From positions 992,001-1,056,000 of the forward strand of contig NZ_CP040788.1 of assembly GCF_021922985.1 (NCBI RefSeq): 64,000 nucleotides of DNA, written 5' to 3'. The stretch is from Clavibacter michiganensis subsp. tessellarius. Its GTDB lineage: Bacteria; Actinomycetota; Actinomycetes; Actinomycetales; Microbacteriaceae. The stretch's first letter is position 1; each line of letters starts with the position of its first letter. The notes under the pieces are model-generated. The model made no database searches. It was not told where the DNA came from and worked only from the letters and a program-made list of their open reading frames with translations. Made by a program: the position numbers and the translations under genes. Positions 1-64,000 of this stretch are shown here, piece after piece.

Positions 1-1
1 G

Positions 2-868
2 GCGTGCGTCGCGTGCGCGGTCCTGGCCGCGACGCGCTTCCACCGCGCCGGCGCCCTGACCTGGTCCACCGTGACGACGCGATCCGACCTGACCGGTCCC
101 CGTGCACCCCGCCGACCCGCACGCACCGGGGGAGCGCGCGTGCTCGTCGAGGTCATGCTGCTCGACCTCCGCCGCGCGATCCGGGCGTTCGAATGGCGCG
201 TCCGTCCGGCGGCGTACCTCCTCCTCTCCCTCGCCGTCTCCGCCGCGCTGCTCGGCGCGATGGCCTCGTGGATCCTGGGCGACGGAGCCGAGGCGCTGCT
301 CTCGAGCGACGTGGGGGCGACGCTGGCCGGGGGAGTGACGGCGGGGTACGTCCTGATCGTCTGGACCACCGCATCCGCGTGGTCGTCCCTCGACTCGGAC
401 CGGGGCGGGACCGTCCTCATGCGCTCGCTCCCGCACGGCATCCGCATCCTGGCCGCGGCCCGAGCCGCTTCGGGGGCGTTCGTCATCGGCGCCGCGGGGC
501 TCCTGCTCCTCGGCGTGCTCTGCGCCTTCGCGCCCCTCGGACCCCGCGCCGTCGGCACGGCCGCGTCCGCCTGCGCGACAGTGGCCCTCCTCGCACCGAC
601 CCTCGGCTGCTGGGTGTCGCTCCGCCACCCGCACACCGAGTGGAAGGAGGTGGGGGAGATCGGCCGACACGGCTGGGCGCGATCGGGCATCACCTACCTG
701 CTGGGTGCCGGCATGGCGCTCACGACCGCCGTGGCGTCGGGACGCGACTGGACCGCAGGGGAGGCCACCGCGGTCGCCCTCGCGTCGGCGTTGCTCACCC
801 CGCTCGTCGCCGCCGGCGTCACCGCCACCCTCCCCACGAGAATCGGAGTCGGACATGCTCGAGGTTGA
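2..868 (+). CDS. ABC exporter membrane subunit, 5' end outside the window
   Basis: Membrane protein with about six hydrophobic segments in its visible part. The reading frame is open from the first base of the window, and residues before the GTG at 71 look like the end of another membrane segment, so the gene probably starts upstream. The stop at 866-868 overlaps the next gene, an ABC ATPase, by 14 nt, which makes this its permease partner. Only hydrophobicity and context support the role; I cannot recognise a substrate. If the GTG at 71 were the true start the protein would have 265 residues, beginning with an arginine-rich leader, which I find less likely. Confidence 0.7.
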   Translation, partial: ACVACAVLAATRFHRAGALTWSTVTTRSDLTGPRAPRRPARTGGARVLVEVMLLDLRRAIRAFEWRVRPAAYLLLSLAVSAALLGAMASWILGDGAEALLSSDVGATLAGGVTAGYVLIVWTTASAWSSLDSDRGGTVLMRSLPHGIRILAAARAASGAFVIGAAGLLLLGVLCAFAPLGPRAVGTAASACATVALLAPTLGCWVSLRHPHTEWKEVGEIGRHGWARSGITYLLGAGMALTTAVASGRDWTAGEATAVALASALLTPLVAAGVTATLPTRIGVGHARG

Positions 869-1523
869 TGCCGAGATCGGGTACGCGCACGGCGCGGCCA
901 TCCAACGCGTGCGACTCCTCGTCGCACCGGGGGAGTTCGTGCTCGTGCGCGGTCCCAACGGCGTGGGCAAGTCCACGCTGCTGAGCACCGTGGCGGGGAT
1001 CCGCGCCCCCCTCGCCGGGACGGTCACGGTGGCCGGGCGCCCCACGCAGTCCTCCCGCGCACGGCACGACATCGGCTACGTCACCGACCCGCCGAACCTG
1101 TTCGAGGAGCTCACCCCGGCCGAGCACCTGCGTCTGGCGATGTCGCTGTGGCGCGCCTCGCGGCTGCCGGTGACCGGCATGGCGGCCGCCGCGGGCGTGC
1201 TCGAGGGCACGCCGGAGCTGCCGGCGACCATGCTCTCCCTGGGGCAGCGGAAGCGGTTGGGCATCGCCCTGGCGGTGCTGCACGGTCCGCGGCTGTGGGT
1301 GCTGGACGAGCCGTTCAACGGGCTGGACGACGCGAGCTGCCGCCGGCTCCGGGGATCCATCGACGAGCACCTCGGTCGCGGAGGCGCCGTCGTCTGCGCG
1401 ACCCACGACGTGGACGCGCTCGACCGTCCGGACGCGACAGTCCTGGAGCTGGCCGCGGGAAGCGCGACGGTCTCGCACCAGGCGTCCACCGCTCCGAGCC
1501 GCGCGTCCGGACCGGTCGCATGA
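855..1523 (+). CDS. ABC transporter ATP-binding protein
   Basis: ATPase of 222 residues that would energise the preceding permease at the membrane. Visible motifs are Walker A GPNGVGKST, an LSLGQRKRL signature in place of the usual LSGGQ, Walker B LWVLDEP and the H-loop in CATHD. The size, about 220 residues with no fused membrane part, is normal for the family. The ATG lies inside the end of the permease gene (14-nt overlap), so the two are translationally coupled. Substrate unknown; small ABC pairs of this kind often export peptides or drugs, which is inference only. Confidence 0.88.
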   Translation: MLEVDAEIGYAHGAAIQRVRLLVAPGEFVLVRGPNGVGKSTLLSTVAGIRAPLAGTVTVAGRPTQSSRARHDIGYVTDPPNLFEELTPAEHLRLAMSLWRASRLPVTGMAAAAGVLEGTPELPATMLSLGQRKRLGIALAVLHGPRLWVLDEPFNGLDDASCRRLRGSIDEHLGRGGAVVCATHDVDALDRPDATVLELAAGSATVSHQASTAPSRASGPVA

Positions 1524-1930
1524 CATGAGGACCGCCACCGGCGGATGGGAGCGGGCCGGCACGGCGCTCGGGCTCCGCGGCCTGGCTCGGGAGCCTCGGG
1601 TCATGGGACGTCCCACGAACGGAGCCGGGAGCGCCGGCAGACCTCGATGCGGGAGACGGCGACACCGCGACCCCGACGGGGTCCCCGGCAGCCGGAGCGG
1701 CGGGCGCGATCACGAGCGGGGAGGGCACGGAGTGCGTCTCGCTCAGCCCCCTCCAGCGGACCGGTCCATCGGGACGAGCCATGACGCAGGGGTCTCGAGT
1801 CCGCTCACCATCGCGACGGAGCAGCCGCTGGCGTGTCCGGCGGGCGAGCACGGGGTTCGATCGCCACGCCGTCCTGCCCGTCCACTCCGGCACCCCTCCC
1901 GGACCGCCCTCCGGGAGCGGTCCCGATGCG
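1524..1930. other. Gap with no recognisable gene
   Basis: About 400 bases after the ABC ATPase. Open frames exist on both strands but their translations are arginine- and proline-rich strings with no family resemblance, no Shine-Dalgarno sequence and no convincing start. It may be decayed sequence belonging with the hydrolase remnant that follows. Confidence 0.5.
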
Positions 1931-2260
1931 TCAGAGTCCCGTCGTGGACGACACCACGTCGACGAGGAAGCGCGTGACCTCGCCCGGGTGGGTGAGCATC
2001 GCGGCGTGGGGTGCTGCGACCGTGTCCACGCGAGCGCACATGCGGTGGGCGAGCTCGGCCTGCGTGGCGGGGTCGAGGGCGCGGTCGTCGGAGGCGATGA
2101 GGTAGTGGGCGGGCACGCGCGTCCACGCGGGCCTGCCGGACGGGGTCCGGTCGATCCCGATCCGCGGGGTCCTCTGCACCGCGGCGGGCACGAGCGCGGC
2201 CGAGGCGTCGGCCCCGGTGATCATCACGTCGCCGGAGCGGGCGCGGGCGGTGGTGGCCGG
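1931..2260 (-). pseudogene. C-terminal remnant of an alpha/beta-hydrolase
   Basis: The minus frame ending at the TGA at 1931-1933 encodes about 100 residues that look like the last third of a small alpha/beta-hydrolase: a strand and Asp in HYLIASDDRALDP, then the catalytic-His region PHAAMLTHPGEV and a short final helix. The N-terminal two thirds, including the nucleophile elbow, are missing and no start codon is evident. It lies just downstream of, and on the same strand as, the MarR gene, so an original regulator-hydrolase operon probably decayed by deletion. The upstream limit given is approximate. Confidence 0.5.
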
Positions 2261-2352
2261 TGTCACCGCGGAGGTGAGCTGCTGCGCGGTGCCGACCGGA
2301 CCGGACCGCCGATCTCGGCCATCCGGTTCCGATCCCGGACCAGCGGTGTCGG

Positions 2353-2802
2353 TCAGCTGCTGGCCGTGGGGTCGGCTCCGAGGCGGTCGACGAACGAATG
2401 AAGGGTGTCCCGGAGCTCCATGAGCTCGGCGATCGACATCCCGGTCCGGGCAGCGATGCGGCCGGGCACCTGCTCGGCCTGCTCCCGCAGCGCGCGCCCG
2501 GCGTCGCTGAGCGTCACGCGCACGACGCGCTCGTCGTCCGCGCTGCGCGCCCGTCGCACGAGCCCGGCCGCCTCGAGGCGCTTGAGGAGGGGCGTCAGCG
2601 TCGCCGGCTCGAGCTGCAGGGCACCGCCGAGGTCGGAGATCGACCTGTCGTCGCGCTCCCAGAGCGCGAGCATCACGAGGTACTGGGGATGCGTGAGCCC
2701 CAGCGGCTCGAGGATCGGCCGGTACAGCGACACGACGGTCCGGGCGGCCAGGACGGCGGCGAAGCAGACCTGGTTGTCGAGCGTCAGGGGATCCGTGCTC
2801 AT
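2353..2802 (-). CDS. MarR-family regulator, OhrR-like
   Basis: Winged-helix repressor of 149 residues. The N-terminus contains DNQVCFAAVLAARTV followed by GLTHPQYLVMLALWE, the pattern of OhrR organic-hydroperoxide sensors, with Cys13 at the position of the peroxide-sensing cysteine. The ATG at 2802 was chosen because GGAGGAAG lies 9-16 nt upstream; a longer in-frame start at 2850 would leave that site inside the gene. It is divergent from the small zinc-ribbon gene at 2872. No ohr peroxidase gene is in the window; the neighbour downstream is only a hydrolase remnant. Family assignment is strong; the inducing ligand is inferred. Confidence 0.85.
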   Translation of the reverse strand: MSTDPLTLDNQVCFAAVLAARTVVSLYRPILEPLGLTHPQYLVMLALWERDDRSISDLGGALQLEPATLTPLLKRLEAAGLVRRARSADDERVVRVTLSDAGRALREQAEQVPGRIAARTGMSIAELMELRDTLHSFVDRLGADPTASS

Positions 2803-2849
2803 GTCGTGCCCTTCCTCCGGCGCGGCCGCCGCCCGTGGACCGGCGAGCA

Positions 2850-2867
2850 TTTACCGCGTACACTAAA
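2850..2867. promoter_or_regulatory. Operator/promoter between the divergent MarR and zinc-ribbon genes
   Basis: An AT-rich inverted repeat TTTA-N10-TAAA sits in the 69-bp divergent gap. It overlaps TACACT (2859-2864), a plausible -10 box seven bases before the ATG at 2872, which would make that transcript leaderless. A MarR dimer bound here could control both genes; binding is inferred. Confidence 0.45.
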
Positions 2868-2871
2868 CACT

Positions 2872-3108
2872 ATGACACGCGGTACTGGGGACAAGGACGG
2901 CACGCCACGCGAGCGCGGCTTCGGGGCGGCCGTCGAGAGGTTCAACGCACGGCTGCGTCCCTACCTGGGCGCACCTCCGCTGGGCCCGTACACGGACGAC
3001 CCGGTGCCGACGCCGCGGTCGCGCCTCTGCCCGATGTGCGGGAAGCCGATGCCGGACCACGACATCGACCGCTCGGGCGCTCGGACCCAGGTGCGCTGTC
3101 CCGTCTGA
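2872..3108 (+). CDS. Small zinc-ribbon-like hypothetical protein
   Basis: A 78-residue protein with a basic N-terminal half and a C-terminal metal-binding pattern: Cys53-x2-Cys56, His63 and Cys76. Two CxxC-type ligands plus a later His and Cys would suffice for one structural zinc. I do not recognise a named family. It is divergent from the MarR gene, and the lack of a Shine-Dalgarno sequence together with TACACT seven bases upstream suggests leaderless expression. Possible roles are nucleic-acid or protein binding, but nothing in the sequence decides this. Confidence 0.65.
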   Translation: MTRGTGDKDGTPRERGFGAAVERFNARLRPYLGAPPLGPYTDDPVPTPRSRLCPMCGKPMPDHDIDRSGARTQVRCPV

Positions 3109-3520
3109 CGCGGAGCGGCCGGCGCGGAGCGGCGGGCGCGCCTCGAGCGAGCGGAGCCACTCCGCCGTCCGCGGCGCGGATCCGCGAAGGCGCCGCCCGC
3201 CCCTTCGGCTCGTCGAGGTCGACCAGGTGGGCGCGGAGCTCGCCGGGAGATGCGGAGAGGGGTCGCCTGCGCCGAGCCGGCCGGGCACGACCCCGGTCGA
3301 GACCGCCTACATGACATAATGTGCATTATCGGCGACTCCGGGAGCGGCCGAGAGGGGCTCCATCTCATCGTCGCACGACGCTCGGGCGACCCCTAGGCTC
3401 TGGGCCATCCAGCTCCCCACCGGACGTTTTGTCGCGTGAGCTGACGTGCGCCGCGCACGGAAGCCGACGGCAGGGACGATCCGGCGCCGGAGCCCCGTCG
3501 AGATCAGCGGAGGCCCCCCC
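3109..3520. other. Intergenic stretch without a convincing gene
   Basis: Between the zinc-ribbon gene and the DUF2834 gene. No frame on either strand gives a recognisable protein. The only structured element I see is the AT-rich palindrome at 3316-3329, annotated separately. Confidence 0.5.
3316..3329. promoter_or_regulatory. AT-rich palindrome, candidate operator
   Basis: Perfect inverted repeat ATAATG-TG-CATTAT in very GC-rich surroundings. It has the size of a regulator site for a MarR- or TetR-type dimer. The nearest downstream start is the DUF2834 gene about 190 bp away. Confidence 0.4.
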
Positions 3521-3886
3521 ATGTCCCGTGCACGCATCCTGCCCGTCGCGTACTTCGCGCTCGCCGCCGTCGGCCTCGTGGCCACGTGGTGGTTCAACCT
3601 CCGGTATCGCGGCGACGACTACGTCGCGGACTGGTTCGCCAACCCGGCCAGCTCGTCCGCGGCGGTCGACATCATCGTCGTGTTCGCGGTCACCGTGCCG
3701 TTCTACGTCGTCGAAGGACGGCGAGTCGGGTTGCCGACCTGGTTCCCCGTCCTGCTCGTCCCCATCTCGCTCGTCGGCGCCGTGGCGTTCGCGCTGCCGC
3801 TGTTCCTCGGGGTGCGCGAGCTGCGCCTGACGCGTCGGCGCCGGGATCCCGCCGACGGGCGCCCGTCCGGCACGGCCGCGGAGTAG
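3521..3886 (+). CDS. DUF2834 family membrane protein
   Basis: A 121-residue inner-membrane protein with three hydrophobic segments (about residues 7-25, 45-65 and 75-97) and the family-typical stretch of FANPASSSAAVD followed by VEGRR. The ATG at 3521 was preferred over an upstream in-frame start because GGAG lies about 8 nt before it and the DUF2834 homology begins there. The C-terminus is basic (LRLTRRRRDP), so probably cytoplasmic. The function of DUF2834 is not known. It ends about 75 bp before the MerR gene and may be unrelated to it. Confidence 0.8.
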   Translation: MSRARILPVAYFALAAVGLVATWWFNLRYRGDDYVADWFANPASSSAAVDIIVVFAVTVPFYVVEGRRVGLPTWFPVLLVPISLVGAVAFALPLFLGVRELRLTRRRRDPADGRPSGTAAE

Positions 3887-3938
3887 CCGCCGCACGTCCG
3901 GCGAGCGGCTCGTCCGCGGCCGACGCGGACATCTGGTC

Positions 3939-3955
3939 GATAGTGACGCTATCAT
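3939..3955 (+). promoter_or_regulatory. MerR-gene promoter with palindrome
   Basis: Inverted repeat GATAG-N5-CTATC (3939-3953) overlaps a good -10 hexamer TATCAT (3950-3955) placed six bases before the ATG at 3962, so the message is probably leaderless and autoregulated. A matching GATAGTNNNNCTRTC motif occurs at 28568-28582 upstream of the exporter gene. Confidence 0.5.
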
Positions 3956-3961
3956 CATGTC

Positions 3962-4609
3962 ATGCCCGACATGACGATCTCCGAGCTCTCCGCCCGGTCC
4001 GACTGCCCCGTCGCGACCATCAAGTACTACCTGCGCGAGGGACTGCTCCACGCGGGCACCAAGGTCAACGCCCGGAAGACGACCTTCGACGACAGCCACC
4101 TCGCCCGCATCCGGCTCGTGCGGGGCCTCATCCACGTCGTCGGCGTGAGCGTGGAGCAGGCCGGGACGATCCTGCGGCTGATGTCGGATCCCGAGCAGAG
4201 CGTCGCGGGGGCGATGCGCGCGGCCACGGAGGCCCTCCCGTCGGTGGGCCGCGCCGCGTCGCCCGACCACGGGACCGCAGGGTCGCGGGACCCCTCCCCC
4301 ACGCGCGAGCTCCTGGACCGGCTCGGCGTGCGGCATCGCGAGGATTCCGTTCCCGTGGAGCAGCTCGAACGCGCATTGGAATTGGCGGGATCCGCGGGGA
4401 TCGCGCTGGACGAGCACCAGATCACGGAATACCTCGCGGCGGTGCGGCGAATCGCTCGTGCGGATTTCTCGCGGGTGCCCTGGGACGACCCGCGGGCCGC
4501 CGTGGAATTCGCCGTCCTGGGCACGGCGCTATACGAGCCGGTGCTCCTCGCCCTGCGCCGGGTGGCGCACCACGAGATGGGGCTGGACCTCGAGGCACGG
4601 GACGACTGA
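3962..4609 (+). CDS. MerR-family transcriptional regulator
   Basis: A 215-residue DNA-binding protein. Residues 4-23 form the MerR helix-turn-helix (TISELSARSDCPVATIKYY), followed by REGLL and the second wing helix of the family. The ligand-binding part (about 75-215) has a proline-rich linker and a helical domain with no CxxC-type metal site, so a metal sensor is unlikely. The ATG at 3962 is followed by another at 3971; the first suits the leaderless promoter. It is the closest regulator upstream of the lipid-synthase operon, separated by about 400 bp, and could control it, but no direct evidence exists. Confidence 0.85.
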   Translation: MPDMTISELSARSDCPVATIKYYLREGLLHAGTKVNARKTTFDDSHLARIRLVRGLIHVVGVSVEQAGTILRLMSDPEQSVAGAMRAATEALPSVGRAASPDHGTAGSRDPSPTRELLDRLGVRHREDSVPVEQLERALELAGSAGIALDEHQITEYLAAVRRIARADFSRVPWDDPRAAVEFAVLGTALYEPVLLALRRVAHHEMGLDLEARDD

Positions 4610-4675
4610 GGAGCGCTCCCCTCGCCGCACGCGGTGGATCGCCCGATCGGCGCCGCAGAATACCACGCATCTGAG

Positions 4676-4685
4676 CACCTAGGTG
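4676..4685. promoter_or_regulatory. Ten-base perfect palindrome CACCTAGGTG
   Basis: Short perfect palindrome in the 412-bp gap between the MerR gene and the lipid operon. It may be an operator half-pair or chance; listed because it lies in the only control region available to the cluster. Confidence 0.25.
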
Positions 4686-4827
4686 AACCTTGCCCCCGGG
4701 CGGAAGATCGTTCTCCGCGTTCTGCGCGTTTAGCTCCCTCCATGACGGCATCCGAAGGCTCGGTCGGAGCGGACCGCGGTCCAAAGGAATGGCCGATCCG
4801 CCGGGTATCTCGCGGGATATTCGCCAG

Positions 4828-4861
4828 CGGGCCCGCGCCCCCGCCCGGGGGTGCGGGCCCG
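4828..4861. terminator. Strong 15-bp hairpin, possible terminator of the MerR transcript
   Basis: Bases 4828-4842 pair with 4847-4861 (one G-U pair) around a GCCC loop. There is no T-run on either side, so it is an atypical terminator at best; it could also act as a boundary or attenuator upstream of the lipid operon promoter. Confidence 0.45.
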
Positions 4862-4906
4862 GTCCGCGATAACGAGGACTTCATCCGCCGCGGAGTCGGG
4901 ATGCTT

Positions 4907-4942
4907 GAACACTTGACAACGTCTAGTGCCGAACGCTTGTCT
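4907..4942 (+). promoter_or_regulatory. Candidate promoter of the lipid-synthase operon with direct repeats
   Basis: A consensus -35 TTGACA (4913-4918) is followed 18 bases later by a weak -10, TTGTCT (4937-4942). The -35 lies within GAACACTTGAC (4907-4917), imperfectly repeated as GAACGCTTGTC (4931-4941), 24 bp start to start. Direct repeats over a promoter with a poor -10 suggest activator binding. The acyl-carrier-protein start is at 5022. The rest of 4610-5021 shows nothing else except the palindrome at 4676 and the hairpin at 4828. Confidence 0.4.
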
Positions 4943-5021
4943 ACGACTCGGAGTTGGTCGACGACCGACCGGACGGGCGCCGCAGGCTGCCCGTCGCCAT
5001 CAGGCGCAGAGGGAGCGGCAC

Positions 5022-5270
5022 ATGGTCGATGCAACATCGGTGGAATCCTGGCTCGTCGAGAAGATCGCCGCGCGCACCGGGATGGAGAGGGCGGAGGTGG
5101 ATCCGGAGAGGTACTTCGACGAATTCGAGCTCGATTCCACGGAGGCGCTCGTGCTCGCCGGGGAATTGGAGGAATGGCTCGGATTCGACGTCGCCCCGAC
5201 GGCCCTGTGGTACTTCCCGACCGTCGAGAAGCTCGCCGAGCACATCGCGGCCGAGTCGGCCTCGCGGTAG
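5022..5270 (+). CDS. Discrete acyl carrier protein
   Basis: An 82-residue carrier protein that would hold a growing or starter acyl chain on a phosphopantetheine arm. The attachment motif is FELDSTEAL, with Ser39 as the modified residue; the helical ends VSESW-type N-terminus and FPTVEKLAEHIA C-terminus match the PP-binding fold, and length is normal. The ATG at 5022 has GAGGGAG about 10 nt upstream; an in-frame start at 4926 would add a non-homologous leader. First gene of the cluster, 19 bp ahead of the thioesterase. It would need activation by the phosphopantetheinyl transferase at 24522. It could carry starter, product or a coupled substrate; the sequence does not say which. Confidence 0.88.
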   Translation: MVDATSVESWLVEKIAARTGMERAEVDPERYFDEFELDSTEALVLAGELEEWLGFDVAPTALWYFPTVEKLAEHIAAESASR

Positions 5271-5289
5271 ACGAGCGACGTCCCGCGTC

Positions 5290-6054
5290 ATGACCTCCTC
5301 GAAGCGCCGCGTCCACGTGATCCACCCCGGCACGCTGCCCGCGTCGGTCTACGCGGGGCTCACGGCGTCCGCCCCGGACGTCGCGCTCTCCGTCAGCGAC
5401 CTGGGCGCGCATCGGGAGTACGTCCACGCGGGACTGGACGCCCGCATCCCGACGCCGACGATGGACTCCCTGACGCGGCACATCCTGGCGGAGGACGGGG
5501 ACGCCGTCCGCCGGGCCGAGCTGCTCGTCGGCTGGTCGTTCGGCGGCCTCGTCGCCCTGGCCCTGCGGCGGGAGGCCGACCTGCGGGTCCACGTGGGCCT
5601 GCTCGACACCGTCGCCCCCGTCGTCGACGTGGACGGGACCCGGTCGCTCACCCGGCGGTGGCTCGCCGACTACCTGGGCGCGCGCGCCGGACGTCCCCTG
5701 GCGCTGCCGGCCGCCGTCCCCGGCGAGGACCCCCTCCCGCCGCTGCACGCCGCGGCCGTGGCCGCGGGGGCCGTCGCCCCGGACGTGACGATCGGCGGGT
5801 TCCGCGCCCTCGTCCGCGCCTACACGGGCGGCCTGGAGCGCAACGTCCGGATCACGGGGTCGAGCGACGTCCCGGACGTGACCGACGCCACCCTCGTGAA
5901 GCCGGAGGTCGGCCTCCTGCCCGACACCGCGTCCAACGGCTGGGACGCCGTCGCCCCCGACCTCCCCGTCGTCGCCTGCCCGGGCGACCACTACTCGATG
6001 CTCACGCTCGGCTCCGCCTCCCCGGCGGTGCTCGCGCTCATCCCGCACCGCTGA
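5290..6054 (+). CDS. Polyketide-type thioesterase, alpha/beta-hydrolase fold
   Basis: A 254-residue stand-alone thioesterase. The nucleophile elbow is GWSFGG with Ser83; the acid is probably Asp106 in GLLDTVAP and the base His234 in PGDHYSML, the arrangement of type II and offloading thioesterases of PKS and NRPS systems. It could release the finished acyl chain by hydrolysis or clear stalled carrier proteins. It sits between the discrete ACP (19 bp upstream) and the PfaA-type synthase (78 bp downstream). Well-studied marine PUFA synthases have no such companion as far as I know, so this is a distinguishing feature. No good Shine-Dalgarno sequence precedes the ATG, so expression may depend on coupling to the ACP gene. 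Confidence 0.82.
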   Translation: MTSSKRRVHVIHPGTLPASVYAGLTASAPDVALSVSDLGAHREYVHAGLDARIPTPTMDSLTRHILAEDGDAVRRAELLVGWSFGGLVALALRREADLRVHVGLLDTVAPVVDVDGTRSLTRRWLADYLGARAGRPLALPAAVPGEDPLPPLHAAAVAAGAVAPDVTIGGFRALVRAYTGGLERNVRITGSSDVPDVTDATLVKPEVGLLPDTASNGWDAVAPDLPVVACPGDHYSMLTLGSASPAVLALIPHR

Positions 6055-6132
6055 CCGCCTTCCCCCACCCCTCGAGGGCCGCTCGCCGCCGACCGCGCGA
6101 GAGGCCCCTCCTCGCAGACCCTGGAGATCGAC

Positions 6133-9100
6133 ATGGACGACACCGCAGACGCAGGAACCCTCGACCGACGACTCGCCCGCACGCCCCTGGCGGTCGTCGG
6201 CCTCTCCAGCCTGTTCCCGGGCTCGACGGATGTCGAGGGCTTCTGGAACGGCATCGTGGACCGGGTCGACGCGATCCGGGACATCCCCGACTGGCACTGG
6301 GACGTGGAGGACCACTACTCCCCCGACCGGACCGCCCCCGACAAGACCTACGCGCGGCGCGGCGGCTTCATCGACCCGGTGCCGTTCCACCCCATCGACT
6401 TCGGCATCCCGCCGTCCCAGCTCGACGTGACCGACGTGCTCCAGCTGCTCAGCCTCGTGGTGACCCGGGACCTGCTCCGCGACGCGGGGACGGACGCCGG
6501 CGACTGGTACGACGCCGCGCGGACGGGCGTCGTCCTCGGCGTCACCGGCGCGAACCAGCTGACGCAGCCCCTGTCGGCGCGGCTCCAGACGCCCGCGATC
6601 CTGCGCGCCGCGCGGTCCGTCGGGCTGAGCGAGGCGGACGCCGCGGAGATCGCGCGGCGCTTCCGCGCCGGGTTCGCGCCGTGGGAGGAGAACTCCTTCC
6701 CCGGCATGCTCGGCAACGTCGTCGCGGGGCGGGTGGCCAACCGCTTCGACCTCGGCGGGATGAACATGACCGTCGACGCGGCGTGCGCGAGCTCGCTCGG
6801 CGCCCTGCGCGCGGCGGCGGCGGAGCTCGTCGACCACCGGGCGGACACCATGATCACCGGCGGCTGCGACGCGGAGAACACGGTCTTCATGTACCTGTGC
6901 TTCTCGAAGACGCCGGCCTTCAGCCCGTCGGGCGACGTGCGGCCCTTCGACGCGTCGTCGGACGGCACGCTCATCGGCGAGGGCATCGGCATGCTCGCCC
7001 TCCGGCGCCTCGAGGACGCGGAGCGGGACGGGAACCGCATCTACTCGGTGATCCGCGGGATCGGCTCGGCCAGCGACGGCCGCTACAAGTCCATCTACGC
7101 CCCGCGCGCCAGCGGCCAGCAGCTGGCGCTCCGCCGGGCGTACGAGGACGCGGACTGCGCGCCCACCTCGGTCTCCGTGGTCGAGGCGCACGGGACGGGG
7201 ACGGCCGTCGGCGACGCGACGGAGCTCCGCGCGCTCAGCGAGGTGCTCGCCGAGGCGGGCGCCGCCGAGGGGTCCATCGCGATCGGGTCGGTGAAGTCGC
7301 AGATCGGCCACACCAAGGCCGCGGCGGGCGCCGCCGGGCTCATCAAGCTGTCCCTCGCGCTGCAGCACCGCATCGTGCCGCCGACCATCAAGGTCGAGAC
7401 GCCCGCGAGCGCGTTCGCCGGCAGCCCCCTGCACGTCAGCACGCAGCCGCGCCCCTGGTTCCGGAGCCCCGACCAGCCCGTGCGCCGCGCGGGGCTGTCG
7501 GCCTTCGGCTTCGGCGGCACGAACTTCCACGTGGTCCTCGAGGAGCACCCGGCCTCGCGGGCGATCGGCAACGCCCTCGACCGCAGCGTCGTGCGGCTGT
7601 GGGCCGCGCCCACGCCCGCCGAGCTCGCGGCGGCCCTCGAGGACGGCGCGGCGCCCGTGGCGTCGGGCACGGCGATCGACCCGGGCTGGCCGCGGATCGC
7701 GCTGGTCGCGCCGACCACGGACGCGGCCGACGCGATGCGGTCCGGCGCCGCCCGCCGCATCCGCGCCGAGTCCGACGCCGCGTGGTCCGACCCGCGGGGA
7801 TCCCACTACCGCCCGGCCGCCCTCGACGGCGCCCGCGTGGGCCTCCTGTTCTCCGGGCAGGGCAGCCAGCACGTCGACGCCGCGCTCTCCGCCGTGCTCC
7901 GCGAGCCCGTCCTCATGGACGCGCTGGAGGACGCGTACGCGACCGCGGGCCTGGAGGGGCTGGCGGCGATCGCCTATCCCCCGCCCGCGACCGACGACGC
8001 CGGCCGGTCCGCCCGCACGGCCCGGCTCCGGGAGACGCAGGACGCGCAGCCCGCCATCGGCGCGCTGTCCGCCGCGCACCACCGCCTGCTCACCGGGCTC
8101 GGGCTCGCGCCGTCGGCGTTCGCCGGCCACAGCTTCGGCGAGCTGACGGCTCTGTGGGCAGCCGGATCGCTCGACGACGCGTCCTTCCTGCGCCTCGCGC
8201 GCCTCCGCGGCGAGGCGATGGCCGCGGCCGCGAGCGGGCACGGCGACGCCGGGGCGATGGTCGCGGTCCTCGCGGATCGCGCGACCGCGGACGCGCTCGT
8301 CGCGGCGACCGAGGGACTCGTCCTCTGCAACGTCAACAGCCCCCGGCAGCACGTCGTCGGCGGATCGCGCGAGGCCGTCGACCGGGTCGTGCGCCTCGCG
8401 GAGGAGCGGGGCGTGCGCGTGGTCGAGCTGCCGGTCGCGGCGGCGTTCCACACGCCGGCGGTCGCCGGCGCGGTCGACGCGTTCGGCGAGGCGGTCCGGG
8501 CTGCCGGGGTCGGGGCCCCCACCCGCGGTTCGGTGCACGCGAACACGCCGGGCGGCTCGTACGGATCCGACGTCGCCGCCAACGCGGAGCTCCTCGCCGC
8601 GCAGCTCGCGCACCCGGTGGACTTCGAGCGCGGCGTCCGGCGGATGCACGAGGACGGCGTCCGCGTCTTCGTCGAGTGCGGCCCGGGAAACGTGCTCGCG
8701 CGCCTGGTCACCGAGATCCTGGGCGACGCCGACGACGTGCTCGTCGTCGCCGCCGACGCCGGGGATCCGGCGACCTCGCAGCACGTCCTGGCCACGACGA
8801 TCGCCCGGCTCGCCGTCGCCGGCGCCCTCGAGCGCTGGCAGAGCGCCGGCCTGCGGGAGCGGCCCGTCCCGCGCGAGGGCACGGGGCCCGCGGTGATGCT
8901 CACGGGCGTCAACCACGTGTCCGCCGCCCGCGCGGACGGGTACGAGCGCCTCCTGGCCGAGCCGTACGAGCTCACGTCCCGCGCGCCCCGCTCCCCCGAC
9001 GTCGCCGCGTCGGCCGCCCTCGCGGTCGCCGCGTCGAGCGCCGTCGCCGTCCCCCCGCACGCCGCTCCCCCCACGCCGGCGCCCGCCGGCCGCGTCGCGG

Positions 9101-12100
9101 ACGAGGTCCCCCTCCCCGTCCGCGCCCCCATCCCGATCACCACCCACCGCACACGAAGCGAGCCGGAGAACATGAGCGTCATCCACACCACCCCCAGTCG
9201 TCACCTCGACCTGGCGCGGGAGCAGCTGAACGTCCACGCCGACTTCCTGTCCGGCCAGCAGGACGTGAGCCGCGCCCTGCTGTCCATGCTCGAGGGCGAC
9301 CACGACCACGTCCCCGTGGACGGGATCCGCGAGATCGTCGCCCAGTGCATCGCCGTGGGCGACGCCCACGTGCAGGTGAACCGCATGATCTCCGCCGGCG
9401 GCGCCGACGAGCCCGCCGACGGGTCGAGCCGCGGAGCGCGCTCCGGGCGGGCCCGCATCGGAGCCCCGGCTGACGGCGGCGGCAGCGGCGGGAGCGGCGG
9501 GAGCCGACCGGCACGGCACGAGGGCGCGCTCGCCGAGCGCCCGGCGCCCCGGTCGATCGCGCTCCGGGACGACCACGTGCGCGCGGGGTCCGAGATGACC
9601 CGCATGGGCGCCCCGACCGCGACGGAGGCCGTCGTGCACGCGGCGGCCGCGAACCCGGGAGCGCACGCCGCCGCATCGGCGACGGCCCCGCCCGCCGTCC
9701 AGGAGGACGCGACCCCGGCCGCCCCCGACGCGTCGCCCGACGTGGTCGCCGACACCGCGGCCGCGGACGCTCCCGCGGCCCCCGCGGTGGACGTGGACAT
9801 GGAGGCGCTCGTCCGCGAGGTCGTCGCCGAGAAGACCGGCTACTCGGCCGACATCCTCGAGCTCGACATGGGCATCGAGGCCGACCTCGGCATCGACTCG
9901 ATCAAGCGCGTGGAGATCCTCGGCGCGATCGGCGAGCGCTTCCCCGGCCGCGCCCCGTTCTCGCCGGAGGAGGTCGCCGAGCTGCGCACGCTGGGCGACA
10001 TCGTGGACGCGCTCCGCACCCCGGGCTCCGGCACCAGCCGCGAGCGTCGCGCCGCCGCGGCGGCCGACGACGAGGAGGCGGCGCCAGGGATCCGCAGATC
10101 GGTCGTGCGATGGCGGCGGATCCCGGGGCCTGACCTCCCCGCGAGCCGTCCGCGGCGGCGGGTGGCGCTCGTCGACCTGGCCGACGCTCCGCTCACCGCG
10201 CCCCTGCGACGGGCGCTCGAGGGCGTGGGCCACGAGGTCCGCGTGACGACGCCCGACGACCTCGGCGACCTCGCCGGGGACATGGTCCTCGTGGCGGGCC
10301 CCGGCGGGGACGCCACCGGCGCGCTCGTGGCCGCGCTGATCGCGGTCCAGGCGTTCGTCCGCGCGCACGGCCCGCGCCCCGCCGACGACGAGGCGGCGCC
10401 CCGCCTCCTGGCCGTCGGCCTCCTCGACGGCCGGGACCCGGACTCCGCCGACGGGATCGCCGCCGCCGGCCTCGCGGGCCTCGTGCGGACGGCGCGCATC
10501 GAGCACCCGGGCATCCGGTCCCGCGCGGTGATGCTCGAGGACGGGGGCGGCCTCGACCCGGACGCCGCGGCGACCGCGCTCGTCGACGAGCTCGACGACG
10601 CGGCCGACGGCCTCGACACCGTCCGGTGGAGCGCGGGCGAGCGCTCCGCGGTCCGCGTCGAGCCCGACGACACCGCCGCCGCCGCCGCCGCCCAGGACGC
10701 CGACGCCGCCGTCCCCTCCGCGCGAGCCCGCTGGGACGACCTCGACGTCGACGACGCCGTGCTCGTCACGGGCGGCGCGCAGGGGATCACCGCGCTCTGC
10801 GTGCGGGAGCTCGCCGCCGCGAACCCCCGCCCCGCCTACGTGCTCGCCGGCCGCACCCCGTCCGCGGAACCGGCGTGGGCGACGGGCCTCGCCTCGCCCG
10901 CCGAGCTGCGCGACGCCGCGGCGACGCTCCTGCGCGACGCCGGGAAGCGCCCGACGCCCCGCGCCGTGGGAGCCCTCGCGGAGTCCGTCCTCGCGGGACG
11001 TCGCGTCGCGGAGCAGCTCGCCGCCCTGGAGCGGGCCGGCGTCCGCGCGCACTACGTCCGCGTCGACCTGACCGACGCGGACGCGACCCGCCAGGCGCTG
11101 GCGCCGTTCGCCGCGCGCATCACGGCCGTCGTGCACGGCGCGGGGGCCATCGCCGACAAGCTGATCGCGGACAAGGCGCCGGAGGACGCCCGCCGCGTGA
11201 TCGCCACCAAGCTGCGGAGCCTCGAGAACGTCCTCGCGGGCCTCGGCGGCTCGACCCGCCTCCGTCACGTCGTGCTCTTCTCGTCCGTCGCCGGGCTCTT
11301 CGGCAACCGGGGCCAGGGCGACTACGCCATGGCGAACACGGTCCTCGACCGGTGGGCCGAGGGGCTCGCCGCGCACCTGCCCGCCGCGCACGTCGTCTCG
11401 ATCGACTGGGGCGCGTGGGACGGCGGCATGGTCTCCGACGCGGTGCGGGCCCTGTTCCGCGCCCGCGGCTACGCGCTCGTCGCCCCCGGCACCGGCGCGC
11501 GGATGCTCGTCGAGCAGACCACCGCGCCGCACGTCGACCAGCGGCAGGTGCTCATCGGCCCCGCGGAGCCGCTCTCCGGGGATCCGGTCCTCGCCCGCCG
11601 CACCCGGTCCGCGCTGCTCCTCGACGGGCTGTTCGGCTCCGAGCTGGTGCGGGCGCACGCGCTCGACGGCACGAGGATCCTGCCCCTCGCCGCGGCCGCG
11701 TGCCTCCTCGCCGCCGCCGGCGGACGCCACACCGGGCGCCTCCCTGCCGAGCTCCGGGACGTCCGCGTCTCCGCGGGCGTCGGGGACGCGGACGCCGGCC
11801 CCTTCGTCGTGCTGCTGGAGGACGCGACGGCCGACGGCCCGGGCGACGCCCGGATCCACGCGGTGCTCGCCAGCGCGGGCGACGGTCCCGGCGGACGCGA
11901 CCGCCCGCGGTTCGCGGCGACCCTCGCCTCCGCCTCCCCCGCCCTCCCTGGCGGGACGCCCGCAGCGCCGCCGTCATCCACCTCCCCCGTGCGCCCCCTC
12001 GACCCCTACGCCTCGGGCCTGCTCTTCCACGCCGACGCGCTACAGGCCGTCACCGGCGTCCAGCGGGACGAGGACGCGGTCACCGTGCACGCGGTGAACC

Positions 12101-12459
12101 CCGCCGTCGCGCGCCCGCTCGCCACCGAGGCCGGCGCGATGGACGTGGTCGCGCTCGACGTGGCCATGCAGGCGGCCCTCGTGTCCGCCCACGAGGCGGG
12201 CGGCATGGTCGCCCTGCCCTCCGCCGTCGGATCGCTCCGGTGGACCGGGGGCACGGCGGCCGGCGACGCGCTGCGGATCCGGGCGACCGGCATCCGGGCC
12301 CTGGCCGACCGCACGCGCATGGACCTCGTCGTGACCGCGGTCCGCGCGGGTCGGGAGCACGTGGTCGCCACGCTGGACGACGTCGAGGTGACCCGCCGCC
12401 CGGCGGCCGTCACCGCCCCGAGCGCCGCCGACGCGCTCGTGACGGCGGGTGCGTCATGA
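6133..12459 (+). CDS. pfaA: PfaA-type iterative lipid synthase, KS-AT-ACP-KR-DH
   Basis: A 2108-residue megasynthase, the main chain-building subunit. Domains: ketoacyl synthase about 17-480 (Cys218 in DAACASS, His353 in EAHGTGT, His393 in GHTKAAA); acyltransferase about 565-880 (Ser667 in GHSFGE, His in AAFHTP); an Ala/Pro-rich linker and a helical segment 1014-1090; one ACP about 1220-1290 (Ser1256 in LGIDSIKRVEIL, the PUFA-synthase form of the motif); ketoreductase about 1340-1790 (TGGAQGI at 1546-1552, Ser1717/1718, Tyr1731); PKS-type dehydratase about 1820-2090 (His1842 in HALDGTRILP, Asp2009 and Gln2013). Same domain order as marine PfaA, but with one ACP instead of the usual five to nine. 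GGAG lies 6 nt before the ATG. The stop overlaps the next gene (ATGA). Confidence 0.93.
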   Translation: MDDTADAGTLDRRLARTPLAVVGLSSLFPGSTDVEGFWNGIVDRVDAIRDIPDWHWDVEDHYSPDRTAPDKTYARRGGFIDPVPFHPIDFGIPPSQLDVTDVLQLLSLVVTRDLLRDAGTDAGDWYDAARTGVVLGVTGANQLTQPLSARLQTPAILRAARSVGLSEADAAEIARRFRAGFAPWEENSFPGMLGNVVAGRVANRFDLGGMNMTVDAACASSLGALRAAAAELVDHRADTMITGGCDAENTVFMYLCFSKTPAFSPSGDVRPFDASSDGTLIGEGIGMLALRRLEDAERDGNRIYSVIRGIGSASDGRYKSIYAPRASGQQLALRRAYEDADCAPTSVSVVEAHGTGTAVGDATELRALSEVLAEAGAAEGSIAIGSVKSQIGHTKAAAGAAGLIKLSLALQHRIVPPTIKVETPASAFAGSPLHVSTQPRPWFRSPDQPVRRAGLSAFGFGGTNFHVVLEEHPASRAIGNALDRSVVRLWAAPTPAELAAALEDGAAPVASGTAIDPGWPRIALVAPTTDAADAMRSGAARRIRAESDAAWSDPRGSHYRPAALDGARVGLLFSGQGSQHVDAALSAVLREPVLMDALEDAYATAGLEGLAAIAYPPPATDDAGRSARTARLRETQDAQPAIGALSAAHHRLLTGLGLAPSAFAGHSFGELTALWAAGSLDDASFLRLARLRGEAMAAAASGHGDAGAMVAVLADRATADALVAATEGLVLCNVNSPRQHVVGGSREAVDRVVRLAEERGVRVVELPVAAAFHTPAVAGAVDAFGEAVRAAGVGAPTRGSVHANTPGGSYGSDVAANAELLAAQLAHPVDFERGVRRMHEDGVRVFVECGPGNVLARLVTEILGDADDVLVVAADAGDPATSQHVLATTIARLAVAGALERWQSAGLRERPVPREGTGPAVMLTGVNHVSAARADGYERLLAEPYELTSRAPRSPDVAASAALAVAASSAVAVPPHAAPPTPAPAGRVADEVPLPVRAPIPITTHRTRSEPENMSVIHTTPSRHLDLAREQLNVHADFLSGQQDVSRALLSMLEGDHDHVPVDGIREIVAQCIAVGDAHVQVNRMISAGGADEPADGSSRGARSGRARIGAPADGGGSGGSGGSRPARHEGALAERPAPRSIALRDDHVRAGSEMTRMGAPTATEAVVHAAAANPGAHAAASATAPPAVQEDATPAAPDASPDVVADTAAADAPAAPAVDVDMEALVREVVAEKTGYSADILELDMGIEADLGIDSIKRVEILGAIGERFPGRAPFSPEEVAELRTLGDIVDALRTPGSGTSRERRAAAAADDEEAAPGIRRSVVRWRRIPGPDLPASRPRRRVALVDLADAPLTAPLRRALEGVGHEVRVTTPDDLGDLAGDMVLVAGPGGDATGALVAALIAVQAFVRAHGPRPADDEAAPRLLAVGLLDGRDPDSADGIAAAGLAGLVRTARIEHPGIRSRAVMLEDGGGLDPDAAATALVDELDDAADGLDTVRWSAGERSAVRVEPDDTAAAAAAQDADAAVPSARARWDDLDVDDAVLVTGGAQGITALCVRELAAANPRPAYVLAGRTPSAEPAWATGLASPAELRDAAATLLRDAGKRPTPRAVGALAESVLAGRRVAEQLAALERAGVRAHYVRVDLTDADATRQALAPFAARITAVVHGAGAIADKLIADKAPEDARRVIATKLRSLENVLAGLGGSTRLRHVVLFSSVAGLFGNRGQGDYAMANTVLDRWAEGLAAHLPAAHVVSIDWGAWDGGMVSDAVRALFRARGYALVAPGTGARMLVEQTTAPHVDQRQVLIGPAEPLSGDPVLARRTRSALLLDGLFGSELVRAHALDGTRILPLAAAACLLAAAGGRHTGRLPAELRDVRVSAGVGDADAGPFVVLLEDATADGPGDARIHAVLASAGDGPGGRDRPRFAATLASASPALPGGTPAAPPSSTSPVRPLDPYASGLLFHADALQAVTGVQRDEDAVTVHAVNPAVARPLATEAGAMDVVALDVAMQAALVSAHEAGGMVALPSAVGSLRWTGGTAAGDALRIRATGIRALADRTRMDLVVTAVRAGREHVVATLDDVEVTRRPAAVTAPSAADALVTAGAS

Positions 12460-15400
12460 CGCAGCGCATCGCGGTCGTGTCCATGGAGTGCCTGCTCCCC
12501 GGCGCGGACGGCGTGCCCGCCTTCGAGCGGCTGCTCGCCGACGCGACCGACGCGCGCGGGGCCGACGACCCCCGCCTCCCCGCCGCGGGCTCCTCGGCGG
12601 GCGCGACCTTCGCCTCCCGCCGCGGCGGCTTCCTCGACGCGGCCTCCCGGGAACGCGCCCGCGCCGGCAGCGGGCTCGACGCCGACGCGGACGACGCGCG
12701 CGCCTGGGCGTCCTACGTGGTGCGCCGCGCCCTCTCCCGGGTCGGCGGTCCCGGGGCCGACCGCTCGCGGACGAGCCTCCTGCTCGGCTGCTACACGTTC
12801 CCCACGGACCGCTCGGCGCGCGTGTCGCTGTCCCTCATCGAGGACGAGGTGCGGGCCGGCCTCGACGACGCCGGCATCGCCACGACGCCGCGCTCGGCCC
12901 CCGACGCGGCCCTGCCCGGGCACGTCGACGTCGCCGGATCCGTGGCCGACGCGGTCGCGGACGCCGCGGGCCTCGGCGGCCGACGGCTCGTCCTCGACGC
13001 CGCCTGCGCGTCGGGCCTCTACGCCGTGCGCCTCGGCTGCGACGCCCTCGCCGAGGGCACGGCGGACACCGTCGTCGCCGGCGCGGTGTGCGCGCCCGAC
13101 CTGCCGCTGCTCCACGTCTCCTTCTCGGACCTCGGCGCGTACGGGAGCGGGCTCTCCGCGCCCTTCCGCGCGGGCAGCACGGGGATCCTCACCGGCGAGG
13201 GCGCCGCGGTCGTCGTCCTCCGGCGCCTGGAGGACGCGATCCGCGACGGCGACGAGGTCCTCGCCGTGATCGACGGCTCGGCGATCACGAACGACGGCGC
13301 CGGGCAGCACCCGCTCGTCCCGGGCCGGGACGGGCAGCGCTCCTGCTACGAGCTCGCCTACGCGGACGCGGGGGTCCTCCCCGCCGACGTCGACTACGTC
13401 GAGTGCCACGCGACCGGCACCCCGGTCGGCGACCGCACCGAGCTCGCGTCCCTCGCGTCCTTCTTCGGCGAGCGCATGCCGCTCCTCGGATCCGTGAAGG
13501 GCAACATCGGGCACCTCCTGACCGTGGCGGGCATCACGAGCCTCATCAAGGTCGTGCTCGCCCTCCGCTCCGGCACCATCCCGGCGACCGTGGGGGGCGA
13601 CGCGAGCGCCCCGCTCCTGCACGACCGGGTGGTGGAGCGGCCGACGGCGTGGCCCGACGTCGCCGGGCGTCCGCGGCGCGCGGCCGTGTCCGCGTTCGGC
13701 TTCGGCGGCGCCAACGCCCACGTGGTGCTGTCGCACGCGCCCGACGGGGAGTCCGCCCCCACGCCCGGCCCCGCCCCGCGGCCGGCGGCGCGGACGACGC
13801 TCGCGGTGACGGGCGTCGGCGCGTACGTCGGCGCGGGAGCGCGGATCGACGACCTCCTGCGCGTCGAGGGGACGGGCGACCGCGCCCCGCTCCTCGACGC
13901 AGACACCACCGCCCGCTCGACCCGGGCCCCGCGCGACGGCGCCCCGCTCGGCCCGATCGCGCTCGAGCCCATGGCCGACCGGATCCCGCCGACGGACGTC
14001 CGGCACATGAACCCGGCCCCCCTCGCGGTCGCCCGCGCGGTGCGCGACGCGTTCGCGGACGCCGGCGGACCGCCCGCTCCCGGCACGCGGACCGCCGTCG
14101 TCGTCGCCCTGGACCTCGAGGCCCGGGCCCACGAGCGGCTCGCGCACCTGCACGCGGACACGATGCTCGGCCGCGTCCTCGACCCGTCGATCGCCGGGTC
14201 CCGGACGGCCGCCACCGCCTCCCTCCTCCGCGACGCCCTCCACGCGCGGCTCAGCGCCAACGAGGTCCTCAGCTGGATCGGGAGCATCACGGCGGCGCGG
14301 ATCAGCGCGACGTGGAACCTCACCGGGCCCTCCTTCACCGTCTCGGCCGGGCCGCTCGGCGTGCTCCGCGCGATCGAGGCGGCGCAGCTGCTCCTCTCGG
14401 ACCCGACGATCGACCAGGTCGTCGTCGCCGGCGTCGACCTCTCGGTGACGGCCGAGCGCGCGCTCCTCCCCGGCGCGTCCGACCGCCCCCTCGAGGCCGC
14501 GACCGCCCTCGTGCTGCGCCGCCCCGAGGACGCGCCGGGCGCCTCCGCCCTCCTCGACCCCGTCGACCCGGCGGAGCGGCAGGATGCGGCGCCGCAGGTC
14601 GTCGACGTGCACGCCGCCACCGCCGCGGGCCGGGCGGCCCTCCTCGACGCCGCCCTCCCCCGCGGCGCCGACCACGACCCCGACGGCACCGCCGTCGCGA
14701 GCACCCGCGAGACGTGGGGCGACGCGGCCAACGCCGCGGCCGGCCTCATGGTCGTGCGGATGGTCCTCGCGCTGCGTGGCCGCGTCCTGCCGGGCACCCC
14801 CGCCGACGTCGACCTGCCGGAGGACCGCCGCCGGGGGCTCGACGTGGCCCGCGCCGGCGAGGTCGTGCCGGGGACCCCCTGGCTCGCGCGACGGGACCGC
14901 CCGCGGATCGGCCTGGTGTCCGTCGAGGGCCACGGCGGCGCGACCGGCGCCCTCCGCGTCCGCGAGCCCGACGACGCCCGGCGCGTCGACGGCCGCGCGG
15001 CGTGGCGGGCGGGCGGCGGCGCGCGCCTGCTCCGCCTCGACGCGGGGACGCGCGATGCGCTCGTCGAGCGGCTGCGGCTGCTCGCGGACGGCGTCGCGCC
15101 CGAGGACCTCCCGGCGACGGGCGCCGGATCCGAGCGCCTGGTGCTGGTGTTCCGCGACCGGGCCGCGCTGCCGCGCGAGGCGGCCCGGGCGCGGGACGCG
15201 CTCGCGACGCTCCCGCCCGGCGCCCGCTGGGCGGCGCCCGGGGGCAGCAGGTACGCGACCGTCGATCCGGCGCGCGTCCCGCGGATCGGCTACGCCTTCC
15301 CGGGCGCGTTCACCGCGTACCCCCGGTTCGGCGCCGACCTGCTGCGCACGGTGCCGACAGCCATGGACGCCCTCGACGGGCTCGTCCGCGCATCGCGGGA

Positions 15401-18400
15401 GGACGTCACCCTGGCGCGCCTGTACCCGCGGCGCTCCGAGGCCCCCGGCCCCGCCGACCTCATGCGCCGGGAGGCGGAGCTGCAGGCCGACGTGCCGTTC
15501 ATGCTCGGCGTGGGCACGACCTTCGCCATCGTCTACGCCGACCTGCTCGAGCGGGTGACGGGGCGCCCGCCCGCGGCGACCATCGGCTACTCCCTCGGGG
15601 CGTCGTCGATGCTCTTCGCCACCCGCCGGTGGGACCGGGAGCATCGGAGCCTCGCGCGGATCACGGCCTCTCCCGTCTTCCGGGACGAGCTCGCGGGCGA
15701 CCTCCGCACCGTCCGCCGCGCCTTCGCGACGGACGACGGGACGCCCGTCGCCGAGGTGTGGCGCGCGGTCGTGGTGCTCGCGCCGTCCGACGAGGTGGCG
15801 GCGCGGGTCGCCGGGCGCGACCGGCTGTTCGTCACGCACGTCAACACGCCCGCCGAGGTCGTGGTCGCCGGGCTGTCCGCCGACGTGGAGGCGTTCGTCC
15901 GCGAGACCGGCTTCCGCACGGCGCCGTCGCCCGTCGTCTCGCCGCTGCACTCGCCGCTGGCCGAGGGGTGGGCCGACGAGCTCGTGGAGCTGCACCGCTT
16001 CCCCACGGGTCCCGGATCCGACGCCGCGCTCCTCGACGCCGTCGGCGGCGCGGCCATCTCCCCCGACGCCGGATCCGACGAACTCGCCACCCGCATCGCG
16101 CGCTCCGTCATCGAGCCCGTCGACCTCCCGGCGCTGGCGCGGGCCGTCGCCGAGCGCGTGGACCTCGTCCTGGAGGCCGGCCCCGGGGGGACGTGCGCGC
16201 GCTGGATCACGGACACGCGGATCCCCGGGCTGCGCGCGCTCGCGCCCGACCATCGCGGCGCGCCCTTCGGGAGCACCTGGCCGGCCTTCCTCGCGGAGCT
16301 CGTCACCTCCGGCATCGACGTCGACATCGCCGACCTGGCCGTCGATCCCCGCACCACCCCGCCGGAGGGCCCGCTCGTGGGACGCACCGCATCCATCCGC
16401 CAGGACGTGGCGGCGGCGTTCGGCACGGCGGACGCGGGCGCGGTGCGGGGAACCCGCGCGGACGCCCGCCCCGCCGCGTCCGCGCCCGCCGACGCCGACG
16501 CCGGCTCGTCCGCCCCCGCCCCCGCCCCCGGCTCGGCGTCCGCCGCCGCCGCGGCCGCGGCCATCACGTGGGAGGCGGCCGCGGTCGCCCTGAGCCCGTG
16601 GTGGGACGACCGCGGGCGTCCCCTCCCCGCCGATGACGGGGCCCCCGGGGATGCGGGCGCACCCGCCGATCCCGGCGCGGCGGACGACGCCGGTCCCCTC
16701 GGGGACGACGTCCCGCCGGACGGATCGCCGGAGGGCGCGAGCGCCCTCGTGGCGGAGGGCCGCGACGCGCTGCGCTGGCAGGTGCTCGAGGCGCACCGGG
16801 ACTCCCTCGAGCTGCAGCACGCGCTCCTCACGGCCGCCGCCGCCGAGATGCGGGGCGCTGCGGCGGACCGCGGATCCGACGCCGACGCCGACGCCGCGAC
16901 ACCACCGCCCGCATCGACCCCACCGCCCGCCGCCGACCGCCCCGCGCCCCCGGGTGACGCCGTCCTCTGGGACGCGGACGACCTAGTGGAGTTCGCGACG
17001 GGCCGCATCGCCCCCGTGTTCGGGCCCGCGTACGCCGACATCGACGACCTCGCCGTCCGCGTCCGGCTGCCGGCCCCGCCGTACCACTTCGTCTCCCGCG
17101 TCCTCGCGGTGGACGGCGAGCGCGGTCGCTTCGGCCGCTCCACCATCACGACCGAGTACGACGTGCCGCTCGACGCGTGGTACCTCGTGGACGGCGGGGT
17201 GCCGCCGGCCGTCGCCATCGAGGCCGGGCAGGGCGACCTGGTCCTGGTCGCCTGGCTGGGCATCGACGCGGAGAACCAGGGCCGGCGCGTCTACCGGCTG
17301 CTCGACAGCACGCTGGTCTTCCACGGCGACCTGCCGCGGGCCGGGCAGACGCTGCGGTACGAGATCACGATCGAGCGCTTCATCCGCAACGGCCCGACGA
17401 CGCTGTTCTACTTCAGCTACCGCTGCTTCGCCGACGGGGTCCTGATCCTCGAGCTGACGCGCGCGACGGCCGGCTTCTTCTCGGCCGACGAGCTCGCCGC
17501 GCCGCTCGGGATCCTGTCCGACGCCGGCGAGCCGCGGGTCCCGGAGACCGGCCCCGAGCGCCCCTGGCTGAAGCCGGTCGCGCGCACCGACCACCACGTG
17601 CTCGACGCGGCGGACCTCGCGCTCCTCGCGGACGGGGACGTCGGCGCGGTCTTCGGCCCGGAGCACGCGCAGCCCGCGGGCGCCAACCGCGCCCTCCGGC
17701 TCCCCACCGCGCAGCTGCGGATGATCGACGGCGTGGTCGTCGACCCGGAGGGCGGCACCCGCCGCCTCGGGCACGTCACCGCCTCGTTCGCCCTCGATCC
17801 CGACGCCTGGTACTTCCGGTGCCACTTCACGGACGACCCCGTGCTGGCCGGATCGCTGGTCGCCGAGGGGGCCGTGCAGGCCCTCCAGGTCCTGCTGCTG
17901 CACCGGGGCTTCCACCTGGTGCTGCCGGACGCGCGCTTCCAGACGATCCGGGGCATCACGACCGAGGTGTCGGTGCGCGGCCAGATCGTCCCCGGCGACG
18001 CCGCCCTCCGCTACGAGCTCGACGTCACGGAGCTGACCCTGCTCCCCCGGCCCACCGTGGTCGCGGACGTCGTCGTCTACCGCGACGACCAGGCCGTGGT
18101 GCGGATGCGCGACTTCGGCATGCAGATCCGCGAGAAGGACGGCGCCCCCTTCCGCCCCGGCGACGGCGGCGTCTCGCCCTTCCTCGGCCGCACCAGCAGC
18201 CGCGGCGTGCCGACGGTGGTCAACGAGCTGCAGCTGGCCCACGCCGCGCGCGGGGACCTCGGCACCGCGATGGGCCCCGAGTTCGACGTCTACGGCGACC
18301 GCCGGGCGCCGCACATCCCGAACCGCGACTTCCAGTTCGTCGACCGCATCGAGTCGGTGACGGGCGCCCGCGGCGCGCTCGCGCCGGGGATGGTCATGGT

Positions 18401-19412
18401 GAGCGAGTACGACGCCCACGCCGACAGCTGGTACTTCCGGGAGAACCCGGCGGGCGCCATGCCGCACGCGGTCCTGCTCGAGTCGTCGCTGCAGGCGGCG
18501 ATCCTCCTCGGCTACTACCAGGGCGCGACGCTCGACCAGCCGGACGTCGAGTTCGCGATCCGGAACCTCGACGGATCCGCGGAGCTCGTCGCCCCCGTCC
18601 CGGCGCCGGGGTCCACCATCCGGCAGCGCACGGAGCTCGTCTCCAGCTCCGCCGTGCAGGGCAACGTCCTGCAGCGGTTCCGCTACGAGCTGTCGGGACC
18701 GGACGGGCCCTTCTACCGCGGCGAGTCGGTGTTCGGGTACTTCTCGGACGACGCGCTCGCGACCCAGGTCGGGCTCGACGCCGGCCGGCGGACGGTCCCC
18801 GAGTCCCTGCGCGCGGGCGCGGGCGAGCCGGACGCGGTCCTCGACGGCGCCGCGCTCGCCGCCCGCCACCGCGGCCGCCCGGATCGGCTCGCGCTGCCCG
18901 GCGGACGGCTCGACCTCCTCGACGAGGTCCGGATCCACCTGGATGCCGGCCCGGCCGGGCTCGGGCGCGTCTGGGGCCGGCGGGACGTGACGCCGGAGGA
19001 CTGGTACTTCACGCGCCACTTCCACCGGGATCCGGTGCAGCCGGGGTCGCTCGGGATCGAGTCGATGCTGCAGGCGCTGCAGGTCCTGGTGCTCGAGGCC
19101 GGCCTCGCGGACGGCATCCCGGATCCGCGCCTCCGCCTCGCCACCGGCGTCACCACCACCTGGAGCTACCGCGGCCAGGTGGGGACGACGGACGCGGAGT
19201 GCTCCGTCGAGGTCGGCGTCACGCGCGTGGACAGGACCCCCGGGTCGGTCACCGTGGTCGCCGACGGCTCGCTCTGGAAGGGCGACCTGCGCATCTACGC
19301 GGTCACCGGGCTCGCGATCCGCATCGCGAGCGGCGCGGACGACGACCAGCACGACCTGCACGACCCGCACGACACCGACGACGACATCGACCAGGAGGAG
19401 CACGATGACTGA
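12456..19412 (+). CDS. PfaB/PfaC-type fusion synthase, KS-CLF-AT-DH-DH
   Basis: A 2318-residue protein. Domains: ketoacyl synthase 1-430 (Cys184, His318 in ECHATGT, His353 in GNIGHLL); chain-length factor about 445-840, a KS-like domain whose active Cys is replaced (TVSAGPLG); acyltransferase about 940-1280 with Ser1046 in GYSLGA, the PfaB form, and His1165; Ala/Pro-rich linker; then four FabA-like hot-dog units, about 1510-2310. Units 2 and 4 carry the catalytic His (His1790 in WYFRCHF, His2188 in WYFTRHF); units 1 and 3 lack it (Gly1580, Asn1997), as expected for two DH didomains. Marine systems place the AT on PfaB and KS-CLF-DH-DH on PfaC; here both are fused. Start and stop overlap the neighbours by 4 and 8 nt. 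Confidence 0.92.
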   Translation: MTQRIAVVSMECLLPGADGVPAFERLLADATDARGADDPRLPAAGSSAGATFASRRGGFLDAASRERARAGSGLDADADDARAWASYVVRRALSRVGGPGADRSRTSLLLGCYTFPTDRSARVSLSLIEDEVRAGLDDAGIATTPRSAPDAALPGHVDVAGSVADAVADAAGLGGRRLVLDAACASGLYAVRLGCDALAEGTADTVVAGAVCAPDLPLLHVSFSDLGAYGSGLSAPFRAGSTGILTGEGAAVVVLRRLEDAIRDGDEVLAVIDGSAITNDGAGQHPLVPGRDGQRSCYELAYADAGVLPADVDYVECHATGTPVGDRTELASLASFFGERMPLLGSVKGNIGHLLTVAGITSLIKVVLALRSGTIPATVGGDASAPLLHDRVVERPTAWPDVAGRPRRAAVSAFGFGGANAHVVLSHAPDGESAPTPGPAPRPAARTTLAVTGVGAYVGAGARIDDLLRVEGTGDRAPLLDADTTARSTRAPRDGAPLGPIALEPMADRIPPTDVRHMNPAPLAVARAVRDAFADAGGPPAPGTRTAVVVALDLEARAHERLAHLHADTMLGRVLDPSIAGSRTAATASLLRDALHARLSANEVLSWIGSITAARISATWNLTGPSFTVSAGPLGVLRAIEAAQLLLSDPTIDQVVVAGVDLSVTAERALLPGASDRPLEAATALVLRRPEDAPGASALLDPVDPAERQDAAPQVVDVHAATAAGRAALLDAALPRGADHDPDGTAVASTRETWGDAANAAAGLMVVRMVLALRGRVLPGTPADVDLPEDRRRGLDVARAGEVVPGTPWLARRDRPRIGLVSVEGHGGATGALRVREPDDARRVDGRAAWRAGGGARLLRLDAGTRDALVERLRLLADGVAPEDLPATGAGSERLVLVFRDRAALPREAARARDALATLPPGARWAAPGGSRYATVDPARVPRIGYAFPGAFTAYPRFGADLLRTVPTAMDALDGLVRASREDVTLARLYPRRSEAPGPADLMRREAELQADVPFMLGVGTTFAIVYADLLERVTGRPPAATIGYSLGASSMLFATRRWDREHRSLARITASPVFRDELAGDLRTVRRAFATDDGTPVAEVWRAVVVLAPSDEVAARVAGRDRLFVTHVNTPAEVVVAGLSADVEAFVRETGFRTAPSPVVSPLHSPLAEGWADELVELHRFPTGPGSDAALLDAVGGAAISPDAGSDELATRIARSVIEPVDLPALARAVAERVDLVLEAGPGGTCARWITDTRIPGLRALAPDHRGAPFGSTWPAFLAELVTSGIDVDIADLAVDPRTTPPEGPLVGRTASIRQDVAAAFGTADAGAVRGTRADARPAASAPADADAGSSAPAPAPGSASAAAAAAAITWEAAAVALSPWWDDRGRPLPADDGAPGDAGAPADPGAADDAGPLGDDVPPDGSPEGASALVAEGRDALRWQVLEAHRDSLELQHALLTAAAAEMRGAAADRGSDADADAATPPPASTPPPAADRPAPPGDAVLWDADDLVEFATGRIAPVFGPAYADIDDLAVRVRLPAPPYHFVSRVLAVDGERGRFGRSTITTEYDVPLDAWYLVDGGVPPAVAIEAGQGDLVLVAWLGIDAENQGRRVYRLLDSTLVFHGDLPRAGQTLRYEITIERFIRNGPTTLFYFSYRCFADGVLILELTRATAGFFSADELAAPLGILSDAGEPRVPETGPERPWLKPVARTDHHVLDAADLALLADGDVGAVFGPEHAQPAGANRALRLPTAQLRMIDGVVVDPEGGTRRLGHVTASFALDPDAWYFRCHFTDDPVLAGSLVAEGAVQALQVLLLHRGFHLVLPDARFQTIRGITTEVSVRGQIVPGDAALRYELDVTELTLLPRPTVVADVVVYRDDQAVVRMRDFGMQIREKDGAPFRPGDGGVSPFLGRTSSRGVPTVVNELQLAHAARGDLGTAMGPEFDVYGDRRAPHIPNRDFQFVDRIESVTGARGALAPGMVMVSEYDAHADSWYFRENPAGAMPHAVLLESSLQAAILLGYYQGATLDQPDVEFAIRNLDGSAELVAPVPAPGSTIRQRTELVSSSAVQGNVLQRFRYELSGPDGPFYRGESVFGYFSDDALATQVGLDAGRRTVPESLRAGAGEPDAVLDGAALAARHRGRPDRLALPGGRLDLLDEVRIHLDAGPAGLGRVWGRRDVTPEDWYFTRHFHRDPVQPGSLGIESMLQALQVLVLEAGLADGIPDPRLRLATGVTTTWSYRGQVGTTDAECSVEVGVTRVDRTPGSVTVVADGSLWKGDLRIYAVTGLAIRIASGADDDQHDLHDPHDTDDDIDQEEHDD

Positions 19413-21018
19413 CCCATGGGGCTGGAGCGGACCGGGGAGGCCCGCGACGTCGGCCGACGCCCTGGAGCGGGCGATCCACGACGTGGCACGACCGGTGTTC
19501 GTCGTGGAGACGCCCGAGGGGGTCGCGGTCGCGACCGACGGCGCCCTCAGCGCGACGCCGCGGCACCGGCTGCTCGCCGCGGCGGGGCCCGTCGACCCGG
19601 GAGGCCTCGGATCGGCGGCGTTCCGCGAAGACCACGGCGTCCGCGCCGCGGCGATGGCCGGGGCCATGGCGGGCGGCATCGCGTCCGTCGAGCTCGTGTC
19701 GGCCCTCGCCCGGGCCGGGCACCTCGCCTCCTACGGCGCGGCCGGGCAGCTCCCGGAGCGCATCGACGAGGCCGTGCGGCGGATCCGCGAGGCCGCGCCC
19801 GGCCGCCCCTTCGCGGTCAACGTCATCCACAGCCCGAGCGAGGCCGCGCTCGAGGAGGGCGTGGTCGACGTCCTGCTGCACCGCGACGTCCGCCTGGTCG
19901 AGGCGTCCGCGTACCTCGAGCTCACCGAGCCCCTCGTGCGGTACCGCCTCACCGGCGCGCATCGCGACGGTCAGGGGCGCGTTCGCGGGCGCAACCGCGT
20001 GATCGCCAAGGTGTCGCGGCCGGAGACCGCGCGCCTGTTCCTCGCGCCCGCGCCGGAGGCCCTCGTGCGCCGCCTGCGCGACCGCGGCGCGATCACCGAG
20101 GAGGAGGCGGCCCTGGCGCCGTCCCTCCCGATGGCCGACGACATCACGGTGGAGGCGGACTCCGGCGGGCACACCGACCGGCGCCCCCTGCTGCCGCTGC
20201 TCTCGAGCATCCTCGTCCTCCGCGACCGGCTCGCCCCGGGCCTCGGCACCACGCCCCGGGTGGGCGCCGCGGGAGGGCTGGGGACGCCGCACGCCATCGC
20301 CGCGGCGTTCGCGATGGGCGCCGAGTACGTGGTGACCGGATCCGTGAACCAGTCCTGCGTCGAGTCGGGCACGAGCGACGCGGCGCGGTCGATGCTCGTC
20401 GCCGCCGGGATCGCGGACTTCGCGATGGCGCCGGCCGCCGACATGTTCGAGCTCGGGGTCGAGCTGCAGGTGCTGCGCAAGGGCACCATGTTCCCCATGC
20501 GGGCGGCCCGCCTCTCCGCCCTCTACCGCGCGCACGACTCCCTCGACGACCTCGGCGAGGACGACCGCGCGTGGCTCGAGCGCACGGTCCTCCGGGCGCC
20601 GGTCGAGGCCGTCTGGGAGAGCTGCGTGGAGTACTTCACGCGCCGCGACCCGGATCAGCTGCTCCGCGCCCGGGACCACCCGAAGCGCCGCATGGCCCTC
20701 GTCTTCCGGTGGTACCTGGGCATGGCGTCCCGCTGGGCCGCCGTGGGGGACGCCGAGCGCGCCGCCGACTACCAGATCTGGGCGGGCCCCGCCCTCGGGG
20801 CGTTCAACGACTGGGTGGCGGGCACGGCCCTCGCGCGGCCGGAGGAGCGGCGGGTCGCGCTCGTGACGGACGTGCTCCTCGGCGGCGCGGCGGTCATGAT
20901 GCGCAAGAGCATCCTCACCGCGGGCGGCATCCGCTCGGGACCGGTGGATCCGCAGCGCCTCCTCGACGCGCACGCCGCGGCCCACGCGGCCGCGACGACG
21001 GGCGGGTCCCGGGCATGA
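19405..21018 (+). CDS. pfaD: PfaD-type trans-acting enoyl reductase
   Basis: A 537-residue FMN-dependent enoyl reductase of the nitropropane-dioxygenase-like TIM-barrel family, which reduces the enoyl group on the PfaA carrier in selected cycles. Recognisable PfaD features are GAMAGGIASVELV near residue 95, the phosphate-binding GAAGGLGTPHA, the EYVVTGSVNQ region and the C-terminal helical part containing RWYLGMASRWA. Length is typical. The ATG overlaps the end of the preceding synthase gene by 8 nt and is preceded by a strong AGGAGGAG at 19393-19400. Its stop overlaps the next gene by 4 nt. With the two synthases it completes the reductive set needed to make saturated or partly unsaturated chains. 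Confidence 0.92.
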   Translation: MTDPWGWSGPGRPATSADALERAIHDVARPVFVVETPEGVAVATDGALSATPRHRLLAAAGPVDPGGLGSAAFREDHGVRAAAMAGAMAGGIASVELVSALARAGHLASYGAAGQLPERIDEAVRRIREAAPGRPFAVNVIHSPSEAALEEGVVDVLLHRDVRLVEASAYLELTEPLVRYRLTGAHRDGQGRVRGRNRVIAKVSRPETARLFLAPAPEALVRRLRDRGAITEEEAALAPSLPMADDITVEADSGGHTDRRPLLPLLSSILVLRDRLAPGLGTTPRVGAAGGLGTPHAIAAAFAMGAEYVVTGSVNQSCVESGTSDAARSMLVAAGIADFAMAPAADMFELGVELQVLRKGTMFPMRAARLSALYRAHDSLDDLGEDDRAWLERTVLRAPVEAVWESCVEYFTRRDPDQLLRARDHPKRRMALVFRWYLGMASRWAAVGDAERAADYQIWAGPALGAFNDWVAGTALARPEERRVALVTDVLLGGAAVMMRKSILTAGGIRSGPVDPQRLLDAHAAAHAAATTGGSRA

Positions 21019-22727
21019 CCGCCGTGACCGTCGCCGACGTCCCGGCCGTCGCCCCGGTCCCCACCGGAGCCCCCGCGGACGCCGCCGACCACGACCTGCG
21101 CTGGCTCGGCGATCCCTTCGCGCCCGACAACCCCGCCGGCTTCGCGCAGGCGGTCGGGCGGGCGCGCCGCGGCGAGCGCCCGACGGCGCTCCTGGAGCGC
21201 GCGCGGGCCGAGGACCTCCACCTCCTCTACACGCCGCGGGCCTGGGGCGGCACCCTCGACGACCCGGTGCGCGCCGGTCGCACCGCCCGCACGCTGGTCG
21301 CCCGGGACGGCGACGTCATGACGAACCTCCTCATGTCGCTCACCCCCGTGCTCGTCACCGGGCTCCTCGGCAGCGGGGCCCAGCGGGCATCCGCGGTCGA
21401 CGCGGTCACCCGCGGCGCGGACGTCGGCTACGCCCTCTCGGAGCGCGAGCACGGCTCCGACCTGCTCCGGATGGACACGACGGCGCGCACCGACGGCTCC
21501 CGGGTGGTCCTCGACGGCCGCAAGTGGTGGGTCGGCCGGGCGCCCACGGCGGAGCGCTTCGTCGTCGTCGCCCGGAGCGGCGGACGCGGACCCACGGCGT
21601 TCTCCGCCTACGACGTCCCCGCCGACGCCCCGGGCCTCTCGGTGGACGCGCCGCACGGGACGGCGGGCTTCCCCGGCACCGCGTTCGCGGACGTGGGCCT
21701 CTCCGGGGTCGCGATCCCGTCGACGGCGCTCCTCGGCGCGGAGGGATCCGCGATGGAGGCGATCCTCCGGTCCCAGTCCGTCGTGCGGGTCCTCAGCCTC
21801 CCCGCGTCGCTCGCGGGGATGGACGCCGACCTGATGCTCCTCGGCCGCATCGCCGAGGAGCGCCGCGGGGGTCGCGCGCTCCGGGACGACCACGTCTTCC
21901 TGGCCGACGCGGGCCGCATCGCCGCCTGGGCGCTCGCCGCGGAGGCCGTCGCCGAGGGCGCCCTGCGCGAGCTCCTCACCGATCCCGCGTCCGCCGTGCT
22001 CCGCTCCGCGTGCGCCAAGCACGTCGTGTCCCGCTGCGTGCAGCAGGTGCACGACCTCGTCGGCGACGCCCTGTCGACGCGGGGGGTCGACGGCGCCGGG
22101 CCGTGGGGCATGCACGAGCAGGTCGCCCGGAACGCGCGGATGATCCGCGTCATCGACGGGAGCCCGATGTCGACCCTGCGCGCCGTCGCGGGGTCGCTCC
22201 CCCGGATCGCCGCCGAGGAGGACGACGACCGGTCCGGGGAGGCGCACCCGCCGCCCGGTCGCGCGCCGGACGGGCTCGACCCGGCCCGCCTCGCCGTCGC
22301 GCCCCCGCGCCGCGACCGGGCGGTCGCGGGCCTCCGGCTGGACGCGGACGCGCTCCGCGCCTCGCCCGACGGCGGCTTCGGATCCGACGTCGAGCGCCTC
22401 CTCGACGCGCTCGACCGGTCGGACGCCCGCATCCGCTCGAGCGCGGCCTCCTCCCGGGAGTCCCGCTCCGCGCACCTCGTCGCCGAGATGCGGCGCCGGT
22501 CGTTCCTCTCGAGCGCCGCGAGCGCGATCTGCGCCCGGCACGGCGGCCTCGTCGGCCCCCTCGCCGCACGGCTCGGCGTGGACCACGTCCCCGTCCTCAC
22601 CTCGGCGCTGCTCGACGGCGCGGGGCACGGGCACGACGGCGGCCGCGTCGACGACGAGGTCGACCGGGGACGCGGGCTCCTCGACGCCCTCCGCGGCGAC
22701 CTGCGGGGACGGCGGGACGATGACTGA
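21015..22727 (+). CDS. Acyl-CoA dehydrogenase-like flavoprotein 1, C-terminally extended
   Basis: A 570-residue member of the acyl-CoA dehydrogenase superfamily. The FAD/substrate region shows ALSEREHGSDLLRMD and GRKWWVG; the late motif RNARMIRVIDGSPMS corresponds to the segment that in MCAD contains the catalytic Glu (EGT), here Asp-Gly-Ser. The dehydrogenase fold ends near residue 400; the remaining 170 residues (acidic linker, then a helical region ending LDALRGDL) have no clear match. No electron-transfer flavoprotein genes are nearby. It may put a double bond into, or otherwise oxidise, a carrier-bound acyl chain made by the synthase. Overlaps pfaD by 4 nt (ATGA) and the next gene by 8 nt. 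Confidence 0.8.
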   Translation: MTAVTVADVPAVAPVPTGAPADAADHDLRWLGDPFAPDNPAGFAQAVGRARRGERPTALLERARAEDLHLLYTPRAWGGTLDDPVRAGRTARTLVARDGDVMTNLLMSLTPVLVTGLLGSGAQRASAVDAVTRGADVGYALSEREHGSDLLRMDTTARTDGSRVVLDGRKWWVGRAPTAERFVVVARSGGRGPTAFSAYDVPADAPGLSVDAPHGTAGFPGTAFADVGLSGVAIPSTALLGAEGSAMEAILRSQSVVRVLSLPASLAGMDADLMLLGRIAEERRGGRALRDDHVFLADAGRIAAWALAAEAVAEGALRELLTDPASAVLRSACAKHVVSRCVQQVHDLVGDALSTRGVDGAGPWGMHEQVARNARMIRVIDGSPMSTLRAVAGSLPRIAAEEDDDRSGEAHPPPGRAPDGLDPARLAVAPPRRDRAVAGLRLDADALRASPDGGFGSDVERLLDALDRSDARIRSSAASSRESRSAHLVAEMRRRSFLSSAASAICARHGGLVGPLAARLGVDHVPVLTSALLDGAGHGHDGGRVDDEVDRGRGLLDALRGDLRGRRDDD

Positions 22728-24531
22728 GCCGGGCACGGGCCTGCACGCTCCTCGCGGCTCCCGCGGCCGCCCCCGCCGCCTCGCGCTCGGCGCCTCCTTC
22801 GAGGCGGCGATGGGCGACGCCTGGGGCTCCGGCCCCTTCGGCTACGCCGCCAGCCGGCGACGTGACGAGGACGAGCGCGAGGCGAGCGACGAGTACGGGG
22901 CGCTCCGTCGGATGGGCTTCCTCGAGTGGACCATCCCGGCGAGCGCCGGCGGCCTCGCGGTCGACGTCGACGAGACGTTCCTCCTCACCCGGCTGCTGTC
23001 CCGGCGCGACCAGACGCTCGCCGTCACGGCCATGGCCACGTCGGTGGGCTACCTCCCCGTCTGGGTCGACGGCACCGATGCGCAGCGCCGGGAGCTCGGC
23101 GCGCGCATCCTCGCCGGCGACCGCGTCGCCTTCGCGCTGTCCGAAGAGGCCCACGGGAGCGACGTGCTGGGCAACGAGACGGTCGCCGTGCGGGACGGCG
23201 CGGACTGGCGCGTCTCCGGACGCAAGGAGGGCATCGGCAACGCGCCCCTCGCGCGCTTCCTCACCTGCGTCGCGCGCACCGGGGCGCGGCCGGGCCCGGG
23301 GAGCCTCTCCCTCCTGCTCGTCGACCGGACGACGGCGGGCGCGGATCCGGAGACGGTGCGCTCGGGGCGGACCTGGCGCCTGACCGGGCTCCGCGGCTTC
23401 GCGCTCGGCGACGTCTCCCTGCGCGACGCGCACGTCCCCGCATCCGGTCTGATCGGGCAGGAGGGCCACGGGCTCGAGACCGTCCTCCGCTCCGGGCAGG
23501 TCGCCCGCGCGCTCGTCACCGCGCTGCCCCTGGGCGGCGCCGACACCTCGCTCCGGCTCGCCCTCGACTTCGCCAGCTGGCGCCGGATCTTCGGCAGGAC
23601 CGTCGCCGAGAGCCCCTACAGCCGGCGGCAGCTCGCGGAGTGCTTCGCGCAGCTCCTCTTCGCCGAGAGCGCGAACACGACGGCGATCCGCGGCATCCAG
23701 GCGTTCCCGGGGCACGCGTCGATCCTGAGCAGCGCCGTGAAGTACCGCATCCCGCGCCAGCTCGCGGCGCTGCAGGACGTCCTCACCGACGTCCTCGGCG
23801 CGCGGCACTTCGACCGCGACGCCCCGCGGGCGTGGCCGCACGCGAAGGCCGTGCGCGACGGCCGGGTGGCGCACTTCGCGGACGGCAACGGGGTCGTGAA
23901 CCTCAAGGTCGTCGCCGCGGCCCTCGACCGCGTCCTCCCCGCCGACGTCCGGATGGCCGACGTCGCCGATCCCGGGGACGCGCTCGCCCGGGTCGCCGAC
24001 CTCGACGCGGAGCTCCCGGGCTTCCGCCCCGAGCGCCAGACGGTCGCGCCCCAGGGGGCGGACGTCGTGACCGTCGCCCTGGCCGGCGCCGCCCGGCGGC
24101 TGGCCGCCGACGCGGCGGAGCCCGGACCCGCCGGCGACCTGGCCCGGCGCGTCACGGCCGACCTCGACGCGCTCTGGGAGCTCGGCCGCGCGGCCCGTCT
24201 GCGCCACGCCGCCCGGGCGCGGGCGGAGGGCGCGGCGTACCTGTCGTCCGTGCATCCGCTCCGCACGGCCGAGCTCGGCTGCGTCGTCGTCATGGCCGGA
24301 TGCGCCGCCGCGGCCTGGGCCGGGAACCCGCGCGCCCTCGGGGACGAGGAGGACACCCTCGCCGTGTTCGCGCTCGGCCTGGCCCTCCAGGTCGGCACCG
24401 CCGACGACGTCGACGACGGGATCGTCGAGCGGGTCATGCGCGTGGCCGAGCGCCTCCACGCGGAGGGGCGCCTGTTCTCGCACCTGCCGGTGCGGCTGGC
24501 CCCGGAGCGGGAGGCGCCGCCGTGGCGCTAG
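22720..24531 (+). CDS. Acyl-CoA dehydrogenase-like flavoprotein 2
   Basis: A 603-residue homologue of the same superfamily, about 200 residues longer than usual. Visible features: FLEWTIPASAGGL near the N-terminus, the flavin-site motif ALSEEAHGSDVLGNE, GRKEGIGNAPLARF, a GLRGFALGDV segment, and HFADGNGVVNLKVV, the equivalent of the late (E/D)GT motif with Asp. The C-terminal third is alanine-rich and helical. It differs substantially from its neighbour, so the pair is probably an old duplication or two recruited enzymes, possibly a heterodimer. ATG overlaps the preceding stop by 8 nt; the stop lies inside the start of the phosphopantetheinyl transferase gene. Substrate unknown; action on a carrier-bound product of the cluster is inferred from the operon. 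Confidence 0.8.
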   Translation: MTEPGTGLHAPRGSRGRPRRLALGASFEAAMGDAWGSGPFGYAASRRRDEDEREASDEYGALRRMGFLEWTIPASAGGLAVDVDETFLLTRLLSRRDQTLAVTAMATSVGYLPVWVDGTDAQRRELGARILAGDRVAFALSEEAHGSDVLGNETVAVRDGADWRVSGRKEGIGNAPLARFLTCVARTGARPGPGSLSLLLVDRTTAGADPETVRSGRTWRLTGLRGFALGDVSLRDAHVPASGLIGQEGHGLETVLRSGQVARALVTALPLGGADTSLRLALDFASWRRIFGRTVAESPYSRRQLAECFAQLLFAESANTTAIRGIQAFPGHASILSSAVKYRIPRQLAALQDVLTDVLGARHFDRDAPRAWPHAKAVRDGRVAHFADGNGVVNLKVVAAALDRVLPADVRMADVADPGDALARVADLDAELPGFRPERQTVAPQGADVVTVALAGAARRLAADAAEPGPAGDLARRVTADLDALWELGRAARLRHAARARAEGAAYLSSVHPLRTAELGCVVVMAGCAAAAWAGNPRALGDEEDTLAVFALGLALQVGTADDVDDGIVERVMRVAERLHAEGRLFSHLPVRLAPEREAPPWR

Positions 24532-25280
24532 CGCGGAACGCGCTCCGGATCGCCGACGCCGCGACCGCGGCCGCGCTCGCCGCCCGACCGCTGGCCTCCG
24601 CCGCTGACCGGGCGCGCCACGACCGCATGCGCTCCGCACGCGCGCGCACGGGCTTCGCCGCGACCCGCGCGCTCGCGGCCGACATGCTGCGGGAGCGCGG
24701 CATCCCGGAGCCGCAGGCGATCCGCGCGGATCCCCGCGGCCGGCCGTTCCTCCCGCCGTCGTGCGGCCTCTCCATCAGCATCTCCCACACGGATACCTGG
24801 GTCGCGGTCGCCCTCGCCGCGGACGACCGCTGCGGCGTCGACGTGCAGTCGCCGCTGGATCCCCGGGCCTTCACCCGCGCCGTCCTCCAGCGCTACCTGC
24901 CGCCGGGCTGGGCCGACGCCCTCGCGGACGGCGGGGACGCGACCGCCCCGGCGACCCTCACCCGCATGTGGGCGACCGTCGAGGCCGCGCTCAAGTGGCG
25001 CGGGACCGGCTTCGCGCACGGCCTCGACGTGCTCCGCTGGGAGGCCGACGGGATCCGGACCCTCGTCCACGACGACGAGGCGGGGCGCTCCGCCCGCGTC
25101 GACGCGCGGCGCCTGCCCGACGGGTCGGTGCTGGCCCACGCGTTCGACCCGCCCGCCGACGCCGTCGACGTCCACGTCGCCGTCCACGTCGCCATCGACT
25201 CCCCCTCCCCCGGCGCGCGCCACGACTCGCGGTGCGCACCGACCCCCGCCCCGACCCCCGCAGAAGGAAGACCCACATGA
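24522..25280 (+). CDS. 4'-phosphopantetheinyl transferase, Sfp type
   Basis: A 252-residue enzyme that would transfer phosphopantetheine from CoA to the ACP serines at 5022 and in the PfaA-type protein; it fills the PfaE role. Motifs: CGVDVQ at 104-109 with the magnesium-binding Asp107, and WATVEAALKW at 150-159 with Glu154 and Lys159. GLSISISHT is the central strand region. The GTG start at 24522 follows GGAGCGGGAGG and gives a 10-nt overlap with the dehydrogenase stop. The last 40 residues (Val/His-alternating, then Pro-rich) are beyond the family core. Its stop overlaps the next start (ATGA). Confidence 0.9.
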   Translation: MALARNALRIADAATAAALAARPLASAADRARHDRMRSARARTGFAATRALAADMLRERGIPEPQAIRADPRGRPFLPPSCGLSISISHTDTWVAVALAADDRCGVDVQSPLDPRAFTRAVLQRYLPPGWADALADGGDATAPATLTRMWATVEAALKWRGTGFAHGLDVLRWEADGIRTLVHDDEAGRSARVDARRLPDGSVLAHAFDPPADAVDVHVAVHVAIDSPSPGARHDSRCAPTPAPTPAEGRPT

Positions 25281-26566
25281 CCACGCACCTCCCCCGGCTC
25301 GCGATCATCGGCGCCGGCGTCTCCGGCATCGCCGCCGCCCACGACGCGCGCGACCGCGCCGACGTCGTCGTCTTCGAGGCCGCGGACCGGGCCGGCGGCC
25401 ACGCGGACTCCCACGACGTCGCCCCCGGCATCGGGCTCGACACGGGGTTCGTCGTCCTCAACCGGCCGAACTACCCCCGCTTCTCCGCGTTCCTCGACGA
25501 GCTCGGCGTGGCGACCATCCCCCACGTCGGCGAGTTCACGTTCTTCGACGACTCGACCGGCCGCGTCTACGGATCCCGGGAGCTCGAGTCCGACACCGAG
25601 CCGGCCGATCCCGAGCTCGCGGAGATCTGGCGGGAGTCCGCGCGCTTCGGCGTCGAGGGCCCGCGGGACTTCATCCGCGGCCGGGCCGACGTGCCCCTCC
25701 GCGAGTACCTCGACGCGAACGGGTACTCGCGCGCGTTCCAGGAGGGCTACATCGTCCGGCTGAGCACCGCGGTCTGGTCGGTGCCGTACGACCTGATCTG
25801 GGACATGCCCGCCGCGACCGTGATCGCGTACTTCGTCGCGCACGGCAACAGCTCGCTGGGCGGCCGGGGCGTCGGATGGGAGACGGTCGCCGGCGGCTCC
25901 CGGCGCTACGTCGACGCGGCCCTCGCCGCCGCCGGCGCGGACGTCCGCCTCTCCACCCCCGTCGCGAGCGTCGCCGAGGACGAGGACGGCGTCACCGTCA
26001 CGACGGCGGACGGCCGCGTCGAGCGGTTCGACGCCGCCGTCGTCGCGACGCACGGCGACACGGCGCGCGACCTGCTCGCCTCGCCCACCGACGGACAGCG
26101 CCGGGCGCTGGCCGGCATCCGCTACTCGGAGAGCCGCGTCGTGCTCCACACCGACGTCCGCGTCCTCCCCGCCGACCGGTCGCGGTGGGCGAGCTGGAAC
26201 TACGGCGACGCGGAGGGCCCCGACGGCCGCGTGCCCTACGTCGCGTGGTACCTGAACAAGCTGCAGGGGTTCGAGTCGACGACCGACTACATCGTGACCC
26301 TCGACCACGTCGGCGAGATCGACCCCGCCCTCGTCCTCGCCGACGACCGTGTCCGCCACCCGATCATCGACTTCGAGCTCCGGGCGCTGCAGCGGGAGAT
26401 CCACCGGCTCACGGTCAGCCCGCGCGTGGCCCTCGCGGGCTCCTACTTCCACTCCTCCGACCTCGGCTGGGACGTCATCGGCTCCCACGAGGCCGGATAC
26501 GCGTCGGGCGTGCGCGCCGTCCGGGCGCTCGTCCCCGTGCGGGAGCCGAGCACCGCGGCCGGGTAG
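25277..26566 (+). CDS. FAD-dependent oxidoreductase, COG2907-like
   Basis: A 429-residue flavoprotein with an N-terminal dinucleotide fold (GAGVSG at 12-17, then FEAADRAGGH) and an amine-oxidase-like arrangement: LDTGFVVLNRPNYPRF, a central VWSVPYDLIWDMPA segment, and a C-terminal GSYFHSSDLGWDVIGS region closing over FAD. Proteins of this COG2907 group are commonly encoded beside cyclopropane-fatty-acid synthase-like enzymes and DUF1365 proteins and are thought to act on unsaturated lipids. Here it is the last gene of the lipid-synthase operon, so modification or desaturation of the product is a reasonable inference. ATG overlaps the preceding stop by 4 nt and follows AGAAGGAAG. A terminator hairpin follows 12 bp after its stop. 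Confidence 0.82.
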   Translation: MTTHLPRLAIIGAGVSGIAAAHDARDRADVVVFEAADRAGGHADSHDVAPGIGLDTGFVVLNRPNYPRFSAFLDELGVATIPHVGEFTFFDDSTGRVYGSRELESDTEPADPELAEIWRESARFGVEGPRDFIRGRADVPLREYLDANGYSRAFQEGYIVRLSTAVWSVPYDLIWDMPAATVIAYFVAHGNSSLGGRGVGWETVAGGSRRYVDAALAAAGADVRLSTPVASVAEDEDGVTVTTADGRVERFDAAVVATHGDTARDLLASPTDGQRRALAGIRYSESRVVLHTDVRVLPADRSRWASWNYGDAEGPDGRVPYVAWYLNKLQGFESTTDYIVTLDHVGEIDPALVLADDRVRHPIIDFELRALQREIHRLTVSPRVALAGSYFHSSDLGWDVIGSHEAGYASGVRAVRALVPVREPSTAAG

Positions 26567-26578
26567 CGGCGGCACGGC

Positions 26579-26617
26579 GGAGGGGCGCAGCGGCTGATCC
26601 CGCCCCTGCGCCCCTCC
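26579..26617. terminator. Bidirectional terminator hairpin
   Basis: GGAGGGGCGCAG (26579-26590) pairs perfectly with 26606-26617 around a 15-base loop. It lies between the end of the plus-strand lipid operon and the end of the convergent minus-strand exporter cassette. Confidence 0.7.
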
Positions 26618-26658
26618 TCGTCGTCACCCGCCGTCCGCGACGGACCGGCGACGACGCG

Positions 26659-27060
26659 TCAGCCCTCGGCGGACCTCGCCGCGACCCGGCTGCGCGCCTC
26701 GCTCCAGTCCACGGGCAGGAGCTCGGCGGACTCCCGCCAGAACACGAACACGCTCGAGGCCATGCTCACCCTCTGCCGGCGGGCCGCCCCGCTGTGCGGC
26801 GAGGTCCGCGCGTACTCCTGGATGGCCTCCTCGGACTCCCACGCGGACAGGGTCCAGAACGTCCGCCGGAGCGGCAGCGCCTCGAGCGCGACGCCGACGC
26901 ACCCCGGAGCGCGCCGCGACTGCCGCCAGGAGGCGATGGAGTCGGCGAAGAACCCGGGCACCGCGCGGAGACCCGTGAGCTCGAACCTCGACGCCATCAC
27001 CACGACCTCGCCCGTCGCCGATCCCGCGGCCGGGCCGGCCGACCATCTGAGCTGCACCAT
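26659..27060 (-). CDS. Small protein of antibiotic-monooxygenase (dimeric alpha/beta-barrel) type
   Basis: A 133-residue protein resembling ABM/DUF3291-type dimeric alpha/beta-barrel proteins: a first strand SRFELTGLR, a long helix PGFFADSIASWRQSRRAPG, then RTFWTLSAWESEEAIQEY, the hallmark stretch of the fold, and a C-terminal FVFWRESA strand. Members include small monooxygenases and heme-binding proteins, but many have no known reaction. AGGAGG at 27067-27072 supports the ATG at 27060; that site overlaps the stop of the exporter gene, so the two are coupled. It is last in the TetR-exporter cassette. Confidence 0.7.
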   Translation of the reverse strand: MVQLRWSAGPAAGSATGEVVVMASRFELTGLRAVPGFFADSIASWRQSRRAPGCVGVALEALPLRRTFWTLSAWESEEAIQEYARTSPHSGAARRQRVSMASSVFVFWRESAELLPVDWSEARSRVAARSAEG

Positions 27061-27070
27061 GCTGTTCCTC

Positions 27071-28534
27071 CTAGAGGGATCGGCCCGCGGTCGCGGGCTC
27101 GGGGGACGGGACGGAAGCGGACGCGGATGCGCGGGGGCCGGCGTCCGCAGCCGTCGCGCGGCGCGGCAGGCCGATCATGGCGACCGCGCCGGCGGCCGTG
27201 ATGGCCGCGCAGGTCAGGAGCGCCGGCCGCATGCCGTCGACGAACGGCTGGCCGGGCAGGTAGTCGCCGCTGCCGACGAAGATCGCCGTCGCCAGGGCGA
27301 TGCCCACGGCCATGCCGAGCTGCCGCAGCGTGCTGTTCACGCTCGAGGCGATGCCCTGCTCGGACTCGACGCGGCCGGTGAGGACGGCGCTGGCGAGGGG
27401 CGCGAACGTCAGGCCCATGCCGATGCCCGCGGCCACCATCGGCAGCACGACGTCCGCGTACTCCGTCCGCGCCTCGATCCGCAGGGCGATCACGAGGATG
27501 GCGGCGGCCTGGAGGGCGAGCCCCGTGATGAGCACGGGCTTCACGCCGAGGCGCTGCACGATGAAGCCGCTGAGGGGCGCCACGACCATCGGCGCGAGCG
27601 TCCAGGGGGCGGCGCGCAGTCCGGCCTCGAGGGCCCCGTACCCCATCGACACCTGCAGGAACTGGCTGAGGAGGAAGATCGCGCCGAACACGCCCGCGCT
27701 GAACAGGAGGCCGCCGAAGTTCGCCAGCGCGAAGGCGCGCTCGCGGAAGAACCGGAGCGGCAGGAACGCGTGCGGGCTGCGGTGCTCGTGGAGGATGAAG
27801 GCCGCGAGCCCGACGGCCGAGAGGGCGAAGGCCGCGAGGATGCGCCAGTCCGTCCAGCCGCGGCGCTCGCCCTCGACGACCGCCCAGATCAGCGGCAGCG
27901 TCACGACGATGCCGAGGACCGAGCCGAGCACGTCGAACCGGAGCTTCCGCCCCGTGGACTCCCGCAGCGCCACGAGCACGAGCGCCACCGTCACGACGCC
28001 GATCGGCACGTTGAGCCAGAAGATGCCCGGCCAGGTGAAGCCCTCGACGACCGCGCCGCCGATGATGGGACCCGCCGCGATCCCGAGGCCGTTCACGCCG
28101 CCCCAGACGCCGATGGCGATGGGCCGGGCCTTCGCCGTGGTCGACGCGGAGACGAGCGCGAGCGACAGGGGGACGATGCCGGCGGCGCCCAGCCCCTGGA
28201 CGGCCCGTGCCGCGATCAGCATCTCGGAGCTGGAGGCGAGCGCGGCGGCGATCGACGCGGCGGTGAAGAGCACGACGCCGCCGAGGAACACGCGGCGGCG
28301 CCCGATCAGGTCCCCGAGCGCGGCGACGGGGAGCATCAGCGCCGTGAAGACGATGCTGTAGGCGTTCACGAACCACTGGAGCTGCTCGACGGAGGCGTCG
28401 AGGTCCACCTTGATGATGGGCAGGGCGAAGGTCATGACGAGGCTGTCGAGGGCCGCCATGAACATCGGCAGGGACGCGGCGACGACGGCGAGGACGGCTC
28501 CGTGCGGCGGACGTTCGGGGGATTCGCGGGACAC
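27071..28534 (-). CDS. MFS drug exporter, DHA2 (14-helix) family
   Basis: A 487-residue proton-driven exporter of the major facilitator superfamily with about 14 membrane segments. Helix 1 begins near residue 15 (VLAVVAASLPMFMAALD), the loop 2-3 motif is GDLIGRRR and a motif-C-like glycine-rich helix (GLGIAAGPIIGG) marks it as an antiporter of the EmrB/QacA group. The GTG at 28534 was chosen because GGAAG lies just upstream and homology begins at once; earlier in-frame starts run through the operator region. Downstream of the TetR gene on the same strand, and 10 bp before the monooxygenase-fold gene. Substrate unknown. Confidence 0.88.
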   Translation of the reverse strand: MSRESPERPPHGAVLAVVAASLPMFMAALDSLVMTFALPIIKVDLDASVEQLQWFVNAYSIVFTALMLPVAALGDLIGRRRVFLGGVVLFTAASIAAALASSSEMLIAARAVQGLGAAGIVPLSLALVSASTTAKARPIAIGVWGGVNGLGIAAGPIIGGAVVEGFTWPGIFWLNVPIGVVTVALVLVALRESTGRKLRFDVLGSVLGIVVTLPLIWAVVEGERRGWTDWRILAAFALSAVGLAAFILHEHRSPHAFLPLRFFRERAFALANFGGLLFSAGVFGAIFLLSQFLQVSMGYGALEAGLRAAPWTLAPMVVAPLSGFIVQRLGVKPVLITGLALQAAAILVIALRIEARTEYADVVLPMVAAGIGMGLTFAPLASAVLTGRVESEQGIASSVNSTLRQLGMAVGIALATAIFVGSGDYLPGQPFVDGMRPALLTCAAITAAGAVAMIGLPRRATAADAGPRASASASVPSPEPATAGRSL

Positions 28535-28567
28535 GTGCTTCCAATCCGTAGGGGTCGGTATCGCGTC

Positions 28568-28611
28568 GATAGTAGCACTGTCTACGTGTCGCTGGACAGT
28601 GTCAAGCGACA
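28568..28611 (-). promoter_or_regulatory. Exporter promoter with nested palindromic operators
   Basis: On the minus strand TTGACA (28600-28605) provides a -35, with TAGACA 15 bases on as a possible -10. Overlapping it are CACTGTC (28576-28582) paired with GACAGTG (28595-28601), and TGTCGCT/AGCGACA arms spanning 28587-28611. The motif GATAGTNNNNCTRTC at 28568-28582 is shared with the MerR promoter at 3939. The TetR encoded next door is the obvious ligand-responsive binder. The rest of the gap, 28612-28821, is GC-rich with nothing I recognise. Confidence 0.5.
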
Positions 28612-28821
28612 TTCGCCGGGACGTCATCATGCGTGCACGCGCACCGCCCTCGCCCGGCCGTGGGCGCGGGCGCGGGGACGCGGGCCCGGGGATGCGATGC
28701 GGATGCGAACGCGAACGCGCCCCCGACGGCGTCGCGCCCCACGGGCCGGAGGGCACGACGGAGGCGGTCCGACCAGGACGGCACGGCGCCGGGTCACCGG
28801 GGCCCTCGGGCCCTCAGCCGG

Positions 28822-29403
28822 TCAGGACGCCGCGAGCTCGAAGGCGTCGACCATCGAGTCGGCCAGCCGCTCGATGTCGCCGTCCGTCGCCATCCGCTGC
28901 AGCGCGCCGTCGCGGATCAGCGCTACGAGCCCGTGCGCGAAGGCCCAGCTCACGAGCGCCAGGACGGGCGCCCGCATCTCCTCCGGCTCGTCGCCGGCGG
29001 ACGTCGCGGCGGCGGAGAGGAAGCTGATGCTCTGGGCCTGCGCCGCCCGGAGGTCCGGGTCGTCCGGGTGCAGCTGGTCGGGCCGGAACATCAGCTCGAA
29101 CAGCGCGGGGTTGTCGAGGCCGAAGCGCAGGTAGACGCGGCCGAGGACGCCGAGCCGGGAGCCCGAGGCCGCCTCGGCCTTCGCCAGCTCCTCGGACAGC
29201 TCGATGAAGCCCTGCGCCGCGATGGCCGTCAGGAGCCCCGCGCGGTCGCCGAAGAAGTACTGGGGCGCCGCGTGCGTGACCTTGGCGCGCCGCGCGATGC
29301 TCCGGACGCTGATGCCGGAGACGCCGCGCTCCACCAGCTCGTCGCGGGCCGCGGCCACCAGGCGACTCCGGGCATCGGGTCGCCGGTCGTCGGAGGTGGA
29401 CAT
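28822..29403 (-). CDS. TetR-family transcriptional regulator
   Basis: A 193-residue repressor. The N-terminal helix-turn-helix is typical: ARDELVERGVSGISVRSIA then THAAPQYFFGDRAGLL. The C-terminal domain (about 75-193) contains FELMFRPDQL and a hydrophobic SWAFAHGLVALI segment, as in TetR proteins with the WHG-type ligand domain. The ATG at 29403 is preceded by GGGAAGG. It lies upstream of and in the same direction as the DHA2 exporter, with the operator between them, so it most likely represses exporter expression until a compound binds. Confidence 0.88.
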   Translation of the reverse strand: MSTSDDRRPDARSRLVAAARDELVERGVSGISVRSIARRAKVTHAAPQYFFGDRAGLLTAIAAQGFIELSEELAKAEAASGSRLGVLGRVYLRFGLDNPALFELMFRPDQLHPDDPDLRAAQAQSISFLSAAATSAGDEPEEMRAPVLALVSWAFAHGLVALIRDGALQRMATDGDIERLADSMVDAFELAAS

Positions 29404-29483
29404 CGCCTGACCTTCCCATGTGCACCCGGTGATGTCAATCGAGCGGATCCGGTGTGACGCGCGGCCGATCGCGCGCCGCCGCG

Positions 29484-29951
29484 TCAGCCGGCCAGGGCCG
29501 CGCGCGCGACGTCGACGAGCTCCGCCGGCTCGATCGGGTCGACGCTGGCCGCGAGCTCGTCGAGCGCGAACCAGCGGTGGGCGTGGATGTCGTCGAACTC
29601 GTCGGGCATCCAGTTGTCCGACACCGGCGTGAACGCGTCCGCGCGCACGAGGTAGAAGGTCGAGTGGCCGACGTCGAGGCCGCCGTCGATGCGCGGACGC
29701 GCGTAGTCGTGCTCCCACACCGGCTCGCCGACGGACTCCACGCGGAGCCCGGTCTCCTCGAAGAGCTCCCGGCGCGCCGCGACCGCCGGCGTCTCGCCCG
29801 GGTCGATGCCGCCGCCGGGCGTCAGCCAGCGCGGCGGCAGGTCGACGACCACGGAGTAGTTCGTGAGGAACAGCAGCAGCCGGTCGCGCTCGTCCACCAG
29901 CAGGATCCGCGCGGTGTCGCGGACGTGCCGCACGACCCCGTCGGCGGTCAT
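29484..29951 (-). CDS. Nudix hydrolase
   Basis: A 155-residue pyrophosphohydrolase. The Nudix box spans residues 47-69 with Gly47, Glu53, Arg61-Glu62, Glu65-Glu66 and Gly68 all in place, so it should be catalytically competent with Mg2+. The upstream strand RILLVDERDRLLLF and the GGGID entry are typical of ADP-ribose or nucleotide-type Nudix enzymes; substrate cannot be told. The ATG overlaps the stop of the S9 peptidase gene by 4 nt, so they form a two-gene operon. Confidence 0.9.
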   Translation of the reverse strand: MTADGVVRHVRDTARILLVDERDRLLLFLTNYSVVVDLPPRWLTPGGGIDPGETPAVAARRELFEETGLRVESVGEPVWEHDYARPRIDGGLDVGHSTFYLVRADAFTPVSDNWMPDEFDDIHAHRWFALDELAASVDPIEPAELVDVARAALAG

Positions 29952-32032
29952 CGGCCGTCGCCGACCGGCAGGTGCCGCGCCCACCACTCGAGGATCGCCT
30001 CGAAGCGCTGCACGCGGTGCCGCGGCCGCCCGGACCGGCTCAGCTCGTGGTCCTCGCCCGGGAAGACGAGCATCTCGGTCTCGACGCCGGCGCGCACGAG
30101 CGCCAGGTGGTACCGCTCGGCCTGCGACAGCGGGCAGCGGAGGTCGTCCTCCGAGTGGACGACGAACGTGGGCGTCCGCACCTGGTGGGCGAACGCCTGC
30201 GGGCTCTGCGCGCGACGCGTCCCCTCGTCGTGGCCCGTGTACTCCTCGCCGAAGAACGTGCCGATGTCGGAGGTGCCGGTGAAGAGCTCCGGGTCGAGGA
30301 AGCCGCGCTCGACGATCGCGCCCTGGAAGCGGTGCTCGTGCGCGATGGTCCACGCGGTGAGGTAGCCGCCGTACGAGCCGCCCATGATGCCGGCGCGCGA
30401 TCCGTCGATGGAGTCGTGCACGGCGACGGCGCCGTCGAGGAAGTCGAGCACGTCGTGCATGTCGACCGTGCCCATGCGCTCCTTGATGACGCGGCCGTGC
30501 TCCTGGCCGTATCCGGCCGCGCCGCGCGGGTTGCAGAGCAGCACCGCGTACCCCGCGTCGGCGTACACCTGCGCCTCGTCGAAGAGGTGCACCCCGTAGG
30601 CGGCGTAGGGCCCGCCGTGGATCACGAGGAGCACCGGATGCGGCCCCTCCCCCTCCGGCAGCACGACCCAGCCGTGCACCGGGTACCCGTCCCGGCCCTC
30701 GACGACGAGCTCGTGCAGCGGCCGGATCCCGCGCTCGCGGAGGGACGCGGAGAAGTCGGTGAGCGGGACGAGGGCGGAGCCCGCCTCGGGGGCGCGGTCG
30801 TCGCGCACGAGCGCGAGGTCGCCGTGGGTGCGCGGGTCGGTCAGGGAGACCACGATCGCCCCTCCCCCGACGCCAACCCCGGTGACCTCCACCTGGTCGT
30901 CGACGAGGGCCTCGACCGCGCCGTCCGCGGTGACGCGCAGCAGCTGCACGGTGCCGCGCGAGGCGTTGAGGACGAGCACGGCGTCGCGGTCGAGCACGGT
31001 GATGTCGCTGCGGCCGAGGTCGACCGTCTCCGCGTCGGTGAGGACGCGCGGGGCGGCGTCGGCCGCGTCGAGCACGTACAGGGAGGTGTTGCGGGCGACG
31101 AAGTCGACGCCGCTCTCCCCCAGCTCCTGGGCGAGCAGGTAGACGCGCCCGCCGTCCACGGCGACCGCCTCGCCGACGCCGAGCCCGGCCTCGTGCGAGA
31201 CGACCGTGCGCACCTCGGGGACGCCGGAGGGCGTCTCGCCTGGTGCGGGGACCCGCACGGCGTAGGCGCCCGCGAGCAGGTCGTCGTCGCGGCCCGCGTG
31301 CCGCGAGGCCACGAAGAGGACCTCGGTGCCGTCGGCCGAGAAGCGCGGGGAGCCGTGGTCCACGGGCTCGTCGGTGAGCCGGATGACCGGCGGCACCCCG
31401 GCGCGCTCGGCGGCGGACGGCGAGGCGTCCGCGCCCTGGCCGCGCAGGGCCGGATCCGCGGCGTCCGGGTACCCCGAGGGCGCCGCCGCCGCGAACGGCT
31501 CGGCCTCGAGGTCCGGGACCTCCACGAGGTGCAGCTGCACGTGCCGGTCGGTCGACCAGCCGAGGCCGTTGGCGAGGTACTTGGTGGTCGTGATGCGCCG
31601 GGCCGGCTCGGCGGCGGCGGGGACGCCCTCGACGCTGCCGTACCGGCCGGGCTCGGCGACCCGCGCCGCGTACACGATGCGCGTGCCGTCCGGCGACCAG
31701 TCGTACGTGCCGACCCCGAGCAGCTCGTCCGTGACGGCGACGGGCTCGCCCCCGGAGGCGCGGACCACGTGCAGCTGCGGCGGCCCCTTCGGCTCCGCGC
31801 GCAGGAACGCCAGCACGGCGCCGTCCGGCGAGAGGCGCGGGGCCGTGTCGCGGAAGCCGCGCGTGATGCGGCGGGGCGGCGCGGATCCGTCCGTCGCCAC
31901 CTCCCACAGCTGTCCGGTGTACGCGTCGGCGTGCACCCGCGGCCGCGTCACGGACGCGACGGCACGGCGGCCGTCGGGCGAGACGGCGGGGCGGGAGACG
32001 GACAGGAGGAGGTCGAGATCCGTGGTCTTCAT
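29948..32032 (-). CDS. S9 family prolyl-oligopeptidase-like serine peptidase
   Basis: A 694-residue cytosolic peptidase, probably of the acylaminoacyl-peptidase/DPP group. Residues 1-420 form a WD-like beta-propeller (repeated SPDG turns at the starts of blades), and about 430-694 the alpha/beta-hydrolase domain. The nucleophile is Ser553 in GGSYGGY; the acid lies in HSEDDLRCP and the base is the His of GEDHELSRSG. No signal peptide is seen. A -10 box TAGGCT seven bases upstream of the ATG suggests a leaderless message. Operon with the Nudix gene. Confidence 0.9.
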   Translation of the reverse strand: MKTTDLDLLLSVSRPAVSPDGRRAVASVTRPRVHADAYTGQLWEVATDGSAPPRRITRGFRDTAPRLSPDGAVLAFLRAEPKGPPQLHVVRASGGEPVAVTDELLGVGTYDWSPDGTRIVYAARVAEPGRYGSVEGVPAAAEPARRITTTKYLANGLGWSTDRHVQLHLVEVPDLEAEPFAAAAPSGYPDAADPALRGQGADASPSAAERAGVPPVIRLTDEPVDHGSPRFSADGTEVLFVASRHAGRDDDLLAGAYAVRVPAPGETPSGVPEVRTVVSHEAGLGVGEAVAVDGGRVYLLAQELGESGVDFVARNTSLYVLDAADAAPRVLTDAETVDLGRSDITVLDRDAVLVLNASRGTVQLLRVTADGAVEALVDDQVEVTGVGVGGGAIVVSLTDPRTHGDLALVRDDRAPEAGSALVPLTDFSASLRERGIRPLHELVVEGRDGYPVHGWVVLPEGEGPHPVLLVIHGGPYAAYGVHLFDEAQVYADAGYAVLLCNPRGAAGYGQEHGRVIKERMGTVDMHDVLDFLDGAVAVHDSIDGSRAGIMGGSYGGYLTAWTIAHEHRFQGAIVERGFLDPELFTGTSDIGTFFGEEYTGHDEGTRRAQSPQAFAHQVRTPTFVVHSEDDLRCPLSQAERYHLALVRAGVETEMLVFPGEDHELSRSGRPRHRVQRFEAILEWWARHLPVGDGR

Positions 32033-32091
32033 CGCCCCGAGCCTAGCCCGGGCCGGTCAGCCGCGGCCGGCCGGGCCGACGCCGCCGGGCG

Positions 32092-32871
32092 TCACTCGGG
32101 GCGGAAGCTGCTCGTGTCGCCCACGAGGCGCAGGTGGTCCGCCGGGATGGGGTCGACGACCGCGCGCGCGACCTCGGCCGCGAACTGCGAGACGTTGTAG
32201 AGGCCGCCCGAGGCCTCCTTGCGCTCCTGGATCGCCTCGGGGTTCATGCGGCTGAGGAGCGTGGCCGTGATGGTGCCCTCGATCATGTCGCCCGAGACGA
32301 CGACGAAGCCGATGTCGCGGGCGTCGAGCTCGGGGATGAGCTCGCGGAGGGCGTCCTCCCCCGCGCGCTTGCTGCGGGCGACGGCCTCGTACTCGGGCAT
32401 CGTCTCGGTGGTGCGGATGAAGTGGGCCTGGTGGCTGGTGACGAACACCACGCGGCCCCCGTCGGACAGCAGCGGGAGGGCGCTCCGGAGCACGTTCAGC
32501 TGCGCGTCGCGGTTGAGGGTCATGGCGTAGTCCTCGGCCATGCCGCTCTCCATGCCGCCGGACGCGTTGAGCACGAGCACGTCGAGCCCGCCGAGCTCGG
32601 TGCGGATGGTGTCCATCAGCGCGTCCACGGACGCCGGGTCCGTGAGGTCGGCCCCGACCGCGACGGCCTTCGTGCCGCCCTCCGCGAGCTTCGCGACGAG
32701 CTTCTCGGCGCGCGCGGCCTTGTTGCGGTAGTTGACGACCACGTCCGCGCCGGCGCCGGCGAGGTAGGCCACGGTGTCGGCGCCGATGCCGCGGGACGAG
32801 CCGGTGACCAGGGCGCGGCGACCGCGCAGCTCGTCGGGGGCGAACGGGCGGATCTCGTCGACGGTGCTCAC
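32092..32871 (-). CDS. Short-chain dehydrogenase/reductase family protein
   Basis: A 259-residue Rossmann protein. TGSSRGIG near residue 22 binds NAD(P); LNASGG corresponds to the NNAG motif. The usual YxxSK active-site motif reads VARSK, so the catalytic Tyr position is Val, with a Tyr three residues earlier (EYEAVARSK). The enzyme may use the shifted Tyr or lack classic activity. The GTG at 32871 is preceded by GGAGGAG; the stretch upstream to 33063 in frame is Pro/Arg-rich and not homologous. It is divergent from the GDPD gene. Confidence 0.85.
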   Translation of the reverse strand: MSTVDEIRPFAPDELRGRRALVTGSSRGIGADTVAYLAGAGADVVVNYRNKAARAEKLVAKLAEGGTKAVAVGADLTDPASVDALMDTIRTELGGLDVLVLNASGGMESGMAEDYAMTLNRDAQLNVLRSALPLLSDGGRVVFVTSHQAHFIRTTETMPEYEAVARSKRAGEDALRELIPELDARDIGFVVVSGDMIEGTITATLLSRMNPEAIQERKEASGGLYNVSQFAAEVARAVVDPIPADHLRLVGDTSSFRPE

Positions 32872-33061
32872 AGGGGTCTCCTCCTCGGGGGTGCGCACCC
32901 GCGGGCGCGCGACGGGTCTTCCGGCTGCTGCCGGGACTCCGACGGGCGGGCTGGGCACCACGCCGACGGCGCCTGAGAGCCTACCAACGGCCCCGCGCGC
33001 CCGGGTCGAGGTCGCGCCCGGGTCTAGGTTCGGAGCAGGCCACGAGGGGGAGGCACGGACC

Positions 33062-33883
33062 ATGGCGCACCGCCCCGACGACGCTCCCGACGACGCGCGC
33101 CCCGTCCGCTACCTCGACGACGCGCTCCCCCGCGTGCTCGCCCACCGCGGCGGGATCCGGCAGGGCACCGTCGAGAACACCCTGGGCGCCTTCCGCGCCG
33201 CGTGGGACGCCGGGGTCACGCACCTCGAGACGGACGCGCGCGCCACCGCCGACGGCGCGTGCGTGCTCTGGCACGACGCCGACCTGCGTCGGCTGACGGG
33301 CGACCGGCGCCGCGTCGAGGACATGACCCTCGCCGAGCTGCGCGCGATCGACCTCGGGTCGGGCGCCCGCGTGACGACCCTGGCGGAGCTGCTCCGCGCG
33401 CTGCCGTCCGCGCGCGTCAACGTCGACGTGAAGGGCCGGTCGGCGCCCGCGGCGGTGGCGCGCGAGGTGCGCGACGCCGATGCCGTGGGGCGCGTGCTGG
33501 TGACCTCGTTCTCGGGGTCGCGGCGCCGACGCGCGGTCGCGCTCCTCCCGGGGGTCGCGACGTCGGCCGACGCCGGCCGCCTCGTCGTCGCGGTGCTCGG
33601 TGCGCGGATCGGGCTCGCCCCCGTCGTCCGCACGGCCCTCGGCCGCGTCGACGCCGTGCAGATGCCGCGTCGTGTCCTGGGGATCCGCACCACGTCCCCC
33701 GTGATGGTCCGCCGACTGTCCCGCGCGGTCCGCGAGGTGCACGTGTGGACGATCGACGACCCGGCGGAGGTGATCCGCCTGGTCAGCGCGGGGGTCCACG
33801 GCATCGTCACCGACCGGCCCGAGCTCGCCATCGCCGAACTCCGAACCCACGACTGGGATTCGCCTGGGAACCGGCTGCCCTGA
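33062..33883 (+). CDS. Glycerophosphodiester phosphodiesterase
   Basis: A 273-residue GDPD-family enzyme, probably cytosolic, which hydrolyses glycerophosphodiesters to glycerol 3-phosphate and an alcohol. Family residues present: His28-Arg29 in AHRGG, Glu41-area VENT, Glu56 and Asp58 in LETDARATADG, His71 in WHDADL; the barrel closes with VHVWTIDDPAE and GIVTDRPEL. The ATG at 33062 follows GGGGGAGG; TAGGTT at 33025-33030 is a likely -10. Located between a divergent SDR gene and rbpA. Confidence 0.9.
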   Translation: MAHRPDDAPDDARPVRYLDDALPRVLAHRGGIRQGTVENTLGAFRAAWDAGVTHLETDARATADGACVLWHDADLRRLTGDRRRVEDMTLAELRAIDLGSGARVTTLAELLRALPSARVNVDVKGRSAPAAVAREVRDADAVGRVLVTSFSGSRRRRAVALLPGVATSADAGRLVVAVLGARIGLAPVVRTALGRVDAVQMPRRVLGIRTTSPVMVRRLSRAVREVHVWTIDDPAEVIRLVSAGVHGIVTDRPELAIAELRTHDWDSPGNRLP

Positions 33884-33943
33884 GAAAGGATCCTCACAGC
33901 CGCGCGGTTTACAACGGGGAGTGCATCGCGAGAGGAGACCACC

Positions 33944-34309
33944 ATGGCAGATCGCAGCTTGCGCGGGATGCGGCTCGGTTCCACGAGCCTGCAGAGCGAG
34001 GAGGGCGTGAGCTTCTCCCCCCGGCAGAGGAAGACCTATCGCACGGCCGACGGCACCACGTTCGAGGTCGTGTTCTCGGCGGACGCCGAGGTCCCCGAGG
34101 TGTGGGAGTCGCCGAAGAGCGGCCAGGAGGGACGCCTCCTCGACGCCGAGGGCGCGCCCGTCGCCCACGACGAGGTCGAGGCGAAGATCCCCCGGAGCCA
34201 CTGGGACATGCTGCTCGAGCGCCGCACGCGCGCCGAGCTCGAGGAGCTCCTCGAGGAGCGCCTCGCCGTCCTCCGCGCACGGCGCGGACAGCATCGCATC
34301 GGCGCCTGA
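33944..34309 (+). CDS. rbpA: RNA polymerase-binding protein RbpA
   Basis: A 121-residue actinobacterial transcription factor that binds RNA polymerase with group 1/2 sigma factors and stabilises the open complex. The start MADRSLRGMRLGS, a core with FEVVFSADAEVP, and the sigma-interacting C-terminal helix (SHWDMLLERRTRAELEELL) identify it. The zinc-ribbon cysteines known from Streptomyces RbpA are absent. GAGAGGAG lies about 7 nt before the ATG. It is followed by a strong terminator and convergent with lnt. Confidence 0.95.
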   Translation: MADRSLRGMRLGSTSLQSEEGVSFSPRQRKTYRTADGTTFEVVFSADAEVPEVWESPKSGQEGRLLDAEGAPVAHDEVEAKIPRSHWDMLLERRTRAELEELLEERLAVLRARRGQHRIGA

Positions 34310-34332
34310 CCCCGCCTCCGATCGCGACGCGT

Positions 34333-34368
34333 CACGAGAGCCCCCGGCTGCGGCCGGGGGCTCTCGTG
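34333..34368. terminator. Bidirectional terminator between rbpA and lnt
   Basis: Perfect 16-bp stem: 34333-34348 pairs with 34353-34368 around a TGCG loop. No long T-run follows, as is common in high-GC actinobacteria. Confidence 0.85.
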
Positions 34369-34398
34369 CGTCCGGGGGGGCCCGCGCCGCCGCCCGGG

Positions 34399-35997
34399 TC
34401 AGCGGGCCGCGCGCCGCCCGCGGCGGCCGAGCGCCAGCCCGGCCACCGCGAGGGCCCCGAGGCCGAGGCCCGACACGAACCACTCGATGTCGCGGCCGAC
34501 GAGGATCGCGGGCGTCACGACGTCCGCGGTCGGCACGTCCACCACCATCGACCCGGCGGTGAACCAGGGCAGGCGGTCGAGGTCGCGGCCGTCCGGTCCG
34601 ACGATCGCGCTCGTCCCGACGGTGGAGATGTTGACGACGCTGCGGCCGGTCTCGAGCGCGCGCATGCGCGCGATGGCCAGCTGCTGGACGCTCTCGTCGG
34701 TCCGGCCGAAGTCGGCGTTGTTGGACTGCGCGAGGATGAGGCCCGCGCCCTCGTGCACCATGTCGGTGGTCAGCTGGTCGTCGACGATGTCGAAGCAGAT
34801 GGCGATGCCCGCGGTGACGCCGGCGACGTCCATGACCTGGTCGGTGGTGCCCGGCGTGTACTCCCGCTGGATGAGGCCGATGAGGTCGGGGGCGAACGGC
34901 TCCCAGAACGCGCGGTCGGGGACGTACTCGCCGAACGGGACCGGGTGCTTCTTGTCGTAGTGGTCGGTCGCCCGTCCCCCGGTCCACACGATCGACTCGT
35001 TGTAGAAGCGGCCGTCGCGCTCCGTGACGGTGCCCACGACGAGCGGCGCGCCGAGCCGCGCCACCACGCGGTCGAGCGCCGCGGCCGACCCCGCGTCCCG
35101 GAGCGGATCCGCGTCGGCCGCGTTCTCGGGCCAGACGACCATGTCCACGCCCGCGTCGGACGGGATCGCCTCCGTCGCCTGGAGGTGCGCGCGCAGGATG
35201 TCGCCGTAGCGCGCGCCGTCGAAGTAGCCGGCCTTCGCGTTCCCCTGCACGGCGGCGACCCGGGTGGTCCCCGTGGTCGCCACGGGGAAGGCGGGGACGA
35301 CGAGCACCAGCGCGACCGCGATCCCCGCCACGAGCGCGCGGGCCGAGCGGCGCACGCGCTCCTCGGCCGCCAGCTCGAGCAGCAGGGCCACGAGGAGCAC
35401 GAGCACGAAGGACAGGCCGGACAGGCCGAGCCAGGTGACGAGGTGCGCGAACGGGCTCTCGGACTGGGACAGCGCCACCCTCCCCCAGGCGAAGCCGCCG
35501 TACGGCCACACCGCGGAGATCGCCTCGCGTGCCGTCCAGAGGCCCGCGACGGCGACGGGCAGGAGGACGACCCGGCCGGCGACCGTGGGGAACGCCCGCG
35601 GGATCCAGCGGTACGCGGTCGCGATGACCGCCGCACCCGCCGCGACGAACAGGGACTCCAGGGCCGAGAGGGCGATCCACGGCACGGGGCCGAGGTACAG
35701 GGACGCCCACTCGATGTGCGTGAGGTAGAAGGCGAGGCCGGCCACGAGCCCGATCAGGGACGCCGGCCCGGCCCGCCGACCCCGCAGCGCGAGGAGCACG
35801 AGGGCGATGCCCGGGAAGACGAGGGGCCACAGCCCGCGGTCGGGGAACGCCGCGTCCAGGACGGGTCCGGACGCGGCGGCGGCGAGGAGCGCACCCCACA
35901 GCGGCAGCGGCGGACGGGTCGGCTCGACGGGCGCGAGCCCGGCCGACGGCGCGGGCAGGGGGCGCTCCCGCCGGGGCGCGCGGGCGAGCGCGGTCAC
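34399..35997 (-). CDS. lnt: Apolipoprotein N-acyltransferase
   Basis: A 532-residue membrane enzyme that adds the third acyl chain to lipoproteins. About six to eight membrane segments occupy residues 30-240; the periplasmic nitrilase-type domain (245-480) contains the catalytic triad Glu291 (WPENA), Lys349 (YDKKHPVPFGEY) and Cys401 (AICFD). A last hydrophobic segment and an arginine-rich tail close it. The GTG at 35997 overlaps the helicase stop by 4 nt (GTGA). Lipoprotein substrates in this window include the FKBP and the osmoprotectant-binding protein. Confidence 0.93.
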   Translation of the reverse strand: MTALARAPRRERPLPAPSAGLAPVEPTRPPLPLWGALLAAAASGPVLDAAFPDRGLWPLVFPGIALVLLALRGRRAGPASLIGLVAGLAFYLTHIEWASLYLGPVPWIALSALESLFVAAGAAVIATAYRWIPRAFPTVAGRVVLLPVAVAGLWTAREAISAVWPYGGFAWGRVALSQSESPFAHLVTWLGLSGLSFVLVLLVALLLELAAEERVRRSARALVAGIAVALVLVVPAFPVATTGTTRVAAVQGNAKAGYFDGARYGDILRAHLQATEAIPSDAGVDMVVWPENAADADPLRDAGSAAALDRVVARLGAPLVVGTVTERDGRFYNESIVWTGGRATDHYDKKHPVPFGEYVPDRAFWEPFAPDLIGLIQREYTPGTTDQVMDVAGVTAGIAICFDIVDDQLTTDMVHEGAGLILAQSNNADFGRTDESVQQLAIARMRALETGRSVVNISTVGTSAIVGPDGRDLDRLPWFTAGSMVVDVPTADVVTPAILVGRDIEWFVSGLGLGALAVAGLALGRRGRRAAR

Positions 35998-38462
35998 ACC
36001 GACGAGTACGCGACGATGCCGCGCCGGATGCTGTCGAGGGCCGTGCGCGCGTTGCGGGAGACGGGGCCGTCGGCGACGATCGACAGCTGGTCGAGGAGGT
36101 CGATGGTCTGCTTGGTCCAGCGGACGAAGTCGCCCGCGGCGAGGTCGGCCTCGTCGAGCACGGCGTCGAGGCTGCCGCCGCGCGCCCAGCGGTGCATGGG
36201 CGCGCACAGGCCGGTCGACAGCGGCTCGGTCGTCGGCAGGCGGCGCTCGCGCTCGACGTCGTCGAGCCGCGACCAGATCTCCTCGGTGCGCTCGAGCGCC
36301 GGCCGGAACGCGCCCCGCGGCAGGTTCCGGTCGTTGCGGTCGCCCTCGTCGCGACGCGGCTGGTAGACGAGCGACGCGGCCATGGCGGCGAGCCCGGCCG
36401 GATCGAGGTCCACCCACACCTGCGTGCGCAGGCACTCGGCGACCAGGAGGTCGCGGTCGCCGTAGATGCGCTTGAGCATGCGCCCGTTCGGGGTCGGCGC
36501 GACCTGCCCGTCGGCGGCGCGCTTGAGGTAGCCGAGGGAGAGGAGCAGCTCGGTGACCCGGTCGAAGACCTTCGCGACGGCGTTGGTGCGCGTGCGGATC
36601 TGCTGGCCGAGGGCATCCGTCTGCCGCTTGAGGCGCCACCAGCGCTCCGCCCAGCGCGCGTGCGACTCGCGGTCCTTGCACGCGTGGCAGGGGTGCGCCT
36701 TCATGCGGCGGCGGAGGTCGGCGAGCTGGCGCTGGCGCTTGTCGCGTTCGCCGTGCTGGCCGGGCTGCTGCGTGTCGGCGCGCACCGCGGTGGCGCGCTC
36801 GAGGTCGCTGAGCTCGCGGCGGAGGCCCGAGTACTCGCGGAAGTCGCCGAGGTGGCAGGCCATCGCCTTCTCGTAGCCAGCGAGCGACTCCTCCTGCGTG
36901 CGGACCTTGCGCGCCAGGTCGACGACGGCGCGGTCGGCCTGGAACTGGGCGAAGGACGACTCGAGCACCTCGCGCGTGCGCTCGCGGCCGAACTGGTCGA
37001 TGAGGTTGACGGCCATGTTGTACGTGGGTCGGAAGCTGGAGTTGAGCGGGTAGGTGCGGCGGGAGGCGAGGGAGGCGACGGCCTGCGGGTCGAGACCGTC
37101 CTTCCACTGGATGACCGCGTGGCCCTCGACGTCGATGCCGCGACGCCCGGCGCGCCCCGTGAGCTGCGTGTACTCCCCCGGCGTGAGCGGCACGCGCGCC
37201 TCGCCGTTGAACTTCTCCAGCTGCTCGAGCACGACCGTGCGCGCGGGCATGTTGATCCCGAGGGCGAGCGTCTCCGTCGCGAAGACGGCCTTCACGAGCT
37301 TGCGCTGGAACAGCTCCTCGACGACCTCCTTGAAGGCCGGGAGCATGCCGGCGTGGTGGGCCGCGACGCCGCGCTCGAGACCCTCGAGCCACTCCCAGTA
37401 GCCGAGGACGGCGAGGTCCTCGTCGCGGAGCGTGCGGCAGCGCTCCTCCACGACGGCGCGGATCTCGTCGCGCTCGTCCGCATGCGTGAGCCGGACGCCC
37501 GCCCGGAGCACCTGCTTGACCGCGGCGTCGCAGCCGGCGCGGCTGAAGATGAAGAAGATGGCGGGCAGGAGGTTCCGCTCCTCGAGGAGGGCGACCACCT
37601 CGGGCCGGTCCATGCGCCCGCGCTCCCAGGGGCCCGGAGCGCGCCGACCGGCGCCGCCCGCTCCCCCGCGGCCGCGGGCCTGGCCCTGCCCGCCGCGCAC
37701 GCGGGCGGACTCGCGGCCGCCGCCGTGCGTCATCCGGACGAGCTCCGGGTTCACCCGGTGCGTGGCCGCGAGGCCCGAGGAGTCGAAGAGGTCGACCATC
37801 CGGTGGCGCACGATGACGTGCTGCTCGAGCGGCACGGGTCGGTCCTCGGAGACGATGACGTCCGTCTCGCCGCGGACGGCCTGCAGCCAGTCGCCGAACT
37901 CCTCCGCGTTGGAGACGGTGGCGCTCAGCGAGATCATGCGCACGCTCTGCGGCAGGTGGATGATGACCTCCTCCCACACGGCCCCGCGGAAGCGGTCGGC
38001 GAGGTAGTGCACCTCGTCCATGATCACGAAGGCGAGGTCGCGGAGGAGGTCGGAGTCCGCGTAGAGCATGTTGCGCAGCACCTCGGTCGTCATGACGACG
38101 ATGCGCGCGCGGCTGTTCACGTTCGTGTCGCCGGTGAGGAGCCCCACCTCGTCGGGCCCGTACTCGGCGACGAGCTCGGCGTACTTCTGGTTGCTGAGCG
38201 CCTTCATCGGCGCCGTGTAGAAGATCTTGGCGCTCGGCCGCTGCATCGCCAGGTACACCGCGAACTCGGCGACCACGGTCTTGCCCGCCCCGGTGGGCGC
38301 GGCGACGAGGACGCTGCGCCCGTTCTCGAGGGACGCGGCGGCGGCGCGCTGGAACGGGTCGAGGTCGAAGCGCAGCCCGCTGGCGAACTGCTCCAGGAGC
38401 GGGAGGCCGCGGCGGCTCCGGGAGGCGGCGTAGCGTTCGGCGGGCGAGAGCTGGTCTGTCAC
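35994..38462 (-). CDS. helY: Ski2/Mtr4-like DEAD-box RNA helicase, HelY type
   Basis: An 822-residue SF2 helicase. Walker A is APTGAGKT at 55-62, the DExH motif is DEVH at 149-152, SAT follows (SLSATVS), and the second RecA domain has the QLTGRAGRRGID motif VI. The C-terminal half contains a CHAC...H-type cysteine/histidine cluster and long helices, as in actinobacterial HelY. A Gly/Arg-rich insert lies near residue 260. The GTG at 38462 lies ten bases from a TAGACT -10, so it is probably leaderless. Stop overlaps lnt. Confidence 0.92.
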   Translation of the reverse strand: MTDQLSPAERYAASRSRRGLPLLEQFASGLRFDLDPFQRAAAASLENGRSVLVAAPTGAGKTVVAEFAVYLAMQRPSAKIFYTAPMKALSNQKYAELVAEYGPDEVGLLTGDTNVNSRARIVVMTTEVLRNMLYADSDLLRDLAFVIMDEVHYLADRFRGAVWEEVIIHLPQSVRMISLSATVSNAEEFGDWLQAVRGETDVIVSEDRPVPLEQHVIVRHRMVDLFDSSGLAATHRVNPELVRMTHGGGRESARVRGGQGQARGRGGAGGAGRRAPGPWERGRMDRPEVVALLEERNLLPAIFFIFSRAGCDAAVKQVLRAGVRLTHADERDEIRAVVEERCRTLRDEDLAVLGYWEWLEGLERGVAAHHAGMLPAFKEVVEELFQRKLVKAVFATETLALGINMPARTVVLEQLEKFNGEARVPLTPGEYTQLTGRAGRRGIDVEGHAVIQWKDGLDPQAVASLASRRTYPLNSSFRPTYNMAVNLIDQFGRERTREVLESSFAQFQADRAVVDLARKVRTQEESLAGYEKAMACHLGDFREYSGLRRELSDLERATAVRADTQQPGQHGERDKRQRQLADLRRRMKAHPCHACKDRESHARWAERWWRLKRQTDALGQQIRTRTNAVAKVFDRVTELLLSLGYLKRAADGQVAPTPNGRMLKRIYGDRDLLVAECLRTQVWVDLDPAGLAAMAASLVYQPRRDEGDRNDRNLPRGAFRPALERTEEIWSRLDDVERERRLPTTEPLSTGLCAPMHRWARGGSLDAVLDEADLAAGDFVRWTKQTIDLLDQLSIVADGPVSRNARTALDSIRRGIVAYSSV

Positions 38463-38566
38463 GATTCTGCCAGTCTAGGCGTCGGATCCGGGCATCGGCC
38501 GGGCGCGGACGCGACGACGCCCGCCCCTTCCGGGACGGGCGTCGGGCGGTGCGGGACGCGATCGCC

Positions 38567-39370
38567 TCAGGGCAGCAGGTCGTCCGCGAGCGACGCGGCG
38601 CGGCGCGCGCGGCGCCGGTCGTTGAGCAGGGAGATGCCGGCGGCGATCAGGTACAGGATCGTCATCGGCACCGCGAGCAGGAACATCGACATGACGTCCG
38701 CGGCGGGCGTCGCGATGGCGCAGAACAGGATGATCAGCAGGATGGCGATGCGCCACGACTTGATGATCGCCTTGCCGGTGAGGATGCCCATGAAGTTGAA
38801 CAGCACGAGGAACACCGGCAGGACGAACGCGATGCCCACCGCGAACACGAGCTTCAGGACGAAGTCGAAGTACTCGCGCGCCGTGATGAACGACGAGTCC
38901 CCCGATCCGGCGAACTGCGTGAGCAGCGCGACGATGTGCGGCAGCACGAACCAGCCGGCCGCGCAGCCGCCGAGGAACAGCGGCACCGCGGAGAAGAAGA
39001 ACCCGAAGGTGTAGCGGCGCTCGGTCTTGGTGAGGCCGGGGACGAGGAACGCGAACACCTGGTAGAGCCACACGGGGCTCGAGATGATCAGGCCCACGTA
39101 GAGCGCGATCTGCAGCCGCAGGTCGAACGCGGACGTGATCGTGGGGAAGTTGAGGCTCGCGTTCCGCCCCTGCTCCGCGTTGATCTGCTCGATGGGCGCG
39201 CGCAGCGCCTCGAGCACGAACGACGACAGGAACCATCCCACCACCATCGCCAGGATGATGGCGACGCCCGCGATGAACAGGCGCTTCTTCAGCTCCAGCA
39301 GGTGCTGGACGAGGGACATGCGCCCCTCGGCGTCCCGCTTCTTGGCGCGGGGCCGCTCGGTGGTGCTCAC
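38567..39370 (-). CDS. tatC: Sec-independent protein translocase TatC
   Basis: A 267-residue inner-membrane protein, the receptor for twin-arginine signal peptides. Six membrane segments, the N-terminal LVQHLLELKKRL (E in the conserved HLxELR-type motif) and the FLVPGLTKTERR cytoplasmic loop are diagnostic. GTG start at 39370, three bases after the tatA stop, so the two are cotranscribed. The basic C-terminal tail (NDRRRARRAA) is cytoplasmic. Confidence 0.95.
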   Translation of the reverse strand: MSTTERPRAKKRDAEGRMSLVQHLLELKKRLFIAGVAIILAMVVGWFLSSFVLEALRAPIEQINAEQGRNASLNFPTITSAFDLRLQIALYVGLIISSPVWLYQVFAFLVPGLTKTERRYTFGFFFSAVPLFLGGCAAGWFVLPHIVALLTQFAGSGDSSFITAREYFDFVLKLVFAVGIAFVLPVFLVLFNFMGILTGKAIIKSWRIAILLIILFCAIATPAADVMSMFLLAVPMTILYLIAAGISLLNDRRRARRAASLADDLLP

Positions 39371-39373
39371 GGA

Positions 39374-39727
39374 TCAGGCGCGGGGGCGGGAGTCCCCGTC
39401 ACGCGGGGAGTCGTAGCGCGGGGCGTCGTAGCGGGGCTCGTCGACGCGGGCGTCCGCGGGACGCACGTAGTCGCGGGGAGCTGCGTCACGAGGAGCGTCG
39501 CGGTCGTCCGAGCGGTAGCGCTCCTCGTCCCGGCGGCGGTTCTCGTCGCGGGTGTCGTCGCGACGGTCGGATCCGCTCTCCTCCTTCATGGTCTTCACCT
39601 CGCCCTTGAAGATGCGCATCGACTGGCCCACGCTCTTCGCCAGCGCCGGCAGCTTGGTGGAGCCGAAGAGCAGGACGATGACGACGAGGATGATCACGAG
39701 GTGCCATCCGGTGAGGTTTCCGAGCAT
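39374..39727 (-). CDS. tatA: Twin-arginine translocase subunit TatA
   Basis: A 117-residue TatA. One membrane helix (WHLVIILVVIVLLFG), the FGSTKLPALAKSVGQSMRIFK hinge and amphipathic helix (given here in part; residues about 18-40) are canonical. The tail of about 70 residues is almost entirely Arg/Asp/Glu with repeated RYD segments and no hydrophobics. I chose the ATG at 39727; a GTG three codons upstream (39736) is possible but lies only two bases after the AAGGA ribosome site. Cotranscribed with tatC. Confidence 0.92.
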   Translation of the reverse strand: MLGNLTGWHLVIILVVIVLLFGSTKLPALAKSVGQSMRIFKGEVKTMKEESGSDRRDDTRDENRRRDEERYRSDDRDAPRDAAPRDYVRPADARVDEPRYDAPRYDSPRDGDSRPRA

Positions 39728-39785
39728 GTGGTTCACGTTCCTTCAGGTCGGGAGGGGCCGGACAGTCGTTGTCGGATCCGCGACG

Positions 39786-39791
39786 AGTCTA
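39786..39791 (-). promoter_or_regulatory. Likely -10 box of the tatA-tatC operon
   Basis: TAGACT on the minus strand, about 60 bases before the tatA start, in the 190-bp gap to pafC. It fits the TANNNT pattern of other -10 boxes in this window. Confidence 0.4.
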
Positions 39792-39929
39792 ACGTCGCGA
39801 CCCCGGCGACGGCAGGGTGCCGGCGAGCGGTTCACGCGGAGTTCGCCTCGGGCGCCTACCGGTGTTCGCGGAGGGCTCCGAGGTGACAGGTGTTCGGAGC
39901 GGACCCCCGTCATGGTGGGTGGCGTCCCC

Positions 39930-40919
39930 TCAGCCCTCCGCGTCGTAGGCCGCGGCGGCGCGCTCGGCCCAGTCGGCGACGGCCGCCCGCGCCTCCGGCG
40001 GCCCGGTGACCACGACGACGCCGGCCATGCCCGAGACGAGCCGGACCAGGCCCTGGTAGTGCGCCACGCGCACCGTGATGCCCACGCGGCCCGGGCTGCC
40101 GGGGATCGGCACGGGCCGCTCGTCGCCCACGAAGTCGCCGAGGAGCGGCAGCGCGGACTCCGCCACCTCGAGCGTCACACGGAGGTCGTCGGGGCTCGGC
40201 TCGAACAGCGTGTCGCCGAGGACCACGTCCTGGGGGCGGTGCTCCGGCGGCAGATCCGTGACGAGCAGCTCGTCGAGGCGGTCGAGGCGGAAGGTGCGGA
40301 CGGCGCCGCGCGCCAGATCCCAGCCACGCAGGTACCAGTCCTGGTCGACCGACTCGAGGCGCAGCGGATCCACCACCCGGCGCTCCGTGCCGCCCCGGGG
40401 GCTGCGGTAGTCGAACTCGACGCGGCGCTCGTCGGCGATCGCGCGGCGGAGGTCCTCGCGCGTGCGGTCCCCCGCTCCCGCGGCGACGGCCACCTGGCTG
40501 GGGCTCGCCGAGGAGCCGCGCGCCAGCTTCGCCATGAGCTGTCCGACGAGGTCGAGGTCGCTCGCGTCGGCCTGGGAGGACACGTACTGGAGCCCCGCGA
40601 TGAGGGCCGCCGCCTCGCGCGCGGAGAACCGCGGCGAGTCGTCGAGGGCCACCATGTGGGTGATCACGATCTGGTCGTTGTCCTCGAAGTCGTCCCAGGC
40701 GATGTCGAACAGGTCGCCGTGCTGGTACGAGGACGTGGATCCGGGCACGCCGGAGACCGCGATGAGGCGCACGGCCTGGCGGATCTGCTCGGCCGGCACC
40801 CGGAAGTGCGCGGCCGCCTGGGCGACGCCGACCCGGCCGTGGTCGGTGAGGTAGGGCACGAGGGCGAGCAGGAAGGCGAGCTTGTCCTGCGCCTGGAGCG
40901 GTGCGGCGCGGTCGGTCAC
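39930..40919 (-). CDS. pafC: WYL-domain regulator PafC
   Basis: A 329-residue regulator that, as a PafBC heterodimer, activates DNA-damage genes in mycobacteria. It has an N-terminal winged helix (about 8-65), a WYL domain (about 145-215, with the motif residues WYLRGWDLARG) and a WCX C-terminal extension. The GTG at 40919 overlaps the pafB stop by 4 nt (GTGA), so the two are translated together in equal amount, fitting heterodimer formation. Confidence 0.9.
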   Translation of the reverse strand: MTDRAAPLQAQDKLAFLLALVPYLTDHGRVGVAQAAAHFRVPAEQIRQAVRLIAVSGVPGSTSSYQHGDLFDIAWDDFEDNDQIVITHMVALDDSPRFSAREAAALIAGLQYVSSQADASDLDLVGQLMAKLARGSSASPSQVAVAAGAGDRTREDLRRAIADERRVEFDYRSPRGGTERRVVDPLRLESVDQDWYLRGWDLARGAVRTFRLDRLDELLVTDLPPEHRPQDVVLGDTLFEPSPDDLRVTLEVAESALPLLGDFVGDERPVPIPGSPGRVGITVRVAHYQGLVRLVSGMAGVVVVTGPPEARAAVADWAERAAAAYDAEG

Positions 40920-41923
40920 GATGCGTCCCCCCGGTGGGCGGCGGCGGTCTCGGCGAGGCGGGCGCGCACGGCGTCGCGCAGCCGGGGCGGCGCGACGACG
41001 CGCGCCTCGGGGCCGAAGCCGGCCACCTCATCGGCGAACAGGTTGGTGTCGGAGTAGTGCACGCGCAGGCGCCCGTCGCCGAGGTCCTCGGTGTCGCGAC
41101 GGCGGCGGAGGCGGATCTCGGCGTCGGACCCGGGGGCGACCGCCACCTCGCCGACGCCGTTCGCCCAGACCCGGTCGAGGTCGGCGAGGGCGCGCTCGGC
41201 GTGGTCCTCCCCCTCGGGGGTGAACGCGCGGCTCGTCACGCGCACGCGGTCGACGATGCGGGAGAGCAGGAAGGTGCGCGGGCCGTCGGCGTCCTGGTCG
41301 ACGCCGTGCAGGTGCCAGCGTCCCTGGTGCTGCACGAGCGCGAGCGGCGCGACGGTGCGGGTCCGGGCGGTGCGCTCGCCGGGCTTGAGGTAGCCGAACG
41401 TGACGAGCACGTGCCGCTCCAGCGCGACGCTGAGCGGCCCGAACGCCGCCTCGCGGGTGCGGAGCCGCGGCGCGTAGCCGATGACCGGGTCGTCGGACTC
41501 GACGCCGAGCGAGCGCAGCTTGATGAGCGCGCGGCGCGACTCCCCCGACAGCGACCCCTCGCGCCACACCATGGCCGCGAGGTTGAGCAGCGTCGTCTCC
41601 TCCGGCGTGAACGACAGGTCGGCGGGCAGCTCGTAGGCGCCCCGCGGGATCCGGTAGCGGAGCAGCTGGTTGTTGCCCTCCTGGCCCGGGGACTCGACCG
41701 TCTCGAGCGGCACGCCGAGGTCGCGGATGTCGTCCTTGTCGCGCTCGAACTGGCGCTCCAGGTTCGCGTTGTCGCCGCCGGCCCGGTACCGCTGCCGGTA
41801 TCCCTGGACGCTCGAGAGGACCTCGTTCTTGGTCAGGCCCTGCTCGGTGGCGAGCAGCGCCAGCACCAGGCTGAACAGCCGCTCCTCGACCGGCACGGCG
41901 GGGCGGGGGGATGACTCGGGCAC
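40916..41923 (-). CDS. pafB: WYL-domain regulator PafB
   Basis: A 335-residue partner of PafC. N-terminal winged helix (VEERLFSLVLALLATEQGLT then a Q-rich segment), RDIRDLG-type wing, WYL domain with RWHLHGVDQDADG (the WYL triplet reads WHL) and C-terminal extension. The ribosome site GAGGA precedes the GTG at 41923. Proteasome genes that neighbour pafBC in mycobacteria are absent here; a Tat operon follows instead. Confidence 0.9.
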   Translation of the reverse strand: MPESSPRPAVPVEERLFSLVLALLATEQGLTKNEVLSSVQGYRQRYRAGGDNANLERQFERDKDDIRDLGVPLETVESPGQEGNNQLLRYRIPRGAYELPADLSFTPEETTLLNLAAMVWREGSLSGESRRALIKLRSLGVESDDPVIGYAPRLRTREAAFGPLSVALERHVLVTFGYLKPGERTARTRTVAPLALVQHQGRWHLHGVDQDADGPRTFLLSRIVDRVRVTSRAFTPEGEDHAERALADLDRVWANGVGEVAVAPGSDAEIRLRRRRDTEDLGDGRLRVHYSDTNLFADEVAGFGPEARVVAPPRLRDAVRARLAETAAAHRGDAS

Positions 41924-41969
41924 TCGGATGTCCTCACGGTGGTGCAGCCCCCGGCCGGTGGCGATGCGC

Positions 41970-43013
41970 TTACTTGCTCGGCTTGCTCGTCCCGAGGATA
42001 TCCACCACGTAGACGAGCGTGGAACCCGCGGGGACCTTGGCGGACGCCTGGTCGCCGAATCCGTCGGCGGGCGGGACCACCGCGATGACCTGGTCGCCCA
42101 CGTGCTTGCCCACGAGGGCCTTGGCGAGCCCCGGGGTGACGACCACCGCGGAGGGCGCCGCCGACGCGCCGCCCGTGCTCGCCGTGGCGGGCACCTGGAG
42201 CGGGCCGCCGGCGGCCCAGCTGGATCCGAAGACGGCCTGCTTCTCGGCCGACGCGCTCGTGCCCCAGACGACGCCCGTGTACTGCATCGTGACGACGTCG
42301 CCCCCGGCCACCTCGTCGCCGTCGCCCGCGCGCAGCAGCGCGTCGCGGTACTCGGTGGGCGGCGTGCTCGGCGGGATCGTGACGCCCGGGACGCCGTCGT
42401 CGGTCGTGACGACCGAGGGGAAGCCGGCCTGCGCGGGACGCGGGTCGCCGGTGGCGCGCTCCGGGAAGGAGGACGTGATGTCGACGACGAGGACGAGGCC
42501 GTCCGTCGCCGCGAGCCCGCGGGAGGAGAGGTCCTGGCCCGGGAAGACGGCGGAGACGGGCACGGTGACGGCGAGGCGCGAGCCGACCGGCATGCAGGTC
42601 ATGGCGTCCTCGAGGTACGGGAGCCCCTCGTGCAGCGACGCCGTGGTGAACACGTCCGACCCGGTGGTGCGGGAGTTCGGGGCGACGCGGGCGTAGTCCG
42701 CGAGCGTCTCGCCCGTCTTCCCGTCGACGATGGAGGCCGCCGCGGTGATGCCCTGGTGCGGCTGCACCCGCGCGCCGTCGCCCTCGACGAGGACGGACAC
42801 CTCGGTGCCCGAGGGCTTGAGCGGGGTCGGGAACGTGACGGACGCCGGCGCGCTGCCGACGTCGCCCGTGGCGGTGACCGTGCTCGACGAGGTGCCGGGC
42901 TGCCCGAGGGGCGTGCAGTCGGCCGCGGAACCGGATCCGGAGCCCGAGGGGCTGCAGGCGGCGAGCGACAGGACGATCCCTGCGCAGACGGTGAGCGCGG
43001 CGGAACGGCGCAC
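41970..43013 (-). CDS. FKBP-type peptidyl-prolyl isomerase lipoprotein
   Basis: A 347-residue exported lipoprotein. A type II signal peptide ends in LSLAAC with Cys20 as the lipidated residue. The C-terminal part (about 240-345) is an FKBP domain (VVTMQYTGVVWGT, then GLAKALVGKHVGDQV and LVYVVDIL); residues about 75-210 look like a second, degenerate FKBP-like domain. It would assist folding outside the membrane. AGGAG before the GTG at 43013 fixes the start. Confidence 0.9.
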   Translation of the reverse strand: MRRSAALTVCAGIVLSLAACSPSGSGSGSAADCTPLGQPGTSSSTVTATGDVGSAPASVTFPTPLKPSGTEVSVLVEGDGARVQPHQGITAAASIVDGKTGETLADYARVAPNSRTTGSDVFTTASLHEGLPYLEDAMTCMPVGSRLAVTVPVSAVFPGQDLSSRGLAATDGLVLVVDITSSFPERATGDPRPAQAGFPSVVTTDDGVPGVTIPPSTPPTEYRDALLRAGDGDEVAGGDVVTMQYTGVVWGTSASAEKQAVFGSSWAAGGPLQVPATASTGGASAAPSAVVVTPGLAKALVGKHVGDQVIAVVPPADGFGDQASAKVPAGSTLVYVVDILGTSKPSK

Positions 43014-43074
43014 GTGACTCCTCTTTCGATGGTGGGGGCGGCCGGCACGCACCCGCGTGATCGGCCCTGTCATC

Positions 43075-45872
<2,798 letters not shown>

Positions 45873-45910
45873 GAGCCGTAGGCCCCGGAGGCCGGGACCG
45901 GCGGCTCCTC

Positions 45911-45930
45911 CCGCGCGGCGCCGCGCGGGC
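45911..45930. terminator. GC palindrome between convergent PAC2 and mshC genes
   Basis: CCCGCGCGGCGCCGCGCGGG is a perfect 20-base palindrome in the 75-bp convergent gap, able to form a compact hairpin for termination in both directions. Confidence 0.5.
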
Positions 45931-45947
45931 ACGGGCCGTCGCGGAGG

Positions 45948-47258
45948 TCAGGCCGCCGGGCTCCCCAGCCGCACGCCGAGGAGCGCGTCGACGGCCTCGA
46001 CCTCGACGGGCGCGGCGGGCACGCCCGTGGCCACGCGGAGGTCGACCAGCAGCAGCGCGCCGGGGGTGTCCAGGTCGTCGGCCAGGCGCTCGCGGACGAG
46101 GTGCACCAGCTCGCCGGGCTCCCCGGGCTCCCCAGCTACGACGTCGGCGTCGGCGTCGGCGTCGGCCGACGGCGTCGCGTCGGCGGCCCAGGCGTCCCAC
46201 GCGGCGAGCCGGGCGACGGACTCCTCCAGGAGCGCGTCCGTCCACTCCCAGTCGGCGCGGTAGTGCTGCGCGAGGAGCGCGAGGCGGATGGCGCGCGGAT
46301 CCACGCCCGCGGCCCGCAGGCGCGACACGAGCACGAGGTTGCCGAGCGACTTGCTCATCTTCTCGCCCTGGTAGGCGACCATGCCGGAGTGCGCGTAGAC
46401 GCACGCGAAGTCCTCGCCGGTGAGGGCGGAGGCATGGCCGGCGGACATCTCGTGGTGCGGGAAGATCAGGTCGCTGCCACCGCCCTGAACGGTGACCGGG
46501 CGGTCGAGCTTCCGCAGGGCGATGACCGCGCACTCGATGTGCCAGCCGGGCCGGCCGCGGCCGACGACGCTGTCCCACGCGGGCTCGCCCGCGCGCTCGG
46601 CGCGCCACAGCAGCGGATCCAGCGGGTCGCGCTTGCCGGGGCGGTCCGGGTCGCCGCCACGCTCGGCGGAGAGCACAGCCATGGTGTCGCGGTCGTAGCC
46701 GCTCTCGTCGCCGAGGGCCCACGGGCCGTCCTCGCCCGCGCGGGCGACGTCGAAGTAGAGGTCCCGGGCACCGGGCTCGGCGGCGTCCGGCGTCGCGACC
46801 GGGTACGCCGTGCCGCGGCGCACGAGCTCGGCGACCGCGGCCGCCACCTCGTCGACGACCTCCGTGACGCCGACGTAGGAGTCGGGCGGCAGGATCCGCA
46901 GCGCCTCCATGTCGGTGCGGAAGAGCTCGACCTGCTCGGCGGCGAGGTCGCGCCAGTCGACGCCCGTGGCCGTGGCGCGCTCCAACAGCGGGTCGTCGAC
47001 GTCGGTCACGTTCTGCACGTAGGCGACGTCGTAGCCGCGGTCGAGCCACACGCGCTGCAGCGTGTCGAACGCGAGGTACGTGGACGCGTGGCCGAGGTGC
47101 GTGGCGTCGTAGGGGGTGATGCCGCAGACGTAGAGGCCCACGCGGCCGTCGCCCACGCACTCGGCGGGGCGCACGGATCCGGTGCTCGTGTCGTGCAGGT
47201 GCGGGACGGGCGGCTCCCCCGGGACGGCGGGGACGGCGGGGCGTGACCAGGCGCGCAC
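45948..47258 (-). CDS. mshC: Mycothiol cysteine ligase MshC
   Basis: A 436-residue cysteinyl-tRNA-synthetase-like enzyme that joins cysteine to glucosamine-inositol in mycothiol synthesis. Cys45 in YVCGITPYD is the first zinc ligand, HLGH (54-57) the HIGH motif, WHIECA and FPHHEMS complete the zinc/active site, and EKMSKSLGN is the KMSKS loop. No tRNA-binding domain follows, which separates it from CysS. An Asp-Ala repeat (codon repeat at about 46140-46180) sits in a C-terminal loop. GTG start, four bases after the uppP stop. Confidence 0.93.
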
Positions 47259-47262
47259 GGGA

Positions 47263-48081
47263 TCAGGCCGCGATCGCGCCCGTGCCCAGCAGCACGAGCA
47301 GCACGACGCCGAGGGCGACGCGGTAGACGACGAAGGGCATGAACGTGCGCGTGGAGATGTAGCGCATGAGGCCGGCGATGACCGCGAGGCCGACGACGAA
47401 GGCGATGAGCGTCGCGACCGCGGTCTGCCCGGCGCCCGCCTGCCCGGTCTCGTCGAAGCTCTTCACGAGCTCGTAGAGGCCGCTGCCGAACACCGCCGGC
47501 ACCGCGAGGAGGAACGAGTACTCCGCCGCGACCGGGCGGGCGTAGCCGAACGCGCGCGCCGCCGTCGTGGTCGCGCCCGAGCGCGAGACGCCGGGCACGA
47601 GGGCGAGCGCCTGGGCGATGCCGATGCTCACGCCGTGCCCGTAGGTCATGTCCTTCTCCCCGCGATCGCTGCGGCTGTACCGGTCGGCGAGGCCGAGCAG
47701 GATGCCGAACACGATGAGCACGATCGCGACGATCCAGAGGGAGCGGAAGGTGCTGCGGATCGTGTCCTGGAAGAGGTAGCCCGCGATGCCGATGGGGATG
47801 GTGCCGATGATGACGAGCCAGCCCATGCGCACGTCCGGGTCGCCCTTCGGCATGCCGCCGCGGAGCGAGCGGGACCAAGCCGACAGGACCTTGCCGATGC
47901 GCTTGCGGAAGAACACCACGACCGCGAGCTCCGTGCCGAGCTGCGTGATGGCGGTGAACGTGGCGCCCGGGTCGCCGCCCATGAAGAGCCCGGCGATGCG
48001 GAGGTGCGCGCTCGAGGAGATGGGCAGGAACTCGGTCAGGCCCTGGACGAGGCCCAGGATGATCGCCTCGAGATAGCTCAA
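47263..48081 (-). CDS. uppP: Undecaprenyl-diphosphatase UppP (BacA)
   Basis: A 272-residue membrane phosphatase that recycles the cell-wall lipid carrier. The two family motifs are present: [13 protein letters not shown] with Glu17, and [10 protein letters not shown]. About eight membrane segments. The start is a TTG at 48081, supported by GGAG seven bases upstream. Adjacent to mshC, four bases apart, as is common in actinobacteria. Confidence 0.95.
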
Positions 48082-48123
48082 ACGGGTGCTCCAAGTGTCG
48101 GGTGGCCCACCTGGGGCTCGGTT

Positions 48124-49434
48124 CTAGTACGTCAGGAGGAGGTCGCGGAGGACCTGCCTCCCGAAGACTAGTGCGTCGAGCGGGACGCGCTCGTCGACGC
48201 CGTGGAACATCGCCGGGAAGTCCATCGAGGCCGGGAGCTTGAGCGGCGCGAAGCCGTATCCGGTGATCCCGAGGAGGCTGAGGGCCTTGTTGTCCGTGCC
48301 CCCGGAGAGCATGTACGGCAGCACCTCGGCGTCGGGGTCGTGCGTCCCGAGGGTGGCGACCATGGCGTCGACGAGCGGACCGTCGAACGGGTTCTCGAGG
48401 CCGACGTCCTGGTGCACGATGCGCACCTCGACGCCCTCGCCCGCGAGCTCGCGGACGCGCGCGAGCACCTGGTCCTCCTCGCCCGGGAGCACCCGGATGT
48501 CGACGAGCGCCTCGGCGGTGTCGGGGATCACGTTGTGCTTGTAGCCGGCGGCGAGGAGCGTCGGGTTCGTGGTGGTGCGGAGCGTCGCGGCGATGAACTT
48601 GGACGCCGTGCCCGTGGCGATCGCCAGGTCGTCCGGGGTGACCTGCGTCGGGTCGGCGCCGACGATGCGGGCGATCTCGTCGAGCAGCTGACGCGTGGTG
48701 TCGGTGAGGTGGACGGGCCACTCCTCCATGCCGATGCGCGCGACCGCGCCCGCGAGCCGGGTGACGGCGTTGTCGCGGTTGACCTGCGAGCCATGGCCCG
48801 CGGTGCCGGTGGCGACCAGGCGGATCCAGATGAGCGCCTTCTCCCCCGTCTGCAGCAGGTACGCGCGCTTGCCCGCCAGGTCGATCGAGTAGCCGCCGAC
48901 CTCGCTGATGGCCTCGGTCGCGCCGGCGAACCACTCGGGGCGGTTCTCGACGACGTAGGCGGAGCCGAGCACGCCGCCGGCCTCCTCGTCGGAGAAGAAG
49001 CCCATGATGAGGTCGCGCTCGGGTGCGCGGCCCGAGGTGATGATCTCCTGCAACGCGGTGATCATCATCGCGTCCATGTTCTTCATGTCGACCGCGCCGC
49101 GGCCCCAGAGCATGCCGTCCTTGATCACGCCGCCGAACGGGTCGACGGACCAGTTCGCGGGGTCGGCGGGGACGACGTCGAGGTGGCCGTGCACGACGAG
49201 CGCGGGCTTGTCGCGGTTGCGGCCCGGGATGCGCGCGAGGACGCTCGTGCGACCGGGCGCCGCGTCGATCAGCTCCGGCTTCAGCCCAAGGTCCAGCAGG
49301 TGCTGCTCGACGTACTCGGCGGCCTCCGTCTCCCCCTCCGACCGGCCCTCGCCGTGGTTGGTCGTGTCGAACCGGATGAGGTCGCGGGCGATCCGGGCGG
49401 TGGCGTCGAGGTCGTCGGGGAGCGTGTCGGTCAT
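48124..49434 (-). CDS. M20 family metallopeptidase/deacylase
   Basis: A 436-residue zinc hydrolase of the ArgE/DapE/CPG2 group. Metal and catalytic residues appear in VVHGHLDVVPAD (His and Asp), RGAVDMKNMDAM (bridging Asp) and FFSDEEAGG (Glu-Glu); the lid/dimerisation domain lies about 200-320. Substrate is probably a peptide or N-acyl amino acid. A TAGCGT -10 about seven bases before the ATG suggests leaderless transcription. It is upstream of uppP by 42 bp. Confidence 0.9.
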   Translation of the reverse strand: MTDTLPDDLDATARIARDLIRFDTTNHGEGRSEGETEAAEYVEQHLLDLGLKPELIDAAPGRTSVLARIPGRNRDKPALVVHGHLDVVPADPANWSVDPFGGVIKDGMLWGRGAVDMKNMDAMMITALQEIITSGRAPERDLIMGFFSDEEAGGVLGSAYVVENRPEWFAGATEAISEVGGYSIDLAGKRAYLLQTGEKALIWIRLVATGTAGHGSQVNRDNAVTRLAGAVARIGMEEWPVHLTDTTRQLLDEIARIVGADPTQVTPDDLAIATGTASKFIAATLRTTTNPTLLAAGYKHNVIPDTAEALVDIRVLPGEEDQVLARVRELAGEGVEVRIVHQDVGLENPFDGPLVDAMVATLGTHDPDAEVLPYMLSGGTDNKALSLLGITGYGFAPLKLPASMDFPAMFHGVDERVPLDALVFGRQVLRDLLLTY

Positions 49435-49548
49435 GGGTCCACGCTATCGAGGCCGGGCACGGGCGTCCGGCCCGCGGGTGGTCGAGAGGCCTCCCGAGCC
49501 GTGCTAATGTCGTCTCTCGGCAGCCGGAGACGGCGGGCCGCACATCCT

Positions 49549-49634
49549 GTCCGGATGGCGGAATTGGTAGACGCGCTAGCTTGAGGTGCTAGTGCCCGTA
49601 TTAGGGCGTGGGGGTTCAAGTCCCCCTTCGGACA
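49549..49634 (+). tRNA. tRNA-Leu (anticodon GAG)
   Basis: Class II tRNA of 86 bases. The acceptor stem pairs 49549-49555 with 49627-49633 (one G-U); the anticodon stem CTAGC/GCTAG encloses loop TTGAGGT, giving anticodon GAG (CUC/CUU codons); a long variable arm (TGCCC/GGGCG) and the T-arm GGGGG-TTCAAGT-CCCCC follow. The 3' CCA is not encoded. Confidence 0.97.
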
Positions 49635-49639
49635 CACAC

Positions 49640-49677
49640 GAGAGCCGGTCGGATCCTTCGGGATCCGGCCGGCTCTC
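49640..49677 (+). terminator. Terminator of the tRNA-Leu transcript
   Basis: A fully paired 17-bp stem (49640-49656 with 49661-49677, one G-U) capped by a TTCG tetraloop and followed by TCTTTCT, an unusually classical terminator for this genome. Confidence 0.9.
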
Positions 49678-49795
49678 TCTTTCTCCTCGTCGCCGCGGGC
49701 GACGACCGCGCGCCCGTTCCCGGGCTCCTCGGCCGGCGTCGGGCTACAGTCGCACTCGGCCCGCACGAGGCCACCGGACCCGAGAGCGAGATCGC

Positions 49796-50812
49796 ATGAC
49801 CGTCGTCGACAGCGCCGTGTACGTCCAGGGGGTCCGCACCGCGGATCCGGAGAGCCTCGACGAGACGTTCGAGGTGCTGCGCGAACGCCGGGGCCTCGCC
49901 TGGATCGGCCTCTACCGGCCGGACGCCGACGAGCTCCGCCACGTCGCGGACGAGTTCGGGCTGCACCCGCTGGCCGTCGAGGACGCCCTCACCGGCCACC
50001 AGCGCTCGAAGATGGAGCGCTACGGCGACACGTGGTTCGTCGTCCTCCGGCCCGCCCGCTACGTCGACGCCGACGAGCGCGTCGAGTTCGGCGAGCTGCA
50101 CGTGTTCGTGGGCCCCGACTTCGTGGTCACCATCCGCCACGCCGAGTCGCCCGACCTGTCCGCCGTCCGCCGCCGCCTGGAGGACGACCCCGAGCTGCTC
50201 GGGCTCGGCGCCACCGCCGTGCTCTACGCGATCCTCGACCAGGTCGTCGACGAGTACGGCCCCGTCGCCGCGGGCCTCGAGGACGACGTGGACGAGATCG
50301 AGGACCAGATCTTCGGCGCCGACCCCGACGTCTCCCGCCGCATCTACGCCCTGATGCGCGAGGTCACCGCCTTCCAGCGCGCGACTGCGCCCCTCGGCGC
50401 CATGCTCGACGACCTGCGGGTCACCGCCGAGCGGCGCGATGTGGACCTGGAGCTCCGACGGGGCTTCCGCGACGTCCACGACCACGTCATCCGCGTCGCC
50501 GAGCGGGCCGACGCATTCCGCACGCTGCTGCAGAACGCGCTCACGGTGCACACGACCCTCGTGGGCCAGCGCCAGAACGACGAGATGAAGCGGCTCACCG
50601 AGACGAGCCTCGCGCAGAACGACCAGGTCAAGCGGATCTCGTCCTGGGCCGCGATCCTCTTCGCGCCCACGCTGGTCGGCACCATCTACGGCATGAACTT
50701 CACCAACATGCCGGAGCTGAAGTGGACCTACGGCTACCCGCTCGCGCTCGGCCTCATGGTCGTGATGGGCGGCATCCTCTACGCCGCGTTCCGGAAGCGC
50801 GGCTGGATCTGA
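49796..50812 (+). CDS. corA: CorA-family divalent-cation transporter
   Basis: A 338-residue Mg2+/Co2+ channel protein. A cytoplasmic alpha/beta funnel (1-150) and long helices precede two C-terminal membrane segments; the selectivity motif YGMNF lies at the end of the first. The basic end FRKRGW is cytoplasmic. TACAGT at 49745-49750 is a likely -10. Monocistronic. Confidence 0.94.
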   Translation: MTVVDSAVYVQGVRTADPESLDETFEVLRERRGLAWIGLYRPDADELRHVADEFGLHPLAVEDALTGHQRSKMERYGDTWFVVLRPARYVDADERVEFGELHVFVGPDFVVTIRHAESPDLSAVRRRLEDDPELLGLGATAVLYAILDQVVDEYGPVAAGLEDDVDEIEDQIFGADPDVSRRIYALMREVTAFQRATAPLGAMLDDLRVTAERRDVDLELRRGFRDVHDHVIRVAERADAFRTLLQNALTVHTTLVGQRQNDEMKRLTETSLAQNDQVKRISSWAAILFAPTLVGTIYGMNFTNMPELKWTYGYPLALGLMVVMGGILYAAFRKRGWI

Positions 50813-50856
50813 TCCCCGGGCCGGTCGGCCGTCCGCCGCGCCGATAGGGTGACGGG

Positions 50857-51822
50857 ATGCGCGTCGTCGTCATCGGAGCCACCGGCCACATCGGGACCTT
50901 CCTCGTCCCCCGCCTCGTCGACTCCGGCCACGACGTCGTCGCCGTCAGCCGCGGCACCCGCGAGCCCTACCGCGGGTCCCCGCTCTGGGATCGCGTCGAG
51001 CGCGTCACGGCGGACCGCGACGCCGAGGACGCCGCCGGCACCTTCGCCGAGCGGATCGCGGCGCTCGCGCCCGAGGTCGTGATCGACCTCGTGTGCTTCA
51101 CGCCCGAGTCGGCGCGCCACCTCGTCGAGGGGCTGCGCGGCCGCATCCGCCACCTCGTCCACGTCGGCAGCATCTGGACCCACGGCCTGAGCGCCGCGCT
51201 CCCCCTCCGCGAGGACGACCCCAAGGAGCCGTTCGGCGAGTACGGCGTGCGGAAGGCCGAGATCGAGCGGTACCTGATCCACGAGTCGCGGTCGGGCGGC
51301 GTGCCGTCCACGGTGGTGCACCCCGGCCACATCAGCGGCGGCGGCTGGCCCGTCATCACACCCGTCGGCAACCTCGATCCCGCCGTCTGGACCGCGCTCG
51401 CCACGGGCGCGCCCCTCGCCGTGCCGGGATCCGGCAGCGAGACCATGCACCACGTGCACGCCGACGACGTCGCGCAGGTGGTGCAGCTGGCCGTCGTGAA
51501 CCGCGAGACGGCCGTGGGCGAGAGCTTCCACGCCGTCTCCGAGCGCGCCCTGTCCGTCCGCGGTTTCGCCCACGCCGCCGCGGCCTGGTTCGGCCGCGAG
51601 CCCGAGCTCGAGCACCTCGACTGGGACGGCTTCCGGGCGCGCACGGACCCGGAGCACGCGGACGCCAGCTGGGAGCACCTCAGCCGCAGCCACGTCGCCA
51701 GCATCGAGAAGGCGCGGGACGTGCTCGGCTACGCGCCGCGGTACACGAGCGAGGAGGCGGCCCGCGAGGCCGTCGAGTGGATGGTGCGGTCGGGCGAGCT
51801 GGACGTGCCGCTCCCCCGCTGA
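50857..51822 (+). CDS. NAD-dependent epimerase/dehydratase-like protein
   Basis: A 321-residue extended SDR. The nucleotide-binding motif is GATGHIG at 8-14; the active-site Tyr and Lys are in YGVRKAE (YxxxK), with a Ser in HVGSIWTHG. The substrate domain contains HVHADDVAQVV, as in sugar epimerases. No sugar-nucleotide genes are nearby, so substrate is unknown. TAGGGT at 50845-50850, six bases before the ATG, predicts a leaderless message. Confidence 0.85.
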   Translation: MRVVVIGATGHIGTFLVPRLVDSGHDVVAVSRGTREPYRGSPLWDRVERVTADRDAEDAAGTFAERIAALAPEVVIDLVCFTPESARHLVEGLRGRIRHLVHVGSIWTHGLSAALPLREDDPKEPFGEYGVRKAEIERYLIHESRSGGVPSTVVHPGHISGGGWPVITPVGNLDPAVWTALATGAPLAVPGSGSETMHHVHADDVAQVVQLAVVNRETAVGESFHAVSERALSVRGFAHAAAAWFGREPELEHLDWDGFRARTDPEHADASWEHLSRSHVASIEKARDVLGYAPRYTSEEAAREAVEWMVRSGELDVPLPR

Positions 51823-51871
51823 GCGCGCGAGGATACGACGCCCCCGGCGTCCCGGCTCCCGCCGCGCGACG

Positions 51872-53209
51872 TCAGACGAAGCGCGCGTCGAGCACGAGCC
51901 GGGTGCGGACCGCGAGCAGGCGCTCGGGCTCCATCGCGGTGAGGCCGGGCAGTCCCTGGGCGACGTGGTCGGCCAGCAGCGTGCGCGCGACGGCGTAGGC
52001 CGGGATCGCGTGCGGGTCGTCGGCGCCGTGCAGGACGACCGGCGCCGCGCCGAGCACGCCCGAGGGGAGCGACAGCACGAGCCCGACCACCGGCACGTCC
52101 ATCTCCCGGGCGAGCGCGCGCGCTCGGGCGTCGAGGCTCCGGAGGACCCCGGCGCGCGCCGCGGGGTCGGTCGCCGCGGCGGATCCGCCGGGCACCGACT
52201 CGACGGCGACGAGCCCCTGCGGCCCGAGCACCAGGTGGTCGACGGCGTCGCCCGAGCGCGGCACGGCCACGCTGTTCCAGAACGCGTACGACGGCCCGAG
52301 CTCCATGAGCTCGCGCGCCGTCTCCTCCTGGGCCACGGCGGCGCGGAGGGCCGCGGCCGCCTCCTCGGGGACCTCCGCGACGAGGTCGGCTGCGTAGGCG
52401 TCGGCCTCGAAGCGCCGGCGGAGCCCCTCGAGGCGCGTCAGCCGGTCGCTGTAGGCCGCCATCAGGTCGGGGTAGGCGCGCAGCGCCCGCTCGTGCGCGA
52501 GCACGTCCTCCTGCAGACGTCGGGCGGCGACGCGACGCGGCTCCTCCGAGCGGAACCAGGCGCGGCCGAGGGGGCCGGCGAGGGCGAGGCCCGCGCTCGC
52601 GCCGAGGACCGCGCCCGCGAGCGCGCCGATCGCCCCGAGGCCCGCGACGAGCAGCACGACGGCGAGGACCACGGCGAGCACGGGCGGGGCGACGGCGCGC
52701 GTCCGCCGCACGTACGGTCCGGGCTCGGGCGACAGCGCCGGGCCGCCCCGCGGCGGGACGGGCGTCGCCGGCACGACGGGCTCGGCGGGATCCGCCAGCC
52801 ACTCCCGCACGAGCGCCAGGTAGCGGAGGCGGGCGAAGCCGCCGGGGTGGCCGAAGCTGCGGGTGCGGGCGGCACCGCGCTGCCGGGGCGCTCCCGGGCG
52901 GCCTCGGCGCGCGGCCGGATCCCAGGCCGGTCCCGCGGTCGACTCCGGGTGCGCGGGGTGCGCGCGTCCCGCGTCCTCGGGGGCGGCGGGAGCGTCGCGG
53001 AGGGTGCGCTCGTAGCGGGCGCGGCTCTCGGGATCGCCGACGGCCTCGAACGCGTCGCGCACGGCCTGGAACTCGTCGGCGCTCCCGCCCATGTCCGGGT
53101 GGGCGGCGCGGACGCGGCGGCGGTAGGCGCGGCGGATCTCGTCCTGGGACGCGGCCGCGTCCACGCCGAGCACGGCGTACGCGTCGGCGTCGCGCGACGG
53201 GACGGGCAT
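51872..53209 (-). CDS. Membrane-anchored J-domain protein with NERD-like region
   Basis: A 445-residue protein with an N-terminal J domain (residues 8-72; HPD at 37-39), a basic Pro-rich linker, two adjacent hydrophobic segments near 190-235, a helical section and a C-terminal domain whose VDHLVLGPQGLVAVES resembles the core strand of NERD nuclease-related domains. The J domain would recruit DnaK to the membrane. GAGGAG before the ATG at 53209 sets the start. The NERD resemblance is by eye and key nuclease residues are uncertain. Confidence 0.75.
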   Translation of the reverse strand: MPVPSRDADAYAVLGVDAAASQDEIRRAYRRRVRAAHPDMGGSADEFQAVRDAFEAVGDPESRARYERTLRDAPAAPEDAGRAHPAHPESTAGPAWDPAARRGRPGAPRQRGAARTRSFGHPGGFARLRYLALVREWLADPAEPVVPATPVPPRGGPALSPEPGPYVRRTRAVAPPVLAVVLAVVLLVAGLGAIGALAGAVLGASAGLALAGPLGRAWFRSEEPRRVAARRLQEDVLAHERALRAYPDLMAAYSDRLTRLEGLRRRFEADAYAADLVAEVPEEAAAALRAAVAQEETARELMELGPSYAFWNSVAVPRSGDAVDHLVLGPQGLVAVESVPGGSAAATDPAARAGVLRSLDARARALAREMDVPVVGLVLSLPSGVLGAAPVVLHGADDPHAIPAYAVARTLLADHVAQGLPGLTAMEPERLLAVRTRLVLDARFV

Positions 53210-53457
53210 GGGACTCCTCGCGGGCGCCGGTCGGGCGGCTCCCAGGATGCCGAGCGTAGGCGAGGTCGCCTGGGCGACGCCCGAGCGCCGGATGCACGCC
53301 CCGCGCACCTCTCGACCACGGGCGCGCCCGCCCGCGCCGCGCGCGTGATACCACCTGCCACGCCGCGCCCGCGAACTTCGCGCCTCCCGGCAAGCCTGCG
53401 TAGGGTGTCCCCCGCCGACGCCCCTCCCGGTGACCGACCGACGCAGAGGAGACCGAC

Positions 53458-54099
53458 ATGTGGGACTTCCTGTCCGCCCGAGCCGACCAGATCGCCTTCT
53501 CCGCCTGGCAGCACCTCAGCCTCGTGGTGCAGTGCCTGGTGCTCGCCACCCTGATCGCCGTGGGCATCGCGGCCGCCGTGTACCGCAGCCGCCCGCTCAC
53601 GTCGCTCGCCAACAGCGTGTCCGCCGTCGGCCTCACGCTCCCCGCGTTCGCGCTGGTGGGACTGCTCATCGCGCCCCTCGGCTTCGGCGTGCCCCCCGCG
53701 GTCGCGGTCGTCACGTTCTTCGCGACGCTCCCGATCCTCCGCAACGCGGTGGTGGGGCTCGCGGGCATCGACCCGACGATCGTCGAGTCGGCGCGCGGGA
53801 TCGGCATGGGGCGGATGCGCACGCTCCTCCGCGTGGAGCTGCCGCTCGCCTGGCCCGTCATCCTCGGCGGCATCCGCGTGTCCGCGCAGATGGTCATGGG
53901 GATCGCCGCGGTCGCCGCCTACGTGCTGGGACCGGGGCTCGGCGGCTTCATCTTCTCCGGGCTCTCCCGGCTCGGCGGCCAGAACTCCACCGAGTCCGTC
54001 CTCACCGGCGTCGTCGGCGTCGTCCTGCTCGCCCTCCTGCTCGACCTCGTCCTCGTCGGCATCGGCCGGCTCACCACACCGAGAGGCATCCGTGTCTGA
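53458..54099 (+). CDS. Osmoprotectant ABC transporter permease 1
   Basis: A 213-residue permease of the OpuC/ProW type with about five membrane segments and the cytoplasmic coupling motif VESARGIGMGRMRTLLRVELP. It forms the channel with the second permease at 55384. AGAGGAGA about 8 nt before the ATG; TAGGGT at 53401 may be the -10 of the whole four-gene operon. Substrate by family: glycine betaine, choline or carnitine. Confidence 0.9.
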   Translation: MWDFLSARADQIAFSAWQHLSLVVQCLVLATLIAVGIAAAVYRSRPLTSLANSVSAVGLTLPAFALVGLLIAPLGFGVPPAVAVVTFFATLPILRNAVVGLAGIDPTIVESARGIGMGRMRTLLRVELPLAWPVILGGIRVSAQMVMGIAAVAAYVLGPGLGGFIFSGLSRLGGQNSTESVLTGVVGVVLLALLLDLVLVGIGRLTTPRGIRV

Positions 54100-55387
54100 G
54101 ACCACCACCACGACCCCCGGCACCCCCGAGATCAGCGGCCGGTCGATCCTGCTCGACCGCGTCACCAAGCGCTACCCCGGCCAGGCGAAGCCCGCCGTCG
54201 ACGGCATCACGCTCGAGATCCCCGCGGGGAGGATCGTGATGCTCGTCGGCCCCTCCGGCTGCGGCAAGACCACGACGCTCAAGATGATCAACCGGCTCAT
54301 CGAGCCCACCGAGGGACGCGTGGTCCTCGGCGACGAGGACGTCACGGGGATCGACGGCGACGAGCTGCGGCGCCGCATCGGCTACGTGATCCAGGCCGGC
54401 GGCCTCTTCCCGCACATGACGGTGGCCGCCAACATCGCCGTCGTGCCGAAGATGCTCGGCTGGGACGCCGCCCGGATCCGCGCCCGCGTCGACGAGCTGC
54501 TCGAGCTCGTCTCGCTCGACCCCGAGCAGTACCGCGACCGCTACCCGAAGGAGCTGTCCGGCGGACAGCAGCAGCGCGTGGGCGTGGCCCGGGCGCTCGC
54601 CGCCGACCCGCCCGTGCTGCTCATGGACGAGCCCTTCGGCGCCGTGGACCCGATCACGCGGCAGCGGCTCCAGGACGAGCTGCTGCGCATCCAGGCCGAG
54701 CTGCAGAAGACCATCGTCATCGTCACGCACGACTTCGACGAGGCCGTGAAGCTCGGCGACTGGATCGTCGTCTTCGCCGAGGGCGCGCGCATCGTCCAGT
54801 ACGACACCCCGGAGCGGATCCTCGCGGAGCCCGCCGACGCGTTCGTGGAGGAGTTCATCGGCTCCGGCGCCGGGCTCAAGCAGCTGACGCTCCGGCGCGT
54901 GGACGAGGTGCCGCTCGCCTCCGCCGTGATCGCGCACCCCGGCGACGCGGCGCGCGACGTGCTCGCCCGCATGGACGAGGTCGGCCACGGCCACGCGGTG
55001 GTCGTCGACGCGCGCGAGCGCCCCCTCCAGTGGCTGTCCCGCCGCCAGCTCGGCCGGCTCGAGGCGGTCGGTCGGGTCCCCGAGCCGCGGCTGCCCGTGA
55101 TCGGCGCCCGCGCGACCCTCAACGACGCCCTCGACACGATGCTCGTCTCGAGCGCCGGCGCCGCGCTCGTCACCGGACGCGGCGGCGCCTTCCTCGGCGT
55201 GATCGACGTCGAGACGGTGATGGACGCGATCACGAGCGCCCGGGCCTCGGCCGCCGACGGCCAGGACGACGCGCCCGTCGGGACCAACACCGGCACGATC
55301 GGCACGGTCGGCGCCGACGCCGAGCGGGCCGACCCCGCCGCGTCCGCCGCCGCCGCGTCCGACGTCGCGGAGGGGCCGGGCGCATGA
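54092..55387 (+). CDS. Osmoprotectant ABC transporter ATP-binding protein with CBS domains
   Basis: A 431-residue ATPase of the ProV/OpuCA type. Walker A GPSGCGKTT, signature LSGGQQQRVG, Walker B LLMDEPFGAVD and H-loop VTHDFDEA are intact. Residues about 275-375 resemble tandem CBS modules, which in OpuA-type importers sense ionic strength; the last 50 residues are Ala-rich. The GTG at 54092 overlaps the upstream permease stop by 8 nt; the stop overlaps the next gene (ATGA). Confidence 0.92.
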   Translation: MSETTTTTPGTPEISGRSILLDRVTKRYPGQAKPAVDGITLEIPAGRIVMLVGPSGCGKTTTLKMINRLIEPTEGRVVLGDEDVTGIDGDELRRRIGYVIQAGGLFPHMTVAANIAVVPKMLGWDAARIRARVDELLELVSLDPEQYRDRYPKELSGGQQQRVGVARALAADPPVLLMDEPFGAVDPITRQRLQDELLRIQAELQKTIVIVTHDFDEAVKLGDWIVVFAEGARIVQYDTPERILAEPADAFVEEFIGSGAGLKQLTLRRVDEVPLASAVIAHPGDAARDVLARMDEVGHGHAVVVDARERPLQWLSRRQLGRLEAVGRVPEPRLPVIGARATLNDALDTMLVSSAGAALVTGRGGAFLGVIDVETVMDAITSARASAADGQDDAPVGTNTGTIGTVGADAERADPAASAAAASDVAEGPGA

Positions 55388-56148
55388 GCATCGCCCTCGA
55401 CGCCCGCACCGGCGTCCCCCGCGGCGCGAGCACCTGGCGCGGGCTCGTCGCGCAGCCCGTCGCCATCGCGGTGGTCCTCGCGGGCTACGTCGCCTGGCTG
55501 CTGATCGCGCCGCTCACCGCCGTGGAGCGCACGACCCTCGCCCCCGCGGCGCTGGGGAAGGCGACCCTCGAGCACCTCGTCCTCACGTTCACCGCCGCCG
55601 CGATCGTCCTGCTGCTCGCCATCCCGCTCGGGGTCCTCCTCACGCGCGCCCGCTTCCGGCCGTTCTCCGCGCCGGTGCTCGCGGTCGCGAACCTCGGGCA
55701 GGCGGCGCCGGCGATCGGGCTCGTGGTGCTGCTCGCCATGGCCGTGCCCGACGGCTTCACGGCGAGCCTCGTCGCCCTGGTGCTCTACGCGGCGCTGCCC
55801 GTCCTCCGGAACACCATGCTCGGCATCCGCGGCGTCGACGAGCGCCTCGTCGAAGCCGGCCGCGGGATGGGCATGAGCCGCGTCGCCGTGCTGTTCCGCA
55901 TCGAGCTGCCGCTGGCCGTGCCCGTGATGCTCGCCGGGATCCGCACCGCCCTCGTGCTCCTCGTCGGCACCGCCGCCCTCGCCGCGTTCGTGAACGGCGG
56001 CGGCCTGGGCGTCCTCATCACCACGGGCGTGAGCCTCTACCTCTACCCCGTCCTCGTCTCCGGGGCCCTCCTCATCGCGCTCCTCGCGCTCGCCATCGAC
56101 TGGCTCGGCCGCATCGTCGAGCACGTCGCCCGCCCGAAGGGACTCTGA
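55384..56148 (+). CDS. Osmoprotectant ABC transporter permease 2
   Basis: A 254-residue second permease with about six membrane segments and the coupling motif VEAGRGMGMSRVAVLFRIELP (in part). It has a 25-residue N-terminal extension compared with permease 1. The ATG overlaps the ATPase stop by 4 nt and its stop is two bases before the binding-protein GTG. Confidence 0.9.
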   Translation: MSIALDARTGVPRGASTWRGLVAQPVAIAVVLAGYVAWLLIAPLTAVERTTLAPAALGKATLEHLVLTFTAAAIVLLLAIPLGVLLTRARFRPFSAPVLAVANLGQAAPAIGLVVLLAMAVPDGFTASLVALVLYAALPVLRNTMLGIRGVDERLVEAGRGMGMSRVAVLFRIELPLAVPVMLAGIRTALVLLVGTAALAAFVNGGGLGVLITTGVSLYLYPVLVSGALLIALLALAIDWLGRIVEHVARPKGL

Positions 56149-56150
56149 CC

Positions 56151-57158
56151 GTGCCGCTCCTCCCCCGATCCCGCCGCCGGCGCCGCATGCTCGCGGCCCC
56201 CGCGCTCGCCGTGGCCGCGCTCGCGACCCTCACCGGGTGCGGCCTGCAGCCCGCGACCGCCTACGTGCCGGACGCGGCGCCCGGCTCCATCCGGCCGCTC
56301 GACCTGCCGCCGGGCGCATCGCTCACGGTGACGTCGAAGAACTTCACCGAGCAGCTGATCCTCGGCAAGATCGCGGTCATCGCGGCGAAGGCGGCGGGCT
56401 TCCAGGTGACGGACGAGACGAACGTGCCCGGCAGCGTGCCCGCGCGCGAGCTCATGACGAGCCATGGTGCCGACATGACGTGGGAGTACACGGGCACGGC
56501 CTGGCTCAGCTACCTCGGCGAGAAGTCCGGCATCCCGGACCAGCGCGCCCAGTACGAGGCCGTGCGCGACGCGGATGCGGCGAACGGGCTCACCTGGCTG
56601 ACCCCCGCGCCGCTCAACAACACGTACGCGCTCGCGATGCGCAGCGAGGAGGCCGACCGGCTCGGCATCACGAAGCTGTCGCAGATCGCGGACCTGCCCG
56701 TGGACCAGCGGACGTTCTGCGTGGAGGCGGAGTTCAACTCCCGGAGCGACGGGCTGTCGCCGCTGCTGGAGGCCTACGGCATCCCGCGCGGATCCGCGGA
56801 CGGCGTGCCCGACGGCAACGTCTCGATCTTCGACACCGGCGCGGTCTACACGGCGGCCGACCGCGGCACCTGCCAGTTCGGCGAGGTCTACACGACGGAC
56901 GGGCGCATCGACAAGCTGGGCCTCACGATCCTGCAGGACGACCTCGGGTTCTTCCCCGCGTACAACGTGGCGCCCGTGCTCGACAGCGCGACGCTCGCCG
57001 AGTACCCGGGGCTCGAGGACGTGTTCGACCGCATCTCCCCCGAGATCACCGACGACGCGCTCCGGAAGATGAACCTGGAGGTGGACGACCAGGGCGAGGA
57101 GCCCGCGGACGTCGCCTACCGCTTCATGGTCGACCACGGCTTCGTGACCGCGCCGTAG
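56151..57158 (+). CDS. Osmoprotectant-binding lipoprotein
   Basis: A 335-residue extracellular binding protein. The arginine-rich signal peptide ends in the lipobox LTGC with Cys30 lipidated. The mature part begins SLTVTSKNFTEQLILGK, typical of OpuAC/ProX-type quaternary-amine receptors, and contains aromatic residues suited to a cation-pi cage (WEYTGTAWLSYLG). GTG start. Last gene of the uptake operon; the minisatellite lies just beyond its stop. Confidence 0.92.
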   Translation: MPLLPRSRRRRRMLAAPALAVAALATLTGCGLQPATAYVPDAAPGSIRPLDLPPGASLTVTSKNFTEQLILGKIAVIAAKAAGFQVTDETNVPGSVPARELMTSHGADMTWEYTGTAWLSYLGEKSGIPDQRAQYEAVRDADAANGLTWLTPAPLNNTYALAMRSEEADRLGITKLSQIADLPVDQRTFCVEAEFNSRSDGLSPLLEAYGIPRGSADGVPDGNVSIFDTGAVYTAADRGTCQFGEVYTTDGRIDKLGLTILQDDLGFFPAYNVAPVLDSATLAEYPGLEDVFDRISPEITDDALRKMNLEVDDQGEEPADVAYRFMVDHGFVTAP

Positions 57159-57179
57159 GCCGGCGTCGCCGGGGACGTC

Positions 57180-57408
57180 AGCTGCGCATCCACCTGCGGA
57201 GCTGCCCGCCGGACCACGACCGCGCCCGCTAGCTGCGCATCCACCTGCGGAGCTGCCCGCCGGACCACGACCGCGCCCGTCAGCTGCGCATCCACCCGCG
57301 GAGCTGCCCGGCGGACCTTGACCGCGCCCGCTAGCTGCGCATCCACCTGCGGAGCTGCCCGCCGGACCACGACCGCGCCCGCTAGCTGCGCATCCACCTG
57401 CGGAGCTG
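57180..57408. repeat. 51-bp minisatellite, four full copies plus a partial one
   Basis: Units start at 57180, 57231, 57282 and 57333; a 25-base partial fifth (57384-57408) is the end of the helicase gene itself. Units 1, 2 and 4 are nearly identical; unit 3 has five or so changes. Each unit consists of the last codons and stop of the helicase gene plus a 26-base spacer, and each can fold CAGCTGCGCA/TGCGGAGCTG as a near-perfect hairpin. It fills the gap between two convergent genes. Confidence 0.93.
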
Positions 57409-59190
57409 GTCGATGCGCTGCTGCAGCTGCGTCACGCTGCACTGGCCGACCGCGGGCCCGCCGCAGACGCGCCGGAGCTCCGCGTGCACGAGCCCGTGCG
57501 GCTCGCCGTGCAGCTTGGCGCGCATGCCGACGAGGCTGTTGAGGAGCTGCCGCTGCTCCTTGAGCGTGCGGTACAGCGGGATGTCGTCCGGGTCCTTGGG
57601 GGCGCCGCTCTCCGCCTGCTTGCGCTCCCGCTCGCTGGCGTGCTTGGACTGCCGGTGCTGCCGCTGGGCGAGGAGCTCACGCACCTGCTCGGGCTCGAGG
57701 ATCCCGGGGAGCCCGATGAACTCCTCCTCCTCGAGGCTGCCGACGTCGGCCATCTGCCCGAACTCGGCGCCGTCGAAGAGCACCTTGTCGAAGGTGGCCT
57801 CGGAGCCCATCGCCTCGAAGGAGAACTCGCTGAGGAGGGAGTCGGACCCCTTCTCGCTGCGGTTCGCCTCGCCCATCATGGCGTCCTCGGGGTTGTAGAG
57901 GTCGCCCTCCTTGGAGGAGTCGCGGTCGAGGGCGTGGTCGCGCTGGCGCTCGAGCTCGTTGGCGAGCACGAGGAGGTTCGGGACGCTGGGCAGGAAGATC
58001 GACGCCGTCTCGCCGCGGCGGCGGGCCCGCACGAAGCGGCCGATGGCCTGCGCGAAGAACAGCGGGGTGGACGCGCTGGTGGCGTACACGCCGACGGCGA
58101 GGCGCGGCACGTCGACGCCCTCGGACACCATGCGCACCGCGACCATCCACCGCGAGGTGCCGGCGGAGAAGCGGTCGATGTTCGCGCTCGCCTCGACGTC
58201 GTCGGAGAGGACGAGGGTGACGGGCTGGCCGCTGAGGCGCTGGAGGATCGCGGCGTAGGCGCGCGCGGTGGTGTGGTCGGTCGCGATGACGAGGCCGCCC
58301 GCGTCCGGGATCGACTGCCGCACCTCGCTGAGGCGGCGGTCGGCCGCGGCGAGAACCTGAGGGATCCACTCCCCGTCCGGGGCGAGCGCCGTGCGCCACG
58401 CCTGCGAGGTGATGTCCTTCGTGTTGCCCTCGGCGAGCTGCGCCTCCATCTCGTCGCCCATCTTGTTGCGCCAGCGCATGCTGCCGGCGTAGGCGAGGAA
58501 GATGACGGGCCGGACGACGCCGTCGGCGAGCGCGCGGCCGTAGCCGTAGTCGTAGTCGGTCTGCGAGAGGCGGACGCCGCGGTGGTCGCGGAGGTAGCTG
58601 ACGAACGGGATGGGCGCCGTGTCCGAGCGGAAGGGCGTCCCCGTGAGCGAGAGGCGGCGGGTCGCACGCTCGAAGGCCTCGCGGATCGCGTCGCCCCAGC
58701 TGAGCGCGTCGCCGCCGTGGTGGACCTCGTCGAGGATCACGAGGGTGCGGCTCGACTCGGTCATGGTCTTGTGCAGGTACGGGTTCGCGGCCACCTGCGC
58801 GTACGTGACGGCGGCCCCGTGGTAGTGCCGGCCGAGGGCGCCGGAGCTGTTGCTGTACATCGGGTCGAGGCGCACGCCCGCGCGCGCCGCGGCGTCGGCC
58901 CACTGCTTCTTGAGGTGCTCGGTGGGCGCGACGACCGTGATCCGGTCGACGGTCTTGCGGTGCAGCAGCTCGGAGGCGAGGCGGAGCGCGAACGTGGTCT
59001 TGCCGGCGCCCGGGGTCGCGTTGGCGAGGAAGTCGCGCGGCTCGTTCTCGAAGTAGGCGGTGAGGGCCTCCTCCTGCCAGGCCCGCAGCTTGCTGACGGT
59101 GCCCCAGGCGGCGCGCTCCGGGAAGGCCGGCGAGAGGTGCTCGGCCGCGGCGGATCCGACGTGCGGAGGAGGGGACGGCAGGGTGCTCAC
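57382..59190 (-). CDS. SF2 DEAD/DEAH-box helicase
   Basis: A 602-residue helicase of the XPB/RadD-like type. ATPGAGKT at 58-65, DEVHHGG at 154-160, LTGTPFR as motif III, and motif VI AIGRFVRARRRGE. The C-terminal 150 residues are charged and helical (LAQRQHRQSKHASERERKQ) and end in QLRRWMRS. Probably acts on DNA or RNA repair intermediates; specific role unknown. GTG start; TATCGT eight bases upstream suggests a leaderless transcript. Its 3' end is the source of the neighbouring minisatellite. Confidence 0.9.
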   Translation of the reverse strand: MSTLPSPPPHVGSAAAEHLSPAFPERAAWGTVSKLRAWQEEALTAYFENEPRDFLANATPGAGKTTFALRLASELLHRKTVDRITVVAPTEHLKKQWADAAARAGVRLDPMYSNSSGALGRHYHGAAVTYAQVAANPYLHKTMTESSRTLVILDEVHHGGDALSWGDAIREAFERATRRLSLTGTPFRSDTAPIPFVSYLRDHRGVRLSQTDYDYGYGRALADGVVRPVIFLAYAGSMRWRNKMGDEMEAQLAEGNTKDITSQAWRTALAPDGEWIPQVLAAADRRLSEVRQSIPDAGGLVIATDHTTARAYAAILQRLSGQPVTLVLSDDVEASANIDRFSAGTSRWMVAVRMVSEGVDVPRLAVGVYATSASTPLFFAQAIGRFVRARRRGETASIFLPSVPNLLVLANELERQRDHALDRDSSKEGDLYNPEDAMMGEANRSEKGSDSLLSEFSFEAMGSEATFDKVLFDGAEFGQMADVGSLEEEEFIGLPGILEPEQVRELLAQRQHRQSKHASERERKQAESGAPKDPDDIPLYRTLKEQRQLLNSLVGMRAKLHGEPHGLVHAELRRVCGGPAVGQCSVTQLQQRIDQLRRWMRS

Positions 59191-59389
59191 TCGACCTCAC
59201 GATACCCGCCCGCGACCGTCGGCCCGACGGCTCGCGCCCCCGTCGGGGAGGACGGCGGGAGCGGATCCGCACGGCCGTCGGCGAGGCGTCCCGGCGCTCC
59301 CCGTCCGGCGGATCCGGAGCCCGGCGGACGGCCGGGCGCGTCGCCTCCCCTGCCCCTCGGCGCACGTCGACCGGCTGCCCGGCGTGCGC

Positions 59390-60571
59390 TCAGACCGGGC
59401 GCCCGGCGGGCCCGAGGAGCGCCGTCGCGAGCGTCTCGGCGGCCTGCCGGTCGCTCGGCGGGTGGAAGCCGCCGGCCAGCGCGTCGCGGTGCAGGCGGCC
59501 GAGCTCGTCGCCCGTGCGGAACGCCGATCCGCCGACGACGCCGACGGCCGCGCGCACGACGTCCGCCGCGGTGCGCGTGGCGCGGGCCTTGGCGCCCACG
59601 AGGAGCGACGGCCACCGGTCGCCGTGGTCGACGCCGCGGTCCACGTCCTCGGCGAGCGCCCGCAGCTGCGGGGCGAGGGCGTCCTGCTGGAGGGCCGCCT
59701 CGGCGACGAGCGCGCGCACGGCGGGGTCGACGGCGAGGGACGCTCCGCCCGCGGCGTGGGAGGTCCTGCTCCGCGCGGACGCGACCGCGAGGTCGAGCGC
59801 GCGCCGGCCGAGCCCCGCGTACACGGACGCGATCAGCAGCTCGAAGGCCTGGAGGACCGCGAGCGCGAAGGGGTCGTCGCGACGTCCCGCCTCGCGGCGG
59901 CGGACGACGTCGGCGGCGGGGGCATGCACGTCGCGCAGCTCGACGCTGTCGCTGCGCGTCGCGCGCATGCCGAGGGTGTCCCAGTCCTGGACGATCTCGA
60001 GGCCCGGCGCGTCGCGGCGCACGAACGCGTGCACGAGGAGCGGCCGCTCGGGATCGGCGTCGTCCCGGCCGAAGAGCCCGAGCCGGGTCCACGCGGGAGA
60101 CATGCTCGCGGACGCCTTCGTGCCCGTGAAGTTGTAGCCGCCCGTGCCGTCGGGCACGGCGCGCGTGCGGGCGTCGCCGAGGCCGGCGTCGTTGCCGGGC
60201 TCGCTGATGGCGAAGGCGAGCACCTCGCCACGGGCGGCGTCCTCGAGCACGCCGCGGAGGGAGTCGTCGCCGCGGTCGGCGAGGATCCGCGCGACGGCCG
60301 TCCAGACGAGATGCATGCCGACGCCGAGGGCCGTCGCGGGAGCGGCCTCCGCGAGGAGCGACTGGCAGCGCACGGCGTCCGCGAGCGAGGCGCCGGATCC
60401 GCCGAGGTCGCGCGGCACGAGGAGGCGCAGGTACCCCGCCTCCCGCAGCTCCGCCAGGTCCTCCGTGAAGAAGGCGGCGCGCTCGTCGTAGCCGGCGGCC
60501 CGGGAGCGGATCCGCTCGAGCAGGGCGTCGTCGAGGAGCGCGTGCGGATCGAGCGGGTCGGCCGGCGTCAT
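59390..60571 (-). CDS. Acyl-CoA dehydrogenase family protein
   Basis: A 393-residue flavoprotein of normal family length. AISEPGNDAGLGD is the flavin-site segment, WDTLGMRATRSDS is typical of the group-D/oxygenase-like subfamily, and the C-terminus contains VVGGSAFRTGDELGRLHRD. The usual EGT-type Glu segment is replaced by this alternative end, as in DszC-like flavin monooxygenases and some acyl-CoA dehydrogenases, so the reaction is uncertain. About 200 bp of GC-rich sequence without features separates it from the helicase start. It is not part of the lipid operon. Confidence 0.85.
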   Translation of the reverse strand: MTPADPLDPHALLDDALLERIRSRAAGYDERAAFFTEDLAELREAGYLRLLVPRDLGGSGASLADAVRCQSLLAEAAPATALGVGMHLVWTAVARILADRGDDSLRGVLEDAARGEVLAFAISEPGNDAGLGDARTRAVPDGTGGYNFTGTKASASMSPAWTRLGLFGRDDADPERPLLVHAFVRRDAPGLEIVQDWDTLGMRATRSDSVELRDVHAPAADVVRRREAGRRDDPFALAVLQAFELLIASVYAGLGRRALDLAVASARSRTSHAAGGASLAVDPAVRALVAEAALQQDALAPQLRALAEDVDRGVDHGDRWPSLLVGAKARATRTAADVVRAAVGVVGGSAFRTGDELGRLHRDALAGGFHPPSDRQAAETLATALLGPAGRPV

Positions 60572-60622
60572 GCGCCCATCCTCCCCCGGGCAGGCGGCAG
60601 CCCGGGGCCCGGATCCCGCCGC

Positions 60623-61474
60623 TCAGCCGGCCGACAGGACCAGCGCGTTGCCCCACGGGTCCTCGAACGCGAGCGCGCGCCCGTCGTCCCGCGTGGCCAC
60701 GCCCGCGTGGCGGAGCCGCGCGTCGACGGCCTCGACCTCGTCGCGCGTGGGCACCTCGATGCGGACGGTGCCGAGCCCGAGCGTCGCCGGACGCCGACCC
60801 GCGCCGCGGCTGTTCCAGGTGTTCATGGCCATGTGGTGGTGGTACCCGCCGGCCGAGACGAAGATCGCCGAGCCGTGCCAGCCGGCGACGAGCTCGAAGC
60901 CGAGCGTGTCGACGTAGAACGCGCTCGCCGTCTCCGTGTCGCCCACCTGGAGGTGCACGTGCCCGATGCCGGCCGCGTCGTCCGCGGGCGAGGCGACGGG
61001 CGCGAGCTCCTGCTGCAGGTAGGCGTTCGGGTCGAGGCGGAGCGAGCCCATGACGACGTGCCCGTCCTCCCACGTCCACTCGTCCCGCGGGCGGTCGGTG
61101 TAGAGCTCGACGCCGTTGCCCTCGGGGTCGGTGAAGTAGAACGCGCGGCTCACCAGGTGGTCGGCGCTGCCCGCGTACGTGCCGGGCGCGCGACGCGCGA
61201 CGGAGGCGACCGAGCGCGCCAGGGCCGCGGGGGTGTCGAAGAGCACGGCCGTGTGGAAGAGGCCCGCGTCCCCGGGGCTCGGCAGGTCGAGGCCGTGCCC
61301 GGTCTCCAGGATCACGGCGGGGGCGCTCCCCCGGCCGAGCGTCGCGGACCCCCGGCCCTCGGCGACGAGGTCGAGGCCGACGGCGTCGCGGTAGTAGGCG
61401 GTCATGGCGTCGAGGTCGCGGACCAGGAGGGTCACGGGCCCCATGGTCGTGTCGGCGGAGAGCAGGTCGGGCAT
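60623..61474 (-). CDS. VOC-family dioxygenase-like protein (CatE type)
   Basis: A 283-residue protein with two vicinal-oxygen-chelate halves. Metal ligands are suggested by MGPVTLLVRD/FHTAVLF and by GIGHVHLQVGD...YHHHMAMNTW and ALAFEDPWGN; the pattern is that of bacterial catechol-2,3-dioxygenase-like CatE proteins. It could detoxify quinones or catechols. A 20-base palindrome lies 31 bp before the start, so a repressor probably controls it. Confidence 0.85.
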   Translation of the reverse strand: MPDLLSADTTMGPVTLLVRDLDAMTAYYRDAVGLDLVAEGRGSATLGRGSAPAVILETGHGLDLPSPGDAGLFHTAVLFDTPAALARSVASVARRAPGTYAGSADHLVSRAFYFTDPEGNGVELYTDRPRDEWTWEDGHVVMGSLRLDPNAYLQQELAPVASPADDAAGIGHVHLQVGDTETASAFYVDTLGFELVAGWHGSAIFVSAGGYHHHMAMNTWNSRGAGRRPATLGLGTVRIEVPTRDEVEAVDARLRHAGVATRDDGRALAFEDPWGNALVLSAG

Positions 61475-61505
61475 GGGTCCTCGGGTTCGCTCGGGGTGGA
61501 TCAGG

Positions 61506-61525
61506 TTGCTTGAGGGCTCAACCAA
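61506..61525. promoter_or_regulatory. Operator-like palindrome upstream of the VOC gene
   Basis: TTGCTTGAGGGCTCAACCAA is a near-perfect inverted repeat (8 of 9 pairs) in the divergent gap between the VOC and SGNH genes. Spacing and composition resemble MarR-type sites. Confidence 0.5.
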
Positions 61526-61616
61526 CTCGTCGCCGCGGTCATTCCCGCGCCCCGTACGCGAGTCCCGGCGCGAGGCCGTTCCTATGATGGGATGCGCCCC
61601 ACCCGGAAGGAACCGC

Positions 61617-62408
61617 ATGACCCAGCCCCACCCCTGGCGCCGCTACGTCGCCCTCGGCGACTCCTTCACGGAGGGCATCGGCGATCCCGAGCCGGGCAGC
61701 CCGGGCGGGCACCGGGGCTGGGCGGACCGCGTGGCCGAGGTGCTCGCGGATCAGGTCGAGGGCTTCTCCTACGCGAACCTCGCCATCCGCGGACGGCTCC
61801 TCGCGCAGATCGCCGACGAGCAGGTCGAGCCGGCCCTGGCCCTGCACCCCGACCTCGTGTCCCTCTCCGCGGGCGGCAACGACATCCTCCGGCCGGGCGC
61901 CGACCCCGACCGGCTCGCGGACCGCCTCGACGGCATGGTCGCCCGGCTCTCCTCCGAGGGCGCGACCGTGGTGCTCTTCACGGGCACCGACGTCAAGTTC
62001 TCCCCCGTGTTCGGGCGCCTCCGCGGCAAGGTCGCGATCTACAACGAGGACATCCGCGCGATCGCCGCCCGGCATGACTGCATCGTGGCCGACCAGTGGT
62101 CGCTCACCGAGATCCAGGACCCGCGCATGTGGGACGTCGACCGGCTGCACCTCGCGCCGCTCGGCCACCACACGGTGGCGCGCATGGTGCTCGCCGCGCT
62201 CGCCGTGGAGAACGACCTCGAGCCCCGGAAGCCCGAGCCGCTCCCGGCGCGCACGTGGCGGCAGGCGCGCGCGGGCGACATCGACTGGGCGCGGTCCTAC
62301 TTCGTGCCGTGGGTGCTGCGGCGGCTCCGCCACCAGTCCTCCGGCGACGGGCGCACGGCCAAGCGGCCGGACGCCTCGCCGTGGACGCGCGTCGACGCGG
62401 GCGGCTGA
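61617..62408 (+). CDS. SGNH/GDSL hydrolase
   Basis: A 263-residue esterase or lipase-like enzyme. Ser16 in GDSFTEG is the nucleophile, the GGND motif provides the oxyanion Asn, and VDRLHLAPLGHH supplies the Asp-x-x-His pair. No signal peptide, so cytosolic. GGAAGGAA precedes the ATG; TATGAT at 61583-61588 is a likely -10. Substrate unknown. It ends 16 bp before the convergent carboxypeptidase gene. Confidence 0.9.
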   Translation: MTQPHPWRRYVALGDSFTEGIGDPEPGSPGGHRGWADRVAEVLADQVEGFSYANLAIRGRLLAQIADEQVEPALALHPDLVSLSAGGNDILRPGADPDRLADRLDGMVARLSSEGATVVLFTGTDVKFSPVFGRLRGKVAIYNEDIRAIAARHDCIVADQWSLTEIQDPRMWDVDRLHLAPLGHHTVARMVLAALAVENDLEPRKPEPLPARTWRQARAGDIDWARSYFVPWVLRRLRHQSSGDGRTAKRPDASPWTRVDAGG

Positions 62409-62424
62409 CCCGCGACGCCGGTCG

Positions 62425-63639
62425 TCAGCCGAGCAGCTGCGCGGGGTTGCCCAGGCGCCACCATCCGTCGGGGCCCGGGATCGCGCGGTCGAGCGCGAGA
62501 GGCACCTCCACGCTCTGCGCGCCGGCGGTGACGGTCGCCGTGCCCACCGCATCGCCCGCCGCGGCCTCTCCCGCCCCGCGCGCGTCGACGGTCGTGGTCA
62601 CGGGCGTGTCCCCCCACACCAGGAGCGATTCGTCCTCGGTGGCGACGGCCTGCGCCGTGGCGCCCCACGCGGTCGCGTAGTCGGCGAACGGCTCCCCCGC
62701 GGTGGCGACCCGCACCACGTGCAGGTTCGCGGTCACGGTGGGCAGGAGCGCCACCACCTGGCGGGCGAGCTCCGCGTGGTCGCGGGCGCCGAGGGTGATC
62801 CCGACGAGCGTCACGTCGCGGTCGCCCACCTTGGTGTCCACCGCCCAGAGCAGGCACTTGCCCGCCTGCTCGAGCGTGCCCGTCTTGATCCCGCGGAAGC
62901 CCGGCACCGCGGCCAGCATGTTGCGGTTCTGGATGGTCCCGACGCCGGGGAGGTCCGCGCTCCGCTGGTCGACGATGCCCGAGAGCACGGGGTCGGCGAG
63001 CGCCATCTCGCCGATGCGCACGAGGTCCGCGGTCGTGCTCACGGTCTCGGGCGAGAGCCCCATGGCGTCGGCCACGTGCGTGCCGGTCAGCCCGTGCTCC
63101 GCGAGCCAGGCGTTCGCCGCGGCGACGAACGCGTCGTTGGATCCATACGCCCACACCCCGAGCGCCGCGGCGTAGTTGTTGGCGCTCGCGAGCAGCGCGC
63201 CCTCGAGGAGGTCCCGCTGGGCGAGGCTCGTGCCCGGCACGGCCGGCTCGACGATGCCGTCCTGCTGGAGGATCTGCCCGCGCAGCGCCTCGTCCTCCGC
63301 CGTGAAGGTCACCTGCGGCCCCTCCTCGCCGGGCGCGAGCGGCTTGGCCTGCAGCACCACGAGGGCGGTGACGATCTTGGTGATGCTCGCCATCGGGCGC
63401 GGCGTGGGCGTCGCGTCGTCCGTCGCGAGGACCCCGTCGAAGCCGACGGCGCCCACCGCGGAGACGCCCGCGCCCGGCCAGGCCTCGGGCGTGAGGACGT
63501 TGACGACCGGATCGGGCGCGTCGACCTGCGCGACCGCCGGGGGCGGATCCGCGGTCAGCGTGACCGGGACGTAGACGCCGCCCGAGACGAGGAGCGCGGC
63601 CGCGACCCCGGTGAGGGCGATGCGCCGGGCGCGGCTCAC
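62425..63639 (-). CDS. D-alanyl-D-alanine carboxypeptidase (penicillin-binding protein)
   Basis: A 404-residue exported class C-type low-mass PBP. An N-terminal membrane anchor (IALTGVAAALLVSGG) is followed by the serine-peptidase domain: SITK at 85-88 with Ser85 and Lys88, SAN at 152-154 and KTG at 252-254. It trims pentapeptide side chains of peptidoglycan. The GTG at 63639 overlaps the stop of the methyltransferase gene by 4 nt (GTGA). Confidence 0.92.
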   Translation of the reverse strand: MSRARRIALTGVAAALLVSGGVYVPVTLTADPPPAVAQVDAPDPVVNVLTPEAWPGAGVSAVGAVGFDGVLATDDATPTPRPMASITKIVTALVVLQAKPLAPGEEGPQVTFTAEDEALRGQILQQDGIVEPAVPGTSLAQRDLLEGALLASANNYAAALGVWAYGSNDAFVAAANAWLAEHGLTGTHVADAMGLSPETVSTTADLVRIGEMALADPVLSGIVDQRSADLPGVGTIQNRNMLAAVPGFRGIKTGTLEQAGKCLLWAVDTKVGDRDVTLVGITLGARDHAELARQVVALLPTVTANLHVVRVATAGEPFADYATAWGATAQAVATEDESLLVWGDTPVTTTVDARGAGEAAAGDAVGTATVTAGAQSVEVPLALDRAIPGPDGWWRLGNPAQLLG

Positions 63640-64000
63640 GCGGGCACCCGGAGCGCGTAGAGCGCGACGGCGCTCGCGGCGGCGACGTTGAGCGAGTCCA
63701 CGCCGTGCAGCATCGGGATGACGACCGTCGAGTCGGCGTGGCGGAGCGCGGCGCGGCTGAGGCCGTCGCCCTCGGTGCCGAGGACGAGCGCGATCCGCTC
63801 CGGCGGATCCGCCGCGAAGGCGTCGAGCGTCACGGCGTCGTCCTCCAGGGCGAGCGCGGCGAGGTGGAAGCCGGCCTCGTGCAGGAGCGTCACGGCCTCC
63901 GGCCACTCGGGCAGGCGGGTCCACGGCACCTGCAGCACGGTGCCCATGCTGACCCGGACGCTCCGGCGGTAGAGCGGGTCGGCGCAGCGCGGGGTGATGA
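63636..64000 (-). CDS. SpoU/TrmH-family RNA methyltransferase, 5' end outside the window
   Basis: The visible 121 residues are the C-terminal SPOUT domain: DPLYRRSVRVSMG, VLGTEGDGLS and VVIPMLHGVDSLNVAAA are the three SpoU motifs that form the knotted SAM site. The frame stays open to the last base of the window, so the N-terminus is missing. Transfers a methyl group to ribose 2'-OH of rRNA or tRNA; target unknown. Coupled to the carboxypeptidase gene. Confidence 0.92.
   Translation of the reverse strand, partial: ITPRCADPLYRRSVRVSMGTVLQVPWTRLPEWPEAVTLLHEAGFHLAALALEDDAVTLDAFAADPPERIALVLGTEGDGLSRAALRHADSTVVIPMLHGVDSLNVAAASAVALYALRVPA

What the first reader, a model, noticed from the sequence alone, without database searches (positions are those of the whole stretch)
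5022..26566. Complete Pfa-type (PUFA-synthase-like) iterative lipid synthase operon in a Microbacteriaceae-like actinobacterium
Seen: KS-AT-ACP-KR-DH, KS-CLF-AT-DH-DH, PfaD-type reductase and Sfp-type transferase, all catalytic motifs intact, plus ACP, thioesterase and three flavoproteins. Known: PfaA-E is sufficient for polyunsaturated fatty acids in marine bacteria, and variants make other secondary lipids. Inference: this makes a specialised polyene or partly unsaturated lipid, not a housekeeping fatty acid. The accessory set (two long dehydrogenases, COG2907 oxidoreductase, thioesterase, discrete ACP) does not match any Pfa cluster I know.
Basis: partly seen in the sequence, partly recalled or inferred. 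Interest (0 to 1): 0.9.

Follow-up and report, generated by a model that had tools for sequence, protein, structure and literature searches.

The report
Conserved actinobacterial polyunsaturated-lipid synthase cluster
A plant-associated type of bacterium carries, on an inserted stretch of DNA, a full set of genes for building and probably exporting an unusual, highly unsaturated fatty lipid; the same set recurs in many Streptomyces and related bacteria, and its product is still to be found.

Summary
Window 5022-26566 is one operon: ACP, thioesterase, PfaA (KS-AT-ACP-KR), fused PfaBC (KS-CLF-AT-DH-DH), PfaD, two C-terminally extended acyl-CoA-dehydrogenase-type proteins (ACADs), Sfp-type PPTase, FAD oxidoreductase. 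PfaA and PfaD pass NCBIfam cut-offs; a KS tree places both KSs with Pfa KSs, apart from most other actinomycete KSs sampled; both PfaBC DH domains keep the residues of marine PfaC. The accessory set is not unique: it is a conserved unit, with MerR, DUF3291-like and MFS genes, in Clavibacter (PfaD in 3 of 18 genomes), Streptomyces and other actinomycetes, and on plasmids. In a fresh draw 18 of 18 oxidoreductase orthologues lay beside Pfa genes. Here it sits on a ~28-kb insertion. Best reading: a mobile secondary-lipid pathway in which a Pfa synthase makes a partly cis-unsaturated chain that dedicated flavoenzymes desaturate further, probably to a conjugated polyene acid, released by the thioesterase and exported. 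The chemistry is inference. It is a variant of a known kind. Eight searches of an open-access library listed no paper on the set or a product; their lists were capped.

The parts
3962..4609 (+). MerR-family regulator; orthologues accompany the cluster
   Evidence: PF13411 53.5 bits; 70-71% id in two Clavibacter clusters, 30-36% in seven Streptomyces ones; 9 of 14 relatives
5022..5270 (+). discrete acyl carrier protein (LDS phosphopantetheine site)
   Evidence: PF00550 45.9 bits (scanned from 5040); called in 13 of 14 relatives; ATG at 5022
5290..6054 (+). alpha/beta-hydrolase-type thioesterase (GWSFGG ... GDHYSML)
   Evidence: below Pfam cut-off itself, orthologue PF00975 46.1 bits; called in 11 of 14 relatives, both motifs kept in those 11
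6133..12459 (+). PfaA: KS-AT-ACP(x1)-KR, C-terminal DH by motif only
   Evidence: Pfam; TIGR02813 over cut-off; KS tree
12456..19412 (+). PfaBC fusion: KS-CLF-AT-DH-DH
   Evidence: Pfam KS x2 and FabA-like x2; best PDB hit 6riw 'ORF10' 367 bits, next 212; active-site alignment with Photobacterium, Shewanella and Colwellia PfaC
19405..21018 (+). PfaD-type enoyl reductase
   Evidence: TIGR02814 580.6 bits, cut-off 449.25; tree
21015..22727 (+). ACAD1: acyl-CoA-dehydrogenase-type flavoprotein with C-terminal helical extension
22720..24531 (+). ACAD2: paralogous acyl-CoA-dehydrogenase-type flavoprotein with C-terminal extension
   Evidence: PF02771/PF02770/PF00441 over cut-offs; profile hits to PDB ACADs; 31% id to ACAD1 over 316 aa; not folded
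24522..25280 (+). Sfp-type phosphopantetheinyl transferase (PfaE-like)
   Evidence: PF17837 and PF01648 just over cut-off; motif check
25277..26566 (+). FAD oxidoreductase of the amine-oxidase superfamily (COG2907-like by recall); putative acyl desaturase
   Evidence: PF01593 83 bits; AF2 model pLDDT 86, Foldseek best LkcE TM 0.79-0.81; present in 14 of 14 relatives
26659..27060 (-). DUF3291/ABM-like small protein, part of the conserved unit
   Evidence: under cut-off here (PF11695 20.7/23.5, PF03992 22.8/23.1), PF11695 24.4 in S. diastatochromogenes; RefSeq names it DUF3291 on two plasmids
27071..28465 (-). MFS exporter of the unit
   Evidence: PF07690 189.5 bits; 82-87% id in two Clavibacter clusters, 45-48% in six Streptomyces ones; 'DHA2 family efflux' on the S. 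globosus plasmid
1485..29497 (.). ~28-kb insertion that carries the cluster
   Evidence: congener G011 has 153 bp between the matching flanks; no BLASTN match of 150 bp or more to it in the 19-20 kb taken from any of five congeners at this locus

Best explanation
A mobile actinobacterial secondary-lipid pathway. PfaA, PfaBC and PfaD iteratively condense malonyl units on PfaA's ACP; KR, the two FabA-like DH domains and PfaD reduce, dehydrate and isomerise, giving a long chain with some cis double bonds (shown: the domains and their residues; inferred: the chemistry). The chain, probably handed to the discrete ACP, is oxidised further by ACAD1/ACAD2 (alpha,beta-dehydrogenation of an acyl-ACP) and by the FAD oxidoreductase (a distal or conjugating desaturation, as UfaD does on phospholipid chains), giving a highly unsaturated, probably conjugated polyenoic acid (inferred). 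The thioesterase releases it, the MFS protein exports it, MerR controls expression (inferred from annotation and linkage). The unit spreads on plasmids and chromosomal insertions (shown by position only).
Against: No product is known. Nearest solved fold of the oxidoreductase is LkcE, an amide oxidase, and UfaD's sequence was not held for direct comparison. The ACAD catalytic Glu position carries Asp (15 of 15 ACAD1, 14 of 15 ACAD2), so dehydrogenase activity is not certain; the ACADs could also act on a starter unit or in the reductive direction. The Catenulispora version is flanked by an aminotransferase and a thioester-reductase-like gene, so end products may differ in the family. Saccharopolyspora loci with an ACAD show only one in the stretch held.
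Confidence: 0.5

Rival explanations
1. It makes an ordinary membrane PUFA (EPA/arachidonate type) as in marine bacteria; the ACADs and oxidoreductase are peripheral.
For: PfaC-type KS and DH domains are close to those of EPA/DHA producers; KS-CLF-AT-DH-DH is also the order of Type D pfaBC in Psychroflexus (PMC3098273, section 6 read) and, up to its AGPAT end, of myxobacterial Pfa3 (PMC8436480, passages).
Against: ACADs and oxidoreductase are in 14 of 14 covered relatives, and none of the other 65 of 80 fetched PfaD loci has an ACAD hit in the flanks held, at most 10 kb and often cut; thioesterase and efflux pump suggest release and export; one in-cis ACP instead of the four to nine given for PUFA synthases (PMC5067506, passages), though ACP number is said there to change yield, not profile; PfaD is patchy, 3 of 18 congeners.
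Confidence: 0.15
2. The two ACADs act on the starter or an early intermediate (making an unsaturated starter on the discrete ACP), and the Pfa synthase then extends it.
For: The discrete ACP comes first in the operon; AnaB and PigA, which by their names and by recall oxidise carrier-bound prolyl groups, are among the fold matches of ACAD1.
Against: Both ACADs carry a C-terminal extension, and the ACAD1 profile runs through ACAD9 (profile 38-570), kin by recall to very-long-chain ACADs; I saw no acyl-ACP ligase or other starter gene recurring in the unit.
Confidence: 0.2
3. The oxidoreductase is an LkcE-like amide/amine oxidase and the product is a nitrogen-containing lipid.
For: LkcE is the best solved match by sequence (150 bits, next 55) and by fold (TM 0.79-0.81); one relative (Catenulispora) has an aminotransferase and a thioester-reductase-like gene next door.
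Against: LkcE's E64, whose mutants were inactive, falls on Val/Ile in all 14 aligned members, and R326 (R326L inactive, R326Q active) on an aromatic residue in the consensus and in the window (read from the HMMER alignment); the window operon has no nitrogen-introducing gene.
Confidence: 0.1

Closest known systems
Marine PUFA synthases pfaABCDE (Shewanella, Photobacterium, Colwellia)
   Same: PfaA KS-AT-ACP-KR, PfaC KS-CLF-DH-DH with the same active-site residues, PfaD, Sfp-type PPTase; KS phylogeny
   Different: PfaB AT fused into PfaC, one in-cis ACP, thioesterase, discrete ACP, two ACADs, FAD oxidoreductase, MFS and MerR
Myxobacterial Pfa1-3 (Aetherobacter, Minicystis)
   Same: Fused KS-CLF-AT-DH-DH' protein (PMC8436480, passages)
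   Different: Those carry a C-terminal AGPAT domain and count pfaD as pfa1; 'acyl-CoA dehydrogenase' does not occur in that paper's main text
Secondary lipid synthase Types D and H of Shulse and Allen 2011 (PMC3098273, sections 6 and 7 read)
   Same: Fused pfaBC; Type H in Saccharopolyspora erythraea and Agrobacterium vitis, product unknown
   Different: Those have a split pfaA; the window's PfaA is one ORF (my gene caller did split it in two relatives). 'Acyl-CoA dehydrogenase' and 'thioesterase' do not occur in the main text. S. erythraea has an oxidoreductase homologue (P0128, 52% id), so Type H may be a relative; not tested
UfaD fatty-acyl desaturase (Rhodobacter furan fatty acids)
   Same: NAD/FAD-binding, phytoene-dehydrogenase-like flavoprotein acting on acyl chains (PMC7380195, passages)
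   Different: No CMAS or DUF1365 gene in the window operon; UfaD's sequence was not compared
LkcE amide oxidase/macrocyclase (lankacidin)
   Same: Closest solved sequence and fold
   Different: E64 and R326 absent

Membership tests
Pfa-type secondary lipid synthase | PfaA over the curated cut-off | tested here: met
   TIGR02813 1270.6 vs 1010.1 bits
Pfa-type secondary lipid synthase | PfaD over the curated cut-off | tested here: met
   TIGR02814 580.6 vs 449.25
Pfa-type secondary lipid synthase | KS-CLF with FabA-like DH-DH, residues kept | tested here: met
   PF00109 x2, PF02801, PF07977 x2; KS Cys-His-His and DH residues aligned with three marine PfaC proteins
Pfa-type secondary lipid synthase | KS domains group with Pfa KSs, not with modular PKS | tested here: met
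   128-row tree, SH-aLRT only; enediyne KSs not sampled; other KSs came from three genomes
Pfa-type secondary lipid synthase | PfaB-type acyltransferase domain | tested here: inconclusive
   pfaB_fam 31.5 vs 144.3 bits, no Pfam AT call, GYSLG motif conserved
Canonical PUFA synthase | four or more tandem ACPs in PfaA | tested here: not met
   one PP-binding domain; one LGIDSI site in the two other Clavibacter PfaAs, one to three in nine further relatives
Canonical PUFA synthase | PfaB as a separate protein | tested here: not met
   the AT region lies inside the single PfaBC ORF
Canonical PUFA synthase | EPA, DHA or ARA as product | not testable with these tools
   needs lipid analysis
Shulse and Allen Type H | fused pfaBC | tested here: met
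   single 2318-aa ORF
Shulse and Allen Type H | split pfaA | tested here: not met
   PfaA is one 2108-aa ORF
Acyl-CoA dehydrogenase superfamily (ACAD1, ACAD2) | ACAD domains and, for ACAD1, fold | tested here: met
   ACAD1 fold; ACAD2 was not folded
Acyl-CoA dehydrogenase superfamily (ACAD1, ACAD2) | catalytic carboxylate at the Y-E-G position | tested here: inconclusive
   Asp instead of Glu: D381 in 15 of 15 ACAD1, D388 in 14 of 15 ACAD2 with Glu in Kutzneria
UfaD-type acyl desaturase | sequence kinship to UfaD | not tested
   UfaD sequence not held; only indirect: 35-37% id paralogues beside CMAS and DUF1365 genes
LkcE-type amide oxidase/cyclase | E64 and R326 | tested here: not met
   Val/Ile at E64 in 14 of 14 aligned members; aromatic residue at R326 in consensus and window

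The most novel reading that the evidence does not exclude
A whole, widespread class of actinobacterial natural products, exported conjugated polyene fatty acids made by joining a PUFA synthase to an FAD desaturase and an acyl-ACP dehydrogenase pair, has so far no described member; Clavibacter acquired it by horizontal transfer, apparently at two chromosomal sites.
Probability: 0.35. Interest if true: 0.75.

Novelty: new variant of a known kind. Interest (0 to 1): 0.52.

Why it matters
PUFA-synthase-like clusters are widespread, but a 2026 paper says that only a handful of their products are identified (PMC13291983, abstract, section 5 and part of section 7 read). Here a unit of about a dozen genes recurs across six actinomycete families and on plasmids, one of them typed mobilizable, with the same tailoring flavoenzymes. 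That constancy makes a testable prediction: a Pfa chain desaturated beyond what the DH/isomerase domains can do. If right, it gives a route to secreted polyene lipids and links PUFA synthases with ACAD and FAD-desaturase chemistry.

Tried and rejected
MerR operator: a GACAA-N17-TTGTC dyad at window 4915 looked like an operator, but of the 16 other stitched clusters only Saccharopolyspora oryzae shows such a pattern, elsewhere; dropped.

ACAD2 as a phylum-wide marker: 3 of 396 genomes at E<=1e-60 (own plus two), but the two others show ACAD arrays without other cluster genes in the 4.4-4.7 kb held; not used as cluster counts.

ACAD1 protein search: six proteins at E<=1e-25 among 8000 scored candidates. 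The oxidoreductase profile found 622 at E<=1e-60, which may include paralogues, so it is no cluster count.

LkcE-type function: rejected on E64/R326. Housekeeping FAS: thought unlikely, the genome has a separate FabF-like KS.

VLCAD/ACAD9-like C-terminal domain: the sequence profile of ACAD1 runs through ACAD9, but the fold comparison spanned only residues 16-400, so the extension's fold is not settled. The oxidoreductase model was searched with Foldseek against PDB only.

Errors of my own: the 'acp' query was translated in the wrong frame (4954-5270), so its acp row is void; corrected. The ACAD regex missed most rows; one search replaces it. Row L021 was labelled 'ACADpair' but shows one ACAD gene in the stretch held; rows window and L087 got the label by hand (L087's genome has both). 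In some searches some CLF domains carry the label A_KS because they were found by that query.

Rows dropped: from the KS tree L001 (a copy of the window) and all rows of seven near-identical Nostoc loci (L053, L058, L061, L070-L072, L083); of 124 KS matches only 24 of the best-scoring loci were used besides the clusters' own.

Literature: ten searches; eight bear on the cluster, two on UfaD and LkcE. No listed title or abstract start describes this gene set; the lists were capped (for example 15 of 41, 15 of 23). Passages in PMC4210621 (Kutzneria albida kal28), PMC4675949 and PMC4035055 mention PfaA-like genes without a shown product. Subscription papers, preprints and MIBiG were not searchable.
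Full report
What is there. Gene calling and Pfam/NCBIfam scans confirm the reported operon, from an ATG at 5022 (discrete ACP) to 26566 (FAD oxidoreductase), all on the + strand. With the longest ORFs every gene from PfaA on overlaps the next by 4-10 nt; the codon model preferred later starts for PfaD (19495) and ACAD2 (22810). PfaA passes the TIGR02813 cut-off (1270.6 vs 1010.1) and PfaD the TIGR02814 cut-off (580.6 vs 449.25). The 2318-aa second synthase is KS-CLF-AT-DH-DH: Pfam calls two ketoacyl-synthase and two FabA-like stretches, its best PDB match is 6riw 'ORF10' at 367 bits, the next at 212 (I recall 6riw as a marine PfaC KS-CLF), and an alignment shows the KS Cys/His/His, a CLF without the Cys, an AT with GYSLG, and DH residues as in Photobacterium, Shewanella and Colwellia PfaC. 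Outside this cluster the genome has one PF00109 protein, FabF-like.

Weak points of the observation. PfaA has one in-cis ACP; in the relatives counted there are one to three LGIDSI sites, and a paper gives four to nine for PUFA synthases (PMC5067506, passages). The PfaA DH and the PfaBC AT are not called by Pfam and rest on motifs and, for the AT, a match under cut-off. The TE scores under Pfam cut-offs in the window but its Streptomyces orthologue passes, and GWSFGG and G[DN]HY[ST]ML occur in the window and in all 11 relatives with a called TE. The PPTase is just above cut-off and has Val where 7 of 11 relatives have Lys.

Which organism. PfaD occurs in 3 of 18 congeneric genomes, own included, and in 2 of 398 genomes drawn from the family, own included, both of this genus. 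One congener holds PfaD at the contig coordinates of Clavibacter sp. VKM Ac-2873, so the genus is Clavibacter; the species is not told.

The accessory set is a conserved unit. Nearest named PfaD relatives: Clavibacter (77%), then Streptomyces, Kutzneria, Actinopolyspora, Sphaerisporangium, Catenulispora and Saccharopolyspora (56-60%). I joined stretches for 16 loci. In the 14 with good coverage, PfaA, PfaBC, PfaD, two ACAD genes and the FAD oxidoreductase are in 14 of 14, the discrete ACP in 13, a TE in 11, a PPTase motif in 11, MerR in 9. The oxidoreductase follows the PPTase in 9 of 14 (Clavibacter, most Streptomyces) and precedes the ACP in 5 (Streptomyces sp. H27-S2, Actinopolyspora, Sphaerisporangium, Catenulispora, Kutzneria). 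My caller split PfaA in H27-S2 and Actinopolyspora, as in Type H; not examined. RefSeq annotation of plasmids in Streptomyces sp. NBC_00503 and S. globosus shows ACP, TE, two synthases, PfaD, two ACADs, FAD oxidoreductase, MerR, DUF3291 and MFS in one row; a third plasmid, CP042595.1, has PfaD, ACAD and oxidoreductase matches within about 21 kb.

Independent check. In 295 genomes of the genus of G019 (Streptomyces), 24 have the oxidoreductase at E<=1e-100, three of these matches with one TGA inside. I took 18 of the 24; the others were five genomes already met and G848. 18 of 18 lie beside Pfa genes: 14 with PfaC, PfaD and two ACAD genes, and 4 of the other layout with ACP, TE and PfaA, where the ACADs would lie beyond the stretch.

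Phylogeny. PfaD tree, 82 rows: the 17 rows with an ACAD lie on one side of a branch with SH-aLRT 100; none of the other 65 of 80 fetched loci has an ACAD hit in the flanks held, which are at most 10 kb and often cut by contig ends. KS tree, 128 rows, SH-aLRT only: the PfaC-type KS falls in a 46-row clade (100) with Shewanella, Photobacterium and Colwellia; the PfaA-type KS falls in a 26-row group (99) with KSs of other Pfa loci. Of the 25 other KSs (24 from three actinomycete genomes, plus FabF), 18 lie outside the wider Pfa part and seven inside, six of them probably from other Pfa-like clusters. One row that came in with the Pfa loci (L024) sits among the others.

Mobility. Against congener G011, window 1485-29497 is replaced by 153 bp, and the stretches of four other congeners at this locus do not match it either. 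G011 and VKM Ac-2873 share flanking gene sizes and order at another site; part of the latter's left flank (838 bases, 87%) matches G000 C1:2603776, far from the window at about 1.0 Mb. PfaD is 77% identical to the window's in both, while the peptidase gene beside the insertion is 90% and 89%. G+C is 77.3% in the operon and 74.3% in the window outside the insertion. This fits horizontal acquisition; it does not show the event.

Comparison with what is known. It belongs with Pfa-type secondary lipid synthases, fails two features of canonical PUFA synthases (tandem ACPs, separate PfaB), and resembles Types D and H of Shulse and Allen (PMC3098273, sections 6 and 7 read) in the fused pfaBC but not in a split pfaA. 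Eight paper searches listed no description of the gene set or a product; this does not cover subscription papers or MIBiG. Verdict: real, not unique, apparently uncharacterised; new variant of a known kind.

Noticed in passing
window 1931-3886: Left end of the insertion holds a C-terminal piece of an alpha/beta hydrolase (1931-2266, -), a MarR regulator (2353-2802, -) and a DUF2834 protein (3521-3886, +).
   Followed up: partly
L020:15219-18153: Catenulispora rubra cluster is followed by a polyketide-cyclase-like protein, a class III aminotransferase and a thioester-reductase-like protein: possibly an amine end product.
   Followed up: partly
L013:15421-18900; L016:18170-20301; L168:822-2641: Acyl-CoA-carboxylase-type genes lie next to the cluster in Actinopolyspora, Sphaerisporangium and on the S. 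globosus plasmid.
   Followed up: no
L104-L108: Second amine-oxidase paralogue in five actinomycete genomes, beside DUF1365 and/or CMAS genes: ufa-like operons by recall.
   Followed up: partly
L177-L184: Saccharopolyspora seems to hold at least three kinds of Pfa-like loci (7 of 22 genomes with PfaD at 1e-60); three of the eight fetched loci show one ACAD after pfaD.
   Followed up: no
L167:30225-41536: On the NBC_00503 plasmid the unit is followed by type II PKS genes with a further ACAD and a PPTase, and preceded by chorismate-related genes.
   Followed up: no
P0005, P0006: ACAD1 homologues are also listed for Clavibacter tessellarius (86% id but 375 aa, 64% of the query) and Myceligenerans indicum (50% id), the latter outside the genera sampled.
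   Followed up: no
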